Shown here piece by piece: positions 1 through 64,000 of a DNA stretch of 64,000 nucleotides. Under the pieces are notes generated by a model, which was not told the DNA's origin, did not search any database, and worked only from the letters and a program-made list of their open reading frames with translations. This stretch comes from Dactylorhiza incarnata (lineage: Eukaryota; Streptophyta; Magnoliopsida; Asparagales; Orchidaceae): NCBI GenBank assembly GCA_033032865.1, contig JAWHQI010000099.1:2675001-2739000 (forward strand), read 5' to 3'. Numbering within the stretch: the stretch's first letter is position 1; every line of letters starts with the position of its first letter. Position numbers and translations under genes: made by a program.

Positions 1-1
1 C

Positions 2-1216
2 TCAAAATATTATTTTTGGGAAGACCCGCTCTTATTCCACACATACAGCGATGGAATTATCAGGCGTTGCGTTCCTGAAGCCGAGTTTCAGTCTGTACTG
101 CAGCACTGCCATGACATAGAAGCTGGCGGGCATTTCGGGGCCGTTCGAACAGCACGAAAATTTTTGCAATGCGGATTATTTTGGCCGACCCTCTTCAAGG
201 ACGCCCATGCCTATGTCACCAAGTGTGACGAATGCAAAAGGACCGGAAATATCTCTCGGCGTGACGAGATGCCCCTCAATAACATGCTTGTTTGCGAACC
301 ATTTGATGTCTGGGGGATAGACTTTATGGGTCCTTTCCCCATGTCTCATGGTAAGCATTATATCATTGTGGCAGTTGACTATGTCTCAAAATGGGTGGAA
401 GCCGAGGCGGTTGCCACGAATGACGCCAGCACAGTGCTACACTTTATCCACAAGAATATCTTCTCCAGGTTTGGGACGCCAAGAACTAATATCCGCGACG
501 GCGGAAGTCATTTTTGTAATAAGCAGTTTGGGCAGCTCATGAAAAAATTTGGGGTCCATCATAAGATTTCATTAGCATACCACCCCCAAACATGTGGACA
601 AGTAGAAGTATCCAATCGCGAGCTCAAGCGAATAATCGAGAAATCGATACATTCAAATAGGAAGGAGTGGTCTAAAAAGGTCGACGACGCATTATGGGCT
701 TACCAGACCGCTTTCAAAACACCTATCGGCATGACTCCGTTTCAACTAGTTTATGGCAAGGCATGCCACCTCCCTGTGGAGCTGGAGCATAAAGCATTAT
801 GGGCAACCAAACTGTTGAACATGGACATTGGAGCCGCGGCCGAGGTGCGTCGTTCCCAACTCAACGAATTAGAAGAGCTCCGGCATTTCGCTTATGAAAA
901 CGCTCGCATCTACAAAGAGAAAACAAAAAAATGGCATGATCGACACATCATCCCGAAGGAGTTCAAAATTGGGGACCAAGTGCTGCTTTACAACTCCCAT
1001 CTCCACCTCTTTCCAGGAAAGTTAAAATCGAGGTGGAGCAGTCCTTTCTCAGTGACCGATGTCTCTCCCTTTGGTGCCATCGAAATATCAGGGGGTAAGG
1101 GAGACAAATTTAAGGTCAACGGGCATCGACTGAAGTTGTACGATGGCGCCATTATAAACAAGGAGTGTCAGCTGGTGACATTGGGAGACGGGCACCATAA
1201 AAGCGCCTACAGCTGA
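2..1216 (+). CDS. Integrase, C-terminal part of Athila-type pol (5' partial)
   Basis: The reading frame is open from base 2, so the first ATG at 164 is internal and the true start lies left of the window. The product would insert the element cDNA into the genome. The N-terminal zinc-binding region is visible before and after base 164 (QHCH, GGHFG, then CDEC). The catalytic core follows with Asp in WGIDFMG, Asp in IRDGGSHF (the usual motif is ISDRGSHF, so this stretch is altered) and Glu in GQVEVSNRE. The GKACHLPVE block and a basic tail are typical of Athila/Tat integrases. No internal stop is present. The frame ends in SAYS just before the non-coding tail. Family assignment is strong, activity uncertain. 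Confidence 0.9.
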
Positions 1217-1897
1217 TTCTCTTTTTATCTCTTATTTTGTTAAACTCTCTCTTTCATGCACTTTTTATTTAATTTCTGTGCTCTGTAAACAATTATAATA
1301 CAGGTATTTGGTCCAGCTTAAGGACATAAAATAAAAGCGCTGCTGGGAGACAACCCAAATTTGCTGATTTCTGTTTTTCTAACATGTTTCAATTCAGTTT
1401 TTTTTACATTTTTGCTTTTGTTTTGCGGAGCTCACCCACCTTGCAGGTATTCATTGCACATCTTATAAGGTGGTGGTTGTGATTCTTCGTATGGTGGTGG
1501 GGCGGCCTCGGTCAGTCACGCGTCTTCTGGTATGCTCACTAGCTGAGCATGGGGTAACCTCTCTCCCTTTCTCTTTCTGATTTTCATTTTAATATCATGT
1601 GATGTACTTCTTAGGTTAAGTCTGGGTGAGAGCTAGTATGTGTTACCCAATGCACGTGCACACTGCATATGCATACTAGAAGCTTTTATCTATTTATTTC
1701 GTTTAGATCATTGCATCACACACCACTTGCAACCACTTGAGCGCGTGCTTAGCTGTGTGTGTGCCGCGAATTAAACTCATTTCTTGAGCAAGATTCGGGC
1801 AAATCATCGTGCTGACTTAGGATTGTGAAACGGAGTAAAATGTTGACTCCTGCAGTGTCCTAGTCGAGTGCTCTCGTTTCATGTAGAAATTTGAGTA

Positions 1898-2118
1898 GAT
1901 TTAATTTTTCTGTATGCTTATAGTTTTATATTTTTCTATTTGCGTCAATACTGTTTATTCTACTCAAAAATGGTTTGATTCACACATCCCTAAGCTACCG
2001 TTTGATTCACACCGAATTCACCATTTTTGAGTAGAATAAATAGTATTGACGCAAATAGAAAAATATAAAACTATAAGCATACAGAAAAATTAAATCAAAC
2101 GGTAGCTTAGGGATGTGT
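1898..2118. repeat. 77-bp inverted repeat interleaved with a 22-bp inverted repeat
   Basis: Arm A at 1898-1974 is the reverse complement of 2020-2096 with one mismatch that I can see. In the 45-base loop, 1982-2003 is the reverse complement of 2097-2118, outside the hairpin. The order is A, B, A', B', which as RNA could pair as a pseudoknot. Adjacent 2120-2163 is in turn the reverse complement of 3030-3073. Confidence 0.9.
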
Positions 2119-3180
2119 TATAAAAATATAACAGAGGAAATTTCTAAGTATGCATAACAGTTTGCATTGCTCGAGTCGGGAGGACGGATAGTCTTTTTCG
2201 TTGGTTAAGAACTTGCCCCAAGCTATTCTCGAAGCATGGGTTAGGTTAGTTCAGTGCACGAACGTGATGTAGGCCTTCATTTTGGCCCGGTTGAGCTTTG
2301 TAACAATCCTAATGTCTTATCCTCGTTAGCCCCGTTCTGCCTACCCCTTCTTTTGATTCAGCTCCACCATTATTTCACCAAAGCCTCTTAGTCGATCCTA
2401 GTCGCGCACCCAAGTCGAGCTTTAGTATTTTATATATTCATTCAGGGTGTTGATGTGGTGAATATTTTTGTGAAAATGTGGATGTGCTTCAATGTTTAAT
2501 CTGCTGATTTTGTTGTGAAAAGAAAAGAAAAAAATAGAAAAGAGAAAAAGAAAAATTGAAAAAAAAGGATAAAGAAAGAAAAAGTTTAATTGAAAATAAT
2601 TGTTGATTTGTATTTGGGAATGGGCAGTGCACACACCCATTGTTAAAAAGTTAAGTCTGGGGGTGTGGTGTACTCCCATATATTTGGGTTAGCGGATAGA
2701 TTATTTTTTTGTTTATGCTAGCTCATTTGGGTTTGGTGCGTAGCCTCCATGTTTATCCTTGTTTACCTCACTGAAACCCAAGCCCCATCTTCACCTAAAG
2801 TCCTACTGATTCGTGAGTGAGCCAAACCAGTGTCGTGGAGAGAGTGCGAACAGGCAAGCCTATGGTCACCGACATTGGTGGATTCCTTTGGAGGTTGTCC
2901 TGAGCCCCGATCTTTGGCAATGCTCACCTTTGCGATTAGTTTATTTTCTCCCTACGCGTGACCGGATGATTCGCCGTGATTCTATTTTTGAGTAGTAATA
3001 AATTTTTGATACGCATTTGAGAAAAGTACAAACTGTTATGCATACTTAGAAATTTCCTCTGTTATATTTTTATGCGTGCGAGCACGCGACTTCGCATGGT
3101 ACTCGGTGTCGCAATTTCTCTGTCAGCTAGTTGTTTTTCCCCGTCTGCTTAGATTTTGTTTGCTCGGGACGTGCAAACAG

Positions 3181-3195
3181 GTAAGTCTGGGGGTG
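3181..3195 (+). promoter_or_regulatory. Polypurine tract of Athila A
   Basis: AAGTCTGGGGG lies immediately before the LTR start TGATGAGTCC. This is the normal place for the plus-strand primer. The exact boundary (3194 or 3196) is uncertain because TGTG offers two TG starts. Confidence 0.75.
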
Positions 3196-3454
3196 TGATG
3201 AGTCCTGATCATATACATATATTTGGACTCATCTAGGCCGGTTTTCTAGTCGATTCACTGCACTTTAGCCCTGTTTCAGCTCATATTTGTCTTTCTATGC
3301 TAGGTGCACTTCTTGGCCTAATTTGGTGTGTTTTATGCTTATTCCCTTTTGATAGCCTTATCGTTTTGTTGAGTGCCACTTTCAGTGGCCTGATTAGCAT
3401 TTCTGTAGAAACAGGAGTCGTGCAGGTGTTCTTGGTAAAATTCTGTACAGGAAC

Positions 3455-3815
3455 ACTGCGCACGATCACTGGTTCGATTGCGCACGACCACTGGTCGTGC
3501 GCCGCTGATTGTGTGCACTTAACCCTTTTTTCTGAGTTCTGTCTCAGACAGTGCGCACGACCACCTGCGATGGTGCGCACGATCATCGGTCGTGCGCCAC
3601 TGTTCGTGCGCACTTAACATCAATTTCATGAGTTCTGTTTCGACCAGTGCGCACGACCACCTATGATAGTGCGCACGACCACCGGTCGTGCGCCTCTGGT
3701 CGTGCGAACATGGTATTTTATAAATTTCTTACTTTGCAGGCTCCACCCAGGCAGGCGCACGATCACAGAATTCCAGCGTGCACGACCACTGGTTGTGCGC
3801 CAATGACCGTGCGCA
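3455..3815. repeat. Four-unit array of palindromic CGCACGACCA words in Athila A U3
   Basis: Four degenerate units start near 3455, 3550, 3645 and 3753. Each carries about two forward copies of GCGCACGAYCA followed by about two reverse copies, TGGTCGTGCGC. Two units are preceded by GAGTTCTGT(C/T)TC. The array ends about 20 bp before the TATA box. Confidence 0.9.
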
Positions 3816-3832
3816 GTATTTATTCCAGCGCC

Positions 3833-3840
3833 TATATAAA
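3833..3840 (+). promoter_or_regulatory. TATA box of the Athila A LTR
   Basis: TATATAAA sits right after the U3 word array and about 25 bp before the G30 run, so transcription would be expected to begin at or in the G run. Confidence 0.6.
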
Positions 3841-3864
3841 GTCCTGATCCGCAGATTAGGGATA

Positions 3865-3897
<33 letters not shown>

Positions 3898-4762
3898 CCG
3901 GGAGCACGATTTACCGTCCGTACGCCGCCGTTTTCCACTTCCAGCCACCTCCACCTCATCTTCTCCGCAAGGGGAAGTCATCTCCAGCCATTCTAAGCAA
4001 TCCTCCATCGTCCGGGAGCATTCTCCGCCCTCCGCAAGCACTCAAGCAAGCCATCTCCAGTTCGGTCCGGTGAAAAGAATAGTCATCCTGAGGTAGAAGA
4101 CGACGGAAGCACGTGGAGAGGTCGTGACAGTCTCTCAACGCCGGAAGCACAGTCCGCCCGAGTCCGGAGGTAGCTTGACAAACTACCATTCCAGCCGTGA
4201 ACGGCCGCTAGTCTTCGTCCATTGGTTGATTTCTTCCTCCCCCTTTTGTTGTACTTCTTTGAATCATTTAAACTTGAATATTATGATGTTTAGTTTAAAT
4301 GAAATGGTTGTTTCTTATCCGTTCTTCAGTATTTGCTTATGATACGTCTCACCTTCACTCACTCACTCACTCACGCACTCATCGTGTTCGATTCGCGTTA
4401 GCAAGAGCTAACGGCGATTTGCAAAGAGGTGTTTGCGACCCTCACTCCCCGCACTAGTGATCACTTCATTCGCATGCGCACCGTCCATCCGCCTCACGAA
4501 GCTCGGCATCGCGGCCGTTGCATCCATCTCACCTTGTGAAGCGGTGATTTCGACCCGCATTTCTTTTATTGTTGTTAATGGTAGGAAACCAAATCAAAAC
4601 CCCACTTTCTGTGATTGTTCCCGCTTGTGTAACAATTGTCACACAACGCAATTCGTTCACCCAACCTGCATTCCTCAAGAGACCGACACTCGGGGATCCT
4701 ATTCCCAACATTTATTACTTGCGCGACCGGTGCACTTGCCGAACATCGCATCACTTTACTCC

Positions 4763-7465
4763 ATGAAGTTCGACGCTGGATTTGACATTGATATGGCATC
4801 ATTCGCACAGTCCGACCAAGTATTCAAAGATATTCTTCAACTTTTTGAAGAACAACAGCTGAAGAAGTTCATGAGCACCATGATTAAGTTACATATCGCA
4901 GAAATAAAAGAATGGGCTTATACGGCTAAGCCAGAAGATGAGAGCATAACTGGAACAATCTCAGGACATCAGGTCTCTCTTTCCCCAACTATCTTATCTG
5001 AAATTTTTGGTTTTGTGAATGGTGATGATGATATAGAGATAAGTTCTGATGAATATGAGGAAGCTTTGATTAAAATGGGTCATTCTACTGGAAACCCTAA
5101 TCATCTGCTTAAGAAAAACTTGTCCTTGGAATACAAGTTTTTATCAGATATTGTTGGAAAGGTGTTGTTAGGCAAGACAACAGGTCATGATTACATTAAA
5201 AGGCACCAATTTCTGTTGATGGTGGCCTTGATGGAAAAGAAGAAGATATCAAAGGATAGTGTTTGTTTTGGAAGAATTTTAGGCATTGTGTTGCAGGAAA
5301 GGCACCAAGATCTTCTGGTCTCTCCCAAGGTAACCATAAATGCTAGCAAGAAGCTGACCTCAGCTCTCTTTGCAAAATGGGACAAGATTTTTCCAAAGAA
5401 GAACCCAGGAGCAGTTGCACCAAAGAAAGCTTCTGAAGACACCAGGACTGAACAAGTCACTCCCTCAACCCTTCCAAAAGCTCCTCCTCTTGTTTCTTCT
5501 CCTCCTCTCCCATCTCCACCTCAACATTTTTCCCCTGCACAAACTCCACCTCCAAATTCTCCTACACCCATTGATGACATTCCACCTCCTTCATTTACCC
5601 TTCTACCTCCTCATACTTCTCCACCTCCATCTCCCATACATGATGACCAACAGTCACCCATACATCATTCATGCCCTATTCATTCAAACATCCCTCAACA
5701 ACATGCCAATGTTTCAAACATCTTTGTACCCACTTCCATTTCATCCACTTCTCAATCATCTTCATATCATCCACCTGAAATGTTATTTCTAAATTTCCAA
5801 TCTGTTGCTGATCAAATTCTTGATTACACTCTTCCTAAGATTGATCAAATCCTGGATGCAAAACTTTCTCCAGTTCATCATATTCTTTCAAACCTTGACT
5901 CCATCTTGGATGCAAAACTTGCTCCAATTCTTTTAGCCATTTCTGAATTATCTTCTAAAATATCTTCAACTTCTTCCTCTCTTTCTGTCCCTTCTTCTAG
6001 GGGCCTAGATTCAGGTCTCCCTAAAGCTATGCAGGGGGAGATGTCTCATGAAGAATCTCCAGAAGCTCAAGTTTCAGAAGCCTTAGTGTTTGACGAAGAT
6101 CAAGAAGCCCCAGGTTCTGAAATTCCAGTATTTTATTTAGTATTTGATTCAGAAATGATTGACTTTTCTACAGTTTCAGCAGTACCAGTTATAGAAGAAA
6201 TAAATAATATCTATATTCATCCTTCCTTAGATATTATTCATTTGCTGTCTAAGTTCAATTCTATTTACTCAGTTTTGCCAAAATATCATAAATATTCTAG
6301 AGCAATTGTTCCATACACTGCTCCCTTAGATAAAGTTCTGTTGAAAAAGATCAACAAAAGTTTTAAAGTTCAGACTACAGAGCCAGCTCCTACTTCAGTT
6401 CAAGTTCAAACTCAAGCTCCATTTCAAGCAGAAGAATCAGCTGTAATTGCAGAAAAAATTCTCAAGAGTTTTGGTTTTCCAGTTTTTGTTCTTGATGATT
6501 CCCCAATTCCAGACTTTGATGAAATATGAGAAGCAGAAGATGAAGCTTATGTAGCTGAAGAGCAAAGAGTTACAGCTCTTAAATTGATCAATGACTTATA
6601 TGATGATCCAATTCAGTCTTCTGATTCTAATGAGGATGATAATGAAAGTGATTCTGATGATATATTATCAAAGAAGAGAAAGAAAAGAAAAGTTAAGTCA
6701 AAGGCTGTCCCTAAGCCTCCTAATCCAGAGAATGAAATTCCCTATTATAATCTTCATAACATAACTCTTGATAAAGATACTCCACAATGGATGAAATTTT
6801 CCAGGAATGAGAACAAAAGAGGAAAGAAGATGAGGAAGACTGATTATTATTCTGACAAACCTGTCAAATATAATCATCCTCCATCTCCTCCTCCAGCAGC
6901 AGGCTCAGCAGCACTATTTTCCTCCTCTCAGAAATCCACCCCTCAGCAATCAAGGAGACCAGCTAACACAAGTGGTTATCAGAGTTATTGGTCTTCAGGA
7001 CATCCTTCAAGCTCTTCCAGAAATATTTCTACAGAATACAAATATCATATATCTGATGGATCCATGCACAGGAAAAGAAATATTCCTTTTGACGAACCTT
7101 CAGTACAGCACACTGATCTTGATGAAATATCTTATTTCCCAATTGATACAGAAGCTAAAGAAATAGCTCAGATGGCTAGATTCAGGGAAAATGTTGCCAC
7201 TGCTCAGATAAATAAAGCTAAAGCTGAAGGAAAGGACTACTCTCAGTATTCAACTATGTCAGAATATAGAAGAAAAGAATTTGAAAAGTATAAATCAAAG
7301 AATCTTTTCAATGCTGAAGAATTCTTGATCCAGCACCCACAAGCAGTTGTCATTCAAAGCAAATCTCAAACCATTTTGGGAGCTCAGGATCTCTACTTGA
7401 GTAAGAAGAAATCTGAAGATCCTAACAGAAAAATCATTTTCAAGCCTCCCTCAGCAAATCAATGA
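4763..7465 (+). pseudogene. Accessory (post-pol) ORF of copia 1, one in-frame stop, 5' end severed by Athila A
   Basis: One frame runs from the ATG at 4763 to the stop at 7465, broken only by TGA at 6527-6529. About 900 residues are visible. Upstream codons back to 4433 are open but come from the Athila A LTR, so the native start is lost or unknown. Residues 1-190 look globular. Next comes a Pro/Ser-rich linker (bases 5460-5650), a repeated DQILD / DSILDAKL segment that may be helical (5810-5940), an acidic stretch followed by the basic cluster KKRKKRKVKSK (near 6675, a good nuclear-localisation candidate), and a polar C-terminus. SIRE-like elements often have an extra ORF in this place. I do not recognise a catalytic domain and assign no function. 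Confidence 0.75.
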
Positions 7466-7652
7466 AAAGGTTCAGACTTTATTGTGTTTTTGTTTATCAT
7501 TTTGATTGTAAAGTTTATAAACTCAGAGCACTACATTTTATTCTATCTGCTGAAATGAATTTACATTCTGTTAGATATATTTTATGCTCTGCTGTTTATT
7601 CTCTTGTTGTTTATTATTTTGATTAATTGTCAAATATTGTCCTAACCCATAT

Positions 7653-7662
7653 AGGGGGAGAT
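7653..7662 (+). promoter_or_regulatory. Polypurine tract of copia 1
   Basis: AGGGGGAGAT abuts the LTR start TGTTGGAAC, the usual SIRE-like arrangement. Confidence 0.85.
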
Positions 7663-9154
7663 TGTTGGAACAACCCTATTACTGATTTGGGCTAGGATCA
7701 CTATGTGTTGACTAGGATCAAGTTTACCCCATTGTATAGTTTAAGGGTCAAGTCTTTAGGCTGATAGATTAGCTAGAACTTAAGGAAAAATCTAAGTTCC
7801 CAGCGTTTGAGAAATGGCTATCGGCTCTCGACAGATGGCTGCCAGCACTCGACGAATTCCTGCCAGCGCTCTACAGTTCTCCAGCCAGCGCTCGACAGTT
7901 CTCCAGCCAGCGCTCGACAGATTTCCAGCCAGCGTTTGACATTCTTTGAGCAGCGCTCGATGAATTCCAGCCAGCGCTCGACAAATTCTTTATTAAGGCT
8001 CAGATCGACAAATACTGATTCCAGATCAATTAATACCTTAAATATCAGTTCTCTGAACACAGATCGATGACTCTAACGGATCTATTCAAATATCTTTGGA
8101 CATATTCAAGTCAGATAAGTAAGAATATTATATTCAGTTATTATATCCTTTCTTTCCTTTTTTCAAGACAGAAATAACCGTTGACAATTAATGCAAAGGA
8201 ATATTACACGGCTAAGGAATTAAAGGACCTGCCAAAGTCGTTTGGTTTTTGTTGTTATTCCAAGAAAGGATTAAAGGCTGATTATTCTATTTCCAAAAAG
8301 AGAAGATATCAAGACAGACTTTATTGTCTCAGCTCTCGACATAATTAAAATATATTCTTACAGAATACAGAGAGAGAATATATACAAGTATAACGAAAGA
8401 AAAGAAAAGGATACTATGTAAAAAACATTCTCAGTCTTCTTCTTCCTCAAGCAGCAATCATCATTTCTCTGAGAACATCTTCTTCAAAGATCAAACCCTC
8501 AGATATCTGCTGCAAGATCAAGTCTTCTAAAAAGAGCAACAAAGAATCTGAAGAACTATTTTCTTCCAGATTAATCTGCTACAGAAGATTTTTGTTTTCA
8601 AGAGAAAATTTCTCCACCATCTGTCAAAAACTTCAACCAGACAGGGGGAGCTTTACAACAAGTCTACTAAAGTCTTCTCTCAGCATCTTGACATAGAAGA
8701 ACACTATAAACTCTTTCTCACCTCTCTTGTACAGGGTTAATACTCCCTTCAAAAGTGTACCTCCTTGGTGGCAAGACACCTGATCAAAAAATCTAGTTGG
8801 TTTTGAGCACCTGAACAAAAGCTCTGTGGTGTGTGGACACCTGATCAAAATCACCTTGGTGTTAGGGCACCTGATCAACCCTCCTAGTGGACTCCTACCA
8901 AGGGTGGTAGAAGAGTGGACTACCCAGATTTATTGGGGAACCACTATAAATTCCCTGTGTCCTCTGTGTTTGCTTGTTTCTTTGTGCTGTGCTGTGTGCT
9001 TTTATTTATTCAGTTTTTCTGCTTATATATTTATCTCACACTGCTTACACATATATATAACACTATTTTAATTCCGCTATAAAAACTAAGGAAAAGTTTT
9101 TAATACTCTATTCACCCCCCTCTAGAGTAACTTAAGATCTAACCTCCATTTTCA
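7663..9154 (+). repeat. 3' LTR of copia 1
   Basis: It begins TGTTGGAACAACCC and ends CCATTTTCA. The start and end match the copia 2 LTRs on the opposite strand, but the middle differs. U3 carries CCAGCGCTCGACAG repeats. GAACACCTGATCAAAA-like repeats occur at 8760-8880 and also in copia 2. The flank after 9154 is CCCAG; its partner would be left of the window. Confidence 0.85.
7803..7986. repeat. CCAGCGCTCGAC word array in copia 1 U3
   Basis: About eight degenerate copies of CCAGCGCTCGACAG spaced roughly 20-25 bp apart. One copy reads CGACGAATTCCTG, identical to a word in the copia 4 LTR at about 31870. Confidence 0.85.
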
Positions 9155-9940
9155 CCCAGAGTCGAAACCGCTTTAGGACACTACCGCTAGTGCTACCGCT
9201 ACCGCCTACGCTATTAATCATCGATGAATTCACTTGTGTTCAACATGGTTTGTCGGAATACATTCGTCGGAACATAATCATCGAGAAAGCTGCCGCGAGC
9301 GCTAGCGCTATCATTCGACGAGGCGTATTGATGTTTTCGATGATACACACAAGTTCGTTCGTCGATATGATACTAACTTCTACAATAAGAGCTACCGTCG
9401 ATGCTAGCACTAGTACCTGGCGCTATCTCCCGTCGATCAAGCCCTGATCCCATCGATTGACTCCTGATCCCACCGACCCATCGACTCGTCGACTCGTCGA
9501 CGACACGCATAATTCCTTTCGAGTTACCGTCGGCACTAGCACTAGCGCCCGTCGCTAGCTCCAAGACTTCAAAACCTTTTGAATTCAGTGCACTGGAAAA
9601 CTGGGGTCTTACAACTTGTCCCTTTTCACCGCGCCATCACGCAAGACAGAAGCCACTGTCGGAACTAAGATGAACAGTGGTTTCAAGCTCTTGGTAACGC
9701 CCGTGACTGAGGGCGTGTAACTTGAATTTTTTTCTATAAATTCATAGGTTCTCCTTGAGTCCAGGGTTCAGAATTTTGGAGAGGGGGAGGTGCTGCTAAA
9801 GCTCTTAGTTGTTGTTTTCATGTTTTTTTTTCATGTTTTTCATTTTCATGTTCTCTTTCTCTCTTCCTTGCAATTATGGTTCTAATCTAACTTTCATTCA
9901 ATAGTTTTATGAAATTGTAATCTTTTCTAGCTAGTGTTGT
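9155..9940 (+). repeat. Athila B 5' LTR, first piece (U3 and start of transcript)
   Basis: 9178-9560 is rich in GCTAGCGC, TTCGTCG/CGACGA and ATCGAT words. A TATA box (TATAAA, 9735-9740) follows, then a T-rich leader with repeated TTTTCATG. The piece ends at GTTGT, the target duplication of the solo LTR. Confidence 0.55.
9735..9740 (+). promoter_or_regulatory. Candidate TATA box of the Athila B LTR
   Basis: CTATAAATTCAT lies downstream of the U3 word array and upstream of a T-rich leader. Confidence 0.45.
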
Positions 9941-10129
9941 TGTAACATCCCCCAAACAACTAGACCCATAGAGTAGTTTTGTCATGACTAGGTCATGACA
10001 AAATCCTAGGAAGCTTGAAGAGACCACTTGGCCTTAACCAAGAAGAAGGAAACCACAGTGGTCTGCAAATAGCAATTTCCAGCTAACAAGCATAAGGTTT
10101 GACTTAAGGGCCCCACCTTGACCCTTTGA

Positions 10130-10600
10130 CTCTACCATATCATACCTAACCCTTTAGGGGTCCCCTTAGAGCACCAAGGACCCATTGGGGTCAACCAAAT
10201 AGGTCAAGTTGACCAAAGCCTACCCTAACCTTAAATTGGTCTAAGTAGCCTAAATAGGGTCAATTGACCTCCACCATGCCAAATTGACCTTACCCTTTAC
10301 CTTATAAGGTTATTAGGGACCCAATGGACCAAAAGTCCCCATCATGGGGCCACCAATTTGGCCAATTTGACCTAAGTCAACTCTAGCCTTATTTTGGTCA
10401 AATTGCCCTATTATGGGTCGATCGGCCTCCACCTTGCCAAATTGCCCTACCAAGACCTTTCTAACCCTTAAGAGAGACCAATGGAGCACTACCCACTCAT
10501 TGGGGTCAACCCAAATGGTCAAATTGACCAAAGTCAACCCCCCTAAATTTAGGTCAAAATGACCTATTTTGACCTAATCAGGCCCAATCCACTTGGGCTA
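10130..10600. repeat. GGTCAA/TTGACC inverted-word array in the solo LTR
   Basis: More than a dozen TTGACC or GGTCAA words occur, many paired head to head as GGTCAAnTTGACC. TTGAC(C/T) is the core of the W-box bound by WRKY factors. Whether that protein family uses these sites is not shown. Confidence 0.8.
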
Positions 10601-13330
10601 GACCCAATTGGGATGGTCCACTACCTAATGGGGATGGGAATTACTAAAATTTCCATTCAATTTTAGAGAATTCGGCCAGGAGAGAGAAATTCCCATTTCC
10701 CCCAAAAATGGAGGAGAGAGAAAGAGAGAAGTAATGACATTCATGCCAAGGGGAGACCAATGGCCCTCCCAATTGTTGGGGATTCAACTCCCCTGAATGT
10801 TACAAGAATTTTAGGAGTTTTTCCAGCCCACATGGGGGCTGAAATGGGGAGTTTTCACCATGGCCGAAATTAGGCTTAATGGCCATTAATGGCCATGGCC
10901 GAAATTCCCCCCCTTCAAATTCCCCCTATACAGCCCCCATTCTCAAATACAACTCCACCATTAGCTTCAAAAGTTGGATGGCAGTCGAAATCATATATTG
11001 AATCGAAGGTTTTGGTTGAGAATGGAGAGATCGGGCAAGCTCGCCGGAGAAAGGAAAAGTCATGGCTGAACACCGCCGCCATCGTCGTCGGGCTCCAAGA
11101 AGGTCTGGTTCTTCTCCTCTTCTCTAGTGGGTAGATCTACATATAAAATCGGCAAGGATTGGGGCCAATTGGTCCTCAATCATCATGGCCGAAATCTCCA
11201 TTTTTTTGTGTTTTTTCTCTTGCCCAACTCGCCGGTTCCGGCCACCACCGGCCGACCAAGACCCCCCATCGCCGGCCACCACCTCAAGGAAGGTGGTGGT
11301 GGCATTGGCCGGCCGGGTAGGGGCGTGGGTGGCTGGGAAAACCAAGATAAAGGGGCTACAGGTCGGGGCAATCTCCACCGTCGGCTAGAGGAGGAAGATG
11401 AATGGATGCCCTCCAATCTTGCATCAAGATGTGTGCTATTGATTTAATTCGTATTTCTGTCTTTTTTTTGCTGTACATAGATTTAATTATTAAAAATACT
11501 TTGGGCCCTTTACAAAAAAAGTAGTCAACACCAAAGTTGTAGACCTTAGAGTCTACTTTATTTTAAAATTTTGTTTCAGCCCAAAAGGAGTACTGTAGCT
11601 CCCTGTAGGTCCATTTTGGTGGGACTGGTCCCTAGTGTGGACATCCACCATTTCTTGAATAATGTTTGATTGGGAAATGATATTGACTTGAAAATTGAAA
11701 ACTAAGCTCTTTGTACCTACACACTTAACATACCCAAAGATGGGAATTTTAGGAGAACATTTTTCTAAGGTTTTTGTAATAATTTAATAATTCATATATT
11801 ATTTAATTATAGGGTCTAATGACCTCCAATCCCCTCCAAATTTTGGTGGGTGATCTTTAGGGTTATTATATGACCCTGATAAAAAATTCAGCCCAATTGG
11901 GACTGGGACTGATTTGGTTGGGCAATTAGTTATCCCAAGTTTGGTCAAACTAGGTCAAACTAGGCCAAAAGTGCACATAAAGGAGTTAGGTGGTCAAATC
12001 TCATCTAGGTGGTGTAAAAATTTGGCCACTGGTTTAGGATCACATAAAACACCCCCATGAGTGATTTGGGGTGATGTAGGGTGGATATGCCTTTGGACCC
12101 TAGTTCTAACCTTAGGGTTGCACTTTAAGCCTTGTGAAGGACATAGGGGTATATTTCCTTGGATGGTCATGAAACTTGGTAGATAAGTTCATAAGGTGTA
12201 AATATGCCCTAGGAGATTTTATGGGAATTTTAGGAATAATTATCCCCTATGATTTAGATTATAACCTTTTTAGGGAACTCCCTTATAAGAGGAATTTACA
12301 TGCTCAAGTTATCTTGGATGTTGATGAAATTTTGGTAGATTACATAAAATCATGATATAGACCTCTAGTAATTTTTGTGTAATTTTTGAAGTGATTTAAT
12401 TAGAACTTCATTCACAAGTCATCTATTTTTTCATAGGAATATGATAAATAATTAAGGGCCAAATACCCTTTGAAAAATTATGAAACTTGGTGGTAGGACA
12501 TTTTGGGGCATTAGAGAGCTATGTAAATTTTGTATAATTTTTGGAATTATTTATCAGTAAGTTCCTTCACAATTTTCCCTAGTATGAGTTTACTTAGAAT
12601 ATATAATTATGTGATTAATTAGACTTGATAAATTCTGAACTTTGGCCAATAGACTTTTCTGATTAATATAAAGGTCTGGTAATTTTCCCATGATTTTTAG
12701 AAAAGTATGTTTGGTGGTTCCTTCTTTAAATTCTAATTTGGGGTAATTCTTCAATATTATAATTAGAGGCTAACCCCTTATTGCAAAATTATGATATTCT
12801 GTATTTACTGTTATTTTGACTTCATAGACTTTCCATAATTTTATGGGGGCCATATCATGAGAAGATCTTACACTTCATGTTCAATTTCATACTTGGCCAA
12901 TGTTGGAGAAATTATAATAAATGCCAAATAATTAAGGAAAAATAGGATCCTCTGGATTTAGTCTTAGAATATTATGATAGACTCACAGTAATAATCTTGA
13001 GTCAGTTGAAAGTGTATTTGGAGTACCTTCTCTTATACAACTCATATAACTCAATTGGTCTGCGTATAGTAAAACTATAAAATTGATTAAATTGAAGACC
13101 AGTAGGTGGGAATAGAAGGTAGATGGTGTGCCTAGCTGAGTTGAAGAGATTGAAGGTCACCAGAAAGGAGTTTAGGTGATGAGAGTGTGTTTGGTGAGTT
13201 AAGGGTAAAGCTTGTGCTCGGGATTGACGAAAGATCATCTTTCCCGTGGGGAGTCATAAAACACTTATGGTAATCCAAGTGAAATGTTAAGAGGGATATT
13301 CTTATGGGTAGATACCAATAACACTAAGTG

Positions 13331-13432
13331 TCTTGAGAAAGGGGGCTTTGGGCTATCATCTCATCGTAGCTCCTAGTACCGCTGCGAGCCCCTTATCGGG
13401 TAAACCTCGGGAAGTCCAAGATTAACCCTAAA
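13331..13432 (+). repeat. Module shared with the Athila B leader (copy 1)
   Basis: This stretch, including CTCCTAGTACCG, ATCATC(T/C)CATCG and TACCTCGG, aligns along its whole length with 25723-25816 in the Athila B leader, at what looks like roughly 75-80% identity. Confidence 0.8.
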
Positions 13433-13513
13433 TTATAGGAATAAGTTGTTGTACAAGATTAACTTAATAATACACTCAGCCACACCCCGTTGTTACGGGT
13501 GGTTAGTCAGTTT

Positions 13514-13680
13514 GGTCTTACGAGCGGTAGGCTCGGTAGTTGTAGCAGCAATCTAATTTGTCTGGTGAGCTTGTGACTCAATAATGCTTGTTAGTGCGGA
13601 CGGGTTGGTCCGGCGAGCCGGTGGCTCGGAAGGTTATGGTGATGAGCAGGTTAGCCCGGGGAGCTTATGGCTCGGAGATA
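13514..13680. repeat. Degenerate tandem repeat, about 46 bp x 4, each with a small hairpin
   Basis: GAGC at 13522, 13567, 13615 and 13661 is followed each time by a short loop and GGCTC or GACTC. The spacings are 45, 48 and 46 bp. Confidence 0.75.
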
Positions 13681-14226
13681 GATGGTAAACATGTTTGCAT
13701 ATGCATAAAGGTGGTGGGTCTCCGGTATTGGACGGTCGTTCACACCGATGTCGATACGTTGACTCGGCAAGTGTGGAATTTGCACTTAGCCATGAAAGTC
13801 TGGCGGTCCAGCCAGTAAGAGTACGCAAATGCTCCATGGTTTTGCATTGAGGCGTACGATAGTTGTAGGCTAGGTAGTGTGAATACCAACCTATAGGTGG
13901 GCGAGGCCCAACCCACCGCTTCTGTTTGCCACTACGGGTGTATCCTGGGAGTCTTGCTAGCTCCAAAAAGGGGGAACTACAGGTCTGTGCGCATAGAGTC
14001 TAAGTGTGTGAGTTGCACTTGTATGAACATATCATTAAACTGCATAACTCTGCATGTCATGGCATAAGCATTGCATTTCAACCCCTACCCCTATCGTATA
14101 AATTGGTTGTGGGACTTTTTATACGATAAGCCCTGCTAAATGACCCCTTGGTCTATAGGTTTGTATGGGCATTCCTATAAATCAATGGTTACATTTCCAT
14201 TATGTACTTATCTTTACCTACTATTC

Positions 14227-16067
14227 TGAAAGTCAATTGATATGCTTTGATACCAATTGAAAGTGTAGGTTAGATCTTAAATTAACTCTAGAAGGGGGGG
14301 GGGGGGGTGAATAGAGTATTAAAAATTTTCCCATAGTTTTATAGCGGAATTAAAATAGTGATATATATATGTGTATAGAGTGATTTATAAAAACTAAATA
14401 AAAACAAATCAACACAGCACAAGCACAGAAAAGTAATGCAATCACAGAAGACACAAGGAGCTATAGTAGTTCCCCAATAAATCTGGGTACGTCTACTCTT
14501 CTACCACCCAAGGTAGGAATCCACTAGGATTTTTGATCAGGTGCCCTCACACCAAGGGGTTTTTGTTCAGGTGTCCACACACCACAGACCTTTTGATCAG
14601 GTGCTCAAAACCAACTAGATTTTTTGATCAGGTGTCTTGCCACCAATGGGTAAACTTTTGAAGGGAGTTTTAACCCTGTACAAGATGGGATAGAGAGGGG
14701 TTTAGATGTTCTTCTCTGTCAAGATGCTGAGAGAAGACTCTAGTGGATGTATGTTGAAAAGCTCCCTATCTGATATGAAATTGTTGACAGTAGATTGGCT
14801 GGAAGTTTCTTTTCAATGAATGATCTTCCTGTGTAGCTGATTAAACTGAGAGAACAAGTTCTTTAGTTTGTTATTACTCTTTTGAAGATCTAAACTTGCA
14901 GCAAAGACTGAGAGAGTATTGTTGAAGATGTTCTCAGAAAATGAATGATGCTAAAGGAAGAAGAAGATCTGTTAGCTTTTTGGTCTTCTTGTTCTTCCTG
15001 TATATCTCTCCTTTTCTTTTTCTCTGTACAGTTGTATGTAATATGTCTGCATATTTTTTTCTTGTTCTTGTCGAGAAGACTGAGGTTGATAATATTTTGT
15101 ATCTTCTTCCTTATTCTCTTTTGAAAATCTCTTACAGATATTAAATGCAAATCCCTTATATTAAGGAATATAATATTCTGAAGAGATATTCTGAAACTGC
15201 AAATCTGCTGCGCCGTTTATCTTTTTCCTTTTCCAAGAATATATCAATGGCTATAATCTTGGAATAATAAAAGGAAATATATTAGCCTTACTTATCTGAT
15301 AGAAAGAGCCGTTGCTGTAGTCGATCTGAGTTCAGAGAATGGAATACTATAATCTATCTGAAACTTTCTGAACTTAAATAATAATTCTTCGATCTGAGTA
15401 AAATTCGTTGATCTCAATAAATTTCGTTGAACACAAAATTTAGTTCGTCGACCTCAAATGAATCTGGCTGGAAGAATTAATTTTGTTGAGCTGTGGAGAA
15501 CTTTCGTCGATCTAAAGGTATTCGTCGAACGCAGACTGGAGTTCGTCGAACGGAAGGATTCGTCGACCGCTGAGCCTGGATAATTTCGTCGACCGCTAAG
15601 ACTTGATAAAATCATCGATCGCTGAGCAGAGCAAATTTTGTCGACCGCTGAGATGGGATCGTCGACCGCTGAGATGAGCTTGAAGCAAGCCGTTCGATGA
15701 ACACAGAATGTAAGCCGTTCGTCGAACGCAGAGAGCAGTTCGTCGAACGCAGTGTTGAGTTTGTCGAACGCAGAATGTAAGCCGTTCGTCGAACGCAGAA
15801 CACAAGCTGTTCATCAAACGCAGAGAGCATGACATTCGTCGAACGTAGAGAGCATGCCGTTCGTCGAACGCAGAGAGCATGCCGTTCGTCGAACGCAGAG
15901 AGCAGTTCGTCGAACGCAGTATGGAATTCATCGAACGCAGAATCTGAATGAATTCTTGAGTTCTAACAGCCTAAACTCTTGACCCATTGACTATACATTG
16001 GGGTCAACTTGATCCTAGTCAACAAATAGTGATCCTAGCCCAAATCAGTAATAGGGTTGTTCCAACA
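14227..16067 (-). repeat. 3' LTR of copia 2
   Basis: In element orientation it starts TGTTGGAACAACCC (at 16067) and ends ...TTTCA (at 14227). It matches 22225-24074 throughout. The terminal 31 bp is a duplication containing a primer-site-like TTGGTATCAAAG. A C-run lies near the end (12 or more G on the + strand near 14288). Confidence 0.9.
15404..15943. repeat. TTCGTCGAACGCAG word array in copia 2 U3 (3' LTR copy)
   Basis: Around twenty copies of GTTCGTCGAACGCAGAG and the variant TTCGTCGATCTC, spaced about 20-35 bp apart. The same array is at 23395-23945 in the other LTR. Confidence 0.9.
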
Positions 16068-16079
16068 ATCTCCCCCTAT
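16068..16079 (-). promoter_or_regulatory. Polypurine tract of copia 2
   Basis: On the minus strand ATAGGGGGAGAT abuts the LTR start TGTTGG. Confidence 0.85.
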
Positions 16080-17001
16080 TTGGGTTAGGACACTATTTGA
16101 CAAAAATTAAAATAATAAAAAACAATAGAGCATATATATATCTGATATATTTTAAATTTTTCATCAGATATAAAATAAATAGCACTATGAGTTTTGAAAT
16201 TACATTTCAATAAAAACTAATAAAAAGAACCTTTGTCTTTCTCTGAAATCTGACATCTGAATTCTGAATTCTGATCTAATAAATCTGAATTCTGATTTCT
16301 GATTTTGTCTGAACTATATCTGCTATGTTTCAGCTTTCTAAATTTGATCTGAACTGAATCTTTATATTTTGAATTTGATATCTGTTCCAACTTAATCTGC
16401 TTTAACATCTTCCTAAATCTGTCATAATCTGAATCTAATTTTGTATTGAATCTGTTGCTTCTTCATGCATCATTTGTCTCTTTCATAAGATATGTTAGCC
16501 TAAGAAAATATCCCCCCTGAGAATATCTCCCCCTGAGACTGGAGGTTCTTCAGATTTCTTCCCTTGCCTAGTTCACAGAACAACTCCCCCTGAGCAAGAC
16601 ACTGCATCATATGGAGCTTCTTCATAGAACCTCTCCCCTTGCCTAGTTTCAGGAAGGCCTGAAGCTAGGCCCCTTGAAGAAGGGACAATTGATGGAGGTA
16701 GGGAAGGATGCAAGATTGTTATTGCTATTGTTCCTGCACAATAAAATAAAGATCAAGTGCAAAGGGAACTAGAAAGAGAAGCAATTCTGTAGGCATTTAT
16801 AAATAATGAAAAAGATTTTGATTATGAGAACATGGTCAGAAATAAAAAGCTTCATCATAACTGGGTTCGACGAAAAAAGAGTTTTCGTCGATCTCGGTTC
16901 GACGAACTTGATGACTTCGTCGATCTCCGTTCGACGAAAAGCTTGATTTCGTCGATCTCAGTTAGATGAAGAGATGGAATAAGTAGAAAACTTAATTTTT
17001 A
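16080..17001 (-). other. 3' non-coding tail of copia 2
   Basis: No ORF of note; the accessory ORF seen in copia 1 is absent. Several internal purine tracts (for example CTCCCCCTGAG on the + strand at 16525-16600) and a degenerate TCTGAATTCTGA stretch (16250-16400) are visible. At 16865-16965 three TTCGACGAA words alternate with TTCGTCGATCTC words, the same vocabulary as the LTR array. Confidence 0.7.
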
Positions 17002-18845
17002 TCAGATTGAGTCTCCATCTATCATTCCTAGCTGATTTATAAAGAAAATATGTTTCTTTTCATCCAAGGGTTTGGTGAAAATATCAGCTCTTTGCAAATC
17101 AGTAGAGATGAATTGTAGGCAAATTTTATTTTTATGCACATTATTCCTAAGGAAGTGGTGCCTAATTTCTATGTGTTTAGTCCTACAATGGAGAACTGGA
17201 TTTTGTGCTATAGATATTGCACTAGTATTGTCACAAAATATAATTGAATTATTTAAGTTGACACCATAGTCTAGGAGATGATTTTTTATCCACAATATCT
17301 GTGAGCAGCAACTGCCTGCAGCTATGTATTTAGCTTCAGTTGTTGATGTAGACACAGATGTTTGTTTCTTACAAAACCAAGACACAAGCCTATCACCAAG
17401 AAACTGGCAAGTTCCTGATGTGCTTTTCCCGTCTACTCTACATCCAGCATAATCTGAATCTGAGAATCCAGTTAATTCAAATTCAGATGTTGTTGGATAC
17501 CAAAGTCCTAGATTAGGGCAACCCTTTATATATCTCAAAATTCTTTTTAATAAAATTAGATGAGATTCTTTGGGGTTAACTTGAAATCTAGCACAAATAC
17601 AGGTAGCAAATATTATATCTGGCCTACTTGCTATTAAGTAAAGTAATGAGCCAACAATTGCTCTATATACCTTCTGATCAACAGGTTTCCCAGATTCATC
17701 AGTATCAACAACAGCATTTGAGGGTATGGGTGTTTTCATGGTGGAAGAATCAGACATACCAAATCTTTTCACTAATTCCTTAGCATACTTAGATTGGGAT
17801 ATGAAGATTCCATTTGGATTTTGCTTCACTTGAAGACCAAGGAAGTATGATAACTCACCCATACTACTCATTTCAAATTTAGATGGCATTAGATTAGAAA
17901 ATCTTTTGCATAAGTTTGAATCAGTAGTGCCAAAGATAATGTCATCTACATATATTTGAACTAGTAGAGTTTGATTTTTATGTATCCTGAAAAGTAAGGT
18001 TTTATCTACTATGCCTCTACAGAATTTATTCTCTAAAAGAAAACTAGCTAAGGTCTCATACCATGCTCTGGGAGCTTGTTTGAGACCATAGAGAGCTTTA
18101 TTAAGCTTAAATTCAAAAGAGGAGTGAGTTGGAGAGATGAAACCTGGTGGTTGTTCCACATAGACTTCTTCTTTGATTTCTCCATTCAAGAATGCACTCT
18201 TTACATCCATCTGATAAACCCTTAACTTCTTGTATGCAGCAAATGCAAGGAAGATCCTGATTGCTTCTAACCTTACAACTGGTGCAAAAGTCTGATCATA
18301 ATCTATTCCTTCTTCCAATGAGTATCCTTGAGCTACTAGTCTAGCTTTGTTTCTCACAATATTGCCATCTGCATCTAGCTTGTTCTTGTAGACCCATTTA
18401 GTTCCAATGACTGGATGATTCTTTGGTCTAGGAACCAATTCCCAAACTTTGCTTTCTCAAACTGATTGAGCTCCTCTTGCATAACAATGATCCAGTTGGG
18501 ATCTTGTTCTGCATCTTGCAGGGATTGAGGTTCAATCTGAGAGAGAAAACAAGTGTGCATCAGATTCTGATTAGCTTGATGCCTTGTTTGGATACCAGTT
18601 GATATGTCTCCAATTATTTGAGATCTGGGGTGATCTTTAATATTGACATAATCAACAGGCATACTGGGATCAACATTATTTGTAATTAATTCCTCTTGTG
18701 GAATGTTACTTAATGCTTCCTTTTCAGGTACAGTTTCACTGATTTCTTCACCACTTTCTTCACTATCCTGCTGCAAAGGATTTAGAGATCCTTCTTTTTG
18801 TAGAGCTAATTGATCTAGCTGCTCACAGAGTGTAGGTACCTGCAA
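17002..18845 (-). pseudogene. Reverse transcriptase/RNase H of copia 2, with the integrase-RT linker
   Basis: RT from 18438 downward shows [22 protein letters not shown], the catalytic YVDDIIFG, and a RNase H region with [15 protein letters not shown] and FCDNTSA, ending before 17002. That block is uninterrupted. The linker at 18375-18845 is in another frame: near 18438 [10 protein letters not shown] runs into KFGNWF where KVWELVP would be expected, a one-base shift. The enzyme would copy element RNA into cDNA. The frame break disables the polyprotein. Confidence 0.9.
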
Positions 18846-18875
18846 ATTTTCTATGGTAGAAGAAATCTTCTCCTT

Positions 18876-20441
18876 CTAAAACATGTTAGTTTCATCAAAA
18901 GAAACATGCATAGATTCTTCAATTTTAAGAGAGGATTTGTTAAATATCCTATATGCTTTGCTGATTAATGAATAGACTAAGAAAATTCCTTCTTCAGATT
19001 TTGGTTCAAATTTCCTAAGGTATTTCTTGTCATTATTGTGAACAAAACATTTACAACCAAATGCTCTAAAATAGTTAACTTTAGGTTTCTTCCCTTTAAG
19101 TAACTCATAGGGAGTCTTACCCTTAAGTTTATGTATCAAACTCCTATTCAACACATAATTTGCTGTGCTAACAACCTCTGCCCAAAAAGATAGGGGCAAA
19201 TTAGCATCTACAAGTAATGTTGTTGCTGATTCAATTAGGGTTCTATTTTTCCTTTCAACTACCCCATTTTGTTGAGGAGTTCTAGGAGCTGAGAAGCAAT
19301 GCCTGATACCTTCCTTCTCACAGAATTCTTGCATGAGAAGAGACTCAAACTCAGTGCCATGATCACTTCTGATCATTGCAACTACAGTAGAGTACTCAAT
19401 CTGTATGCTCTTAAGAAAATCTGTAAGAACTTTAAAGTTATCTGACTTTTCTCTCAAAAAGAACACCCAAGTGAATCTAGAGAAGTCATATACAATAACT
19501 AGAGTGTATGACTTCCCCCCTAAACTCTTTGTTGTAATAGGTCCAAAAAGGTCCATATGTAGCAAATATAAGATTCTAGGTGAATCACTTTTAGATAATG
19601 ATTTAAAACTATTTTTAGTTTGCTTGCCTAGTTGACATGCCCTACAAAGACCTTTCTTTTATGAACCTAAAGGTAAACCTCTAACAAGATTGTCCTTAGA
19701 TAATTTAGCAATGGTCCTAAGGTTTACATGTCCTAATCTCTTATGCCAAAGTTCACTAGGTTTGCTTAATTCATTAAATAAACAGATTTCTGATTTAGAT
19801 GAATTGAAATTTACTAAATAAATATTACTTTGCCTAATACCTGATAAAACAATAATATTATCAGAAGATTTAATAAAGCATTTTAATTTATTAAAAGTTA
19901 CCTGATACCCTTCATCACATAATTGGCTTGTGCTGTTGAGGTTGTGCTTCAGTCCCTTGACATAAGCTACCTCTTTGAAGGTGACTTCTCCAACCTTGAC
20001 TTTTCCATATCCTTTTGTTTGTCCACAGTTGGAGTCTCCAAATATTACTTTTGGTCCAAGCTTTGTCTTGTAGTTGTTCAGGTTGGCCTTGTTTCCTGTC
20101 ATATGCTTTGAACGACCACTATCCAAATACCATTTTTCATTTATTCTTGGACAGTTGTGTACCTGCAAAGATAGAAAAACAATATATTTGTTCTTGACCC
20201 AGACTACCTTGGGTCTTTTTGAATTTCCACAAAAATCAGAAATAAAACACATTTCAAGTTGGTCCTTATAACCTTGTGGATGATATCTCCTTGGAGGTAT
20301 TAACCATTCAGTGAAAGGATTGATAGTATGTGAAGAATAAGAATTGTTCAGATTTGTTGTATATTTTCTGTTCGACGAACTGGGCTGAGTTCGTCGATCG
20401 CCGTTCGACGAATGAATGAGATTTCGTCGAGCGCCATTCAT
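18876..20441 (-). pseudogene. Protease and integrase of copia 2
   Basis: One frame from 20441 to 18876, with stops near 19657 (after RGLPLGS) and at 18876. The protease site reads DSGRSKHMTG (DSGCS is more usual). The integrase zinc-binding motif is LWHKRLGHVN..., with its Cys pair beyond the stop. The core has Asp in HMDLFGP, Asp in IRSDHGTEF and Glu in [10 protein letters not shown], so the triad is intact. VIVYDFSRF replaces the common VIVDDFSRF. The first 30 residues come from motif-derived repeats (SNGARRN type). Confidence 0.9.
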
Positions 20442-21149
20442 ATAATGACTATACTTAAAATCTGTCTTCAGAGTTCGTCGAGCTCCGTTCGACGAAGTGG
20501 ATACATTTCGTCGAGCTCCGTTCGACGAATTCTGCTGAATTCCTTTATTCTTAACAGCCTTACTTGAAATGTTTTTATTTACATCTACAACCTCTTTGCT
20601 CTTAGCAGAGATGAATTTTATAGGTGTAGATAATATGTTCTTCTTAATCAGATGCGGCTCACTTGATTAAGCACCCAAGCCCAGTTTGCTATTAAGTCTA
20701 GCATTAACAGTGCTTGTAATGTCCATCAGTTTGATGCTTCTCCCATTTAGGGATTCTTCAAATTTCTTGGCCTCAGAAAGTTTATTCTCAATGAGAATAA
20801 TTTGTTTTCTAGAGGCAGCCAAATATTTCTAAAGATTAGCATTCTCTTCACTTAAATTATTCATTTCAGCTAGCTTATGTCTGAGTGAGATTATTTCTTT
20901 CTCATATTTTATTAAGCCTAAGCAAAGAACCTTGAATTCATCTTTGAATCCAACTGAATTGAAATCAAAGTTAGATATTACCTGATCAGCATCATCTTCT
21001 GCTTCTGATTCTGATTCTTCTTCATCAGAATTGTTGGCTGAGGCATTGATTGCCATCATGTAGAAGTTCTTCTCTTCTTCATTATCTTCATCATCACTGG
21101 ATGATGATGCATTTCCTGACTCACTGCCTGAGTCATAAATGGCCATCAA
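20442..21149 (-). pseudogene. Gag C-terminal acidic region and gag-protease linker of copia 2
   Basis: The frame begins with an acidic Ser/Asp/Glu region (SESEAEDDAD), then a helical stretch (LISLRHKL type), with stops near 20827 and 20668. From 20534 to 20369 the DNA carries the TTCGACGAA/TTCGTCGA words. Read in frame they give repeated SSNGARRN peptides. It joins the protease frame without a shift. Confidence 0.7.
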
Positions 21150-21232
21150 ACATTGGTCATTTTCTTTTGATTCTTCTTCATCATCTGAAGAACTGGATGA
21201 CTGTTCTTATTCTGTTTCACTCCAGGTTTATG

Positions 21233-22111
21233 CTACAAATCCTCTTCCCTTCTTTTTGTGCTTGTGGGAGGAAGACTTGCTGGACAATCTGGCAGAATAT
21301 GTCCAGGTTTCCTGCAGCCATAACAAACAATATCTTTAGAATTTGACTTGTCATACCTTGGCTTTTCCCTTGATCTGGAGTCCTTCTTTCTGAAATCCTT
21401 ATTGGCCATCTTGTAGAACCTTTTGGCTAGAAGGTTCATGAACTCCTCATCTCTTGGAGCTTTTTCTTCTTCTTCAGCTGCTTTGAAAGCTATGTTCTTT
21501 TCTCTATTTATTACTGGAGATGAAGTTGATTGTTCAGCTTCCCTGGATTTGATGAGCTGCTCATAGGATTTGAGCTTGCCCAACAATGTTGTAGTAGTAA
21601 TCTCAGTGATAGAGATTTCTTTGTCCAAAGATTTCAGCTCATTAATTATGAGACTGAGCCTATTATACATATCAGTAACACATTCAGATTCTCCCTTTTT
21701 GAAATTCTCATATTAAGAAATAAGATGGGACCTTCTGTCCTTCCTTTCATCAGCAGATCCCTTAACCATATTGTTGAGAGAAATCCATATTTCTCTTGCT
21801 AAGGTGCATTCCACCACTCTTTGAAAAATGCCATCAGACATTGTTTGAGCCAGAATGTTCATGGGTTTTGTTTCATCACTCCTTTGCTTTTTCTGGGCTT
21901 CAGTCCATTCAGGAGGTGGAACAACATTGTTGGTAATTGTGGTTCCAGCACTTGCTGCTGCTGTGGGAGCTGGAGGTCCTGTCAAAATCACATTGAATAT
22001 TTCTTCATCAATAGAGTTCATATATAACCTAATCCTTGCTTTCCATAGTGCAAACTTACTGAGATTGCACATAGGAGGTCTTGTGCTTGAATACTCTTTG
22101 TTTTGTGCCAT
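21233..22111 (-). pseudogene. Gag of copia 2
   Basis: The start at 22111 (MAQNKEYSSTRPP) lies about 100 bp after the primer site. The frame carries the copia gag core (ALWKARIRLYMNSID...), a TAA near 21711, then the second half with the zinc knuckle CYGCRKPGHILPDC near 21330. A frameshift separates it from the acidic C-terminal part. Gag packages element RNA into virus-like particles. Confidence 0.88.
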
Positions 22112-22210
22112 GAGTTTTTCAACAAAAATAAATAAGATAAAAACTCTGAAAGAATTTAATATCTAATTGATCTTTGTGATTCAGGTGTTATCCTGTAAAG
22201 AATCAACCTC

Positions 22211-22222
22211 CCTCTGATACCA
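22211..22222 (-). promoter_or_regulatory. Primer-binding site of copia 2 (initiator Met tRNA)
   Basis: The minus strand reads TGGTATCAGAGG, two bases after the LTR end TTTCA. It matches the initiator-Met tRNA 3' end used by most copia elements. Confidence 0.85.
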
Positions 22223-22224
22223 AT

Positions 22225-24074
22225 TGAAAGTCAATTGATATGCTTTGATACCAATTGAAAGTGGAGGTTAGATCTTAAATTAACTCTAGGGGGGTGAATA
22301 GAGTATTAACACTTTTCCCTTAGTTTTATAGCGGAATTAAAATAGTGATATATATATATGTATAGAGTGATTTATAAAAACTAAATAAAAACAAATCAAC
22401 ACAGCACAAGCACAGAAAAGTAATGCAATCACAGAAGACACAAGGAGCTATAGTAGTTTACCAATAAATCTGGGTACGTCTACTCTTCTACCACCCAAGG
22501 TAGGAATCCACTAGGATTTTTGATCAGGTTCCATCACACCAAGGGGTTTTTGTTCAGGTGTCCACACACCACAAAGCTTTTGATCAGGTGCTCAAAACCA
22601 ACTAGATTTTTTGATCAGGTGTCTTGCCACCAATGGGTAAACTTTTGAAGGGAGTTTTAACCCTGTACAAGATGGGATAGAGAGGGGTTTAGATGTTCTT
22701 CTCTGTCAAGATGCTGAGAGAAGACTCTAGTGGATGTATGTTGAAAAGCTCCCTGTCTGATATGAAATTGTTGACTGTAGATTGGCTGGAAGCTTTCTTT
22801 TTAATGAATGATCTTACTGTGTTGCTGATTAAACTGAGAGAACAAGTTCTTCAGTTTGTTGTTGCTCTTTTGAAGATCTAAACTTGCAGCAAAGACTGAG
22901 AGAGTATTGTTGAAGATGTTCTCAGAAAAATGAATGCTGCTAAAGGAAGAAGAAGATCTGTTAGCTTTTGTTCTTCTTGTTCTTCATGTATATCTCTCCT
23001 TTTGTTTTTCTCTGTACTGTTGTATGTAATATGTTCTGTATATTTTTTTCTTCTTCTTGTTGAGAAGACTGAGGTTGATAATCTTTTGTTTCTTCTTCCT
23101 TATTCTCTTTTGAAAATCTCAGACAGATATTAAATGCAAATCCCTTATATTAAGGAATATAATATTCTGAAGAGATATTCTGAAACTGCAAATCTGCTGC
23201 GTCGTTTATCTTTTTCCTTTTCCATGGATATGTCCTTTTCCAAGAATATGTCAACGGCTATAATCTTGGAATAATAAAAGGAAATATATTATCCTTACTT
23301 ATCTGATATAAAGAGCCGTTATTGTAGTCGATCTGAGTTCAGAGAATGGAATACTATAATCTATCTGAAACTTTCTGAACTTAAATAAGAAGTCTTCGAT
23401 CTGAGTAAAGTTCGTCGATCTCAATAAATTTCGTCGAACACAAAATTTAGTTCGTCGACCTCAAATGAATCTGGCTGGAAGAATTAATTTTGTTGAGCTG
23501 TGGAGAACTTTCGTCGATCTGAAGGTATTCATCGAACGCAGACTGGAGTTCGTCGAACGAAAGGATTCGTTGACCGCTGAGCCTGGATAATTTCGTCGAC
23601 CGTTGAGACTTGATAAAATCGTTGATCGCTGAGCTGAGCAAATTTCGTCGACCGCTGAGATGGGATCGTTGACTGCTGAGACGAGCTTGAAGTAAGTCGT
23701 TCGTCTAACACAGAATGCAAGCCGTTCGTCAAACGCAGAGAGCAGTTCGCCAAACGCAGTGTGGAGTTCGTCGAACGCAGAATGTAAGCCGTTCGTCGAA
23801 CACAGAATGCAAGTCGTTCATCGAACGCAGAGAACATGCCGTTCGTCGAAAGCAGAGAGCATGTTGTTCGTCGAACGTAGAGAGCATGCCGTTCGTCGAA
23901 CATAGAGAGCAGTTCGTCGAACGCAGTATGGAGTTTGTTGAACGCAGAATCTGAATGAATTCTTGAGTTCTAACAGCCTAAACTCTTGACCCATTGACTA
24001 TACATTGGGGTCAACTTGATCCTAGTCAACAGATAGTGATCCTAGCCCAAATCAGTAATAGGGTTATTCCAATA
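22225..24074 (-). repeat. 5' LTR of copia 2
   Basis: Partner of 14227-16067. Its outer end reads CCAATA, so the canonical TG start has mutated to TA. The TTCGTCGAACGCAG array is at 23395-23945. Confidence 0.9.
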
Positions 24075-24692
24075 TGTTCTTTACTTACTCTTTACCATGC
24101 TTTGTATTACTGCTTCAAGTATCTATATACACATGTGTTGTTATAGACATTTCCTGTAGACAAGATGCGCCGTCGTCTGCTTTGTTTTATACCCCTTGCT
24201 GTCCTCCGCTTCATCCTCCCGCACGGTGCCTAGGAGCCATTGGGGGTGGGGTGGGGAACATAAGGCTTAGTCTCTTTTGACTAACGTTCGGTGGACCATA
24301 TCATTTTAGGGGATCGAGGAGACACAGCAGCACTAGAGGCTGGTGCAGACGGAGGCGGGCCAGTCTAGTACAGGAGCACAAGTTTCAGGATCAGTGAGTG
24401 ATTAGTAGTTAGCTTCCGCGAGTGATCTTGTAGTGAGGACATGATGTATAGGGCATGAGCCCTTTATTTTTGTAACTTTGTTATTTCAGTTATACCATGT
24501 GGACATTTATTACATATAGCATGTGATTGTGGACTTGAACTTCTTTTTGTTCGTTTATACTTTTCTTCTTCTGTGATCGATATGGCTGGAAGGATCGGTG
24601 TTTTGTAGTGGCGACCTTCCCGAGTGAAGGTGTCACCGCAATGTGGCAGTTCTGGGCATAAGACCCGGGTTTAAAAAAAAAGGGGTCTTACA
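24075..24692 (+). repeat. Solo LTR, second piece
   Basis: Continuation of the solo LTR after copia 2. It contains a purine/pyrimidine-mixed leader and the terminal GGTTTAAAAAAAAAGGGG, and ends GGGGTCTTACA. No ORF of note. Confidence 0.75.
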
Positions 24693-25598
24693 GTTTTAAC
24701 CTTTCATTAAGGCTTGTAATAGTTTTAATTTTAATAAAATTTAGTTTGCTCTCTTTCATTCTCTCTTTCTTCTTTAGTTAATTTCTCCGTAATGCACTTT
24801 TATTTTTCTCTCTTTTTCCCCTCCACCATGATTAAGTAATTCTCATTAGTGCTCGATCAAAATGATCCGAGGATGAGATAATCAAGTTATGATTTTTTAA
24901 AGCTCTCTTTTTCCGTTTTTATAAACACTTGAATTACCCTTGATTTGTAATTAGTGAGAACATATTTTCGATATATGGTTTTCGCTTAAGTTTTCATACT
25001 TAGCTAGCCGAGAGGCTCAAAGTGTGAATATATCACTCAAGGGTAAATAAAGTTGCATGCATCCCTCGAGAGAGGATGACGTAAATCTCCTGGATTGGTG
25101 TCGGTTCACAGCTTAAAGCATGTTTTAGGTAATTGATTATAAAACGAGAGTTCGGTTGATTTTTCCTAAACTTAGTTGGGCATTAACCTCGAGAGAGGCA
25201 TGGTCAATCTTCGGGAACCTCCATGGTCAAGTAGTTTAATTTAATGGAATTAGAATTATTTTTGCTTTCTCTTGATTATTCTCACTCCAAGGTGACTTTT
25301 GATCGAGCGCTAATCCTTTTTACCATCGTTTAAAACCTTCTTTAGTTTGCAAATTATCTCTTTTAGCTAAGTAAAACAAACCTTAAAAATCATTAGAGAG
25401 GATAATAGTGATCTCTTCGAAGCAGAAGTAATCAACGCGCCCCGAGGAATACGACCTTGGTATTTTCAAATATCCTATACTATAGACGATAAGGTACACT
25501 TGCCTTCATCGAATATAGTTTTGGAAAACATCATCAATCTCTTTGTTTTTTTTCCTTAAAACCAAATCACTAAGTAAGAAGAATATTTCTTCGTATCA
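24693..25598 (+). repeat. Athila B 5' LTR, second piece (U5)
   Basis: Non-coding. It contains GAGAGGATGACG and GAGAGGCATGG segments, GGTACACTTGCC (compare GGTGCACTTGCC in Athila A) and ends TTCGTATCA just before the primer site. Confidence 0.7.
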
Positions 25599-25604
25599 AG
25601 TTTT

Positions 25605-25622
25605 TGGCGCCATTGTCGGGGA
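25605..25622 (+). promoter_or_regulatory. Primer-binding site of Athila B (Asp tRNA type)
   Basis: TGGCGCCATTGTCGGGGA lies six bases after the LTR end. It differs from the common Athila site TGGCGCCGTTGCCGGGGA at two positions. Confidence 0.85.
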
Positions 25623-25722
25623 CTTTGCGTAGATATTTTGAAAAGAGGATAACTATTAATTTTATCATGTTATTTTAATTTACTTTATGTAATTTCGAAA
25701 TTCTTAAGGGTGTAATTTAAAT

Positions 25723-25816
25723 CTTGGAAAGGGACGTTTGGGTTATCATCCCATCGCACCTCCTAGTACCGGTGAGAACCCCTCACAGGGTATACCTCGG
25801 AAAATCCAATACTAAC
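25723..25816 (+). repeat. Module shared with the solo LTR (copy 2)
   Basis: It lies in the untranslated leader between the primer site and gag and aligns with 13331-13432. The best matching core contains CTCCTAGTACCG and TATACCTCGG. Confidence 0.8.
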
Positions 25817-25928
25817 TTAATCCGCCTAAAAGAAAAAATATAATAATCAAATTTACCTCTTTCTTTATTTTTAGTTTTATTATTCTCTCTTTTCTCTTTT
25901 TCTTCTCTCCCTTTTTCCTTTTTAGTGT

Positions 25929-26657
25929 ATGACCCGAGGTAGCACTTCGAATATTCCATTTGATTCAGAGATCGAGTGACCCCTTTCGTGGCGCTGCCTT
26001 TCTCATGATCAGGAAATACAATTATTATTCGAAGAGTCGATCGGGGACACTAACACAACAAATATGGATCCCAATCTAAATCTTCCTAATCCTAACGCAC
26101 CAAATCCTAATGAGGTCATGCAACAAACCATGTCGTATTATACGCGGCCAAATCAGGAAGGCACACAGTCAAGTATTGTTCGCCCCGCGTGGAGAACAGT
26201 AACTTTGAGATCAAGTCCAGCATCATACAATTGGTGCAGCAATCAGTGACCTTCGATGGTCAGCCGAAGAACCAAATTGTCATATTTCTAATTTTCTCGA
26301 AATTTGCGACACGATTAAAATCAATGGCGTCACCAATGACACCATTCAATTACCTAATTTTTCTTTTTCTTTGTGGTCTAAGGCCAAGCAGTGGTTGGGC
26401 TCACTTCCTAGGGAGTCCATCACTATATGGGCCGACATGACGGAAAAAATTCTCACTAAATATTTCCCGCCTGCAAAGACCGCCAAAATGCGAACAGATA
26501 TTGCGTCATTTATGCAAATCGACTCAGACACTCTCTATGATACATGGGAGCAAATCGACTCATTTATGCAAATCGACTCATTTATGCCCTCACCACGCAC
26601 TTCCCGCTTGGCAACAAGTGCAAACGTTTTATAATGGCTTGAATTTCCAAACGAGAA
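25929..26657 (+). pseudogene. Gag of Athila B, truncated and frameshifted
   Basis: The start MTRGSTSNIPF at 25929 is followed by a TGA near 25977; the frame resumes with MDPNLNLPNPNA at 26064. Frameshifts near 26185 and 26265 precede the gag core: SSIIQLVQQSVTFDGQP, then HISNFLEICDTIKING, then WSKAKQWLGSLPRESI and ILTKYFPPAKTAKMR. Near 26550-26590 a short duplication of ATGCAAATCGACTCATTT accompanies another shift. The frame then reads CPHHALPAWQQVQTFYNGL before homology ends where chromo 5 starts. This is the typical Athila capsid order; the gene is dead. Confidence 0.88.
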
Positions 26658-26687
26658 GAAAACGGCCCAAGACTTTGATTAGAAGGT

Positions 26688-27051
26688 TCAAGGGATTTCT
26701 CGAGAAGAAACATGGATTTCTTGTGAAGAACTCTGATTTCTCGAGAAAGAGAAAGAATTTCTCGAGAAGGAACCAGGATTTCTCGAGAAGAAGTTGATTC
26801 CTCAAGAAGAAGTAGATTTCTCGAGACGAACTCGGATTTCTCGAGAAGAACTAAGGGTTTCTCAAGAAGAAGAAGCGATTTTCTCGAGAAGGAACCTGGA
26901 TTTCTCGAGAAGAAGGTGATTTCTCGAGAAGAACTTGATTTCTCGAGAAGAACTCTGATTTCTCGAGAAGAACTTGGATTTCTCGAGAAGTACTAAGGGT
27001 TTCTCGAGAAGAAGGGATTTTCTCGAGAAGGAACCTGGATTTCTCGAGAAG
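26688..27051. repeat. TTCTCGAGAA palindrome array
   Basis: About eighteen copies of TTTCTCGAGAAGAA with GGATT or GGAAC spacers at 15-35 bp intervals. It lies downstream of the LTR TATA box, unlike the U3 position of most other arrays here. Confidence 0.9.
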
Positions 27052-27610
27052 AAGGTAAAACTGAAATTTTCAGGCAAAACAGAGGATTTCCTTGACTGCA
27101 ATTTATCATTTAAGTAAATAAGAGGAAGTTAGATGAACCAGGGGAGAACAAAAAGGAAGTTACACGCTTTGCCTAGCAAAAATCAAAATCATCAGAGTCA
27201 CGTGCTAAATCGCACCTGACAACCAATCAACGCAAGGATTTAAATTCCAACAAAAGAGAGAAGAGCCATAATACCACTTGCGTTAAACCTTCCAAACTCG
27301 AATTTCTCCGCTCCAACAGCTATGGATCGGCCAAGAACTCACCCGAGCACAAAAACATGAAACCTTTTGGGCCAAAAAGAGGAGTTAGGTCACTACCTTG
27401 ACTCCAAAAATCCCAAGAAACACGGAAATCTTACCACTAGAATGAAGATCTCGCCGAGAGCTTTCCGATTCTACTCTCCATTTACAATTTCGTCTACTAC
27501 AGCTCCCGAATCACCGGCCGGAAGAAGTTCTCGACACGCCTCTATCGTTCCCACAAGAACTTTGGTTCGACTCTTTGGAGAAGGAGAAGAATAGGGTTTA
27601 GAAATTTAGG

Positions 27611-27618
27611 TATTTATA
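27611..27618 (-). promoter_or_regulatory. TATA box of the chromo 5 LTR
   Basis: The minus strand reads TATAAATA about 390 bp from the LTR start. Confidence 0.5.
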
Positions 27619-28010
27619 TTAAAACCCTAATTCCTCGCTTAAACAATTAAATAATCTCCCATTCTATTTAAACTATGAGGGCGACTAAATCACCTCGAAT
27701 TTTCACAAAATTGACCCCTAAATTGAAAATCGGCACTACGAATCCAACGACGAAGTCAGAATTCAATTCCGATGAGCCAAACTCGAGATCAAAATCCCCA
27801 AAGCTAAAATCTCAATAATTACTCAAAAATCCCCCGAGTTTTCCCCTTTAACTCGAAATGTCGTGAAATCTCGCACACACGACCTAAATTAAATCCATTA
27901 TTTAAGTTAAGGCTCAAAACTAACCGTGACAAGTCGACGTAATGCCCTTACGCCCAAAATCACGTTACAACGGGCACACAAATAATCAACGAACTACCAG
28001 GGGCATTACA

Positions 28011-28024
28011 GTCACTCCCCCTAA
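28011..28024 (-). promoter_or_regulatory. Polypurine tract of chromo 5
   Basis: The minus strand reads TTAGGGGGAGTGAC directly before the LTR. The same tract is at 44755-44768 in the right piece. Confidence 0.8.
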
Positions 28025-28114
28025 AAGGAAGTTTCGTCCTGAAACTTGAAATCCAACGATCATGAAAGATACAGAAAAATCCAAAGATTACCAGACGGAA
28101 GATTTAACTAAAAT

Positions 28115-28763
28115 CTAGGAGAAGAGACCAGGATGAGACTCTCTCATGACAGATTCCAGCTCCCAAGGTGCGCTCTCGACACCCTGATTTCTCCAAGAAA
28201 CTTTAACCATTGGGATCGTCTTCTTCCGCAACACCTGCTCCTGAGTCTCCAAAATTCAGATAGGCTCTTCAACATAAGAAAGATTGGGCTGCAGTTGGGG
28301 CACCAAATCGAGAACATGTCGGTCACTAAGCACACAGTTCCTCAACTGGATCACATGAAACACATCATGAACACCTGGAAAAGAAGCAGGAAAATCCAGC
28401 CTATAAGCTAACACTCTGATGCGCTCAACAACCTGGAATGGTCCCACAAACCGGGGATCCAACTTGTGGTTCATTCCAAATCTCTTAACACCTGACATCG
28501 GAGAAACTTTCAAGAACACCATGTCCCCAACTGCGAACTCCAGATTAACCCTTCTCTGATTAACATACTTCACATATCGCTCCTGAGCAACGCGAAGCTT
28601 CTCGCGGATATGAGTCAGGACAACATTCATCTCTTCCAAAACTTTTGGACCTAACAACGGACTCTCACCAACCTTAACCCAAAACAAGGGAGTTCAACAA
28701 CGCCTCCCATACAGAGCCTCAAAGGGGGCCATCTGCAAGCTCTGCTGATAACTGTTATTATAA
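28115..28763 (-). pseudogene. Integrase C-terminus and chromodomain of chromo 5 (left piece)
   Basis: The frame reads YNNSYQQSLQMAPFEALYG, then a TGA near 28692 (Arg codon in the right piece), then the GPY/F-like region (LDPRFVGPFQVVERI), DVFHVIQL and a chromodomain-like tail (VLRKK, VKVSWRNQG, HPGLF). A TGA follows VEEPI at the chromodomain boundary. The chromodomain normally helps direct integration to heterochromatin. The piece is cut at 28763 by copia 3. Confidence 0.85.
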
Positions 28764-29947
28764 AGTTAAAATTTTTTGATTTGAATTGTTTAGGAGTAAG
28801 CAGGAGTTGCATCAACTGAGTTAAAGCCAAACAACCACAATGCCACACAGCAACACAACAAACTTTATTGAAACACAAACTTCATTTACAGTGAGAGGTA
28901 TACATGGCGAGACATGATTCATCAGAATCACAGAGATGAGAATAACAAAACACATCAAAACAAATCTGGCAGCTAGACAAGCTGAGACCGCACAGATCGC
29001 TCGACTCCAGAAGTCGACCGGCTTGACCTGAGATCGCACAAATAGAAAACCGGACAAACTGCCAGCACTGCAAGACCGCACCTCAGACCGCACGAACTGG
29101 AGCTTTATTGGAACGAAGAACTGATGTTGTCGCCAGACCGCAACTCAGATCGCCTAACCGCTGAAGGCCGCCTGATCGCTGAGCTCGCTGCGAACAGCAC
29201 AAGAACGAACATAAACCGGTTCGCAGACAGCCCGCTGCCGAACTGTTTATTCAAGCCGCTGGGAATCACCAAGGAAGAAGACCGCAACTTGCTGACCGCA
29301 AACCTGCAAACACAACAAGCAGTCAACTCGCTTCCGAGACCGCCCGACCTCAAAGTGAGACCGCACGAATTAACCCAGGCTCAGTTCTTACAGTTCTCGT
29401 TAGGAACGATGGGCCCTGTACCTTTATTTATAGGCGGGTAGACATATGTCGTCACCGCACAGGAGAGATACAAACACCGCCCGTCAGATCGCCAGCGGTC
29501 TCATAAAGCAGACCGCGCGACAACACTACTTGGACGATCATCCGACCAAGACGCAGATCAGCAGAAAGGTCACTCACAGGTCGCCCGAGCACGAGACTGC
29601 GCACAAGCCGCGCGATCACAAAGGTACTCCTTCCTTAGACCACCAGGAGCAAACCAGGAACCATCTGGCCGACTTAGAATAAGTTGCCAGATCGCCAAGC
29701 ACAAACTGCCCGGACAGGCGGTCACACATAGGAACAGACCGCCCGGTCTTCCAACAAGGAAGACAGGCCAACCAGCACACCAACTCGGGAACAGACCGCA
29801 GCTACAAAGAACAAACCGGTAGAACCAGCAGTCCGCCAGAACAGACCGGCAGAGCCAGACTGGCAGAATACAAGCACAGGCTGCGCGGTCTCGGCGGTCT
29901 CCCAAAATCAGACCGCCCAGTCTCTACTTCGCTTCAAAATTTCAACA
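28764..29947 (-). repeat. 3' LTR of copia 3
   Basis: In element orientation it starts TGTTGAAATTTTGAAGCG and ends near TTTAACT. It matches 43519-44690. AGACCGC/GACCGCACG words fill most of it (28985-29925). The TATA box (TATAAATAAA) is at 29423-29432. The inner end lacks the canonical CA, so the boundary is good to a few bases. Confidence 0.85.
29423..29432 (-). promoter_or_regulatory. TATA box of the copia 3 LTR
   Basis: The minus strand reads CGCCTATAAATAAAGG; the other LTR has a corresponding CTATAAATAGAGG near 44167. Confidence 0.6.
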
Positions 29948-31536
29948 CTCCCCCTTGAAGTGGCAAGTGGAGACTAGCCCGAGTAAACTCCACAACCGTG
30001 TAAACGGTCCCTTCTCCAGCGGCTTTGTGAAGATGTCTGCGACATTGTCCGCACTCCGAACATGCTCGACCATAAGAGATCCTCCCAACACCTTTTCACG
30101 AATGAAATGGTGCTCAATCTCAATATGCTTGGTCCTCGCGTGACAGACTGGATTGTTAACCAGCTTGAGAGCACTCTCATTGTCCCCGCGTAGCATAGTG
30201 GGACCTCGAACCTCCTCATGAACGTCCTCCACCAACCTCCTGAGCCAAACGGCTTCCTGAGCTGCCAAGGTCAAAGCCTTGTATTCCGCTTCTGTGGTAG
30301 ATACGGACAACGAGTCCTGCTTTTTGCTGCACCAAGAGATAGCTGTGGGCCCGTCATAAAGACATAACCAGACGTTGATCTCGGATCATGCACGTCTCCT
30401 GCGTAGTCAGCATCCATGTATCCATGCAACTCCAAGCTTGACCCTCTCCTAAATAGGAGACCCAAATCAGAGGTCGACTTCACATATTTCAGAATCCCTT
30501 TTGCCGCTAGAAGATGAGGCTTCCGTGGCTCCGCCATGTACCGACTCACTTTGCCAACTGCATAAGCAATATCAGGCCTCGTGATGGTCAAGTAAATCAA
30601 GCTCCCAACCAGAGCTCGGAACACCAACGGATCAGATAGAACTCTTCCCTCATCCTTCCGAAGTTTATGATGCTGTTCCAGAGGTATAGAGCTGCTCTTC
30701 CCTTCTTCCATGCCAAATCGTTGAACGATCCGCTCCGCATATCCTTCCTGAGAAATGAGCACTCTGCTCTCCCACCTCTGGACCTCGAGTCCAAGGAAAT
30801 GGTGAAGCTCCCCCAGATCCTTCATCTCGAACCTGATAGCAAGCTCAACTCTAAGCCTTGCTACCGCCTCCTTCGAGTTCCCGGTGACAATCATGTCATC
30901 CACATATAGCAGCACAACATCCCGAAGCGCCCCCTCCTTCTTGACAAACAAGCTAGAATCAGAGTCTGAAGCAAAGAACCCGCAGAATAAGAGATACTCC
31001 GCAATCTTTCCATACCACGCCCGAGGCGCTTGCTTCAACCCATATAAGGCCTTATTCAGTTTGCAGACGTAGTCCGGACGAACCTCCTAGATGAAACCTG
31101 GTGGCTGGATCATGAAGATATCCTTGTCAATCTCTCCATATAAGAAAGCATTCTTAACATCGAACTGCCAAATCTCCCATCCACAAGATGCTGCCAAAGC
31201 AATAACAAATCGGACCGAAGTCATATTTGCCACTGGACTAAACGTCTCATCATAATCTTCACCATACTGCTGTGAGAACCCGCGAGCTACAAGGCGAGCC
31301 TTGTATCGCTCGATCGTGCCGTCAGCTTTCTTCTTGAGCTTGTAAACCCATTTGCATGTTACAAGGGTAATGCCCTTAGGCCTGGGCACTAGAGACCAAG
31401 TCTCATTCCTCTTGAGAGCATCCATCTCTTCTTGCATAGCAATATCCCACTGCTTCATGCCTTTGTCTTTCTCAAAGCTCGACGACTCCCTCTCATCCAA
31501 GGGACCAGCGAAGAAACATGAGACGAAGCTCACCAT
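29942..31536 (-). pseudogene. Reverse transcriptase/RNase H of copia 3
   Basis: RT begins near 31536 with LVPRPKG, CKWVYKLKKKADG and NAFLYGEIDK, has a TAG at 31086-31088 after QPPGFI, and continues with [12 protein letters not shown] and the catalytic YVDDMIVTG. Near 30350 one G is missing in MTGP, shifting RNase H into another frame (SVSTTEAEYKAL, RGDNESAL). The last codons (FKGEC then TGA) run through the polypurine tract into the first bases of the 3' LTR. The linker above 31536 is interrupted by copia 4. Confidence 0.9.
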
Positions 31537-31661
31537 GTTTCCTCCTGTGTATCGATCTTGTGGCTTGATAGTCCTCTTTGACCTCCTAAGAGGTTACACC
31601 TGACTAACCACCTCCTCAGCTGCTTCTTCTGTGCAAGCTCCTCTTCCAGACGAATTTGGAG

Positions 31662-31666
31662 CATCG
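31662..31666. repeat. Target-site duplication CATCG of copia 4 (left)
   Basis: CATCG here and at 41064-41068 match exactly and flank TG...CA LTR ends. Confidence 0.9.
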
Positions 31667-31826
31667 TGTTGGAACTTGGTCTTCCGCATCTCCTAGGTTT
31701 GATAATAACAAATCCCATGTGTATTTGATCTTGTGTGTTTAAGTGTGCAGGATAACAAAGTCCACATGACTCAAGGATTACATAAGAAGGTTGCCCCCAA
31801 TGTTGAGCCAACAAATCCAATACATC

Positions 31827-32095
31827 TACTAGCGCTGGCGGTAGTCCTAGCGCAGGCGCTAGCGACGTTCGACGAATTCCTGTTCGACGAAATATTGGCT
31901 CGAAGCGAAATTGTCGGGAGAACTTATAGAAGGAGATAGCGTCAGGCGATATCCGATAGCGCAGGCGATAGCGAGGAACACAGTTGGCAAGGGGGAAGTG
32001 TTTCCTCGGATTGAAGATTCTGTCGCGCAAAATGTGTCCTAATATGTGATAGCGCCGGCGGTAGCGCCGGTGGTAGCGCTAGCGCAGGCGCTAGC
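31827..32095. repeat. GGCGCTAGCGC / TTCGACGAA word array in copia 4 U3
   Basis: At least eight TAGCG(C/G)N(G/C)GGCG-type words, including the palindrome GCGCTAGCGC, plus two TTCGACGAA words. It ends immediately before the TATA box. The same array is at about 40110-40370 in the 3' LTR. Confidence 0.9.
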
Positions 32096-32103
32096 GCTGA
32101 GGC

Positions 32104-32111
32104 TATAAAAA
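32104..32111 (+). promoter_or_regulatory. TATA box of the copia 4 5' LTR
   Basis: GGCTATAAAAAGGACTCC, a strong TATA match right after the word array; the copy at 40374 in the 3' LTR is identical. Confidence 0.75.
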
Positions 32112-32788
32112 GGACTCCTCTCCTCTCGTTTCAGACACACATCAGAGAGAGATAGAGTGCTAGAATTCCAGAGGCTATCTTGGCTGAAAGTTGATGTCCT
32201 ACCAAAGTTCTGCAAACTTCTGAAGGAGAATCTCATCACGCCGGATCCAAATGAAGTCCACTTCTACAATGCTTATTCTACATTGGATCTTCGCCTCCGA
32301 CTTCAGAAGGGAGTTTTTATTTATTTTCATTTCATATTCTTCTTGTAAACGGTTAGTGAAATCGCCTCTTGTTGGCGACTAGGTCTGGGTAGGACCTAGG
32401 GGGAAACTCGCCTCGTGTTGCCGACTAGATCTAGGCTAGGTCTAGAGGGTGCTCGAGGCCACATCCGGGAAGGGTTGGCTATAGCGGCTTGAGGCCGAAT
32501 CCGGGGAGGATAGGCTAGGGCCACCGGTTCGTGGGGATGCGAGTCGGGATAGAAAACAAAAAGAGTTTACTATTCATCGCCACCGATTTCTAGCGTCATA
32601 GAAGTCAACTTTTGTAAAATCCTATTTGATATTAATAAAGCATGTCTCTACTTTATTTCAATTTTTTTACTTGACTTTCTATTGTCTTAATCTTGCATTA
32701 TTACAAAGTTTTTAAAATATCACTAAAATTTTGAAAACCCTTATTCACCCCCCCCCCCCCCACTAAGGGCGCCCACCGATCCAACAAG

Positions 32789-32800
32789 TGGTATCAGAGG
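32789..32800 (+). promoter_or_regulatory. Primer-binding site of copia 4
   Basis: TGGTATCAGAGG begins two bases after the LTR, the initiator-Met tRNA type. Confidence 0.9.
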
Positions 32801-32834
32801 GGTTTTATTCCAATCGGCTTAACAACTGGGAATA

Positions 32835-34763
32835 ATGGCGTCTCATGATCTCGCTTTTCCTGAGTGTCAAGGGGTTAGTCTACCACCTCTCTTTACTGGG
32901 TCAGATTTTAACTACTGGAAAAATCGAATGATGCATTTTCTTATGACCATAGATGTAGAAGTATGGAATATGGTAGAAGTTCAGTACTCTCCACCTACAA
33001 CTGTAGTGGGAGAGGCGACATTAGCAAAACCAAAAGATAAATGTGACGATAATGACAAACTAAGGTGTAAAAATAATGCTAAAGCAATGAACGCTTTATA
33101 TTGCGCTTTAAATAGGACTGAGTTTAATAGGATTTCTGCATGCACAACTGCTTATGATATTTGGAATCAATTGGAAGTAACTCATGAAGGTACATCGCAG
33201 GTGAAAGACGCAAAGCTATTCCAACTAGAATATGAATATAAAAAATTCAGGATGGATACCGAAGAGGACATTAACTCGATGTACACCCGCTTCACCAAGA
33301 TCGTCAACGCTTCAAAGGCACTTGGAAAGAACTATTCAGACGGGGACTTGGTGAGGAAAATTCTTCGTTCCTTACCTCCAAGGTTCAATCCAAAGGTGAC
33401 AGCCATCTCAGAGTCGCACAACTTAAGAATGCTCCAGATCGAGAACCTTAGTGGGAATCTCAAAACCCATGAGGTAGAACTCCAGATTCAACACGATGAA
33501 TACAACAAAGAGCCAAAGAAAAAGGCGCTAGCGCTAAAGTCAAAGAAGGAGAGCATCGAAGATGATGATGAAGATGAAGAAGGTCTCCTGGTGAAGAACT
33601 TCAGGAAGTTCATCAGGAATCCGGAAAGAAGGAACACATTTCGCAAATACTTCCAAAAGGATACTCGACGAAAGGGATCTTCCTCTTCATCAAGGAAAGA
33701 AAAAGGAAGCGAAGATGAAGAAGAAAGACCACCACCAGAGTGCTACCACTGCAGAAAGACCGGGCACATTCGGAGTCAGTGCCCAAAATATCAAAAGGAG
33801 CAAAAAGAACAACACAAAGCAAAAGAGAAGAAGAAGGTACTGAAAGCCGCAACTTGGGATGATTCTTCCTCTGAAGAGTCAAACGAGGCTGAGTCAAGTA
33901 GCGAGGAGGAAGCAAACTTATGCTTAATGGCAAAAAGCAATGATGACGACACCAGTGTTCTTAGCGACACTGAGGTAATTCCTCCTACTTTCGAAGAACT
34001 CTACGATGAATTTGTTTTAACTTGCAAATCCTATGATCAATGTATAAAAGATAATATTATATTAAATCGTGAAAATGAAGCTATTATCAAAGAAAATCAT
34101 AAGCTCACAAAAAAATTGATTTCCCTTGAGAAGAGAAAGGTTTCATGTCAAGAGTGTGAGCACTCTTTATTTAAGACAAAAGAACTTGAAGTTTCTCTTT
34201 CTAAGGCCCTTGCACAAAACAAAACTATTGCAAAAGAAAAGGAGGACTTAGAGAGAAAACTAAAAACCACTTTTCTATAAATTGAAAATAATAAAAAGGG
34301 ATTTGAAAATAAATGTGTTTTGATTGTACAAGAAAATACTTTTCTTAAAAAACAAAATCATGACCTCAATATTGCCATAAACAAATTCGGGATTGGTCAA
34401 AAATCCCTGGATATGATTTTGGGAAACCAATGTTATGGTTCTGCAAAATTTGGGGTCGGATATAAAAGTGAACCCTAACGCCCAGCGCTAGCTACTAACG
34501 CCGGCGGTAGCTCAACTGATAAGAAATTTTCTGTTTTTTCTAACGTCCAAACATCATCTAACAAGAGGAACGTAGAAACTTAGAAAAGGGTCTCAACTCC
34601 CTTTATTTCGTGTGCTAATTGTCTTAAGTTTGGACACACGTCTAGCTCTTGCAGGAATATAAAACAATGTTCTTTAAAATAAATCTTTGTACCTAAGAAA
34701 TCCACTTACTCTATGGGTGGTACCTCTTGGGTATCTGGATCTTTACTCTCATCTTCTCTCTAG
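32835..34763 (+). pseudogene. Gag of copia 4
   Basis: The start MASHDLAFPECQG at 32835 is 35 bp past the primer site. The capsid-like core (NYWKNRMMHFLMTID; YDIWNQLEVTHEG; SMYTRFTKIV) is followed by a first zinc knuckle CYHCRKTGHIRSQC (near 33742), an acidic Ser/Glu stretch and coiled-coil-like segments. TAA at 34278 interrupts; the same frame continues (SLDMILGNQ) to another TAA at 34477. A second knuckle, CANCLKFGHTSSSC (34611-34652), follows. The frame ends at TAG 34761-34763, a few codons before protease. Two knuckles far apart are usual in SIRE-like gags. Confidence 0.88.
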
Positions 34764-34784
34764 ATTTGCAGGAAGGCTAAGGAA

Positions 34785-37700
34785 ATGGAGGACGTGTGGT
34801 ACTTGGACTCAGGCTGTTCCAAGCACATGACGGGCAACAAAGCAAAATTCCTTAGCCTAGAAAAGAAGAAAGGAGGGATCGTAACGTTTGGTGATAACGG
34901 TAAAGGAAGGATCATGGGAGTTGGTACAGTGGGTAACGAATCTTTTCTTATCTCAAATGTTCTTTATGTTAAAGGTTTGAAACATAACTTAATATCTATA
35001 AGTCAACTATGTGATAAAGGATTAGACGTATTATTTGAATCATCAACTAATCTTTGCAAAATTGTTAATCCTAAAACAAAATATGTGTTACTAACTGCAC
35101 CTAGAATTCACAATGTTTATATAGTTTCATTTCATGATCTTTCCAAATCATCTATAAAATGTTTTATAACCAAAAATGATGAATTAGAACTATGGCATAG
35201 ACGTTTAGGTCACGCTAGTACACAGCTCATTTTAAAACTAGCAAAAAGGGAATTGATTAGAGGATTGCCTAAGTTGAATGGAAATTTATCTTCACTATGT
35301 TCATCATGCCAAAAAGGAAAATTTACAAAATGATCTTTTAAAAGCAAAAACGAAATTTCTACTTCAAAACCATTACAACTAATTCATATGGATCTCTTTG
35401 GTCCCGTTAACACCGCAAGTCTTGGTGGCAAAATATGCACCTTCGTTCTAATAGATGATTTCTCAAGATATTGCTGGACTTTATTTCTCTCTTCCAAATC
35501 TGATGCGTTTTGAGAATTCTCAAAATTATGTACTCGTATTCAAAATGAACTAGATTTAAAAATAAAGTGCATTCGCTCAGATCATGGAGGTGAATTTGAA
35601 AATGAAAATTTTAAATCTTTTTGTGAAATGTTAGGTATTAAGCATGAGTTCTCTGCTCCACGCACACCTCAACAAAACGGTGTTGTAGAACGGAAAAATT
35701 GGACAATCCAAGAACTAGCACGCACCATGTTATCTGAATTTAAATTACCTAAGTCGTTTTGGGCTGAAGCCGTAATCACATCATGCTATGTAATGAATAG
35801 AGTTATGCTTCGCCCATCACTAAATCTCACACCGTATGAACTATATTTTCAAAAGAAACCTAACATATCATATTTTAAAGTATTTGGATGTAAATGTTTT
35901 ATTCTTAATACAAAAGATTCTTTAGGAAAATTTGATGAGAAATGTGATGAAGGAATATTCCTTGGATATTCTTCAACCAGTAAAGCATATAGAATATTTA
36001 ATAAAAGATCGAGTAAGGTTGAAGAGTCTATTAATGTTAAATTTGATGAGTTTAGTCCATGTGCAGAGAAGCCTTCTACAGGTACAAATGATGAACCTTT
36101 GCCATCTTTGGAGTACGACGAAGAGGAACCGTCCAAAGAAGAGGAGGAGAAGTCCAATGAAGTTGAATATGTACCTCCAAGTGTGTTGAACTTCTCAAAA
36201 AATCATCCAAAAGAGCTAGTCATTGGGGAACATTCTACTGGGGTAAGAACTCGATCCTCTCTTCATGAAATGTTTTCAAATATTTGTTTTGTTTCCGAAA
36301 TCGAACCTAAAAACGTTTCCACCACTTTAAATGACGAATTTTGGTTTTTGGCTATGAATGAAGAGTTAGGACAATTTGAAAGAAATAAAGTTTGGAATCT
36401 AGTAGAAAGACCATCTAATCATCCAATTATTGGCGTAAAATGGATCTTTAAAAATAAATTAGATGGTGAATCTAGGATTATGAGAAATAAAGCACGCTTA
36501 GTTGCTCAAGGTTATTCTCAAATTGAGGGGTTAGATTTTGAAGAAACTTTTGCACCCGTTGCTCGCTTAGTATCTATACGAATATTTTTGGCATTTGCGA
36601 GTTTTAAACGAATAAAACTATTTCAAATGGATGTTAAAAGTGCCTTTTTTTAAACGGGTTTATAAAAGAAGAAGTTTATGTAGAACAACCCCCCAGTTTC
36701 ATAAATGAAAAATTCCCTAATCATGTTTACAAATTAGAAAAAGCGCTTCATGGTTTAAAACAAGCGCCCCGTGCATGGTATGATCGACTTACATCATTTT
36801 TGTTAAAGCACAGTTATGTTATGGGAAGTGCCGACAACACACTCTTCATTAAGCATAATAATAACGATCTAATTATTTTACAAATATATGTTGATATCAT
36901 TTTTGGAGCCACTAATGAAGAGTTGTGTAATGAAGTAGTATTAGTAATGAAAAATGAATTTGAAATGAGTCTTGTAGGAGAACTATCATATTTTCTTGGT
37001 TTTCAAATCTCACAACAAACTGATGGTATCTTTATTTGTCAAACAAAATATGTTCACGATATGCTTAAACGATTTGGATTTGAAAATCTCAAACAAGCTT
37101 CTACTCCCATGAGTGCTTCTTTAAAACTAGGAAAAGATGAATCCGGAATTTCAATTGATCAAACGCTATATAGAGGAATGATAGGATCTCTTCTTTACTT
37201 AAGTGCTTCTAGACCAGATATAATGTTTGCCGTATGTTTATGTGCTCGCTTTCAAGCCAATCCAAAAGAATCTCATTTGAAAGCGGTAAAACGTATTTTT
37301 TGTTATCTATTAGGGTCATCTAAATTAGGATTATGGTACCCACACAATGATTCATTCACACTCCACGGCTATTCCGATTCAAACTACGCCGGGTGTTCAC
37401 TAGATCAAAAAAGCACTAGCGGTACTTGTCACTTTCTAGGACCCTCTTTAGTAGCTTGGTCTAGTCGAAAACAATCTTCGGTTGCACTCTCCACCACGGA
37501 GGCCGAATATATCGCACTTGGTAGCTGTTGTGCACAAGCTTTATGGATGAGTCAAACACTAGAGGATTTTGGATTTCATCTTAAAAACATTGATCTTAAA
37601 TGTGACAACAAAAGTGCAATAGACCTCACATATAATCCCGTACACCACTCTAGATCCAAACACATCGATTTTCGTCATCATTTCATTAGGGATCACATCA

Positions 37701-37831
37701 AGAAAGAGCATGTAAAAGTAAGCTTCATTGGCACGGACTCTCAACTCACTGACATATTTACTAAACCTCTTCCCGATGCAAGATTTCGATTATTACGTCT
37801 TGAGTTAGGTGTCCTAGATCTTTCGAGTTAA
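34785..37831 (+). pseudogene. Protease, integrase, RT/RNase H of copia 4
   Basis: Protease active site YLDSGCSKHMTG is at 34785+. The integrase zinc motif is LWHRRLGHAS...CSSCQKGK; the core has Asp in HMDLFGP, Asp in IRSDHGGEF and Glu in [13 protein letters not shown] stops lie at 35331-35333 and about 35511. RT starts near 36350; at 36644-36650 a run of seven T (five expected for AFLNG) shifts the frame by two and creates TAA. After the shift RT continues with [12 protein letters not shown], but the catalytic motif reads YVDII (36886-36900): one codon is missing, so one Asp of YVDD is lost. RNase H (YSDSNYAGC, STTEAEY, CDNKSAI) is complete to 37831. Confidence 0.92.
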
Positions 37832-38104
37832 AACACATTCAAAAACACAATTTTTGCATGTTTTAACCATCGAAAACATCTCCTAAAAATCTGAGATTTC
37901 AGCATGAAACTACTATTGGGACACTTAATCAAGATCAACAATCAAAAATTTCAAAATCATGAAAAATCGTGTACTGTTTCCCGCGCTAGCACTAACGTCG
38001 GCGCTGGCGTACTTATGTGTTTTTCTGTATTTTTAAAATTTTGAAAAATTCCTAAAAATATATTAATCTATATATACTATTTGTTTTTACACTTCTGATT
38101 ATAT

Positions 38105-38370
38105 TTTATTTTTGAAAAATCAAATACAAAAATACAAAAGTTAAAATTACAAAAAATATGTTTTGTTTAAAGTGTACTTTTGAAAAATCGAATACAAAAA
38201 TACAGAAGTTAAAACTACAAAAAAAATGTATGTTTTGTTTAAAGTCTATTATTTTTACAAAATCCAAATTACAAAAAAAATATGTCTTGCTTTTTGCTTA
38301 AAGTTTATGTCTTTTTGAAAAATAAATTCAAATACAAAAATATAAAACACTGAAACTATAAAAAAAAACT
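38105..38370 (+). repeat. Imperfect tandem repeat of about 65 bp, about four units
   Basis: Units share TTTTTGAAAAATC, AATACAAAAATAC, AAACTACAAAAAA and TTTTGTTTAAAGT in the same order. Confidence 0.75.
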
Positions 38371-38833
38371 GTATGAATTTTCGTATGACAATCAAGCATG
38401 ATTTAATCTATTCCTTAGGACTTCTATAATGTTGCACTTTATTTTTTCAAACTCTTTGAACATTGTTTTCATCATGCTTTGATATATCTATTACCATGTG
38501 CATCAATTATATTGAAAGTTGTGTAGAACTATGCGTAGCATGCCTCTAAGTATGAGTAAATGTTTTATGTGTGATAATGATCTTTATTCACTCACTTATT
38601 TTGGCATTGTCTACATTTGTGTTTAATTTAAAGAATGCTTGTATATGTTTTGTATTAGTACAATAAATTAAAATTGCACAAGTATCTTACCTACACTCCT
38701 TTATTTGCACTTTTAAAAAATTAAGAAAAGTGGTTATCTTTTTTCATAAATTTTATTGGTTTGCAAAACAAGTGTATTCGGAGAACTTTGTACAAAATAA
38801 AAATCATAAAATAAAGTGACAAAGATAACTCCA

Positions 38834-39074
38834 CCAAGCACTACTTGAACCTCCTGATAAGTCTTAATAAGCGTTGTGAGGTTGAGCACTTTGGAAAGAA
38901 TAGTAAAGTATCTTGTGCAAACCATAACTTTCTTTCAAAATAAAAACCACTTATTCTTAAGTACACCGGATCACAATAAAAATCAATCTTGAAGAATAAA
39001 ACTAGGTGATCCCCCAAGCACTACTTTGCACTCTGATAAGTCTTAATGAGCATTGTGTGTGCAAAGCACCTTGG
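38834..39074 (+). repeat. Two 61-nt hairpin units with compensating stems
   Basis: Units at 38834-38894 and 39014-39074 begin CCAAGCACTACTT, share the loop core TGATAAGTCTTAAT and end TTGG. The inner stems are AACCTC/GAGGTT in the first and CTTTGCAC/GTGCAAAG in the second: different sequences, pairing kept. Confidence 0.8.
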
Positions 39075-39936
39075 TAGTTGTACATTTTTTTTCGTGCATT
39101 GAAGTTTGTGGAAGTAAAATTATTTGTGTTTTATTGTGCTCTTACTTTACATATTACTTGTATTTTTTATTAAAACATGTGTTTACTCTACTCAAAAATA
39201 CACTTATGTGCACATCATTATCTTCCATAACACTTCTTCTCATGAGTATTGGATCCTAATGCTAATTCTATACTATTCTTTACGTATGAAATGCACTAGA
39301 TAACCTAGCATGCTTTCTACAATGTTTAGTATGTTTTGAAACTATGAATTAACATAACATTGTAGTACTATCTTTCTGATATCATTATTTCATGCTTGGT
39401 TAATTTATTACTAATTTTAAAATGTTTACAAAACATCTTCCTTATAAAATTAAACTCCTATATTTTTTAATTAATTATCATGTCTTACAAAAGATGTTTG
39501 CTTGTATTTTTCTAAGTCTTCCGCAACTTTACATTTACCTTCTATTTGTTTATGCTACAAACTCTGATTTATGACAATATTGTGATGAAAATAATTCTAA
39601 AACTCCTTCTCATTTCATTCTCTACAAGCTCGATCATGCTTTTATCTTATTATCAACTTTTTAGCAATGTCTCCTTACCCGCTTTTGCTAATAACAAAAA
39701 GGGGAGAACTAACATGATAAATATGAATCTGCGATCAAACTATAATGCTTAATTAAGATGATAGCTTACATATTAGGAGAACATTCACTTAGGGGGAGCA
39801 TGTATTTAGGGGGAGCAATTCTAAATGCTAAATGCTAAAATTATCCTAAGTCATCACTCTCACACACACACAAGTATGTTTCTTCATGCTTATATATTAA
39901 TGCTCTGATTTATCATTAATGGATTTATTATTATCA

Positions 39937-39948
39937 AAAGGGGGAGTT
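39937..39948 (+). promoter_or_regulatory. Polypurine tract of copia 4
   Basis: AAAAGGGGGAGTT abuts the 3' LTR start TGTTGG. Confidence 0.85.
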
Positions 39949-41063
39949 TGTTGGAACATGGTCTTCCGCATCTCCTAGGTTTGAGAATAACAAATCCCAT
40001 GTGTATTTGATCTTGTGTGTTTAAGTGTGCAGGATAACAAAGTCCACATGACTCAAGGATTACATAAGAAGGTTGCCCCCAAAGTTGAGCCAACAAATCC
40101 AATACATCTACTAGCGCTGGCGGTAGTCCTAGCGCAGGCGCTAGCGACGTTCGTCGAATTCCTGTTCGACAAAATATTGGCTCGAAGAGAAATTGCCGGG
40201 AGAACTTATAGAAGGAGATAGCGCCAGGCGATATCCGATAGCGCAGGCATTAGCGAGGAACACAGTTGGCAAGGGGGAAGTGTTTACTCGGATTGAAGAT
40301 TCTGCCGTGCAAAATGTGTCCTAATATGGCATAGCGCCGGCGGTAGCGCTAGCACAGGCGCTAGCGCTGAGGCTATAAAAAGGACTCCTCTCCTCTCATT
40401 TCAGACACACATCAGAGAGATATTAGAGAGAGATAGAGTGCTAGAATTCCAGAGGCTATCTTGGCCGAAAGTTGATGTCCTACCAAAGTTCTGAAACTTC
40501 TGAAGGAGAATCTCATCACGTCGGATCCAAACGAAGTCCGCTTCTACAACGCTTATTCTACAGCGGATCTTCACCTCCGACTTCAGAAGGGAGTTTTTAT
40601 TTATTTTCATTTCATATTCTTCTTGTAAACGGTTAGTGAAATCGCCTCGTGTTGGCGACTAGGTCTAGGTAGGACTTAGGGGGAAACTCGCCTAGTGTTG
40701 GTGACTAGATCTAGGCTAGGTATAGGGGGTGCTCGAGGCCACATTCGGGAAGGGTTGGCTAGAGCGGCTTGAGGCCGAATCCGGGAAGGATAGGCTAGGG
40801 CCACCGGTTCGTCGGGATGCGAGTCGGGATAGAAAACAAAAGGAGTTTACTATTCATCGCCACCGATTTCTAGCGTCATAGAAGTCAACTTTTGTAAAAC
40901 CCTATTTGATATTAATAAAGCATGTCTCTACTTTATTTCAATTGTTTTACTTGACTTTCTATTGTCTTAATCTTGCATTATTACAAAGTTTATAAAATAT
41001 CACTAAAGTTTTGAAAACCCTTATTCACCCCCCCCCCCTCTAAGGGCGCCTACCGATCCAACA
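39949..41063 (+). repeat. 3' LTR of copia 4
   Basis: Partner of 31667-32786, same ends, TATA box at 40374. Followed by the target duplication CATCG (41064-41068). Confidence 0.95.
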
Positions 41064-41068
41064 CATCG

Positions 41069-42540
41069 CTCCCCCTGCTTCCAGAACCTGAAGCCTCCAA
41101 CTCAGAGCTTGACACAGCTGGAGCTCCTGGTGAAACAGGCAACTCCACTTGAAGACTTCCTGCAGCTATCCCTGCTTCATCAACCCTGCTCTCTGGTAGT
41201 TCAACTCTTGAACTCCCCTTGTAGGAAGTCACTTCATCGAACACCACATCCCGAGATACCACAGATCTCCGTGTCTCAGGATCCATGCACCTCCATCCTT
41301 TCTTCCGCTCATCATATCCAACAAAGACTAGCTTCCTTGCTTTCGCATCTAGCTTTGTCCGAAGAGCATCAGGAATATGCACATAGCAGGTTGACCTGAA
41401 CACCCGAAGGTTAGCAACACTCGGTGTCTCCTTGAACATCAGTTCGTGAGGGGTCTTCATGTTGATAGGACTTAGAGGCATTCTGTTGATGACATAAGCC
41501 GCACAAGACATTCCCTCCGCCCAAAAGGACTTTGGGATACTCTTGGCATGAAGCCAGCATTTGCAGGTTTCTGTCAGATGACGGATCTTCCTCTCCGCAA
41601 CGACATTTTGCTGTGGAGTATGGGCACAAGTGAGCTCTCTCCGAACGTCGTATTTCCTGCAAAAACTTGAGAACTCACTAGAGGTGAACTCCCCACCATT
41701 GTCAGTTCTCAATTTCTTCACCCGCAGGCCTAACCGACCTTCCACCAGCTCCTTGAACTCCACAAACTTCACAAAGGCTTCCGACTTCTCTTTCAAAAAA
41801 TACACCCAGACATAACTGGTGTAATCGTCAATCAACACCAACATATATCTATTGCCTCCAAGGCTTGGGGTGGCTGTTGGTCCCATCAAATCACCGTGGA
41901 TGCACTCCAACGGCGCTTTGCATCTAGTTTGCGATTTATCAAATGGAAGTCGATGAGACTTACCAAACTGACATCCAGCACAAACATGACCATCTCCATA
42001 AGAGGACAAGCTAGGCAAGCCCTTGACAAGGCCCCTTACCGCCATAGCTTTCAATTTGTCCATGCCAACATGCCCCAACCTTTCATGCCAGATAGCCGCG
42101 CTATCGTCGGTCTTCATCTTATCAACGTAAGTACTTGTCGATAACACGAACAAGTCCTTCACCCTCTTTCCAATATGGATAACATCTCCCCTTATCTCCG
42201 ATTGAGTTTTAAGAAACTTCACTTCTGTTGGGCCAAACAGAACGTGATAACCGGCATCGACCACATTGGTCACAGAGAAGAGATTCTTCCTCATACCAGG
42301 CACGTGATAAACACTCCTCAATGTGAGTGGACCCTTATCACTGCTCAGGGAGACAACACCTTCTTGTTTGATAGCATGAACAGAATTATCAGCCGTAATG
42401 CTAGCATCGTTACCTGAGTAAGGCGCCAAAAAAGAGAACTTTGATTCATCCCCGGTGAGATGATGTCCACACCATGAATCAACAATCCAATCCTCTTCGA
42501 AGTTGATGGCAGCCAAGGCCTTAACGGGCATCGCCGTCAT
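41069..42540 (-). pseudogene. Protease and integrase of copia 3
   Basis: The frame runs uninterrupted from about 42540 to the copia 4 insertion. The protease motif is VDSWCGHHLTG, where DSGCGHHLTG is expected, so the Gly of the active-site triplet is lost. The integrase has the zinc motif IWHERLGHVG...CAGCQFGK, the core Asp in IHGDLMGP, Asp in LRTDNGGEF and Glu in VVAERKIRHL ([11 protein letters not shown] expected). The integrase-RT linker (rich in Ser/Gly) ends at the CATCG duplication and resumes beyond 31661. Confidence 0.88.
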
Positions 42541-43429
42541 ATTATCCGCAAAGGCTCCTCCCCATCCAGCTTCATCAGACTTTGGCTTCTCCTTCTCCGC
42601 TACATGTCCCGACTGAAGATTAACCCGGCAATCCCTCTTGAAGTGGCCAGTCTTATTGCACCTGAAGCACCTTGGTCCCTCTCCCTTCTTCTTCCAATCA
42701 GACTTAGGAGCATAACCTCTATCCTGCTGACCTGAAGTAGAGGGTCCATCATAACCCGGCTTCTTCTTCTCCCACTTCTTCTTCTTCTTTCCAAGAACAA
42801 CACATCACTATCTACCCAGAGATAGAAGTCCCCGCCATCTGTCTTGCCAAACTTTCTTGCGAAGCAAGTAAGTTCTCCAGCTCCAACAGAGATGGTTGAT
42901 TTGCCCAACCTTGAACTGAAGTCACAAAGGCAAGATACTCCTTCCGCAACCCGCGGATGATATGCCTCTTTAGTTTTGCCTCCGAGATGGGCTCATCAGG
43001 GTCCAATGCAGAAATCTCTGCTGTGAGGTTCTTCATCTTGAGAAAGAAGGTAGAAATAGAAAGATCGCCTTGAGAGGCCTTTGCCAACTCATTTTCAAGA
43101 AACTGTAGCCGAGCTACATTCTTCTTATTAAACAACACGTCCAAAGACGTCCAAATTTCAGCAGCAGATTTACATCCAATGATGTGATCAAATAGCTCCG
43201 GTGAGATAGCCCTCTTGAGAGTGAACTCTGCCTTAGCATTCGTCCTCCTCCAAAGTCTCACCTCTGCCATATTATCTCATGCTAGAAACACCTCTTGTGT
43301 GTCTTCTCCTCCAACTATCTCCCATAGATCCTCGCCAAGTAAATAGCTCTCCATACACGACCTCCATTTCTTATAGTTAGTCAATGTAAGGAGTTCAATA
43401 CCAAGCCCTCTTGTGAATCTGCCTTCCAT
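42541..43429 (-). pseudogene. Gag of copia 3
   Basis: The start MEGRFTRGLGIELL at 43429 leads into YKKWRSCMESYLLGED. A TGA near 43282 is followed in frame by MAEVRLWRRTNAKAEFTLKRAIS and the copia gag core (AAEIWTSLDVLF, ISTFFLKMKNLT). A frameshift near 42850 precedes the zinc knuckle CFRCNKTGHFKRDC (near 42650), which is in the protease frame. Confidence 0.85.
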
Positions 43430-43506
43430 GGCAATCTATGTGGTCTCTTCTTCACAAAGACGATGGCAACTCAAGTTGATCACTGTTTATCCACTCCAGG
43501 AACCTC

Positions 43507-43518
43507 CCTCTGATACCA
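43507..43518 (-). promoter_or_regulatory. Primer-binding site of copia 3
   Basis: The minus strand reads TGGTATCAGAGG right after the 5' LTR. Confidence 0.85.
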
Positions 43519-44690
43519 AGTTAAATTTTTTTGATTTGAATCGTTTAGGAGTAAGCAGGAGTTGCATCAACTGAGTTAAAGCCAAACAACCACAATGCCA
43601 CACAGCAACACAAGAAACTTTATTGAAACACAAACTTCATTTACAGTGCGAGGTATACATGGAGAGATATGATTCATCAGAATCACGGAGACGAGAAGAA
43701 CAAAACACATCAAAACAAATCTTGCGGCTAGATAAGCTGAGACCGCACATACCGCTCGACTCCAGAAGTCGCCCTGCTTGACCTGAGATCGCACGAACAG
43801 AAACCGGACAAATTGCCAGCACTACAATACCGCACCTCAGACCGCACGAACTAGAGCTTTATTGGAACGAAGAACTGAAGCTGTCGCCAGACCGCAACTC
43901 AGATCGCCTAACCGCTGAAGGTCGCCTGATCGCTGAGCTCGCTGCGAACAGCACAAGAATGAACATAAACCAGTTCGCAGACAGACCGTTGTCGAACTGT
44001 TTATTCAAGCCGCTGGGAAGAAGACCGCAACCTGCTGACCGCAAACCTGCGAACACAACAAACAGTCAACTCGCTTCCGAGACCGCCCGACCTCAAAGTG
44101 AGACCGCACGAATTAACCCAGGCTTAGTTCTTGCAGTTCTCGTTAGGAATGACGGGCCCTGCACCTCTATTTATAGGCGGGTAGACGGATGTCGTCACCT
44201 CACATGAGAGATACAAACACCACCCGTCAGATCGCCAGCGGTCTGATAAAGCAGACCGCGCGACCACACTACTTGGACGATCATCCGACCAAGACGCAGA
44301 TCAGCAGACAGGTCGCGCACAGGTCGCCCGAGCACGAGACCACGCACAAGCCGCGCGATCACAAAGGTACTCCTTCCTTAGACCACCAGGAGTAAACCAG
44401 GAACCATCTGGCCGATTTAGAACAAGTCGCCAGATCGTCAAGCACAAACCGCTCGGACAGGCGGCCACACATAGGAATAGACCGCCCGGTCTTCCAACAA
44501 GGAAGACATGCCAACCAGCACACCAACTCGGGAATAGACCGCAGCTACAAAGAACAAATCGGTAGAACCAGTAGTCCGCCAGAACAGACCGGCAAAGCCA
44601 GACTGGCAGAATACAAGCACAGGCCGCGCGGTCTCGGCGGTCTCCCAAAATCAGACCGCCCAGTCTCTACTTCACTTCAAATATTCAACA
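43519..44690 (-). repeat. 5' LTR of copia 3
   Basis: Partner of 28764-29947; the same AGACCGC words run across 43735-44670. It joins directly to a truncated chromo 5 LTR at 44691. Confidence 0.88.
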
Positions 44691-44754
44691 CTTACGCCCA
44701 AAATCAAGTCACAATGGGCACACAAATAATCAACGAAATACCAGGGGCGTTTCA
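44691..44754 (-). repeat. Truncated chromo 5 LTR start (right piece)
   Basis: Corresponds to 27947-28010 in the left piece. In element orientation it starts TGAAACGCCCC where the left piece has TGTAATGCCCC. Confidence 0.8.
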
Positions 44755-44858
44755 GTCACTCCCCCTAAAAGGAAGTTTTGTCCTGAAACTTGAAATCCAA
44801 CGATCATGAAAGATATAGAAAAATCCAAAGATTACCAGACGGAAGATTTACCTAAAAT

Positions 44859-46006
44859 CTAGGAGAAGAGACCAGGATGAGACTCTCTCATGACAGATTC
44901 CAGCTCCCAAGGTGCGCTCTCGATACCCTGATTTCTTCAAGAAACTTTAACCATCGGGATCATCTTCTTCCGCAACACCCGCTCCCGAGTCTCCAAAATT
45001 CAGATAGGCTCTTCAACATAAGAAAGATTGGGCTGCAGTTGGGGCACCGAATCGAGAACATGCCGGTCACTAAGCACACGGTTCCTCAACTGGCTCACAT
45101 GAAACACATCATGAACACCTGGAAAAGAAGCAGGAAAATCTAGCCTATAAGCTAACACTCTGATGCGCTCAATAACCTGGAATGGTCCCACAAACCGGGG
45201 ATCCAACTTGTGGTTCATTCCAAATCTCTTAACACCTGGCATCAGAGAAACTTTCAAGAACACCATATCGCCAACTGCGAACTCCAGATCAACCCTTCTC
45301 TGGTTAACATACTTCACATATCGCTCCTGAGCAATGCGAAGCTTCTCGCGGATATGAGTCACGACAACATTCATCTCTTCCAAAACTTTTGGACCTAACA
45401 ATGGACTCTCACCAACCTCGACCCAAAACAAGGGAGTTCGACAATGCCTCCCATACAGAGCCTCAAAGGGGGCCATCTGCAAGCTCTCCTGATAACTGTT
45501 ATTATAAGCTAATTCCATCAGTCCAAGACTATTATCCCAAGCTCCACCATGATCCAAAATATAACATCTGATCATATCTTCCAAAATTTGATTCACTCGT
45601 TCCGTCTGACCATTGGTTTAAGGGTGGTAAGCGGTGGAATATCTAAGGTCAGTGCCCAAAGCTCCCTGCAAGCTCTGCCGGAAATAAGACATATACCTGG
45701 AATCCCGATCTAACACAATATTGACGGGCACACCATGCAATCTGATGACTTCAACCAAATAAATCTCTATTATTTTCTCCATAAAATAGCCAGTCTTAAA
45801 AGGCACAAAGTCAGCACACTTTGTCAATCTGTCAACTATGACCCATACTGAATCATGTCCTCTGGGGGATCTTGGTAAACTGGTAATGAAGTCCATTGAA
45901 ATACTCTCCCACTTCCAGCTTGGAATTTCCAAAGGGTTCAATTTACCTTCAGGCCTCTTATGATCTGCCTTAACATGCTGGCAAGTAAAACATTCAGAAA
46001 TATATT
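44859..46006 (-). pseudogene. Integrase with chromodomain of chromo 5 (right piece)
   Basis: From the 46006 end the frame reads CFTCQHVKADHKRP (end of the zinc-binding domain), WESISMDFITSLP (first Asp), IVLDRDSRYMS (second Asp) and, after a TAA near 45617 (Gln expected), NGQTERVNQ with the catalytic Glu. It continues through YNNSYQESLQMAPFEALYG, the GPY/F-like region and DVFHVSQL to VEEPI, then a TGA and a chromodomain-like tail with a further TGA (VKVS, then RNQG). The type is Tekay-like chromovirus. RT and gag lie beyond copia 6, outside the window. Confidence 0.88.
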
Positions 46007-46249
46007 TGTTAGTTATGGAACGTTCACCTAGAGGGGGGGGGGAGGGTGTTAGGTGATCTTGGTTCTTTTTGATATATTAGTGTGAGTTATAAGTATTTAA
46101 GCACAGCAGTAAAATACCACACACACAAAAACACAGCAGACGACCAAAGATCTATAGAGGTTCCTCAAGATAGGGTGCCTTGAGTAGTCCTCTATCCCTC
46201 TACGCCTACCTAGCAGTGTACTAGGTTCAGCAAAACTCTGCCAAAATGC

Positions 46250-46640
46250 TTCAGGCCCTCAAGCCTTACAACACGGACCTGCAAGTCCCAACAGCCTAGG
46301 CCCGCAAGCCGCTACTGCCCCCGAGCCCGCAAGCTCGACACTCAGGCCCTCAAGCCCTACAATACGGACCCGCAAGTCCCAACAGCCTAGGCCCGCAAGC
46401 CCCTACTGCCCCGAGCCCGCAAGCTCGACAAATCGCACCCGCAAGTGCACTGCACTGGCCCTCAAGCCTCATAGCTCTCCAGCCCGCAAGCTAGACGGTG
46501 TCGAACCCGCAAGTCTACTGCCCTGGCCCTCAACCCTCACAGCTCTCCAGCCCGCAAGCTAGATGGTGTTGGACCCGCAAGTCCACTGCCCTGGCCCTCA
46601 AGCCTCACAGCTCTCCAGCCGTCAAGCTAGAAAAATTGGC
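46250..46640. repeat. CCCGCAAG minisatellite in copia 6 R/U5 (3' LTR copy)
   Basis: Units of about 65-70 bp built from CCCGCAAGTCC, GGCCCTCAAGCC and CCCGCAAGCTAGAC. The other LTR has the same array at 53840-54225 with three clear units. Confidence 0.85.
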
Positions 46641-46945
46641 CCGCAATCCTTACAAAGATTACAGTAATAAAACTGTTACTTCTGCTAGATGAAGATTGGA
46701 AACTTTAGTCTGTTGAAGATCGGCTCCTTGAGATTGAAGAAGATGTTTCTGAATTAGATCTTGAGCACACGGTTCTTCTTCAAATCTTTTCTTAGCCTGA
46801 TGAAGATTGGCAACTTAACAGACGATGAAGATGACTGCTTCTTCTTTTTCTATCTTTCTTACGCCGCTTGTACTGTTCGATTCAGAATATGCACAAGTTC
46901 TTTCTTGTTGATCGATCGATACCGCGTTAGGGCAACCTCTTATCT

Positions 46946-46954
46946 CTTTTATAA
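46946..46954 (-). promoter_or_regulatory. TATA box of the copia 6 LTR
   Basis: The minus strand reads GTCTTATAAAAGAGATAAG; the same motif is at 54530-54538 in the 5' LTR. Confidence 0.6.
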
Positions 46955-47084
46955 GACTGCGAGGTCCCCAACGGTCATCTGAAAAAGTGCCTTAAGTGTC
47001 AGACGCTCCTTTCCTTAAGAGCACGCGCTGATTAGACAATCAGGCGGCGACATTAAATGCTGATAGCGCGTCTGCAACTTTTGA

Positions 47085-47690
47085 ATCTATCTCGACGATA
47101 TTTCCATTATTACGACGTCATGGATAATATCTCGACGACAGGACTTTGTCAATGCCTTGAACTTGGGTAGACCTTCAGTTCTTCTTGCTTCTACCTCTGA
47201 AGTAGATATCTCGACGATTCGAGACATTCTGCCGCTTCAGCATATACAATGATATGCTGTCTCTGACTGTGTCATTGTTATCACCTTGTTCTCTCGACGA
47301 CATGAGTGATAGCATGCCGACAGACCATATTTTAGCAGCTGCTTATCTTCAGCTGTCCTTCTTCAGTCTTCTCCATGACATTCCTTCTTTACGACGATGT
47401 TCGACGACATCAGTCATACTTAGCCTTTTCAGCGACAAGGCCACTTTGGTGAAGTCGACGATACCGCATCTTCTCTGCGTTCGATGATCTTGCCCAATCT
47501 CAGTGGTCGACGATCTTCCTTTTGAGTTCGACGATCTTCCTTTTTCGTTCGACAAACACGCCAAGTCTCAGCGGTCGACGATCTTCCTTCTGAGTTCGAT
47601 GATCTTCCTTTTTTGTTCGACGAACTCCCTTCTGCGTTCGACGAACTCCCTTCTGTATTCGATGAACTCCCTTCTGCGTTCGACGAATCT
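47085..47690. repeat. TTCGACGA(A/T) word array in copia 6 U3
   Basis: Upstream half: TCTCGACGA and TACGACG words. Near the LTR start: GCGTTCGACGAACTCCC and GTTCGACGATCTTCC repeated about every 20 bp. The core equals the copia 2 word. Confidence 0.85.
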
Positions 47691-47805
47691 TGTTCTTCTA
47701 GTATCCTGAGATTTATAAGCTGGAGAAATGATCAAATACAAAGTGAAGTATTCTTTACTTGGTGACTTCTTCAAATCAGGAATCACGTGGTCAAGATTCC
47801 CAACA

Positions 47806-47817
47806 ATCTCCCCCTAT
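47806..47817 (-). promoter_or_regulatory. Polypurine tract of copia 6
   Basis: The minus strand reads ATAGGGGGAGAT before TGTTGG. Between it and pol (47818-48200) there is only a short tail with further GGGGGAG tracts. Confidence 0.85.
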
Positions 47818-48200
47818 TTGAAGAATTCAAAATCTCAATTGAAGACTACTTTCACTTGGAAGTAAATTGTATAATCTCAACTTGTGAGCATGTAAGATTT
47901 GTACTTATCTTTTGGTAAACTTTCTGAGTGCATCAAGCCTGTGACTCCCCCTTGATTTGATGTCTCTTCTTTATGGCTCCTCCTACTTCTTTGCTCCCCC
48001 TATCTTTGAGGTCATCTTCTTGAGCATCTTGTCTTGAACATTTGATGCCCTTTCTCCCCCTTTCTGACTTCTTTTCCGGAGCTCTTCTCTTAGGAGACAA
48101 TAGTCCAAGGCTCCCCCTTTCTCGGTTATAGTTCATCCAAATCCTGAAAGGTTGTCTAACCAATCATCTAGAAAGGGATTAGTGAGAAATAAGTAGAGGA

Positions 48201-51200
48201 TTACTCTAATTTCAACATTCCCAGTTGGAATTTGAAGAAGTTGAACTTAGCTTCATCTAGGGGCTTTGTAAATATATCAGCCACTTGTTTGTCTGTTGGG
48301 ATAAACTCAAGGGTGATATCTTCATTTTCCACATGCTCCCTGATGAAGTGATACCTGCTGTGATAGACAGGATTCTTAGCAATTGAGATTGCGCTTGAAG
48401 AGTCACAAAATAGGGGTGTTTTGGTCATCTTTAGGTTGTAATCTTCAAGTTGATGTTTGATCCATAGCAGTTGGGCACAGCAGCTTCCAGCCGAGATATA
48501 TTCTGATTCTGCTGTTGAGATTGCCACACTTGTCTGCTTCTTACTGCTCCAAGAGATCAGTCTTCCACCAAGGAATTGAAATGTCCCTGATGTACTTTTC
48601 TTGTCTTACTTGCACCCTGCATAATCTGCATCTGAATAGCCAGTTAGTTCACAGCCATTATTCCTAGGGTACCATAGGACAAGATTTGATGTACCCTTTA
48701 GGTATCTTAAGATTCTCTTGACAGAGACATGATGAGATTCCTTAGGGTTGACCTGATATCTAGCACAGACACATGTAGCAAACATTATGTCAGGCCTACT
48801 TGCAGTTAGGTAGAGCAAGGATCCAATCATGCATCTGTACTTGGTTTCATCAAAGGGTATGCCCTTCTCATCCTTGTCCAGAGACACATTGGTTCCCATT
48901 GGAGTCTTCATTGAGGAAGCACTCTCCAGTCCAAATTTCTTGACTAGCTCCCTAGTAAACTTGGTCTGAGAAATGAATATACCATCTTCAGATTGTTTCA
49001 CTTGGAGACCTAGGAAGTATTTGAGCTCATCCATACTGCTCATCTCAAACTTTCCCTGCATCAAGTTGGCAAACGTTTTGCAGAGATTGTTATCTGTAGA
49101 GCCAAAAATGATGTCGTCCACATAGATCTGCACTAGCAAGATCTTGCCCTTCACTTCCCTTAGGAACAATGTCTTATCAATCTTTCCCCTTGAGAACTTA
49201 TTCTCAGTTAGAAAGCTTGATATGGTCTCATACCAGGCCCTAAGAGCCTGCTTTAAGCCATAAAGGGATTTTCTAAGAAAATAAACGTAATCAGGATGAG
49301 TAGAATCTACAAAACCTGGCGGTTGCTCTACATATACCTCCTCTTTGAGGCCACCATTTAGAAAGGCTGACTTCACATCCATCTGATAGACCTTGAATCC
49401 TTGGTATGCTGCATAGGCTAGAAACAATCTTATTGCTTCCAGTCTGGATACTGGAGCAAATGTCTGATCAAAATCTATCCCTTCCTCTTGTCTGTAGTCT
49501 TTTGCCACTAGCCTTGCTTTATTCTTGGTGATGATTCCATTTTCATCCAACTTGTTTCCATAGACCCATTTAGTTCCTATGATGTTCTGTCCTTGGGGTC
49601 TTGGGACAAGTTTCCAAACCTTGCATCTTTTAAACTGGTTCAACTCCTCCTGCATTGCTGCAACACAAAATGGATCCTGATTTGCTTCCTCAAATTTCTT
49701 GGGTTCAATTTGAGAGAGAAAACTTAGGTACAATGCTTCATTTGCAGCTCTGCTCCTTGTCAGCACACCTTGGTTGACATTTCCTATTATCTGCTCTTGG
49801 GGATAATCTCTCACTTGTCTCAAGGCAGTTGGGAGTATTCTGGGTACTTCTGCATCAACAACTTCTTTAGGTTGCACTTCTTCAGCCGTTTCTGAGCTTT
49901 CTGCAGGTTCTTCCTCGATTTCAACTGTCACTGATTGATTCACATTTTTGAGTGAAGTATCAGCATTGTCTTTAATGGATAGCTTCTCTATTCTCTCCAC
50001 TGTACCTATATTCACTAGAGAACTAGACCAACCCTTATGTATAAGGCTAGTCTCATCAAATTCCACATGAACAGATTCTTCCACTGCTTGGTTATTGATG
50101 TTGTACACTCTATAGGCCTTGCTATGAGAGCTGTAGCCAACAAAGATACCCTCACTGCTTTTCTCAGCAAACTTAGTTAGCTTGGATTTCCCATTATTAA
50201 GGACATAGCATTTGCTTCCAAAGATCCTAAAGTAGGATAAGGTTGGTTTTCTGCCCTTCATTAACTCATAGGGAGTTTTCTTGTGGTTTTTGATGATGGT
50301 AGCCCTGTTTATCACATGACAAGCTGTATTGACAGCCTCTGCCCAGAAGTATTCTGGTAGGGAGGAATCACTTAGCATTGTCCTACTAGCTTCTATCAAG
50401 GTTCTGTTCTTCCTTTCAGCAACCCCATTCTGTTGAGGAGTTCTGGGTGAGGAGAATTCTTGGGAGATACCTAGTTCTTGGAAGAATTCTGTCATGGCCC
50501 CAGACTGAAATTCTTTCCCATGTTCACTTCTGCGTTTGACCACAGTACAGACCATCTCATTCTGGATCTTCCTGACAAAATTTTTCAAGATATCTAGGGT
50601 ATCTGACTTCTTCTTGAGGAAGAATACCCAAGTGAACCTTGAATAATCATCTACAACTACAAGTGTGTAGGTCTTCCCTCCTAAGCTATGAACTGACATA
50701 GGACCAAACAAATCCAGGTGTAGTAGAAATATGCACCTAGTGGACTCTTTGTTATATATGCTTTTAAAGCTGGTCCTAGTCTGCTTACCAAGCTGGCAAG
50801 CTTGACATGGACCATCTTTGATGCACTTAATGGCAGGTCCATTTCTAACTAGGTTATGTGAGAAAAGCTTGCTAATTGTATTATAGTTGATGTGTGCAAG
50901 TCTCTTGTGCCATTGAACACAGAGCCCCTCTTTAGCATCAGCCACAAGACATATGGGTATGGAAGAATTTGTATTGAGAAAATTTAAACAATAAATATTC
51001 TCACTCCTAGTGCCAGTTAAGGTAGCCTCAGAATCTAAGGACTTCTTAATTAGACACTTGTCCTTGTGGAAGGTAATAACAAAGCCTAAGTCACAAAGTT
51101 GACTTATGCTTATGAGATTGTGTTTCAATCCCTCCACATAAGCCACCTTTTTGATTGTAACTAACCCATTTGAGATGCTTCCATAGCTCCTGGTCACTCC

Positions 51201-51347
51201 CTTTTCAGAACCTCCAAAAGTCAATGTTGGTCCATTCTCCACAGGGGTGAATTCTTTCAAGTACCTTCTGACTCCAGTCATGTGCCTGGAGCAGCCACTG
51301 TCCAAATACCATATTGGGGATTGGTTGGCATTTGGACCTACCTGCAA
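48201..51347 (-). pseudogene. Protease, integrase, RT/RNase H of copia 6
   Basis: One frame from MQVGPNANQ at 51347 to 48201, broken only by TAA near 48603 (after DADYAGCK). Protease: [12 protein letters not shown]. Integrase: WHKRLAHIN...CQACQLGK, Asp in HLDLFGP, Glu in [10 protein letters not shown], but the second catalytic residue reads RRSEHGKEF where RSDHGKEF is expected, an Asp-to-Glu change. [31 protein letters not shown], intact YVDDIIFG. In RNase H the text goes from NPVYHSR straight to YHFIREHV, lacking about seven residues (TKHIEIR type) in frame. Confidence 0.93.
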
Positions 51348-51363
51348 GACAAATTACTTCCCC

Positions 51364-53516
51364 TTAGGTACCCAAAATGGATTGGTGTCCTCGGTTTCTG
51401 TTAGGTTGGTATAAGGGAACACTAAACCACGAGGGGTTCTGCACTCTCTTTGCATTGAGCCCTGTTGGATTGAACCAACAGTCCAAGGCAAAGTGGCCTA
51501 CTTTCCCACAGCACCAGCATTCATGTCTATTGTATCTTCTCTTCTGCTTCACCATCTGAGTGGGGTGGCAGTGCTGATGAGCAGAGGAGAATACTTCTTG
51601 TCTAACAGGTCTTGGGTGAACCTCATATGTGTGAGATTGGGGTGGAATCAGTCTCACCACATTTTGATTCACCTTCTTGAGAACAGGCTTTGTATGAACA
51701 ACCATTCTCTTACTCTTGATTGTTGTTGTTGCAGGACTGTGGGCTGAAGGACTTGACACCAGCACCTTCTTGTAGGAAGGTCTAGCTTCAGAATCTTTGC
51801 CCTTAACTGTCTCCTGATTGAAACCAATACTAGCTCTGAACTGTCTAGAGAAGGTGTCAATGATAGGCAGGATAGTTTTGGGCATTGAGAAGCTGGATGC
51901 CAGTTTCTTCTCAGCCAACAACATTTCCTCAAGGTCCTTAATGACCTTGTTCTTTTGTCCTAACTCAGCATTTTTAAGCCTTATGGCTTCCTTGAATTTG
52001 TTCACTTCTTTGCTCATAGCAGCCCGCTTCTCAGCTGTCTCCTGGAGCTCAGATTGAACAGGCTTCAAGGAATCTAACTCCTTGGTCTGGACATTGAGGA
52101 GTTTCTTACAGCCCTTGAAGGCTTTCCACAAGGCTTTGTATTTCCTTATTAGTTCAGATTCAACTTCATACCAGGATCTTGAGGCTGTGCGGTTGGCAGC
52201 AGACACATTCTCATCATCATGCAAAGAATCTGCCACTGATTCAGATCCAGAGGCAGATAGGGAGGTTCTGTGATTTACCTTTCCAGGAGAGTTGTCATCC
52301 TGGTTGCCTTCATTGATGGCCATCAATCCAATAAGTGCCTCGTCCTCAGTCCCAGAGGAGCTTGAGTCAGAGTCACTCAACGTTCTTGTCTTCTTGGCCA
52401 CGAACCCTTTTTCAGAGTTCCTCTTGCTCCTCGAGCTTCTTCTTTCTTCATGGTTCCTTGACTCCTTCTTAGAGGGACAGTCCGCAGCCATGTGACCTGT
52501 TTTGCTGCAGGAATAGCAAACAGTATTATTTAAATCATGTTTACTAGAGTTAGATCTGTACTTGTCCTCCCTAGGAGCTTTGTATCTGTCACGATAGTCA
52601 AATCTTTTGGAGCTTGAGGAGGAACTTCTGTTGTTGTCCCTTCTTCTTATGTGTAGCAACTTTCTGAACTGTTTTGAGAGGAGTGCCACCTCTCTATCAA
52701 TGTCATCACAATCAGGGGAGCTGGCTTCTGATTCCTCACTACTCTAAGATCTATTCTGAGATGCAGAGCTCTTGCTCTTGGATCTTCTGGTGCTCTCAAC
52801 CTTTAGAGCCACAGATCTCTCTTTTGTGCTCACTCTTGAGCTTTCTTCTTCAGCCTTTCTGGTGTTGAGATGAAGTTCATGAGACGCAGCTTTCCATACA
52901 GATTTTTGGGCTCCATGACGCCCAGCTGACCCATCTCTCTGATGGCACAGATCTTGATGTCCCATTCTTTTGTAAGTGATCTGAGAAACTTGTCGTTTAG
53001 ATCAGAGTTGGTGAACTCTCTTTCGTAGTTTCTCAGACCATTCACAATCTTGAAAAATCTCTCATAGCAGTTGGAGATTGTTTCACTCTTGCCCTGCTTG
53101 AAGGACTCATACTCTTGGTTGAGGAGGGATTTTCTATCATCCCTTACCTCTTCAGTACCCTCCATATGTACGATCAGGGAGTCCCACATCTCCTTGGTCG
53201 TTTTGCAGTGAATTAGGTTCTGGAGGGTTGAATCATCTACAGCACTTACAATAACATTTTGTGCCCTCTTATCCAGGCCTGCCAAGGCTAGCTCGTCCTT
53301 GGTCATGTCTTCATATTTCTTTATCACCTTCCGTGTTGGATCAATGGTGGCAGCGGTTGTGGGGATAAAAGGACCCTGTTGGACTGTTAGATAGATTCTT
53401 GGATCGGCCGCTTCCATGAACAGCCTAACTCTTTCTTTCCAGATAGGAAAGTTCTCCTTGGTGCAGATTGGAAGTTTCATAGATCTCATCTCCCGATTTT
53501 GATCTCCACCGGCCAT
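51364..53516 (-). pseudogene. Gag of copia 6
   Basis: The start MAGGDQNREMRSMKL at 53516 lies about 55 bp after the primer site. The capsid-like core (FPIWKERVRLFMEAADPR; NCYERFFKIVNGLRNY) is followed by a frameshift near 52885 (YGKLR then SHELHLNTRK in another frame), a TAG near 52744, and a long C-terminal half with the first zinc knuckle CYSCSKTGHMAADC, a coiled coil and a second knuckle CWCCGKVGHFALDC near 51520. A further shift near the end hides the expected NPFWVPKGK, which in its own frame is followed by TAA and then FVLQVGP of pol. Confidence 0.9.
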
Positions 53517-53571
53517 GGTGAGTCGTCCCTTGATCTAGATCAGACGGTTAAGTATTCCTTTGATCAACCTC

Positions 53572-53583
53572 GATTTGATACCA
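53572..53583 (-). promoter_or_regulatory. Primer-binding site of copia 6 (degenerate)
   Basis: The minus strand reads TGGTATCAAATC, an initiator-Met type site with changes after TGGTATCA. Confidence 0.7.
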
Positions 53584-53839
53584 CTTATTAGTTATGGAAC
53601 GTTCACCTAGAGGGGGGGGGGGGGGGGGGTGTTAGGTGATCTTGGTTCTTTTTGATATATTAGTGTGAGTTATGAGTATTTAAGCAAAACAGTAAAATAT
53701 CACACACACAAAAACACAGCAGACGACACAAGACCTATAGAGGTTCCTCAAGACAGGGTGTATTGAGTAGTCCTCTTTCCCTCTACGCCTACCTAGCAGT
53801 GTGCTAGGCTCGGCAAAACTCCACCAAAAAGCTTCAGGC

Positions 53840-54225
53840 CCTCAAGCCTTACAACACGGACCCGCAAGTCCCAACAGCCTAGGCCCGCAAGCCCCTACTG
53901 CCCCCGAGCCCGCAAGCTCGACACTCAGGCCCTCAAGCCCTACAATACAGACCCGCAAGTCCCAATAGCCTAGGACCGCAAGCACCTACTGCCCCCGATC
54001 CCGCAAGCTTGACAAATCGCACCCGCAAGTGCACTGCCCTGGCCCTCAAGCCTCACAGCTCTCCAGCCTGCAAGCTAGACGGTGTCGGACCCGCAAGTCC
54101 ACTGCCCTGGCCCTCAAGTCTCACAGCTCTCCAGCCCGCAAGCTAGACGGTGTCGGACCCGCAAGTCCACTGCCCTGGCCCTCAAGCCTCACAGCTCTCC
54201 AGCCCTCAAGCTAGACAAATTGGCA
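53840..54225. repeat. CCCGCAAG minisatellite in copia 6 R/U5 (5' LTR copy)
   Basis: Contains about three consecutive 68-69 bp units starting ACCCGCAAGTCCACTGCCC, preceded by shorter CCCGCAAGCCCCTACTGCC-type units. Confidence 0.85.
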
Positions 54226-54891
54226 TGCAAGCCTTACAAAGATTACAGTAATAAAACTGTTACTTCTGCCAGATGAAGATTGGCAACTTTAGCCTGTTGA
54301 AGATCGGCTCCTTGAGATTGAAGAAGATGCTTCTGAATCAGATCATGAGCGCACGGTTCTTCTTCAAATCTTTCCTTAGCCTGATGAAGATAGGCAACTT
54401 AACAGTCGATGAAGATGACTGCTTCTTCTTTTTCTAACTTTCTTGCGCCGCTTGTACTGTTCGATTCGGAATATGCGCAAGTTCTTTCTTGTTGATCGAT
54501 CGATACCGCATTAGGGCAACGTCTTATCTCTTTTATAAGACTGCGAGGTCCCCAACGGTCTTCTGAAAAAGTACCTTAAGTGCCAGACGCTCCTTTCCTT
54601 AAGAGCACGCGCTGATTAGACAATCAGGCAGGGACATTAGATGCTGACAGCGCGTCTGCAACTTTTAAATCTGTCTCGATGATATTTCCATTGTTACGAC
54701 GTCACGGACAATATCTCGACGACAGGACTTTGTCGATGCCTTGAACTTTGATAGACCTTTAGTTCTTCTTGCTTCTGCCTCTGAAGCAGATATCTCGATG
54801 ATTCGAGACATTCTGCCGCTTCTGCATATACAACGATATGCTGTCTCTGACTGTGTCGTCGTAATCACCTTGTTCTCTCGACGACATGAGT

Positions 54892-54896
54892 GATAG
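54892..54896. repeat. Target-site duplication GATAG of Tekay 7 (left)
   Basis: Identical to 63866-63870. Removing 54897-63870 restores the copia 6 LTR text GAGTGATAGCATG seen at about 47305. Confidence 0.97.
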
Positions 54897-56948
54897 TGTA
54901 ACACCTCCCCTGCAATGATCATATAACATGGGTCCGGCCGGGACCCCACGACATATAACCGCCACAGCTTCAGTATTAAAAGATGATATTGACTACCCAT
55001 TCTCAAAACTCAGACAACACAGCGGAAACAAACATAAAACACAGAGATTGTCCATACTACATAGGAGTCCAACTGGCCCTTAAGGCCATACAAAACCACA
55101 GTCCAAATCACCAAACATTCAACACAAAAGAACGTCCCAACAAAAGGGGACAGATAATAGTTTTACCTAAACTACCTCGGGATGCAAGCCGGTTACAACA
55201 AAATGTAATAATAAAAGTGCATGAAGACAAGGTAAACACTTCATGAGGCTTTAGGCCTTTTTGGCCGGCGCGCTGAGTCCAGCCTGCGATTCTTGCCCTG
55301 CAACCAAATCACAAAGAGCGGTAAATGAGGGTCAGCTATGGCTGACCACAAACGGTGTAACAACATCCCTCCTCCCGGCCGTCCTAGCGGACCCCGGGGA
55401 ACTACTTCACCCTGCAAGTCAGCACTTCGTATGCAAATGTACATAAACGGAAAACAGCATAAAAACAGGTATGAGTGTCACATACAGCATCCACGTTTCT
55501 ATGTTGAGCAGATAATAAAAAGGGGCCTATCAATGCAAAATGAATGCAAACTCGGGTTTCACCCAAGGCACCATAAAGCGTATGAATCTATCACATCATC
55601 ATACATCATCATCACATCACAAACACAAGGGTACTCATCATTTCCCCGCAAGGGCATCATAACCCAAGGACAAGAGCTCTCGCTGAGACCCACCTCGCCT
55701 GGCTCACCATGCCATCGGGCTTGTCTAACAGCTCACACGCTCGAGCCTCCAACAACACACCAAGACCGATACTAAGAATTCTGGCTAACCAAAACGTCCC
55801 AAGGCCCTGGACTTACTCTCGGGACAACGTCCACCAATTGCCTCGCCTGGCGACCGTCAACGGACTCATCCGTAGCACAGACATTCTCGTCAGTCAACAA
55901 TCGAAGGGACTAATCTTGCCGGGACACTCTCCACACGCGAATCTCAGTCTTCACGGGATAGCCAGCCGACCACAAAGACCAATCGCGCCTTCGCACAACA
56001 CTAGGCATCACAAGCCCCATATTCCGCACATTATTTCTCCGCCCTAAACCCAACGTTCGTTACCACATGAAGCTACAAGGGCATCACAACGACGAGTTCG
56101 CCGTAATCGGATTTCTAACAAAACCCCTAAAATGCGCGTAAATCAACATCACCGAATCAGACCAACGGCCACAAATCCGGCTTCACCCACAATGCCTGAT
56201 CCACTAACGGAGCGGATCTCTAGTGCAAATCATGTCGGGGACGGACTCAATCAACCCGATGGTTCCTTTTGAACCAAGGCGACCCGGATCCCTCTCACTC
56301 GACGGATCCGGTGCCAAAATGCAGAAAATAAAGGGATGCCAAGCACGCATCCTAAAGACCGGGAGGAGAAATGTCGTTACCTTTTGAGATCTCCTCCTAG
56401 CCATGAGAAGCTTGCAAACCAACGGTGGAGAAGAAGCGCCTTGACGCCCTCTACGCGTTGCCGGTCGCGGATCGGCGATCGGAGCTCCGAAGCTCCAACA
56501 ATGGCGGATCTCCCCTCTTCTTCCTCCTTGCCCCCTTCTCTTTTCTCCAACCTAAGAGAGAAAAGGCTTGAAAATATGAGGGATTAACCCCTCATCCAAG
56601 CCCTAAATCCCCCCAGCGAAACATCTCAGCCGCTGGATCAAATCCCGAAATATTTGATCGGTCGGATCGTCATCCCCGCACGATTTCGCGGAACAGAAAT
56701 AAACAGGGCGCACGATCACAGGCGCACGATCACTGGTCGTGCGCGAAGAGGAGAATGGTCGTGCGATAAGCCGAGACAGAACTCCGATTCCTTACGAGAT
56801 ACGCACGATCACTAGCGCATGATCACTGGTCGTGCGCGAAGAGGACAATGGTCGTGCGCATAGAACTGTTGTGGAATTTTTAGCCTATCCCGAGCGCAGC
56901 ATTACCACTCCGCCTACCTCGCTGAACTATGATTTTTGGGGTGTTACA
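54897..56948 (-). repeat. 3' LTR of Tekay 7
   Basis: In element orientation TGTAACACCCC at 56948 to GGTGTTACA at 54897. It carries the GCGCACGATCA array at 56708-56860 in U3. Non-coding; small ORFs across it look like chance. Confidence 0.95.
56708..56860. repeat. CGCACGATCA / TGGTCGTGCG array in Tekay 7 U3
   Basis: Two units, each with two CGCACGATCA words followed by two TGGTCGTGCG words, separated by the reverse complement of GAGTTCTGTCTC. The other LTR (63639-63777) lacks one word of about 14 bp. Confidence 0.92.
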
Positions 56949-56965
56949 ACTCCACCCCCCTTAAA
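56949..56965 (-). promoter_or_regulatory. Polypurine tract of Tekay 7
   Basis: The minus strand reads TTTAAGGGGGGTGGAGT and abuts the 3' LTR. Confidence 0.85.
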
Positions 56966-56992
56966 AGAATTTCGTCCACGAAATTTCAGAAT

Positions 56993-59900
56993 TTAAACAG
57001 GAAATTCATAACGCATACCTGGAGCGAAAAGTTCCGGGAAATCCTCCCGCATCGCTTGCTCACGCTCCCAAGAGAATTTGTCTCGCCCGCAGTTGTCCCA
57101 TCGCACCTTTACAAGTTTGACTTGCTTGTTACGCAACTGTCGGACTTCTGAATCCTCCACGCACACCGGGCGAACCCTCGCCCCCAAGTCCTCCATCACC
57201 GGCACCGCCGACGCTTCGACCACGACGCTCGGTTCTACCAAAGCTTTCCTCAGCACGGAGACATGGAAAACGTCATGTAACCCACTCAGCTCTGCGGACA
57301 ACGCCAAACGATAGGCTGCTTCGCCTATACGCTCCGTAACCTCGAACAGACCCAAATATCTCAGACTCAACTTCTTGAGTCGCCGCACCCGCGAAACACC
57401 CTTGAACGGCTTGATCTTCAAGTAGACCATGTCCCCCACTGCAAACTCCACATTTCTGTGGCGCGCATTAAAATACTTCGCTTGTCGATCCTGAGCAGCC
57501 TTCATGCGCTTCTGAATCGTCCGCACAATCTCGCAAGCATCTCCCACCACTTGCTTTCCCAAAATCTTAGTGTCTCCCAGCTCTGCCCAAGACATCGGCG
57601 TTCGACACTTCCTTCCATACAAAGCTTCGTATGGCGCCATCTTGATACTCGCCTGGAAGCTATTATTATAGGCGAACTCCACCATGAAAAGGTGGTCTTC
57701 CCAACCTTTGCCAAAGTCGAGAGCACACATCCTCAACATGTCTTCCAATGTACGGTTCGTTCGCTCCGTCTGACCATCGGTCTGCGGATGGAACGCGGTA
57801 CTAAACTTGAGCTTCGTGCCTAGACTTTTCTGCACTAATCTCCAGTCCTTCGAGGTGAATCGCCCATCGCGATCACTAACGATGCTCTTCGGAATCCCGT
57901 GCAACCGCACAATGTTTCGAACATAAAGCTCCACGAGCTTCTCCATGCCATCGCCCTTCTGATTAGGAATGAAGTGGGCCACCTTCGTCAGGCGATCCAC
58001 TATCACCCAAATCGCATCGTTACCCTGCTGCGATCGAGGCAAACCATGTACAAAATCCATGGAGATGTCATCGAACTTCCATTCGGGGATAGGAAGAGGC
58101 TTCAAGAACCCACCGGGCCTTTGGCACTCAGCCTTCACCAAGGCACAAGTCTGACATCGGCTCACGTACTCGGCTACATCCCGCTTCATCCCAGGCCACC
58201 AAAAAGATTTCTTCAAATCCGCGTACATCTTTGTACTTCCTGGATGAACGGAGTACTTCGTAAAGTGAGCTTCAAACATCAACTCCTCGCGAAGCTTGCC
58301 GAAGCGCGGAACACAGATCCTTCCATCTCTCCTCAGAATTCCACCAACCATCTCCAAAGCAGTGCCTTCGCTTTGCTGAGCCTCCAACACCAACTGTTGG
58401 CACTCCTCGTCCGCACTGGTCGCCTCTCGGATTCGATCCGTTACATCACACTGCATTTCAATCCAGTTCAAACGAGCTATGCTAGACTCACCTCTAGCCA
58501 CACAAGAAATGTCAAGGGATTCCAAGTCTCGAATCAAACGCTCGTTATGCGCCTCCATCCAATTACCTTGCCCGGAGTACTTCCTACTCAAAGCATCCAC
58601 CACCACGTTAGCTTTACCTGGCGTATATTGAATCTCCACGTCGTAGTCCCCAAGGAACTCGACCCACCTACGCTGCCACATATTCAGGTCCTTTTGGTCT
58701 AGAAGATACCTCAAGCTTTTGTGATCTGTGAAGATCTCCACCTTCGCACCATAAATGTAGTGCCGCCACAACTTTAGCGCAAAGATTACCACCGCCAACT
58801 CCAGATCGTGGACGGGATAGTTCTTCTCATGAGCCTTTAACTGCCTTGACCCATAAGCGATCACCTTGCCGTGCTGCACCAGCATGCAACCCAACCCGCA
58901 ACCTGACGCATCACTGAAAATCTGAAATCCTTCCGTCCCACTAGGAAGACTAAGGATTGGAGCGGACATCAACCTTTCCTTCAGATTCTCAAATGCACGG
59001 GCACACTCCGGTGTCCATACGAACCTTTGGTCCTTGCGAGTGAGAGTGGTGAGGGGCAACGCCATCCGCGAAAAGTTCTCCACGAACCTTCTGTAATAAC
59101 CGGCTAGTCCAAGGAAACTCCGGACTTCCGCCACGGTTCTCAAAACAGGCCAATCTCTAATGGCTTCAATCTTCGCTGGATCTACCGCCACCCCATCTCC
59201 ACTAATTACGTGACCCAAGAAAGCCACCTTCTCGATCCAAAACTCGCATTTTGAGAACTTAGCATAAAGCTGATTCTCCCTTAGAGTCTGCAATACTTGC
59301 CTCAAGTGAGACTCATGCTCTGCCTCCGATTTTGAATACACCAAAATGTCATCAATAAACACCACCACGAATGAATCTAAGAACGGGCGAAAAACCCTGT
59401 TCATCAAATCCATGAACATAGATGGCGCGTTCGTCAGTCCGAACGGCATCACCGAAAACTCGTAGTGTCCATACCGAGTCCCAAACGCTGTCTTGGCAAC
59501 GTCCTCTTCTCGAATCTTCAGCTGGTAGTACCCCGATTTCAAATCCAACTTGGAGTACACCACCGACCCCACTAACTGGTCGAACAAATCATCGATTCGG
59601 GGAATCGGATATTTATTCTTAACGGTCAATTTATTCAATTCACGATAATCGATGCACAACCGCATACTTCCGTCTTTCTTCTTCACAAACAATACCGGCG
59701 CGCTCCACGGCGAAGAGCTGGGCCTAATGTACCCTTGCTCTAACAACTCTTGCAACTGAACCTTTAACTCGGCCAGTTCCTTCGGTGCCATCCTAAAAGG
59801 AGGACGCGACACCGGCCTCGCACCCGGTACCAACTCTATCAAGAAATCAATTTCACGCTGAGGAGGTGCTCCCGGAAGCTCCTCGGGGAATACATCCTCA

Positions 59901-60427
59901 AATTCTTTCACCACCGGAACTTCTCTAATAGCCAACTTTGTGGAGTGAGTCTCCAACAAAGCTAAAAACGCCTCGCCTCCTTGGCTTACCACACGCCTCA
60001 TTTGCATAGCGGAAATCAGGGAGCAAGCCACTCCGCTTAGGCCTTCAAACTTGACCTCTGCTCTACCTTCACCTCTCAGGGTTACCACCTTCAACTGGCA
60101 GTCGATACTAGCTCGCTGCTCCGCAAACCAGTCCATTCCCAAGATAACATCGAATTCGGCTAGTGGCAGAATCGCTGCTACTAACACGAAATCACAATCG
60201 CCAATTTGCATCACAATGCGTCCCTTCCTCATGGTAGTCATGAAAGACCCATTCGGCATACGCACTCTCAACTCCACTTCTGCCACTACGGACTCAGCAC
60301 CAATCTTCCGGATAAAACTTTCCGCAAGAAAAGAGTGTGACGCCCCCGTGTCGAACAACACTCGAGAGGGGTAGCCCGAAACTAGCACGAAACCTAACCA
60401 CGTGCAAAACAACATGAAAGGCCGCAA
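56993..60427 (-). CDS. Pol of Tekay 7: protease, RT, RNase H, integrase, chromodomain
   Basis: An intact 1144-residue frame. Protease DTGAS is at residues 26-30. RT has YRELN (261-265) and catalytic FIDD (357-360). RNase H begins near FSDASG (504-509), with TDHKSL near 567 and DALSR near 611. The integrase zinc domain uses H721, H728, C758 and C761; the catalytic residues are D791, D852 and E888. The GPY/F-like region precedes a C-terminal chromodomain (about 1080-1135, VRWDN...FSWERE). The first 11-12 residues, including the ATG at 60427, are probably intron sequence: splicing 60394-60466 would join gag to [16 protein letters not shown] in frame. Without splicing, pol is in the +1 frame relative to gag. 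Confidence 0.95.
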
Positions 60428-60466
60428 CCTACATTATAGTAATAACGAAACATAAACCTTTCGTAC
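60394..60466 (-). other. Candidate 73-nt GT-AG intron between gag and protease of Tekay 7
   Basis: The donor is GACAG|GTACGA and the acceptor GGTTAG|GTTTC, preceded by a T-rich stretch (TTGTTTTGCACG). Splicing removes the gag stop and the odd tail [11 protein letters not shown], giving [14 protein letters not shown], which reads like the continuous VVTG...VLFDTG stretch of related elements. Unspliced RNA would make Gag alone. Confidence 0.65.
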
Positions 60467-61586
60467 CTGTCACCACATCGGGTTGACGCATCGCTTCCTG
60501 TTGCCCAAGAATATAGGGTCTAGGCTGCACTGGAGGGAACCGCGAAGCACTCGACTCCGCCGCTTTCCCCTTCTCTGCAACACTGGGACCCGAACGCACC
60601 GATTGTTCTTGTCTCAGCTCTGGCCCAGCTCCGCCCTCGGTACAAAAACGACTAATGTGACCCACCTTGCCACACTGGTAACAAGTAACCGGACCTTTGG
60701 AACGGAAATCTCCCGAAGGTGCGCCACTTCTCTCCCCAGGCCTATTAGGACGGGGCTTCTTCTTCCATCGGCTGCCCTCAGACTTCCACTGGGGCTGAGA
60801 CTGAGAAGGCTTTCCTTCTCCCTGCCTTGCCGCAACACCCTTTCGCAGCTGAGTTCGCTCCAAGTCGCTCTCCAGCGTGCGAGCGGCTTCGACCAACTCA
60901 TTGAATCCCGCATTCTTCAAGGCTATGAGTGGTTGCCTTAAATTTTCCCTCAACCCTTGATAAAAGAGGTTATCTCTTTCTTCATCATCTGCCATAGTCG
61001 TACCCGCATAATGACCCAACCGAGTGAACTCTTGCAGATATTCATCCACTGTCTTCTCCCGCTGCGCCAAATGCAGAAACTGCCGCTGCAGTGCTAACCT
61101 TGTTGAAGCCGGAATGTAACGCTTTAGGAAAGCGTTTCCGAACTCCTCCATGGACGGAACATGCCCAACAAAATGTCGACCGTTATGGTTCACCCACCAC
61201 AACTTCGCATCGCCCTCTAACATGAAGCTCGCAAAGTGAGACTGCCTCTCAGCTGGGGTCTCAGCTGCCTTCAAGAGCTCCTGGATCCTCGAAAGCCAAT
61301 CCTCGGCATCCGTTGGAGTGCCCACTCCCTTGAATGTCGGAGGGTGGAAACTCAAGAAATACTTCATGAATCGATCACCCATCGGAATAGCTCTCTCCGC
61401 TAAAGGCTCTGCTTGCCTTACTTCGACCTCCGGTGTATCCGGTGTATCCAGCGTAGCCGCCGGAGTAACAGGAGTCGCAACTTGCACTACTGGCGTAGGA
61501 ACCTGTGGCATCGCTCCAGCTTGAGCCGCTACCATTGCCTCCGCAAGCATGCGACAGAAATCATCCAGGGACATGCCCACATTCAT
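60429..61586 (-). CDS. Gag of Tekay 7
   Basis: A 385-residue frame. After a Pro/Thr-rich N-terminus, the capsid-like region (residues 71-245) has [18 protein letters not shown] and AKLWWVNH; a basic stretch (267-283) and one zinc knuckle C302-C305-H310-C315 ([14 protein letters not shown]) follow. The start at 61586 is the first in-frame ATG after an upstream TAG near 61665. The last 11 residues come from the candidate intron. It would package element RNA and, when the RNA is spliced, form the N-terminus of Gag-Pol. Confidence 0.92.
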
Positions 61587-61810
61587 GAGGCCTGGAGCAG
61601 TAGCACTGCTCCCCGAAGGCTCCTCTTGCCTCCTCGACGTCCCCGCATCGTCGCCAACGTCCTAGCATAAGCAAGAAAAAAATAAAAGCTCATCAGGATC
61701 TAAACGCAAGACTCGAACGCAGGGATACTCATGATCCCGCACAATACTCCTATGTGGACAATCTCTTACGCGATCCAAAAACACTAGACCTCGCAAGAAT
61801 ACTAAACCTG

Positions 61811-61822
61811 GCTCTGATACCA
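61811..61822 (-). promoter_or_regulatory. Primer-binding site of Tekay 7
   Basis: The minus strand reads TGGTATCAGAGC (then CAGG) three bases after the 5' LTR, a perfect initiator-Met type site. Confidence 0.92.
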
Positions 61823-61825
61823 AAT

Positions 61826-63865
61826 TGTAACACCTCCCCTGCAATGATCATATAACATGGGTCCGGCCGGGACCCCACGACATATAACCGCCACAGCTTC
61901 AGTATTAAAAGATGATATTGACTACCCATTCTCAAAACTCAGACAACACAGCGGAAACAAACATAAAACACAGAGATTGTCCATACTACATAGGAGTCCA
62001 ACTGGCCCTTAAGGCCATACAAAACCACAGTCCAAATCACCAAACATTCAACACAAAAGAACGTCCCAACAAAAGGGGACAGATAATAGTTTTACCTAAA
62101 CTACCTCGGCATGCAAGCCGGTTACAACAAAATGTAATAATAAAAGTGCATGAAGACAAGGTAAACACTTCATGAGGCTTTAGGCCTTTTTGGCCGGCGC
62201 GCTGGGTCCAGCCTGCGATTCTTGCCCTGCAACCAAATCACAAAGAGCGGTAAACGAGGGTCAGCTATGGCTGACCACAAACGGTGTAACAACATCCCTC
62301 CTCCCGGTCGTCCTAGCAGACCCCGGGGAACTACTTCACCCCGCAAGTCAGCACTTCGTATGCAAATGTACATAAACGGAAAACAGCATAAAAACAGGTA
62401 TGAGTGTCACATACATCATCCACGTTTCTATGTTGAGCAGATAATAAAAAGGGGCCTATCAATGCAAAATGAATGCAAACCCGGGTTTCACCCAAGGCAC
62501 CATAAAGCGTATGAATCTATCATATCATCATACATCATCATCACATCACAAACACAAGGGTACTCATCATTTCCCCGCAAGGGCATCATAACCCAAGGCC
62601 AAGAGCTCTCGCTGAGACCCACCTCGCCTGGCTCACAATGCCATCGGGCTTGTCTAACAGCTCACACGCTCGGGCCGCCAACAACACACCAAGACCGATA
62701 CTAAGAATTCTGGCTAACCAAAACGTCCCAAGGCCCTCGACTTACTCTCGGGACAACGTCCACCGATTGCCTCGCTTGGCGACCGTCAACGGACTCATCC
62801 GTAGCACATACATTCTCGTCAGTCAACAATCGAAGGGACTAATCTTGCCGGGACACTCTCCACATGTGAATCTCAGTCTTCACGGGATAGCCAGCCGACC
62901 ACAAAGACCAATCGCGCCTTTGCACAACACTAGGCATCACAAGCCCCATATTCCGCACATTATTTCTCCGCCCTAAACCCAACGTTCGTTACCACATGAA
63001 GCTATAAGGGCATCACAATGACGAGTTCGCCTTAATCGGATTTCTAACAAAACCCCTAAAATGCGCGTAAATCAACATCACCGAATCGGACCAACGACCA
63101 CAAATCCGGCTTCACCCACAATGCCTAATCCGCTAACGGAGCGGATCTCTAGTGCAAATCATGTCGGGGACGGACTCAATCAACCCGATGGTTCCTTTTG
63201 AACCAAGGCGACCTGGATCCCTCTCACTCGACGGATCCGGTGCCAAAATGCAGAAAATAAAGGGATGCCAAGCACGCATCCTAAAGACCGGGAGGAGAAA
63301 TGTCGTTACCTTTTGAGATCTCCTCCTAGCCATGAGAAGCTTGCAAACCAACGGTGGAGAAGAAGCACCTTGACGCCATCTACGCGTTGCCGGTCTCGAA
63401 TCAGCGATCGGAGCTCCGAAGCTCCAACAATGGCGGATCTCCCCTCTTCTTCCTCCTTGCCCCCTTCTCCTTTCTCCAACCTAAGAGAGAGAAAAGGCTT
63501 GAAAATATGAGGGATTAACCCCTCATCCAAGCCCTAAAGCCCCCCAACGAAACATCTCAACCGCTGGATCAAATCCCGAAATATTTGATCGGTCGGATCG
63601 TCATCCCCGCACGATTTCGCGGAACAGAAATAAACCGGGCGCACGATCACTGGTCGTGCGCGAAGAGGAGAATGGTCGTGCGATAAGCTGAGACAGAACT
63701 CCGATTCCTTACGAGATACGCACGATCACTAGCGCACGATCACTGGTCGTGCGCGAAGAGGACAATGGTCGTGCGCATAGAACTGTTGTGGAATTTTTAG
63801 CCTATCCCGAGCGCAGCATTACCACTCCGCCTACCTCGCTGAACTACGATTTTTGGGGTGTTACA
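61826..63865 (-). repeat. 5' LTR of Tekay 7
   Basis: Partner of 54897-56948, 12 bp shorter mainly because one CGCACGATCA word is missing from the array (63639-63777). Confidence 0.95.
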
Positions 63866-64000
63866 GATAGCATGTCGACAGACCATATTTTAGTAACTGC
63901 TTGTCTTCAGCTGTCCTTCTTCAGTCTTCTCGACGACATTCCTTCTTTAAGACAATGTTCGACACCATCAGTCATACTTAGCCTTTTCAGCGACAAGACC
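63866..64000 (-). repeat. Copia 6 5' LTR, second piece (runs off the window)
   Basis: It begins with the duplicated GATAG and continues the LTR text corresponding to about 47309-47440 of the 3' LTR. Confidence 0.9.

Follow-up and report, generated by a model that had tools for sequence, protein, structure and literature searches.

The window, a stretch of 64,000 nucleotides from Dactylorhiza incarnata, holds copia and gypsy LTR retrotransposons in which short words recur in arrays. Tekay 7 is inserted in one copia 6 LTR (target repeat GATAG), and the lineage label of 'Athila B' is that of the original prediction. The LTRs and arrays are listed below by position and strand.

3458..3814, plus strand: Athila A LTR array, 15 GCGCACGAYCA-type words in ++-- modules with spacing 22-12-14; TATA-like box at 3833
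7663..8462, plus strand: copia 1 3' LTR (start and first 800 bp), CAGCGNTCGAC direct array at about 7803-7990
9217..9550, no strand assigned: 'Athila B' words, CGACGA 6 times (shuffled maximum 5), ATCATCGA 3 times (shuffled maximum 1), GCTAGCGC-type matches at two places
10118..10574, no strand assigned: 'solo LTR' array, 14 TTGACC words without CpG (shuffled maximum 6)
14227..16067, minus strand: copia 2 3' LTR, CTGCGTTCGACGAA / CAGCGGTCGACGA array at about 15440-15941
16865..16960, minus strand: copia 2 linker array, TTCGTCGA/TCGACGAA inverted pairs
20372..20530, minus strand: copia 2 gag-pol array, in frame, NGARR-type peptide repeats
22225..24074, minus strand: copia 2 5' LTR, array at about 23410-23930
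26697..27050, plus strand: TTCTCGAGAA array, 14 exact copies just 3' of a gag fragment (PF03732), no LTR detected around it
28753..29950, minus strand: copia 3 3' LTR, scattered, strand-biased GCGGTCT words
31667..32786, plus strand: copia 4 5' LTR, GCGCTAGCGC/TAGCG words at 31829-32097, ending 5-6 bp before TATA; two TTCGACGAA
39949..41063, plus strand: copia 4 3' LTR, words as in its 5' LTR
43508..44692, minus strand: copia 3 5' LTR, GCGGTCT words as in its 3' LTR
46007..47803, minus strand: copia 6 3' LTR, TCGTCGA array at 47494-47687 (the copia 2 word in the other orientation) and CCCGCAAG array at 46251-46631
53585..54896, minus strand: copia 6 5' LTR part, CCCGCAAG array at 53834-54216; split by Tekay 7
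54897..56948, minus strand: Tekay 7 3' LTR, Athila-type ++-- module at 56708-56861
61826..63865, minus strand: Tekay 7 5' LTR, Athila-type module at 63639-63777

The original prediction held that nearly every LTR family here carries its own swarm of short CpG palindromes. The arrays are real, since all ten that it named fall in peaks of local 8-mer recurrence above dinucleotide shuffles (z > 6; 113 of 637 windows of 400 bp). Enrichment was measured in 20 LTRs (30.2 kb) taken partly from the window and partly from a distinct 200-kb block (C22:1,000,001-1,200,000). Several of them are copies of a single family, and for copia 1, Athila A, X1 and X2 the sample contains fragments or LTRs whose ends were inferred. 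Counting an 8-mer as recurrent when it has at least four copies in 400 bp, these LTRs contain 188 recurrent 8-mers, against 3 in total from 2,000 shuffled LTRs, and 160 of the 188 contain CpG where 62.5 would be expected (85% vs 33%). At least one such word was found in 17 of the 20; copia 4 and the Tat LTRs b1 and b4 have none by this rule, and in copia 4 the shorter word TAGCG occurs 14 times against a shuffled maximum of 5. The 45.5 kb of the window outside LTRs hold 31 recurrent 8-mers, 10 with CpG. CpG thus marks most of the words, but not TTGACC of the 'solo LTR' array, which we take to resemble a W-box.

The words recur well beyond the copies first seen. The block repeats several of the window words and adds new ones, and genome-wide GCGCACGACCA occurs 211,615 times (173 for its reversed control) and CTGCGTTCGACGAA 120,064 times (12 for its control); CTCGAGAA has just 4 matches in the block. 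Tandem periods of 20-26 bp and 96 bp were found among the arrays, and the number of words differs from copy to copy. Among 17 papers returned by a literature search on six of the words, no title concerned plant retrotransposons.

Most families carry arrays, but several words are common to families rather than private to one. Among the Sirevirus-type elements copia 1, copia 2, copia 4, copia 6 and b7, a TCGAC-centred word is shared, with the array pointing the other way in copia 6, and one 14-mer found in copia 2 recurs unchanged but oppositely oriented in copia 6. In copia 1, 131 units yield CAGCGNTCGAC with a free centre, and an extra open reading frame follows pol. The description as palindromes holds for some inverted pairs, such as those of the copia 2 linker, but many copia arrays are direct and strand-biased (9:0 in copia 1 (b9), 20:0 in the copia 2 LTR and 23:3 in copia 3). 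Location in U3 is likewise confirmed in part: the TCGTCGA array of copia 6 lies in U3 of the LTR reaching 47803, while the TTCTCGAGAA array lies in no detected LTR and the copia 2 word is also found in linker and gag-pol. Inside copia 2 the CpG observed/expected ratio is 0.20, and 28 of its 38 internal CpGs lie within words that cover 1.6% of the bases, so the words survive where other CpGs are gone. The 'Athila B' array is weak, with CGACGA barely above its shuffled maximum and GCTAGCGC matches that overlap at the two places.

A single spacing module built on GCGCACGAYCA is common to Athila and to Tekay, a lineage that we take to be one with Del. When Tekay was set, without gaps, in register with 13 Athila units, 904 of 1001 word positions were identical (90%), a value raised partly by construction as the words were picked by word likeness, against 58 of 351 spacer positions (17%; chance 27%); the spacing and the chance-level spacers are unaffected by that choice. 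The comparison left out the last module of each Athila LTR, where the spacing is 23 instead of 22. The second copy of a duplicated segment of the block was also dropped before counts were made. One spacer string, GAGTTCTGTCTCAG, is present in both Tekay 7 and Athila A, which indicates common descent. Convergence of the two sets of words was rejected because spacing, strand order and this 14-base string are all shared. The gag of Tekay 7 had no relative among the viral contigs searched.

Within Athila the words mutate as fast as their surroundings after insertion, yet they are near-constant between elements. Across nine elements with both LTRs, between-element divergence was 20.5% for spacers, 14.1% for the upstream flank and 4.8% for words, the last lowered because a module was recognized from three of the four words that it contains (9.9% for the fourth word taken by itself). 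Within the same nine elements, differences between LTRs numbered 17 of 1232 word, 3 of 420 spacer and 10 of 840 flank positions, and the word vs flank ratio of ratios was 0.285 (bootstrap over elements 0.09-0.56). This set excluded every module with mismatches at more than 12 of the 30 sites of its upstream flank, any mate module showing more than 25 differences, and the copy in the window, which has no mate. Words are thus constrained relative to spacers in Athila and Tekay and partially in copia 1, where divergence between elements was 18.4% in words vs 33.6% in spacers (bootstrap difference -0.195 to -0.120) in an alignment whose tandem arrays may be misaligned and in which the b9 pair is an outlier (identity 0.846). 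The copia 1 ratio of ratios includes 1, at 0.50-1.20 against spacers and 0.58-2.30 against the rest of the LTR, and no word-specific constraint was seen in the two copia 3 elements, a comparison of low power.

The position of the words relative to the promoter is also patterned. Nine of 14 LTRs have their words close to a TATA-like box and on its upstream side. The box scored is the one after the array, and several LTRs contain further TATA-like matches. Within 400 bp, upstream and downstream words number 19:0 in AthilaWin, 23:0 in b3, 22:0 in b13, 21:0 in b8, 7:0 in b5, 13:0 in copia 4, 12:0 in b7, 13:1 in b10 and 8:0 in copia 2. The predicted proximity of array end and TATA box was found in seven LTRs (Athila A, b3, b8, b13, b5, copia 4 and b7), at 1-34 bp. 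The gap is looser in copia 2 (64 bp) and copia 1 (38 bp, 2 words), the nearest word is 138 bp away in copia 6, and Tekay 7 yielded no TATA-like match. In copia 3 and b12 the words flank TATA on both sides with strong strand bias.

These data suggest that the near-constant words amid drifting DNA of the best-tested family are putative binding sites of the promoter, of a kind that had been described in a single retrotransposon lineage and occurs here in several more. The arrays are probably clusters of cis-regulatory sites maintained by purifying selection, with host factors as the most plausible binders. They would act as upstream activating sequences of the LTR promoters, in which each word, often in an inverted-repeat pair at fixed spacing, may be the target of a sequence-specific DNA-binding protein. 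The likeliest candidate is one host transcription factor, or a few, common to several families, and the bound protein would drive transcription from the TATA box just downstream. Purifying selection among replicating copies would keep the words while spacers drift; units would multiply by duplication, and the whole module could move between lineages, as between Athila and Tekay. The words of copia 3 and b12 on both sides of TATA and those of the copia 2 linker and gag-pol are not predicted by a simple upstream activator. The distant box in copia 6, the missing one in Tekay 7 and the constraint results for copia 1 and copia 3 also weigh against this reading. A bolder version, which we consider rather unlikely, is that unrelated copia and gypsy LTR promoters use a small common set of CpG words, exchanged as modules, since a single trans-acting factor or a small number of them, which might serve retrotransposons alone and be either host-domesticated or element-encoded, would determine which families can be transcribed; the linker and gag-pol words of copia 2 would then let the factor coat the whole element.

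The original prediction had proposed sequence-specific recruitment, and this part is supported by word conservation in Athila, by word and spacing conservation between Athila and Tekay and by the TATA placement. Its more particular version, in which a VANC-like protein encoded by the element binds the words of its own family and strips methylation, is unlikely. The words are short, tandem, mainly non-coding and different between some related families, much as VANC targets are 8-9-base tandem-repeat motifs that vary between related TEs in the portion of PMC5735166 drawn on here; the copia 2 words spread across LTR, linker and gag-pol, and the open reading frame after pol in copia 1 could be cited in its favour. 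This reading is not favoured because the Athila-type elements b8 and b13 keep full arrays yet have no gag or pol match, words cross lineages, and once an element has inserted, the CpGs in its words decay no differently from the rest. Post-insertion CpG transitions numbered 45 of 389 in words and 113 of 946 elsewhere in the same LTRs (odds ratio 0.96, p = 0.93), a count made with early, too-short LTR ends for copia 6, b7 and b9. As an indirect test of methylation loss, it lends no support to the suggestion that the words evade methylation. Pfam scans of the 17 ORFs of at least 200 aa in the window returned gag and pol domains and one sub-threshold Transposase_32 match, and neither these scans nor one PDB sequence search yielded an element-encoded binding protein. 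The opposite idea, that the words attract or absorb CG methylation as a host-imposed or self-limiting silencing signal, is most improbable: the rapid decay of word CpGs fits methylated resident copies, but it is no different from that of the other CpGs, and it is hard to explain how selection would maintain a silencing signal in replicating copies.

It is also very unlikely that the arrays work as RNA or single-strand hairpins, serving as siRNA source, decoy or packaging signal. Predicted folding is strong in Athila (z -9.2 and -12.6), b5 (-9.8), b10 (-6.8) and the copia 2 linker (-5.1) and weaker in copia 2 gag-pol (-3.5), copia 4 (-2.6) and Tekay 7 (-2.3), and an excess of maize siRNA at Sirevirus palindromes is noted in the relevant part of PMC10760457, citing Bousios 2016. 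As a general explanation it was rejected, since the excess is absent from copia 1 (1.4), the copia 2 LTR (-0.3), copia 6 (0.2) and copia 3 (0.7); the arrays upstream of TATA-like boxes also speak against it. Neutral tandem duplication, in which slippage makes the arrays and the youth of the LTRs gives them a CpG-rich look, would account for the tandem periods and the variable copy number. It is disfavoured, with very little probability left to it, by the contrast of word and spacer within a fixed ungapped register, by the CpG excess and near absence of recurrent words after shuffling, and by GCGGTCT in copia 3, which recurs within random-looking flanks. Binding sites kept by selection remain the preferred reading.

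Enhancer boxes are known in Tnt1, Tto1 and ONSEN. The closest published parallel is the repeated motifs of Sirevirus LTRs (Bousios et al., 2010, PMC2829016), so the recurrence across lineages is less unusual than had been claimed, although the gypsy and non-Sirevirus copia cases go further. As in the Sirevirus motifs described in the part of that paper used here, a TATA-like box follows closely on the last word in half of the 14 LTRs and extra copies lie in the linker; the words differ from the CGG-CCG palindromic core given there, with a TCGAC-centred core and the forms TTCGACGAA, CAGCGNTCGAC and GCGCTAGCGC, and Tnd-1 is an exception to that core in the same source. The Sirevirus hallmark of multiple PPTs upstream of the 3' LTR is present in copia 2, copia 4, copia 6 and b7, while copia 1/b9, copia 3, b12, b10 and the four gypsy elements examined have at most one PPT-like match; b9 may have lost it, as its RT identity to copia 2 is 90%. 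Among the Sirevirus-type elements the cluster lies just upstream of TATA in copia 4 and b7, more loosely in copia 2 and copia 1 and not in copia 6; outside them it is found in Athila, b5 and b10, but not in copia 3/b12. According to the same part of PMC2829016 the Sirevirus motif is absent from classic copia, and the present arrays extend those published by occurring in two copia lineages, copia 3/b12 and b10, which lack multiple PPTs, and in gypsy Athila and Tekay, with one module common to two gypsy lineages.

Other systems resemble the arrays in part. Del LTRs carry CpG islands, with none in eudicot Del elements as far as the consulted text of Cruz et al. (2014, PMC4029996) goes; the Tekay-type LTR has a similar CpG-rich stretch in its 5' part, but islands rather than words are described there, unlike the defined word module shared with Athila. 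The VANDAL/VANC targets of Arabidopsis (Hosaka et al., 2017, PMC5735166; Sasaki et al., 2023, PMC10398659), as outlined in the parts cited, are likewise short tandem-repeat motifs, mainly non-coding and changing between related families, but they belong to DNA transposons that encode the binding protein; the Pfam and PDB searches found none here, words cross lineages and there is no sign of CpG protection after insertion. In the Tnt1 superfamily of copia, regulatory U3 diversifies fast in modules while coding regions stay (PMC1838419), a modular, fast-changing U3 like the present one; the part of that paper used describes no word arrays, in contrast to the many-copy arrays and cross-lineage module found here.

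These comparisons suggest that promoters built from repeated motifs may be a wider strategy, used by Athila, Tekay and other copia lineages besides Sireviruses, and that a regulatory module has passed from one lineage to another at least once. Words present at about 10^4 to 2x10^5 exact copies, with constraint measurable in the best-tested family, offer a handle on the proteins that would activate retrotransposons, and their hundreds of thousands of copies are potential binding sites across the genome.

One arbitrary 200-kb block (C22:1,000,001-1,200,000) of the 3.27-Gb, 3184-contig genome that contains the window was employed as a comparison sample; its LTR elements carry the prefix b (b1 and b4 are Tat; b3, b5, b8 and b13 Athila). 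The block was chosen beyond the arrays reported originally and is only partly blind, as it includes places of CCAGCGCTCGAC listed beforehand. Within it, a segmental duplication of nested elements was seen, with a ~26-kb segment recurring ~36 kb further on (L018-L024, C22:1,093,500-1,155,000), and the LTR set was built without its second copy. The window's LTR pairs and open reading frames are consistent with nested copia and gypsy elements. TG...CA ends with an exact 5-base target repeat were found in 11 of the 20 candidate LTR pairs, with shifts of at most 12 bases allowed and AAAAA as the repeat of one of the 11, and the PPT was used to correct several LTR starts. Primer sites split the elements into an iMet type, TGGCGCC and TGGTGCGG, which we take to denote copia and Tekay, Athila, and Tat, respectively. 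The 5' LTR of copia 6 is interrupted by Tekay 7, with target repeat GATAG at window 54892-54896 and from 63866 onwards. An 817-bp segment coding for a gypsy integrase C-terminus lies directly outside both copia 3 LTRs in the same orientation (window 27947-28763 and 44691-45507, 95.7% identical); this pair is not a target-site duplication.

The original prediction held that nearly every LTR family carries its own swarm of short CpG palindromes. Arrays of such words, short and mostly CpG-containing motifs, are real, general in the sampled LTRs and far above chance. The LTR set totals 20 (30.2 kb); several represent the same family, and some are pieces or have inferred ends. It contained 188 recurrent 8-mers, as against 3 altogether from 100 shuffles per LTR. 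CpG was present in 160 of the 188, whereas the overall 8-mer content of these LTRs predicts 62.5. At least one recurrent 8-mer was found in 17 of the 20, and by the same rule none in the copia 4 LTR and two Tat LTRs. The window's non-LTR part (45.5 kb) gave 31, 10 of them with CpG, confined to the arrays inside copia 2 and to the TTCTCGAGAA region. When the 64-kb window was scanned in 400-bp intervals, 113 of the 637 exceeded z > 6 over dinucleotide shuffles. Genome-wide, GCGCACGACCA has 211,615 matches (reversed control 173), CTGCGTTCGACGAA 120,064 (control 12) and CCAGCGCTCGAC 9,220 (control 133). Among 74 listed CTGCGTTCGACGAA places on one contig, 44 of the 73 gaps are <500 bases, many of them in the 21-26 base range; several clusters are separated by 8-12 kb, the spacing expected of LTR pairs.

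The claim that each family has its own words held only in part, since there are fewer distinct words than families. Copia 1, 2, 6, 4 and b7, the last placed with copia 4 by LTR similarity, have in common a word centred on TCGAC (C[AT]GCGNTCGAC or TTCGACGAA); the copia 4 LTR has only two copies, and the copia 6 array is reversed relative to its LTR, yet the 14-mer is unchanged. RT identity among copia 2, 6, 4 and b9 is 54-90%. Different words occur in b10 ([CT]CGACGAAT), which belongs to another copia lineage (RT 32-36% identical), and in Athila b5 (GTCACGGGCGTGAC). The word of copia 3 and b12, GCGGTCT, has 10 strand-specific copies per LTR (shuffled maxima 5 and 6). It recurs without strand bias in two LTR-like stretches with inferred ends, X1 (14:11 by strand) and X2 (11:7); the similarity of X1 (1.2 kb compared) to the LTR of copia 3 is limited to 134 bp, although adjacent coding pieces show 77-96% identity. 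Words also occur in copia 2 gag-pol (window 20372-20530), in frame, coding SSNGARR-like peptide repeats upstream of a protease-like Pol_BBD domain. In copia 1, an extra open frame pair lies 3' of pol (window 4748-7462) with a sub-threshold Transposase_32 match; the initial portion of the pair shares 80% identity with the equivalent place in b9.

Sharing extends between Athila and Tekay. GCGCACGAYCA words are ordered ++-- at 0, 22, 34 and 48 in four Athila LTRs and Tekay 7, with a few words missing. In an ungapped 59-base register, the single Tekay element and 13 Athila units are identical at 904/1001 word positions, partly by construction as words were found by likeness to the word, and at 58/351 spacer positions (chance 27%); construction accounts for neither the spacing nor the chance-level spacers. 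The long spacer contains a 14-base sequence common to Tekay 7 and Athila A, nine bases of which also occur in the remaining three Athila LTRs. Homology of the module is therefore most likely; it would have been transferred between lineages, with just words and spacing retained afterwards.

To compare words with their surroundings, divergence was measured within and between elements. Between the mates (two LTRs of one element) of nine Athila elements, differences were 17/1232 in words, 3/420 in spacers and 10/840 in the upstream flank (words vs rest, p = 0.47). Between the nine elements, words diverged by 4.8%, spacers by 20.5% and flank by 14.1% (4.8%, 22.3% and 15.3% with the window copy included), giving a ratio of ratios for words vs flank of 0.285 (bootstrap over elements 0.09-0.56). 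Three of the four words served to call modules; the fourth, outside calling, diverged by 9.9%, 0.48 of the spacer value (0.29-0.66). Among eight copia 1 elements, whose word has a free centre, divergence was 18.4% in words vs 33.6% in spacers, and the formal ratio test was not significant. The constraint signal was absent from copia 3 words (two elements).

The arrays also have a preferred position. In 9 of 14 LTRs (AthilaWin, the Athila A of the window, b3, b8, b13, b5, copia 4, b7, b10 and copia 2), at least seven words lie upstream and at most one downstream within 400 bp of a TATA-like box, the box picked being the one after the array; further matches are present in b8, b13, b5, AthilaWin, b7 and copia 2, and the b3 box matched a looser pattern only. 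Word-to-TATA gaps are 1-34 bases in these nine, save copia 2 (64) and b10 (73). Copia 1 has two words upstream (gap 38), copia 6 words lie 138 bp from the box, words flank it on either side in copia 3 and b12, and no TATA-like match was found in the Tekay 7 LTR. Strong folding is predicted in the Athila, b5 and b10 arrays and is absent from predictions for the copia 1, 2, 3 and 6 LTR arrays. A 30-G run (window 3866-3895) lies ~30 bases 3' of the Athila A box.

A methylation-related role had also been proposed. Comparison of mates (16 pairs) gave CpG transition rates of 45/389 within words and, outside them, 113/946 (odds ratio 0.96, p = 0.93). The rate outside is ~nine times that of non-CpG transitions there (227/16893). 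Resident copies are thus losing CpGs within words as well, evidence against any lasting protection. Internal regions are nearly CpG-free in copia 2 (16068-22224, o/e 0.20), copia 6 (47804-53584, 0.14) and copia 1 (4750-7650, 0.08), where long open frames persist; that of Tekay 7, by contrast, has o/e 0.98. In copia 2, 28 of the 38 remaining CpGs lie inside words. Taken with post-insertion decay, this suggests either that words were selected for among copies as they replicate or that they multiplied after depletion.

The proposed interpretation is half right: the arrays look like conserved, putative promoter binding-site arrays, and only analogy speaks for a possible dedicated system of recruitment or anti-silencing such as VANC, whose targets are described in extracts of PMC5735166 as short motifs in tandem. 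Portions of PMC10760457, a study on maize, report that TE cis-regulatory regions are often arrays of repeats, sometimes palindromic, and that hairpins concentrate in copia LTRs, gypsy having no obvious peak. CpG islands are possible in Del LTRs, with none in eudicots, according to parts of PMC4029996. In Sirevirus LTRs, high-copy symmetric motifs define CpG islands shortly 5' of TATA, and such motifs are reported absent from classic copia in sections of PMC2829016. Several PPT copies, a Sirevirus hallmark, are present in copia 2, 4, 6 and b7. The promoter word arrays look like a kind known in Sireviruses, found here across several lineages with words partly shared.
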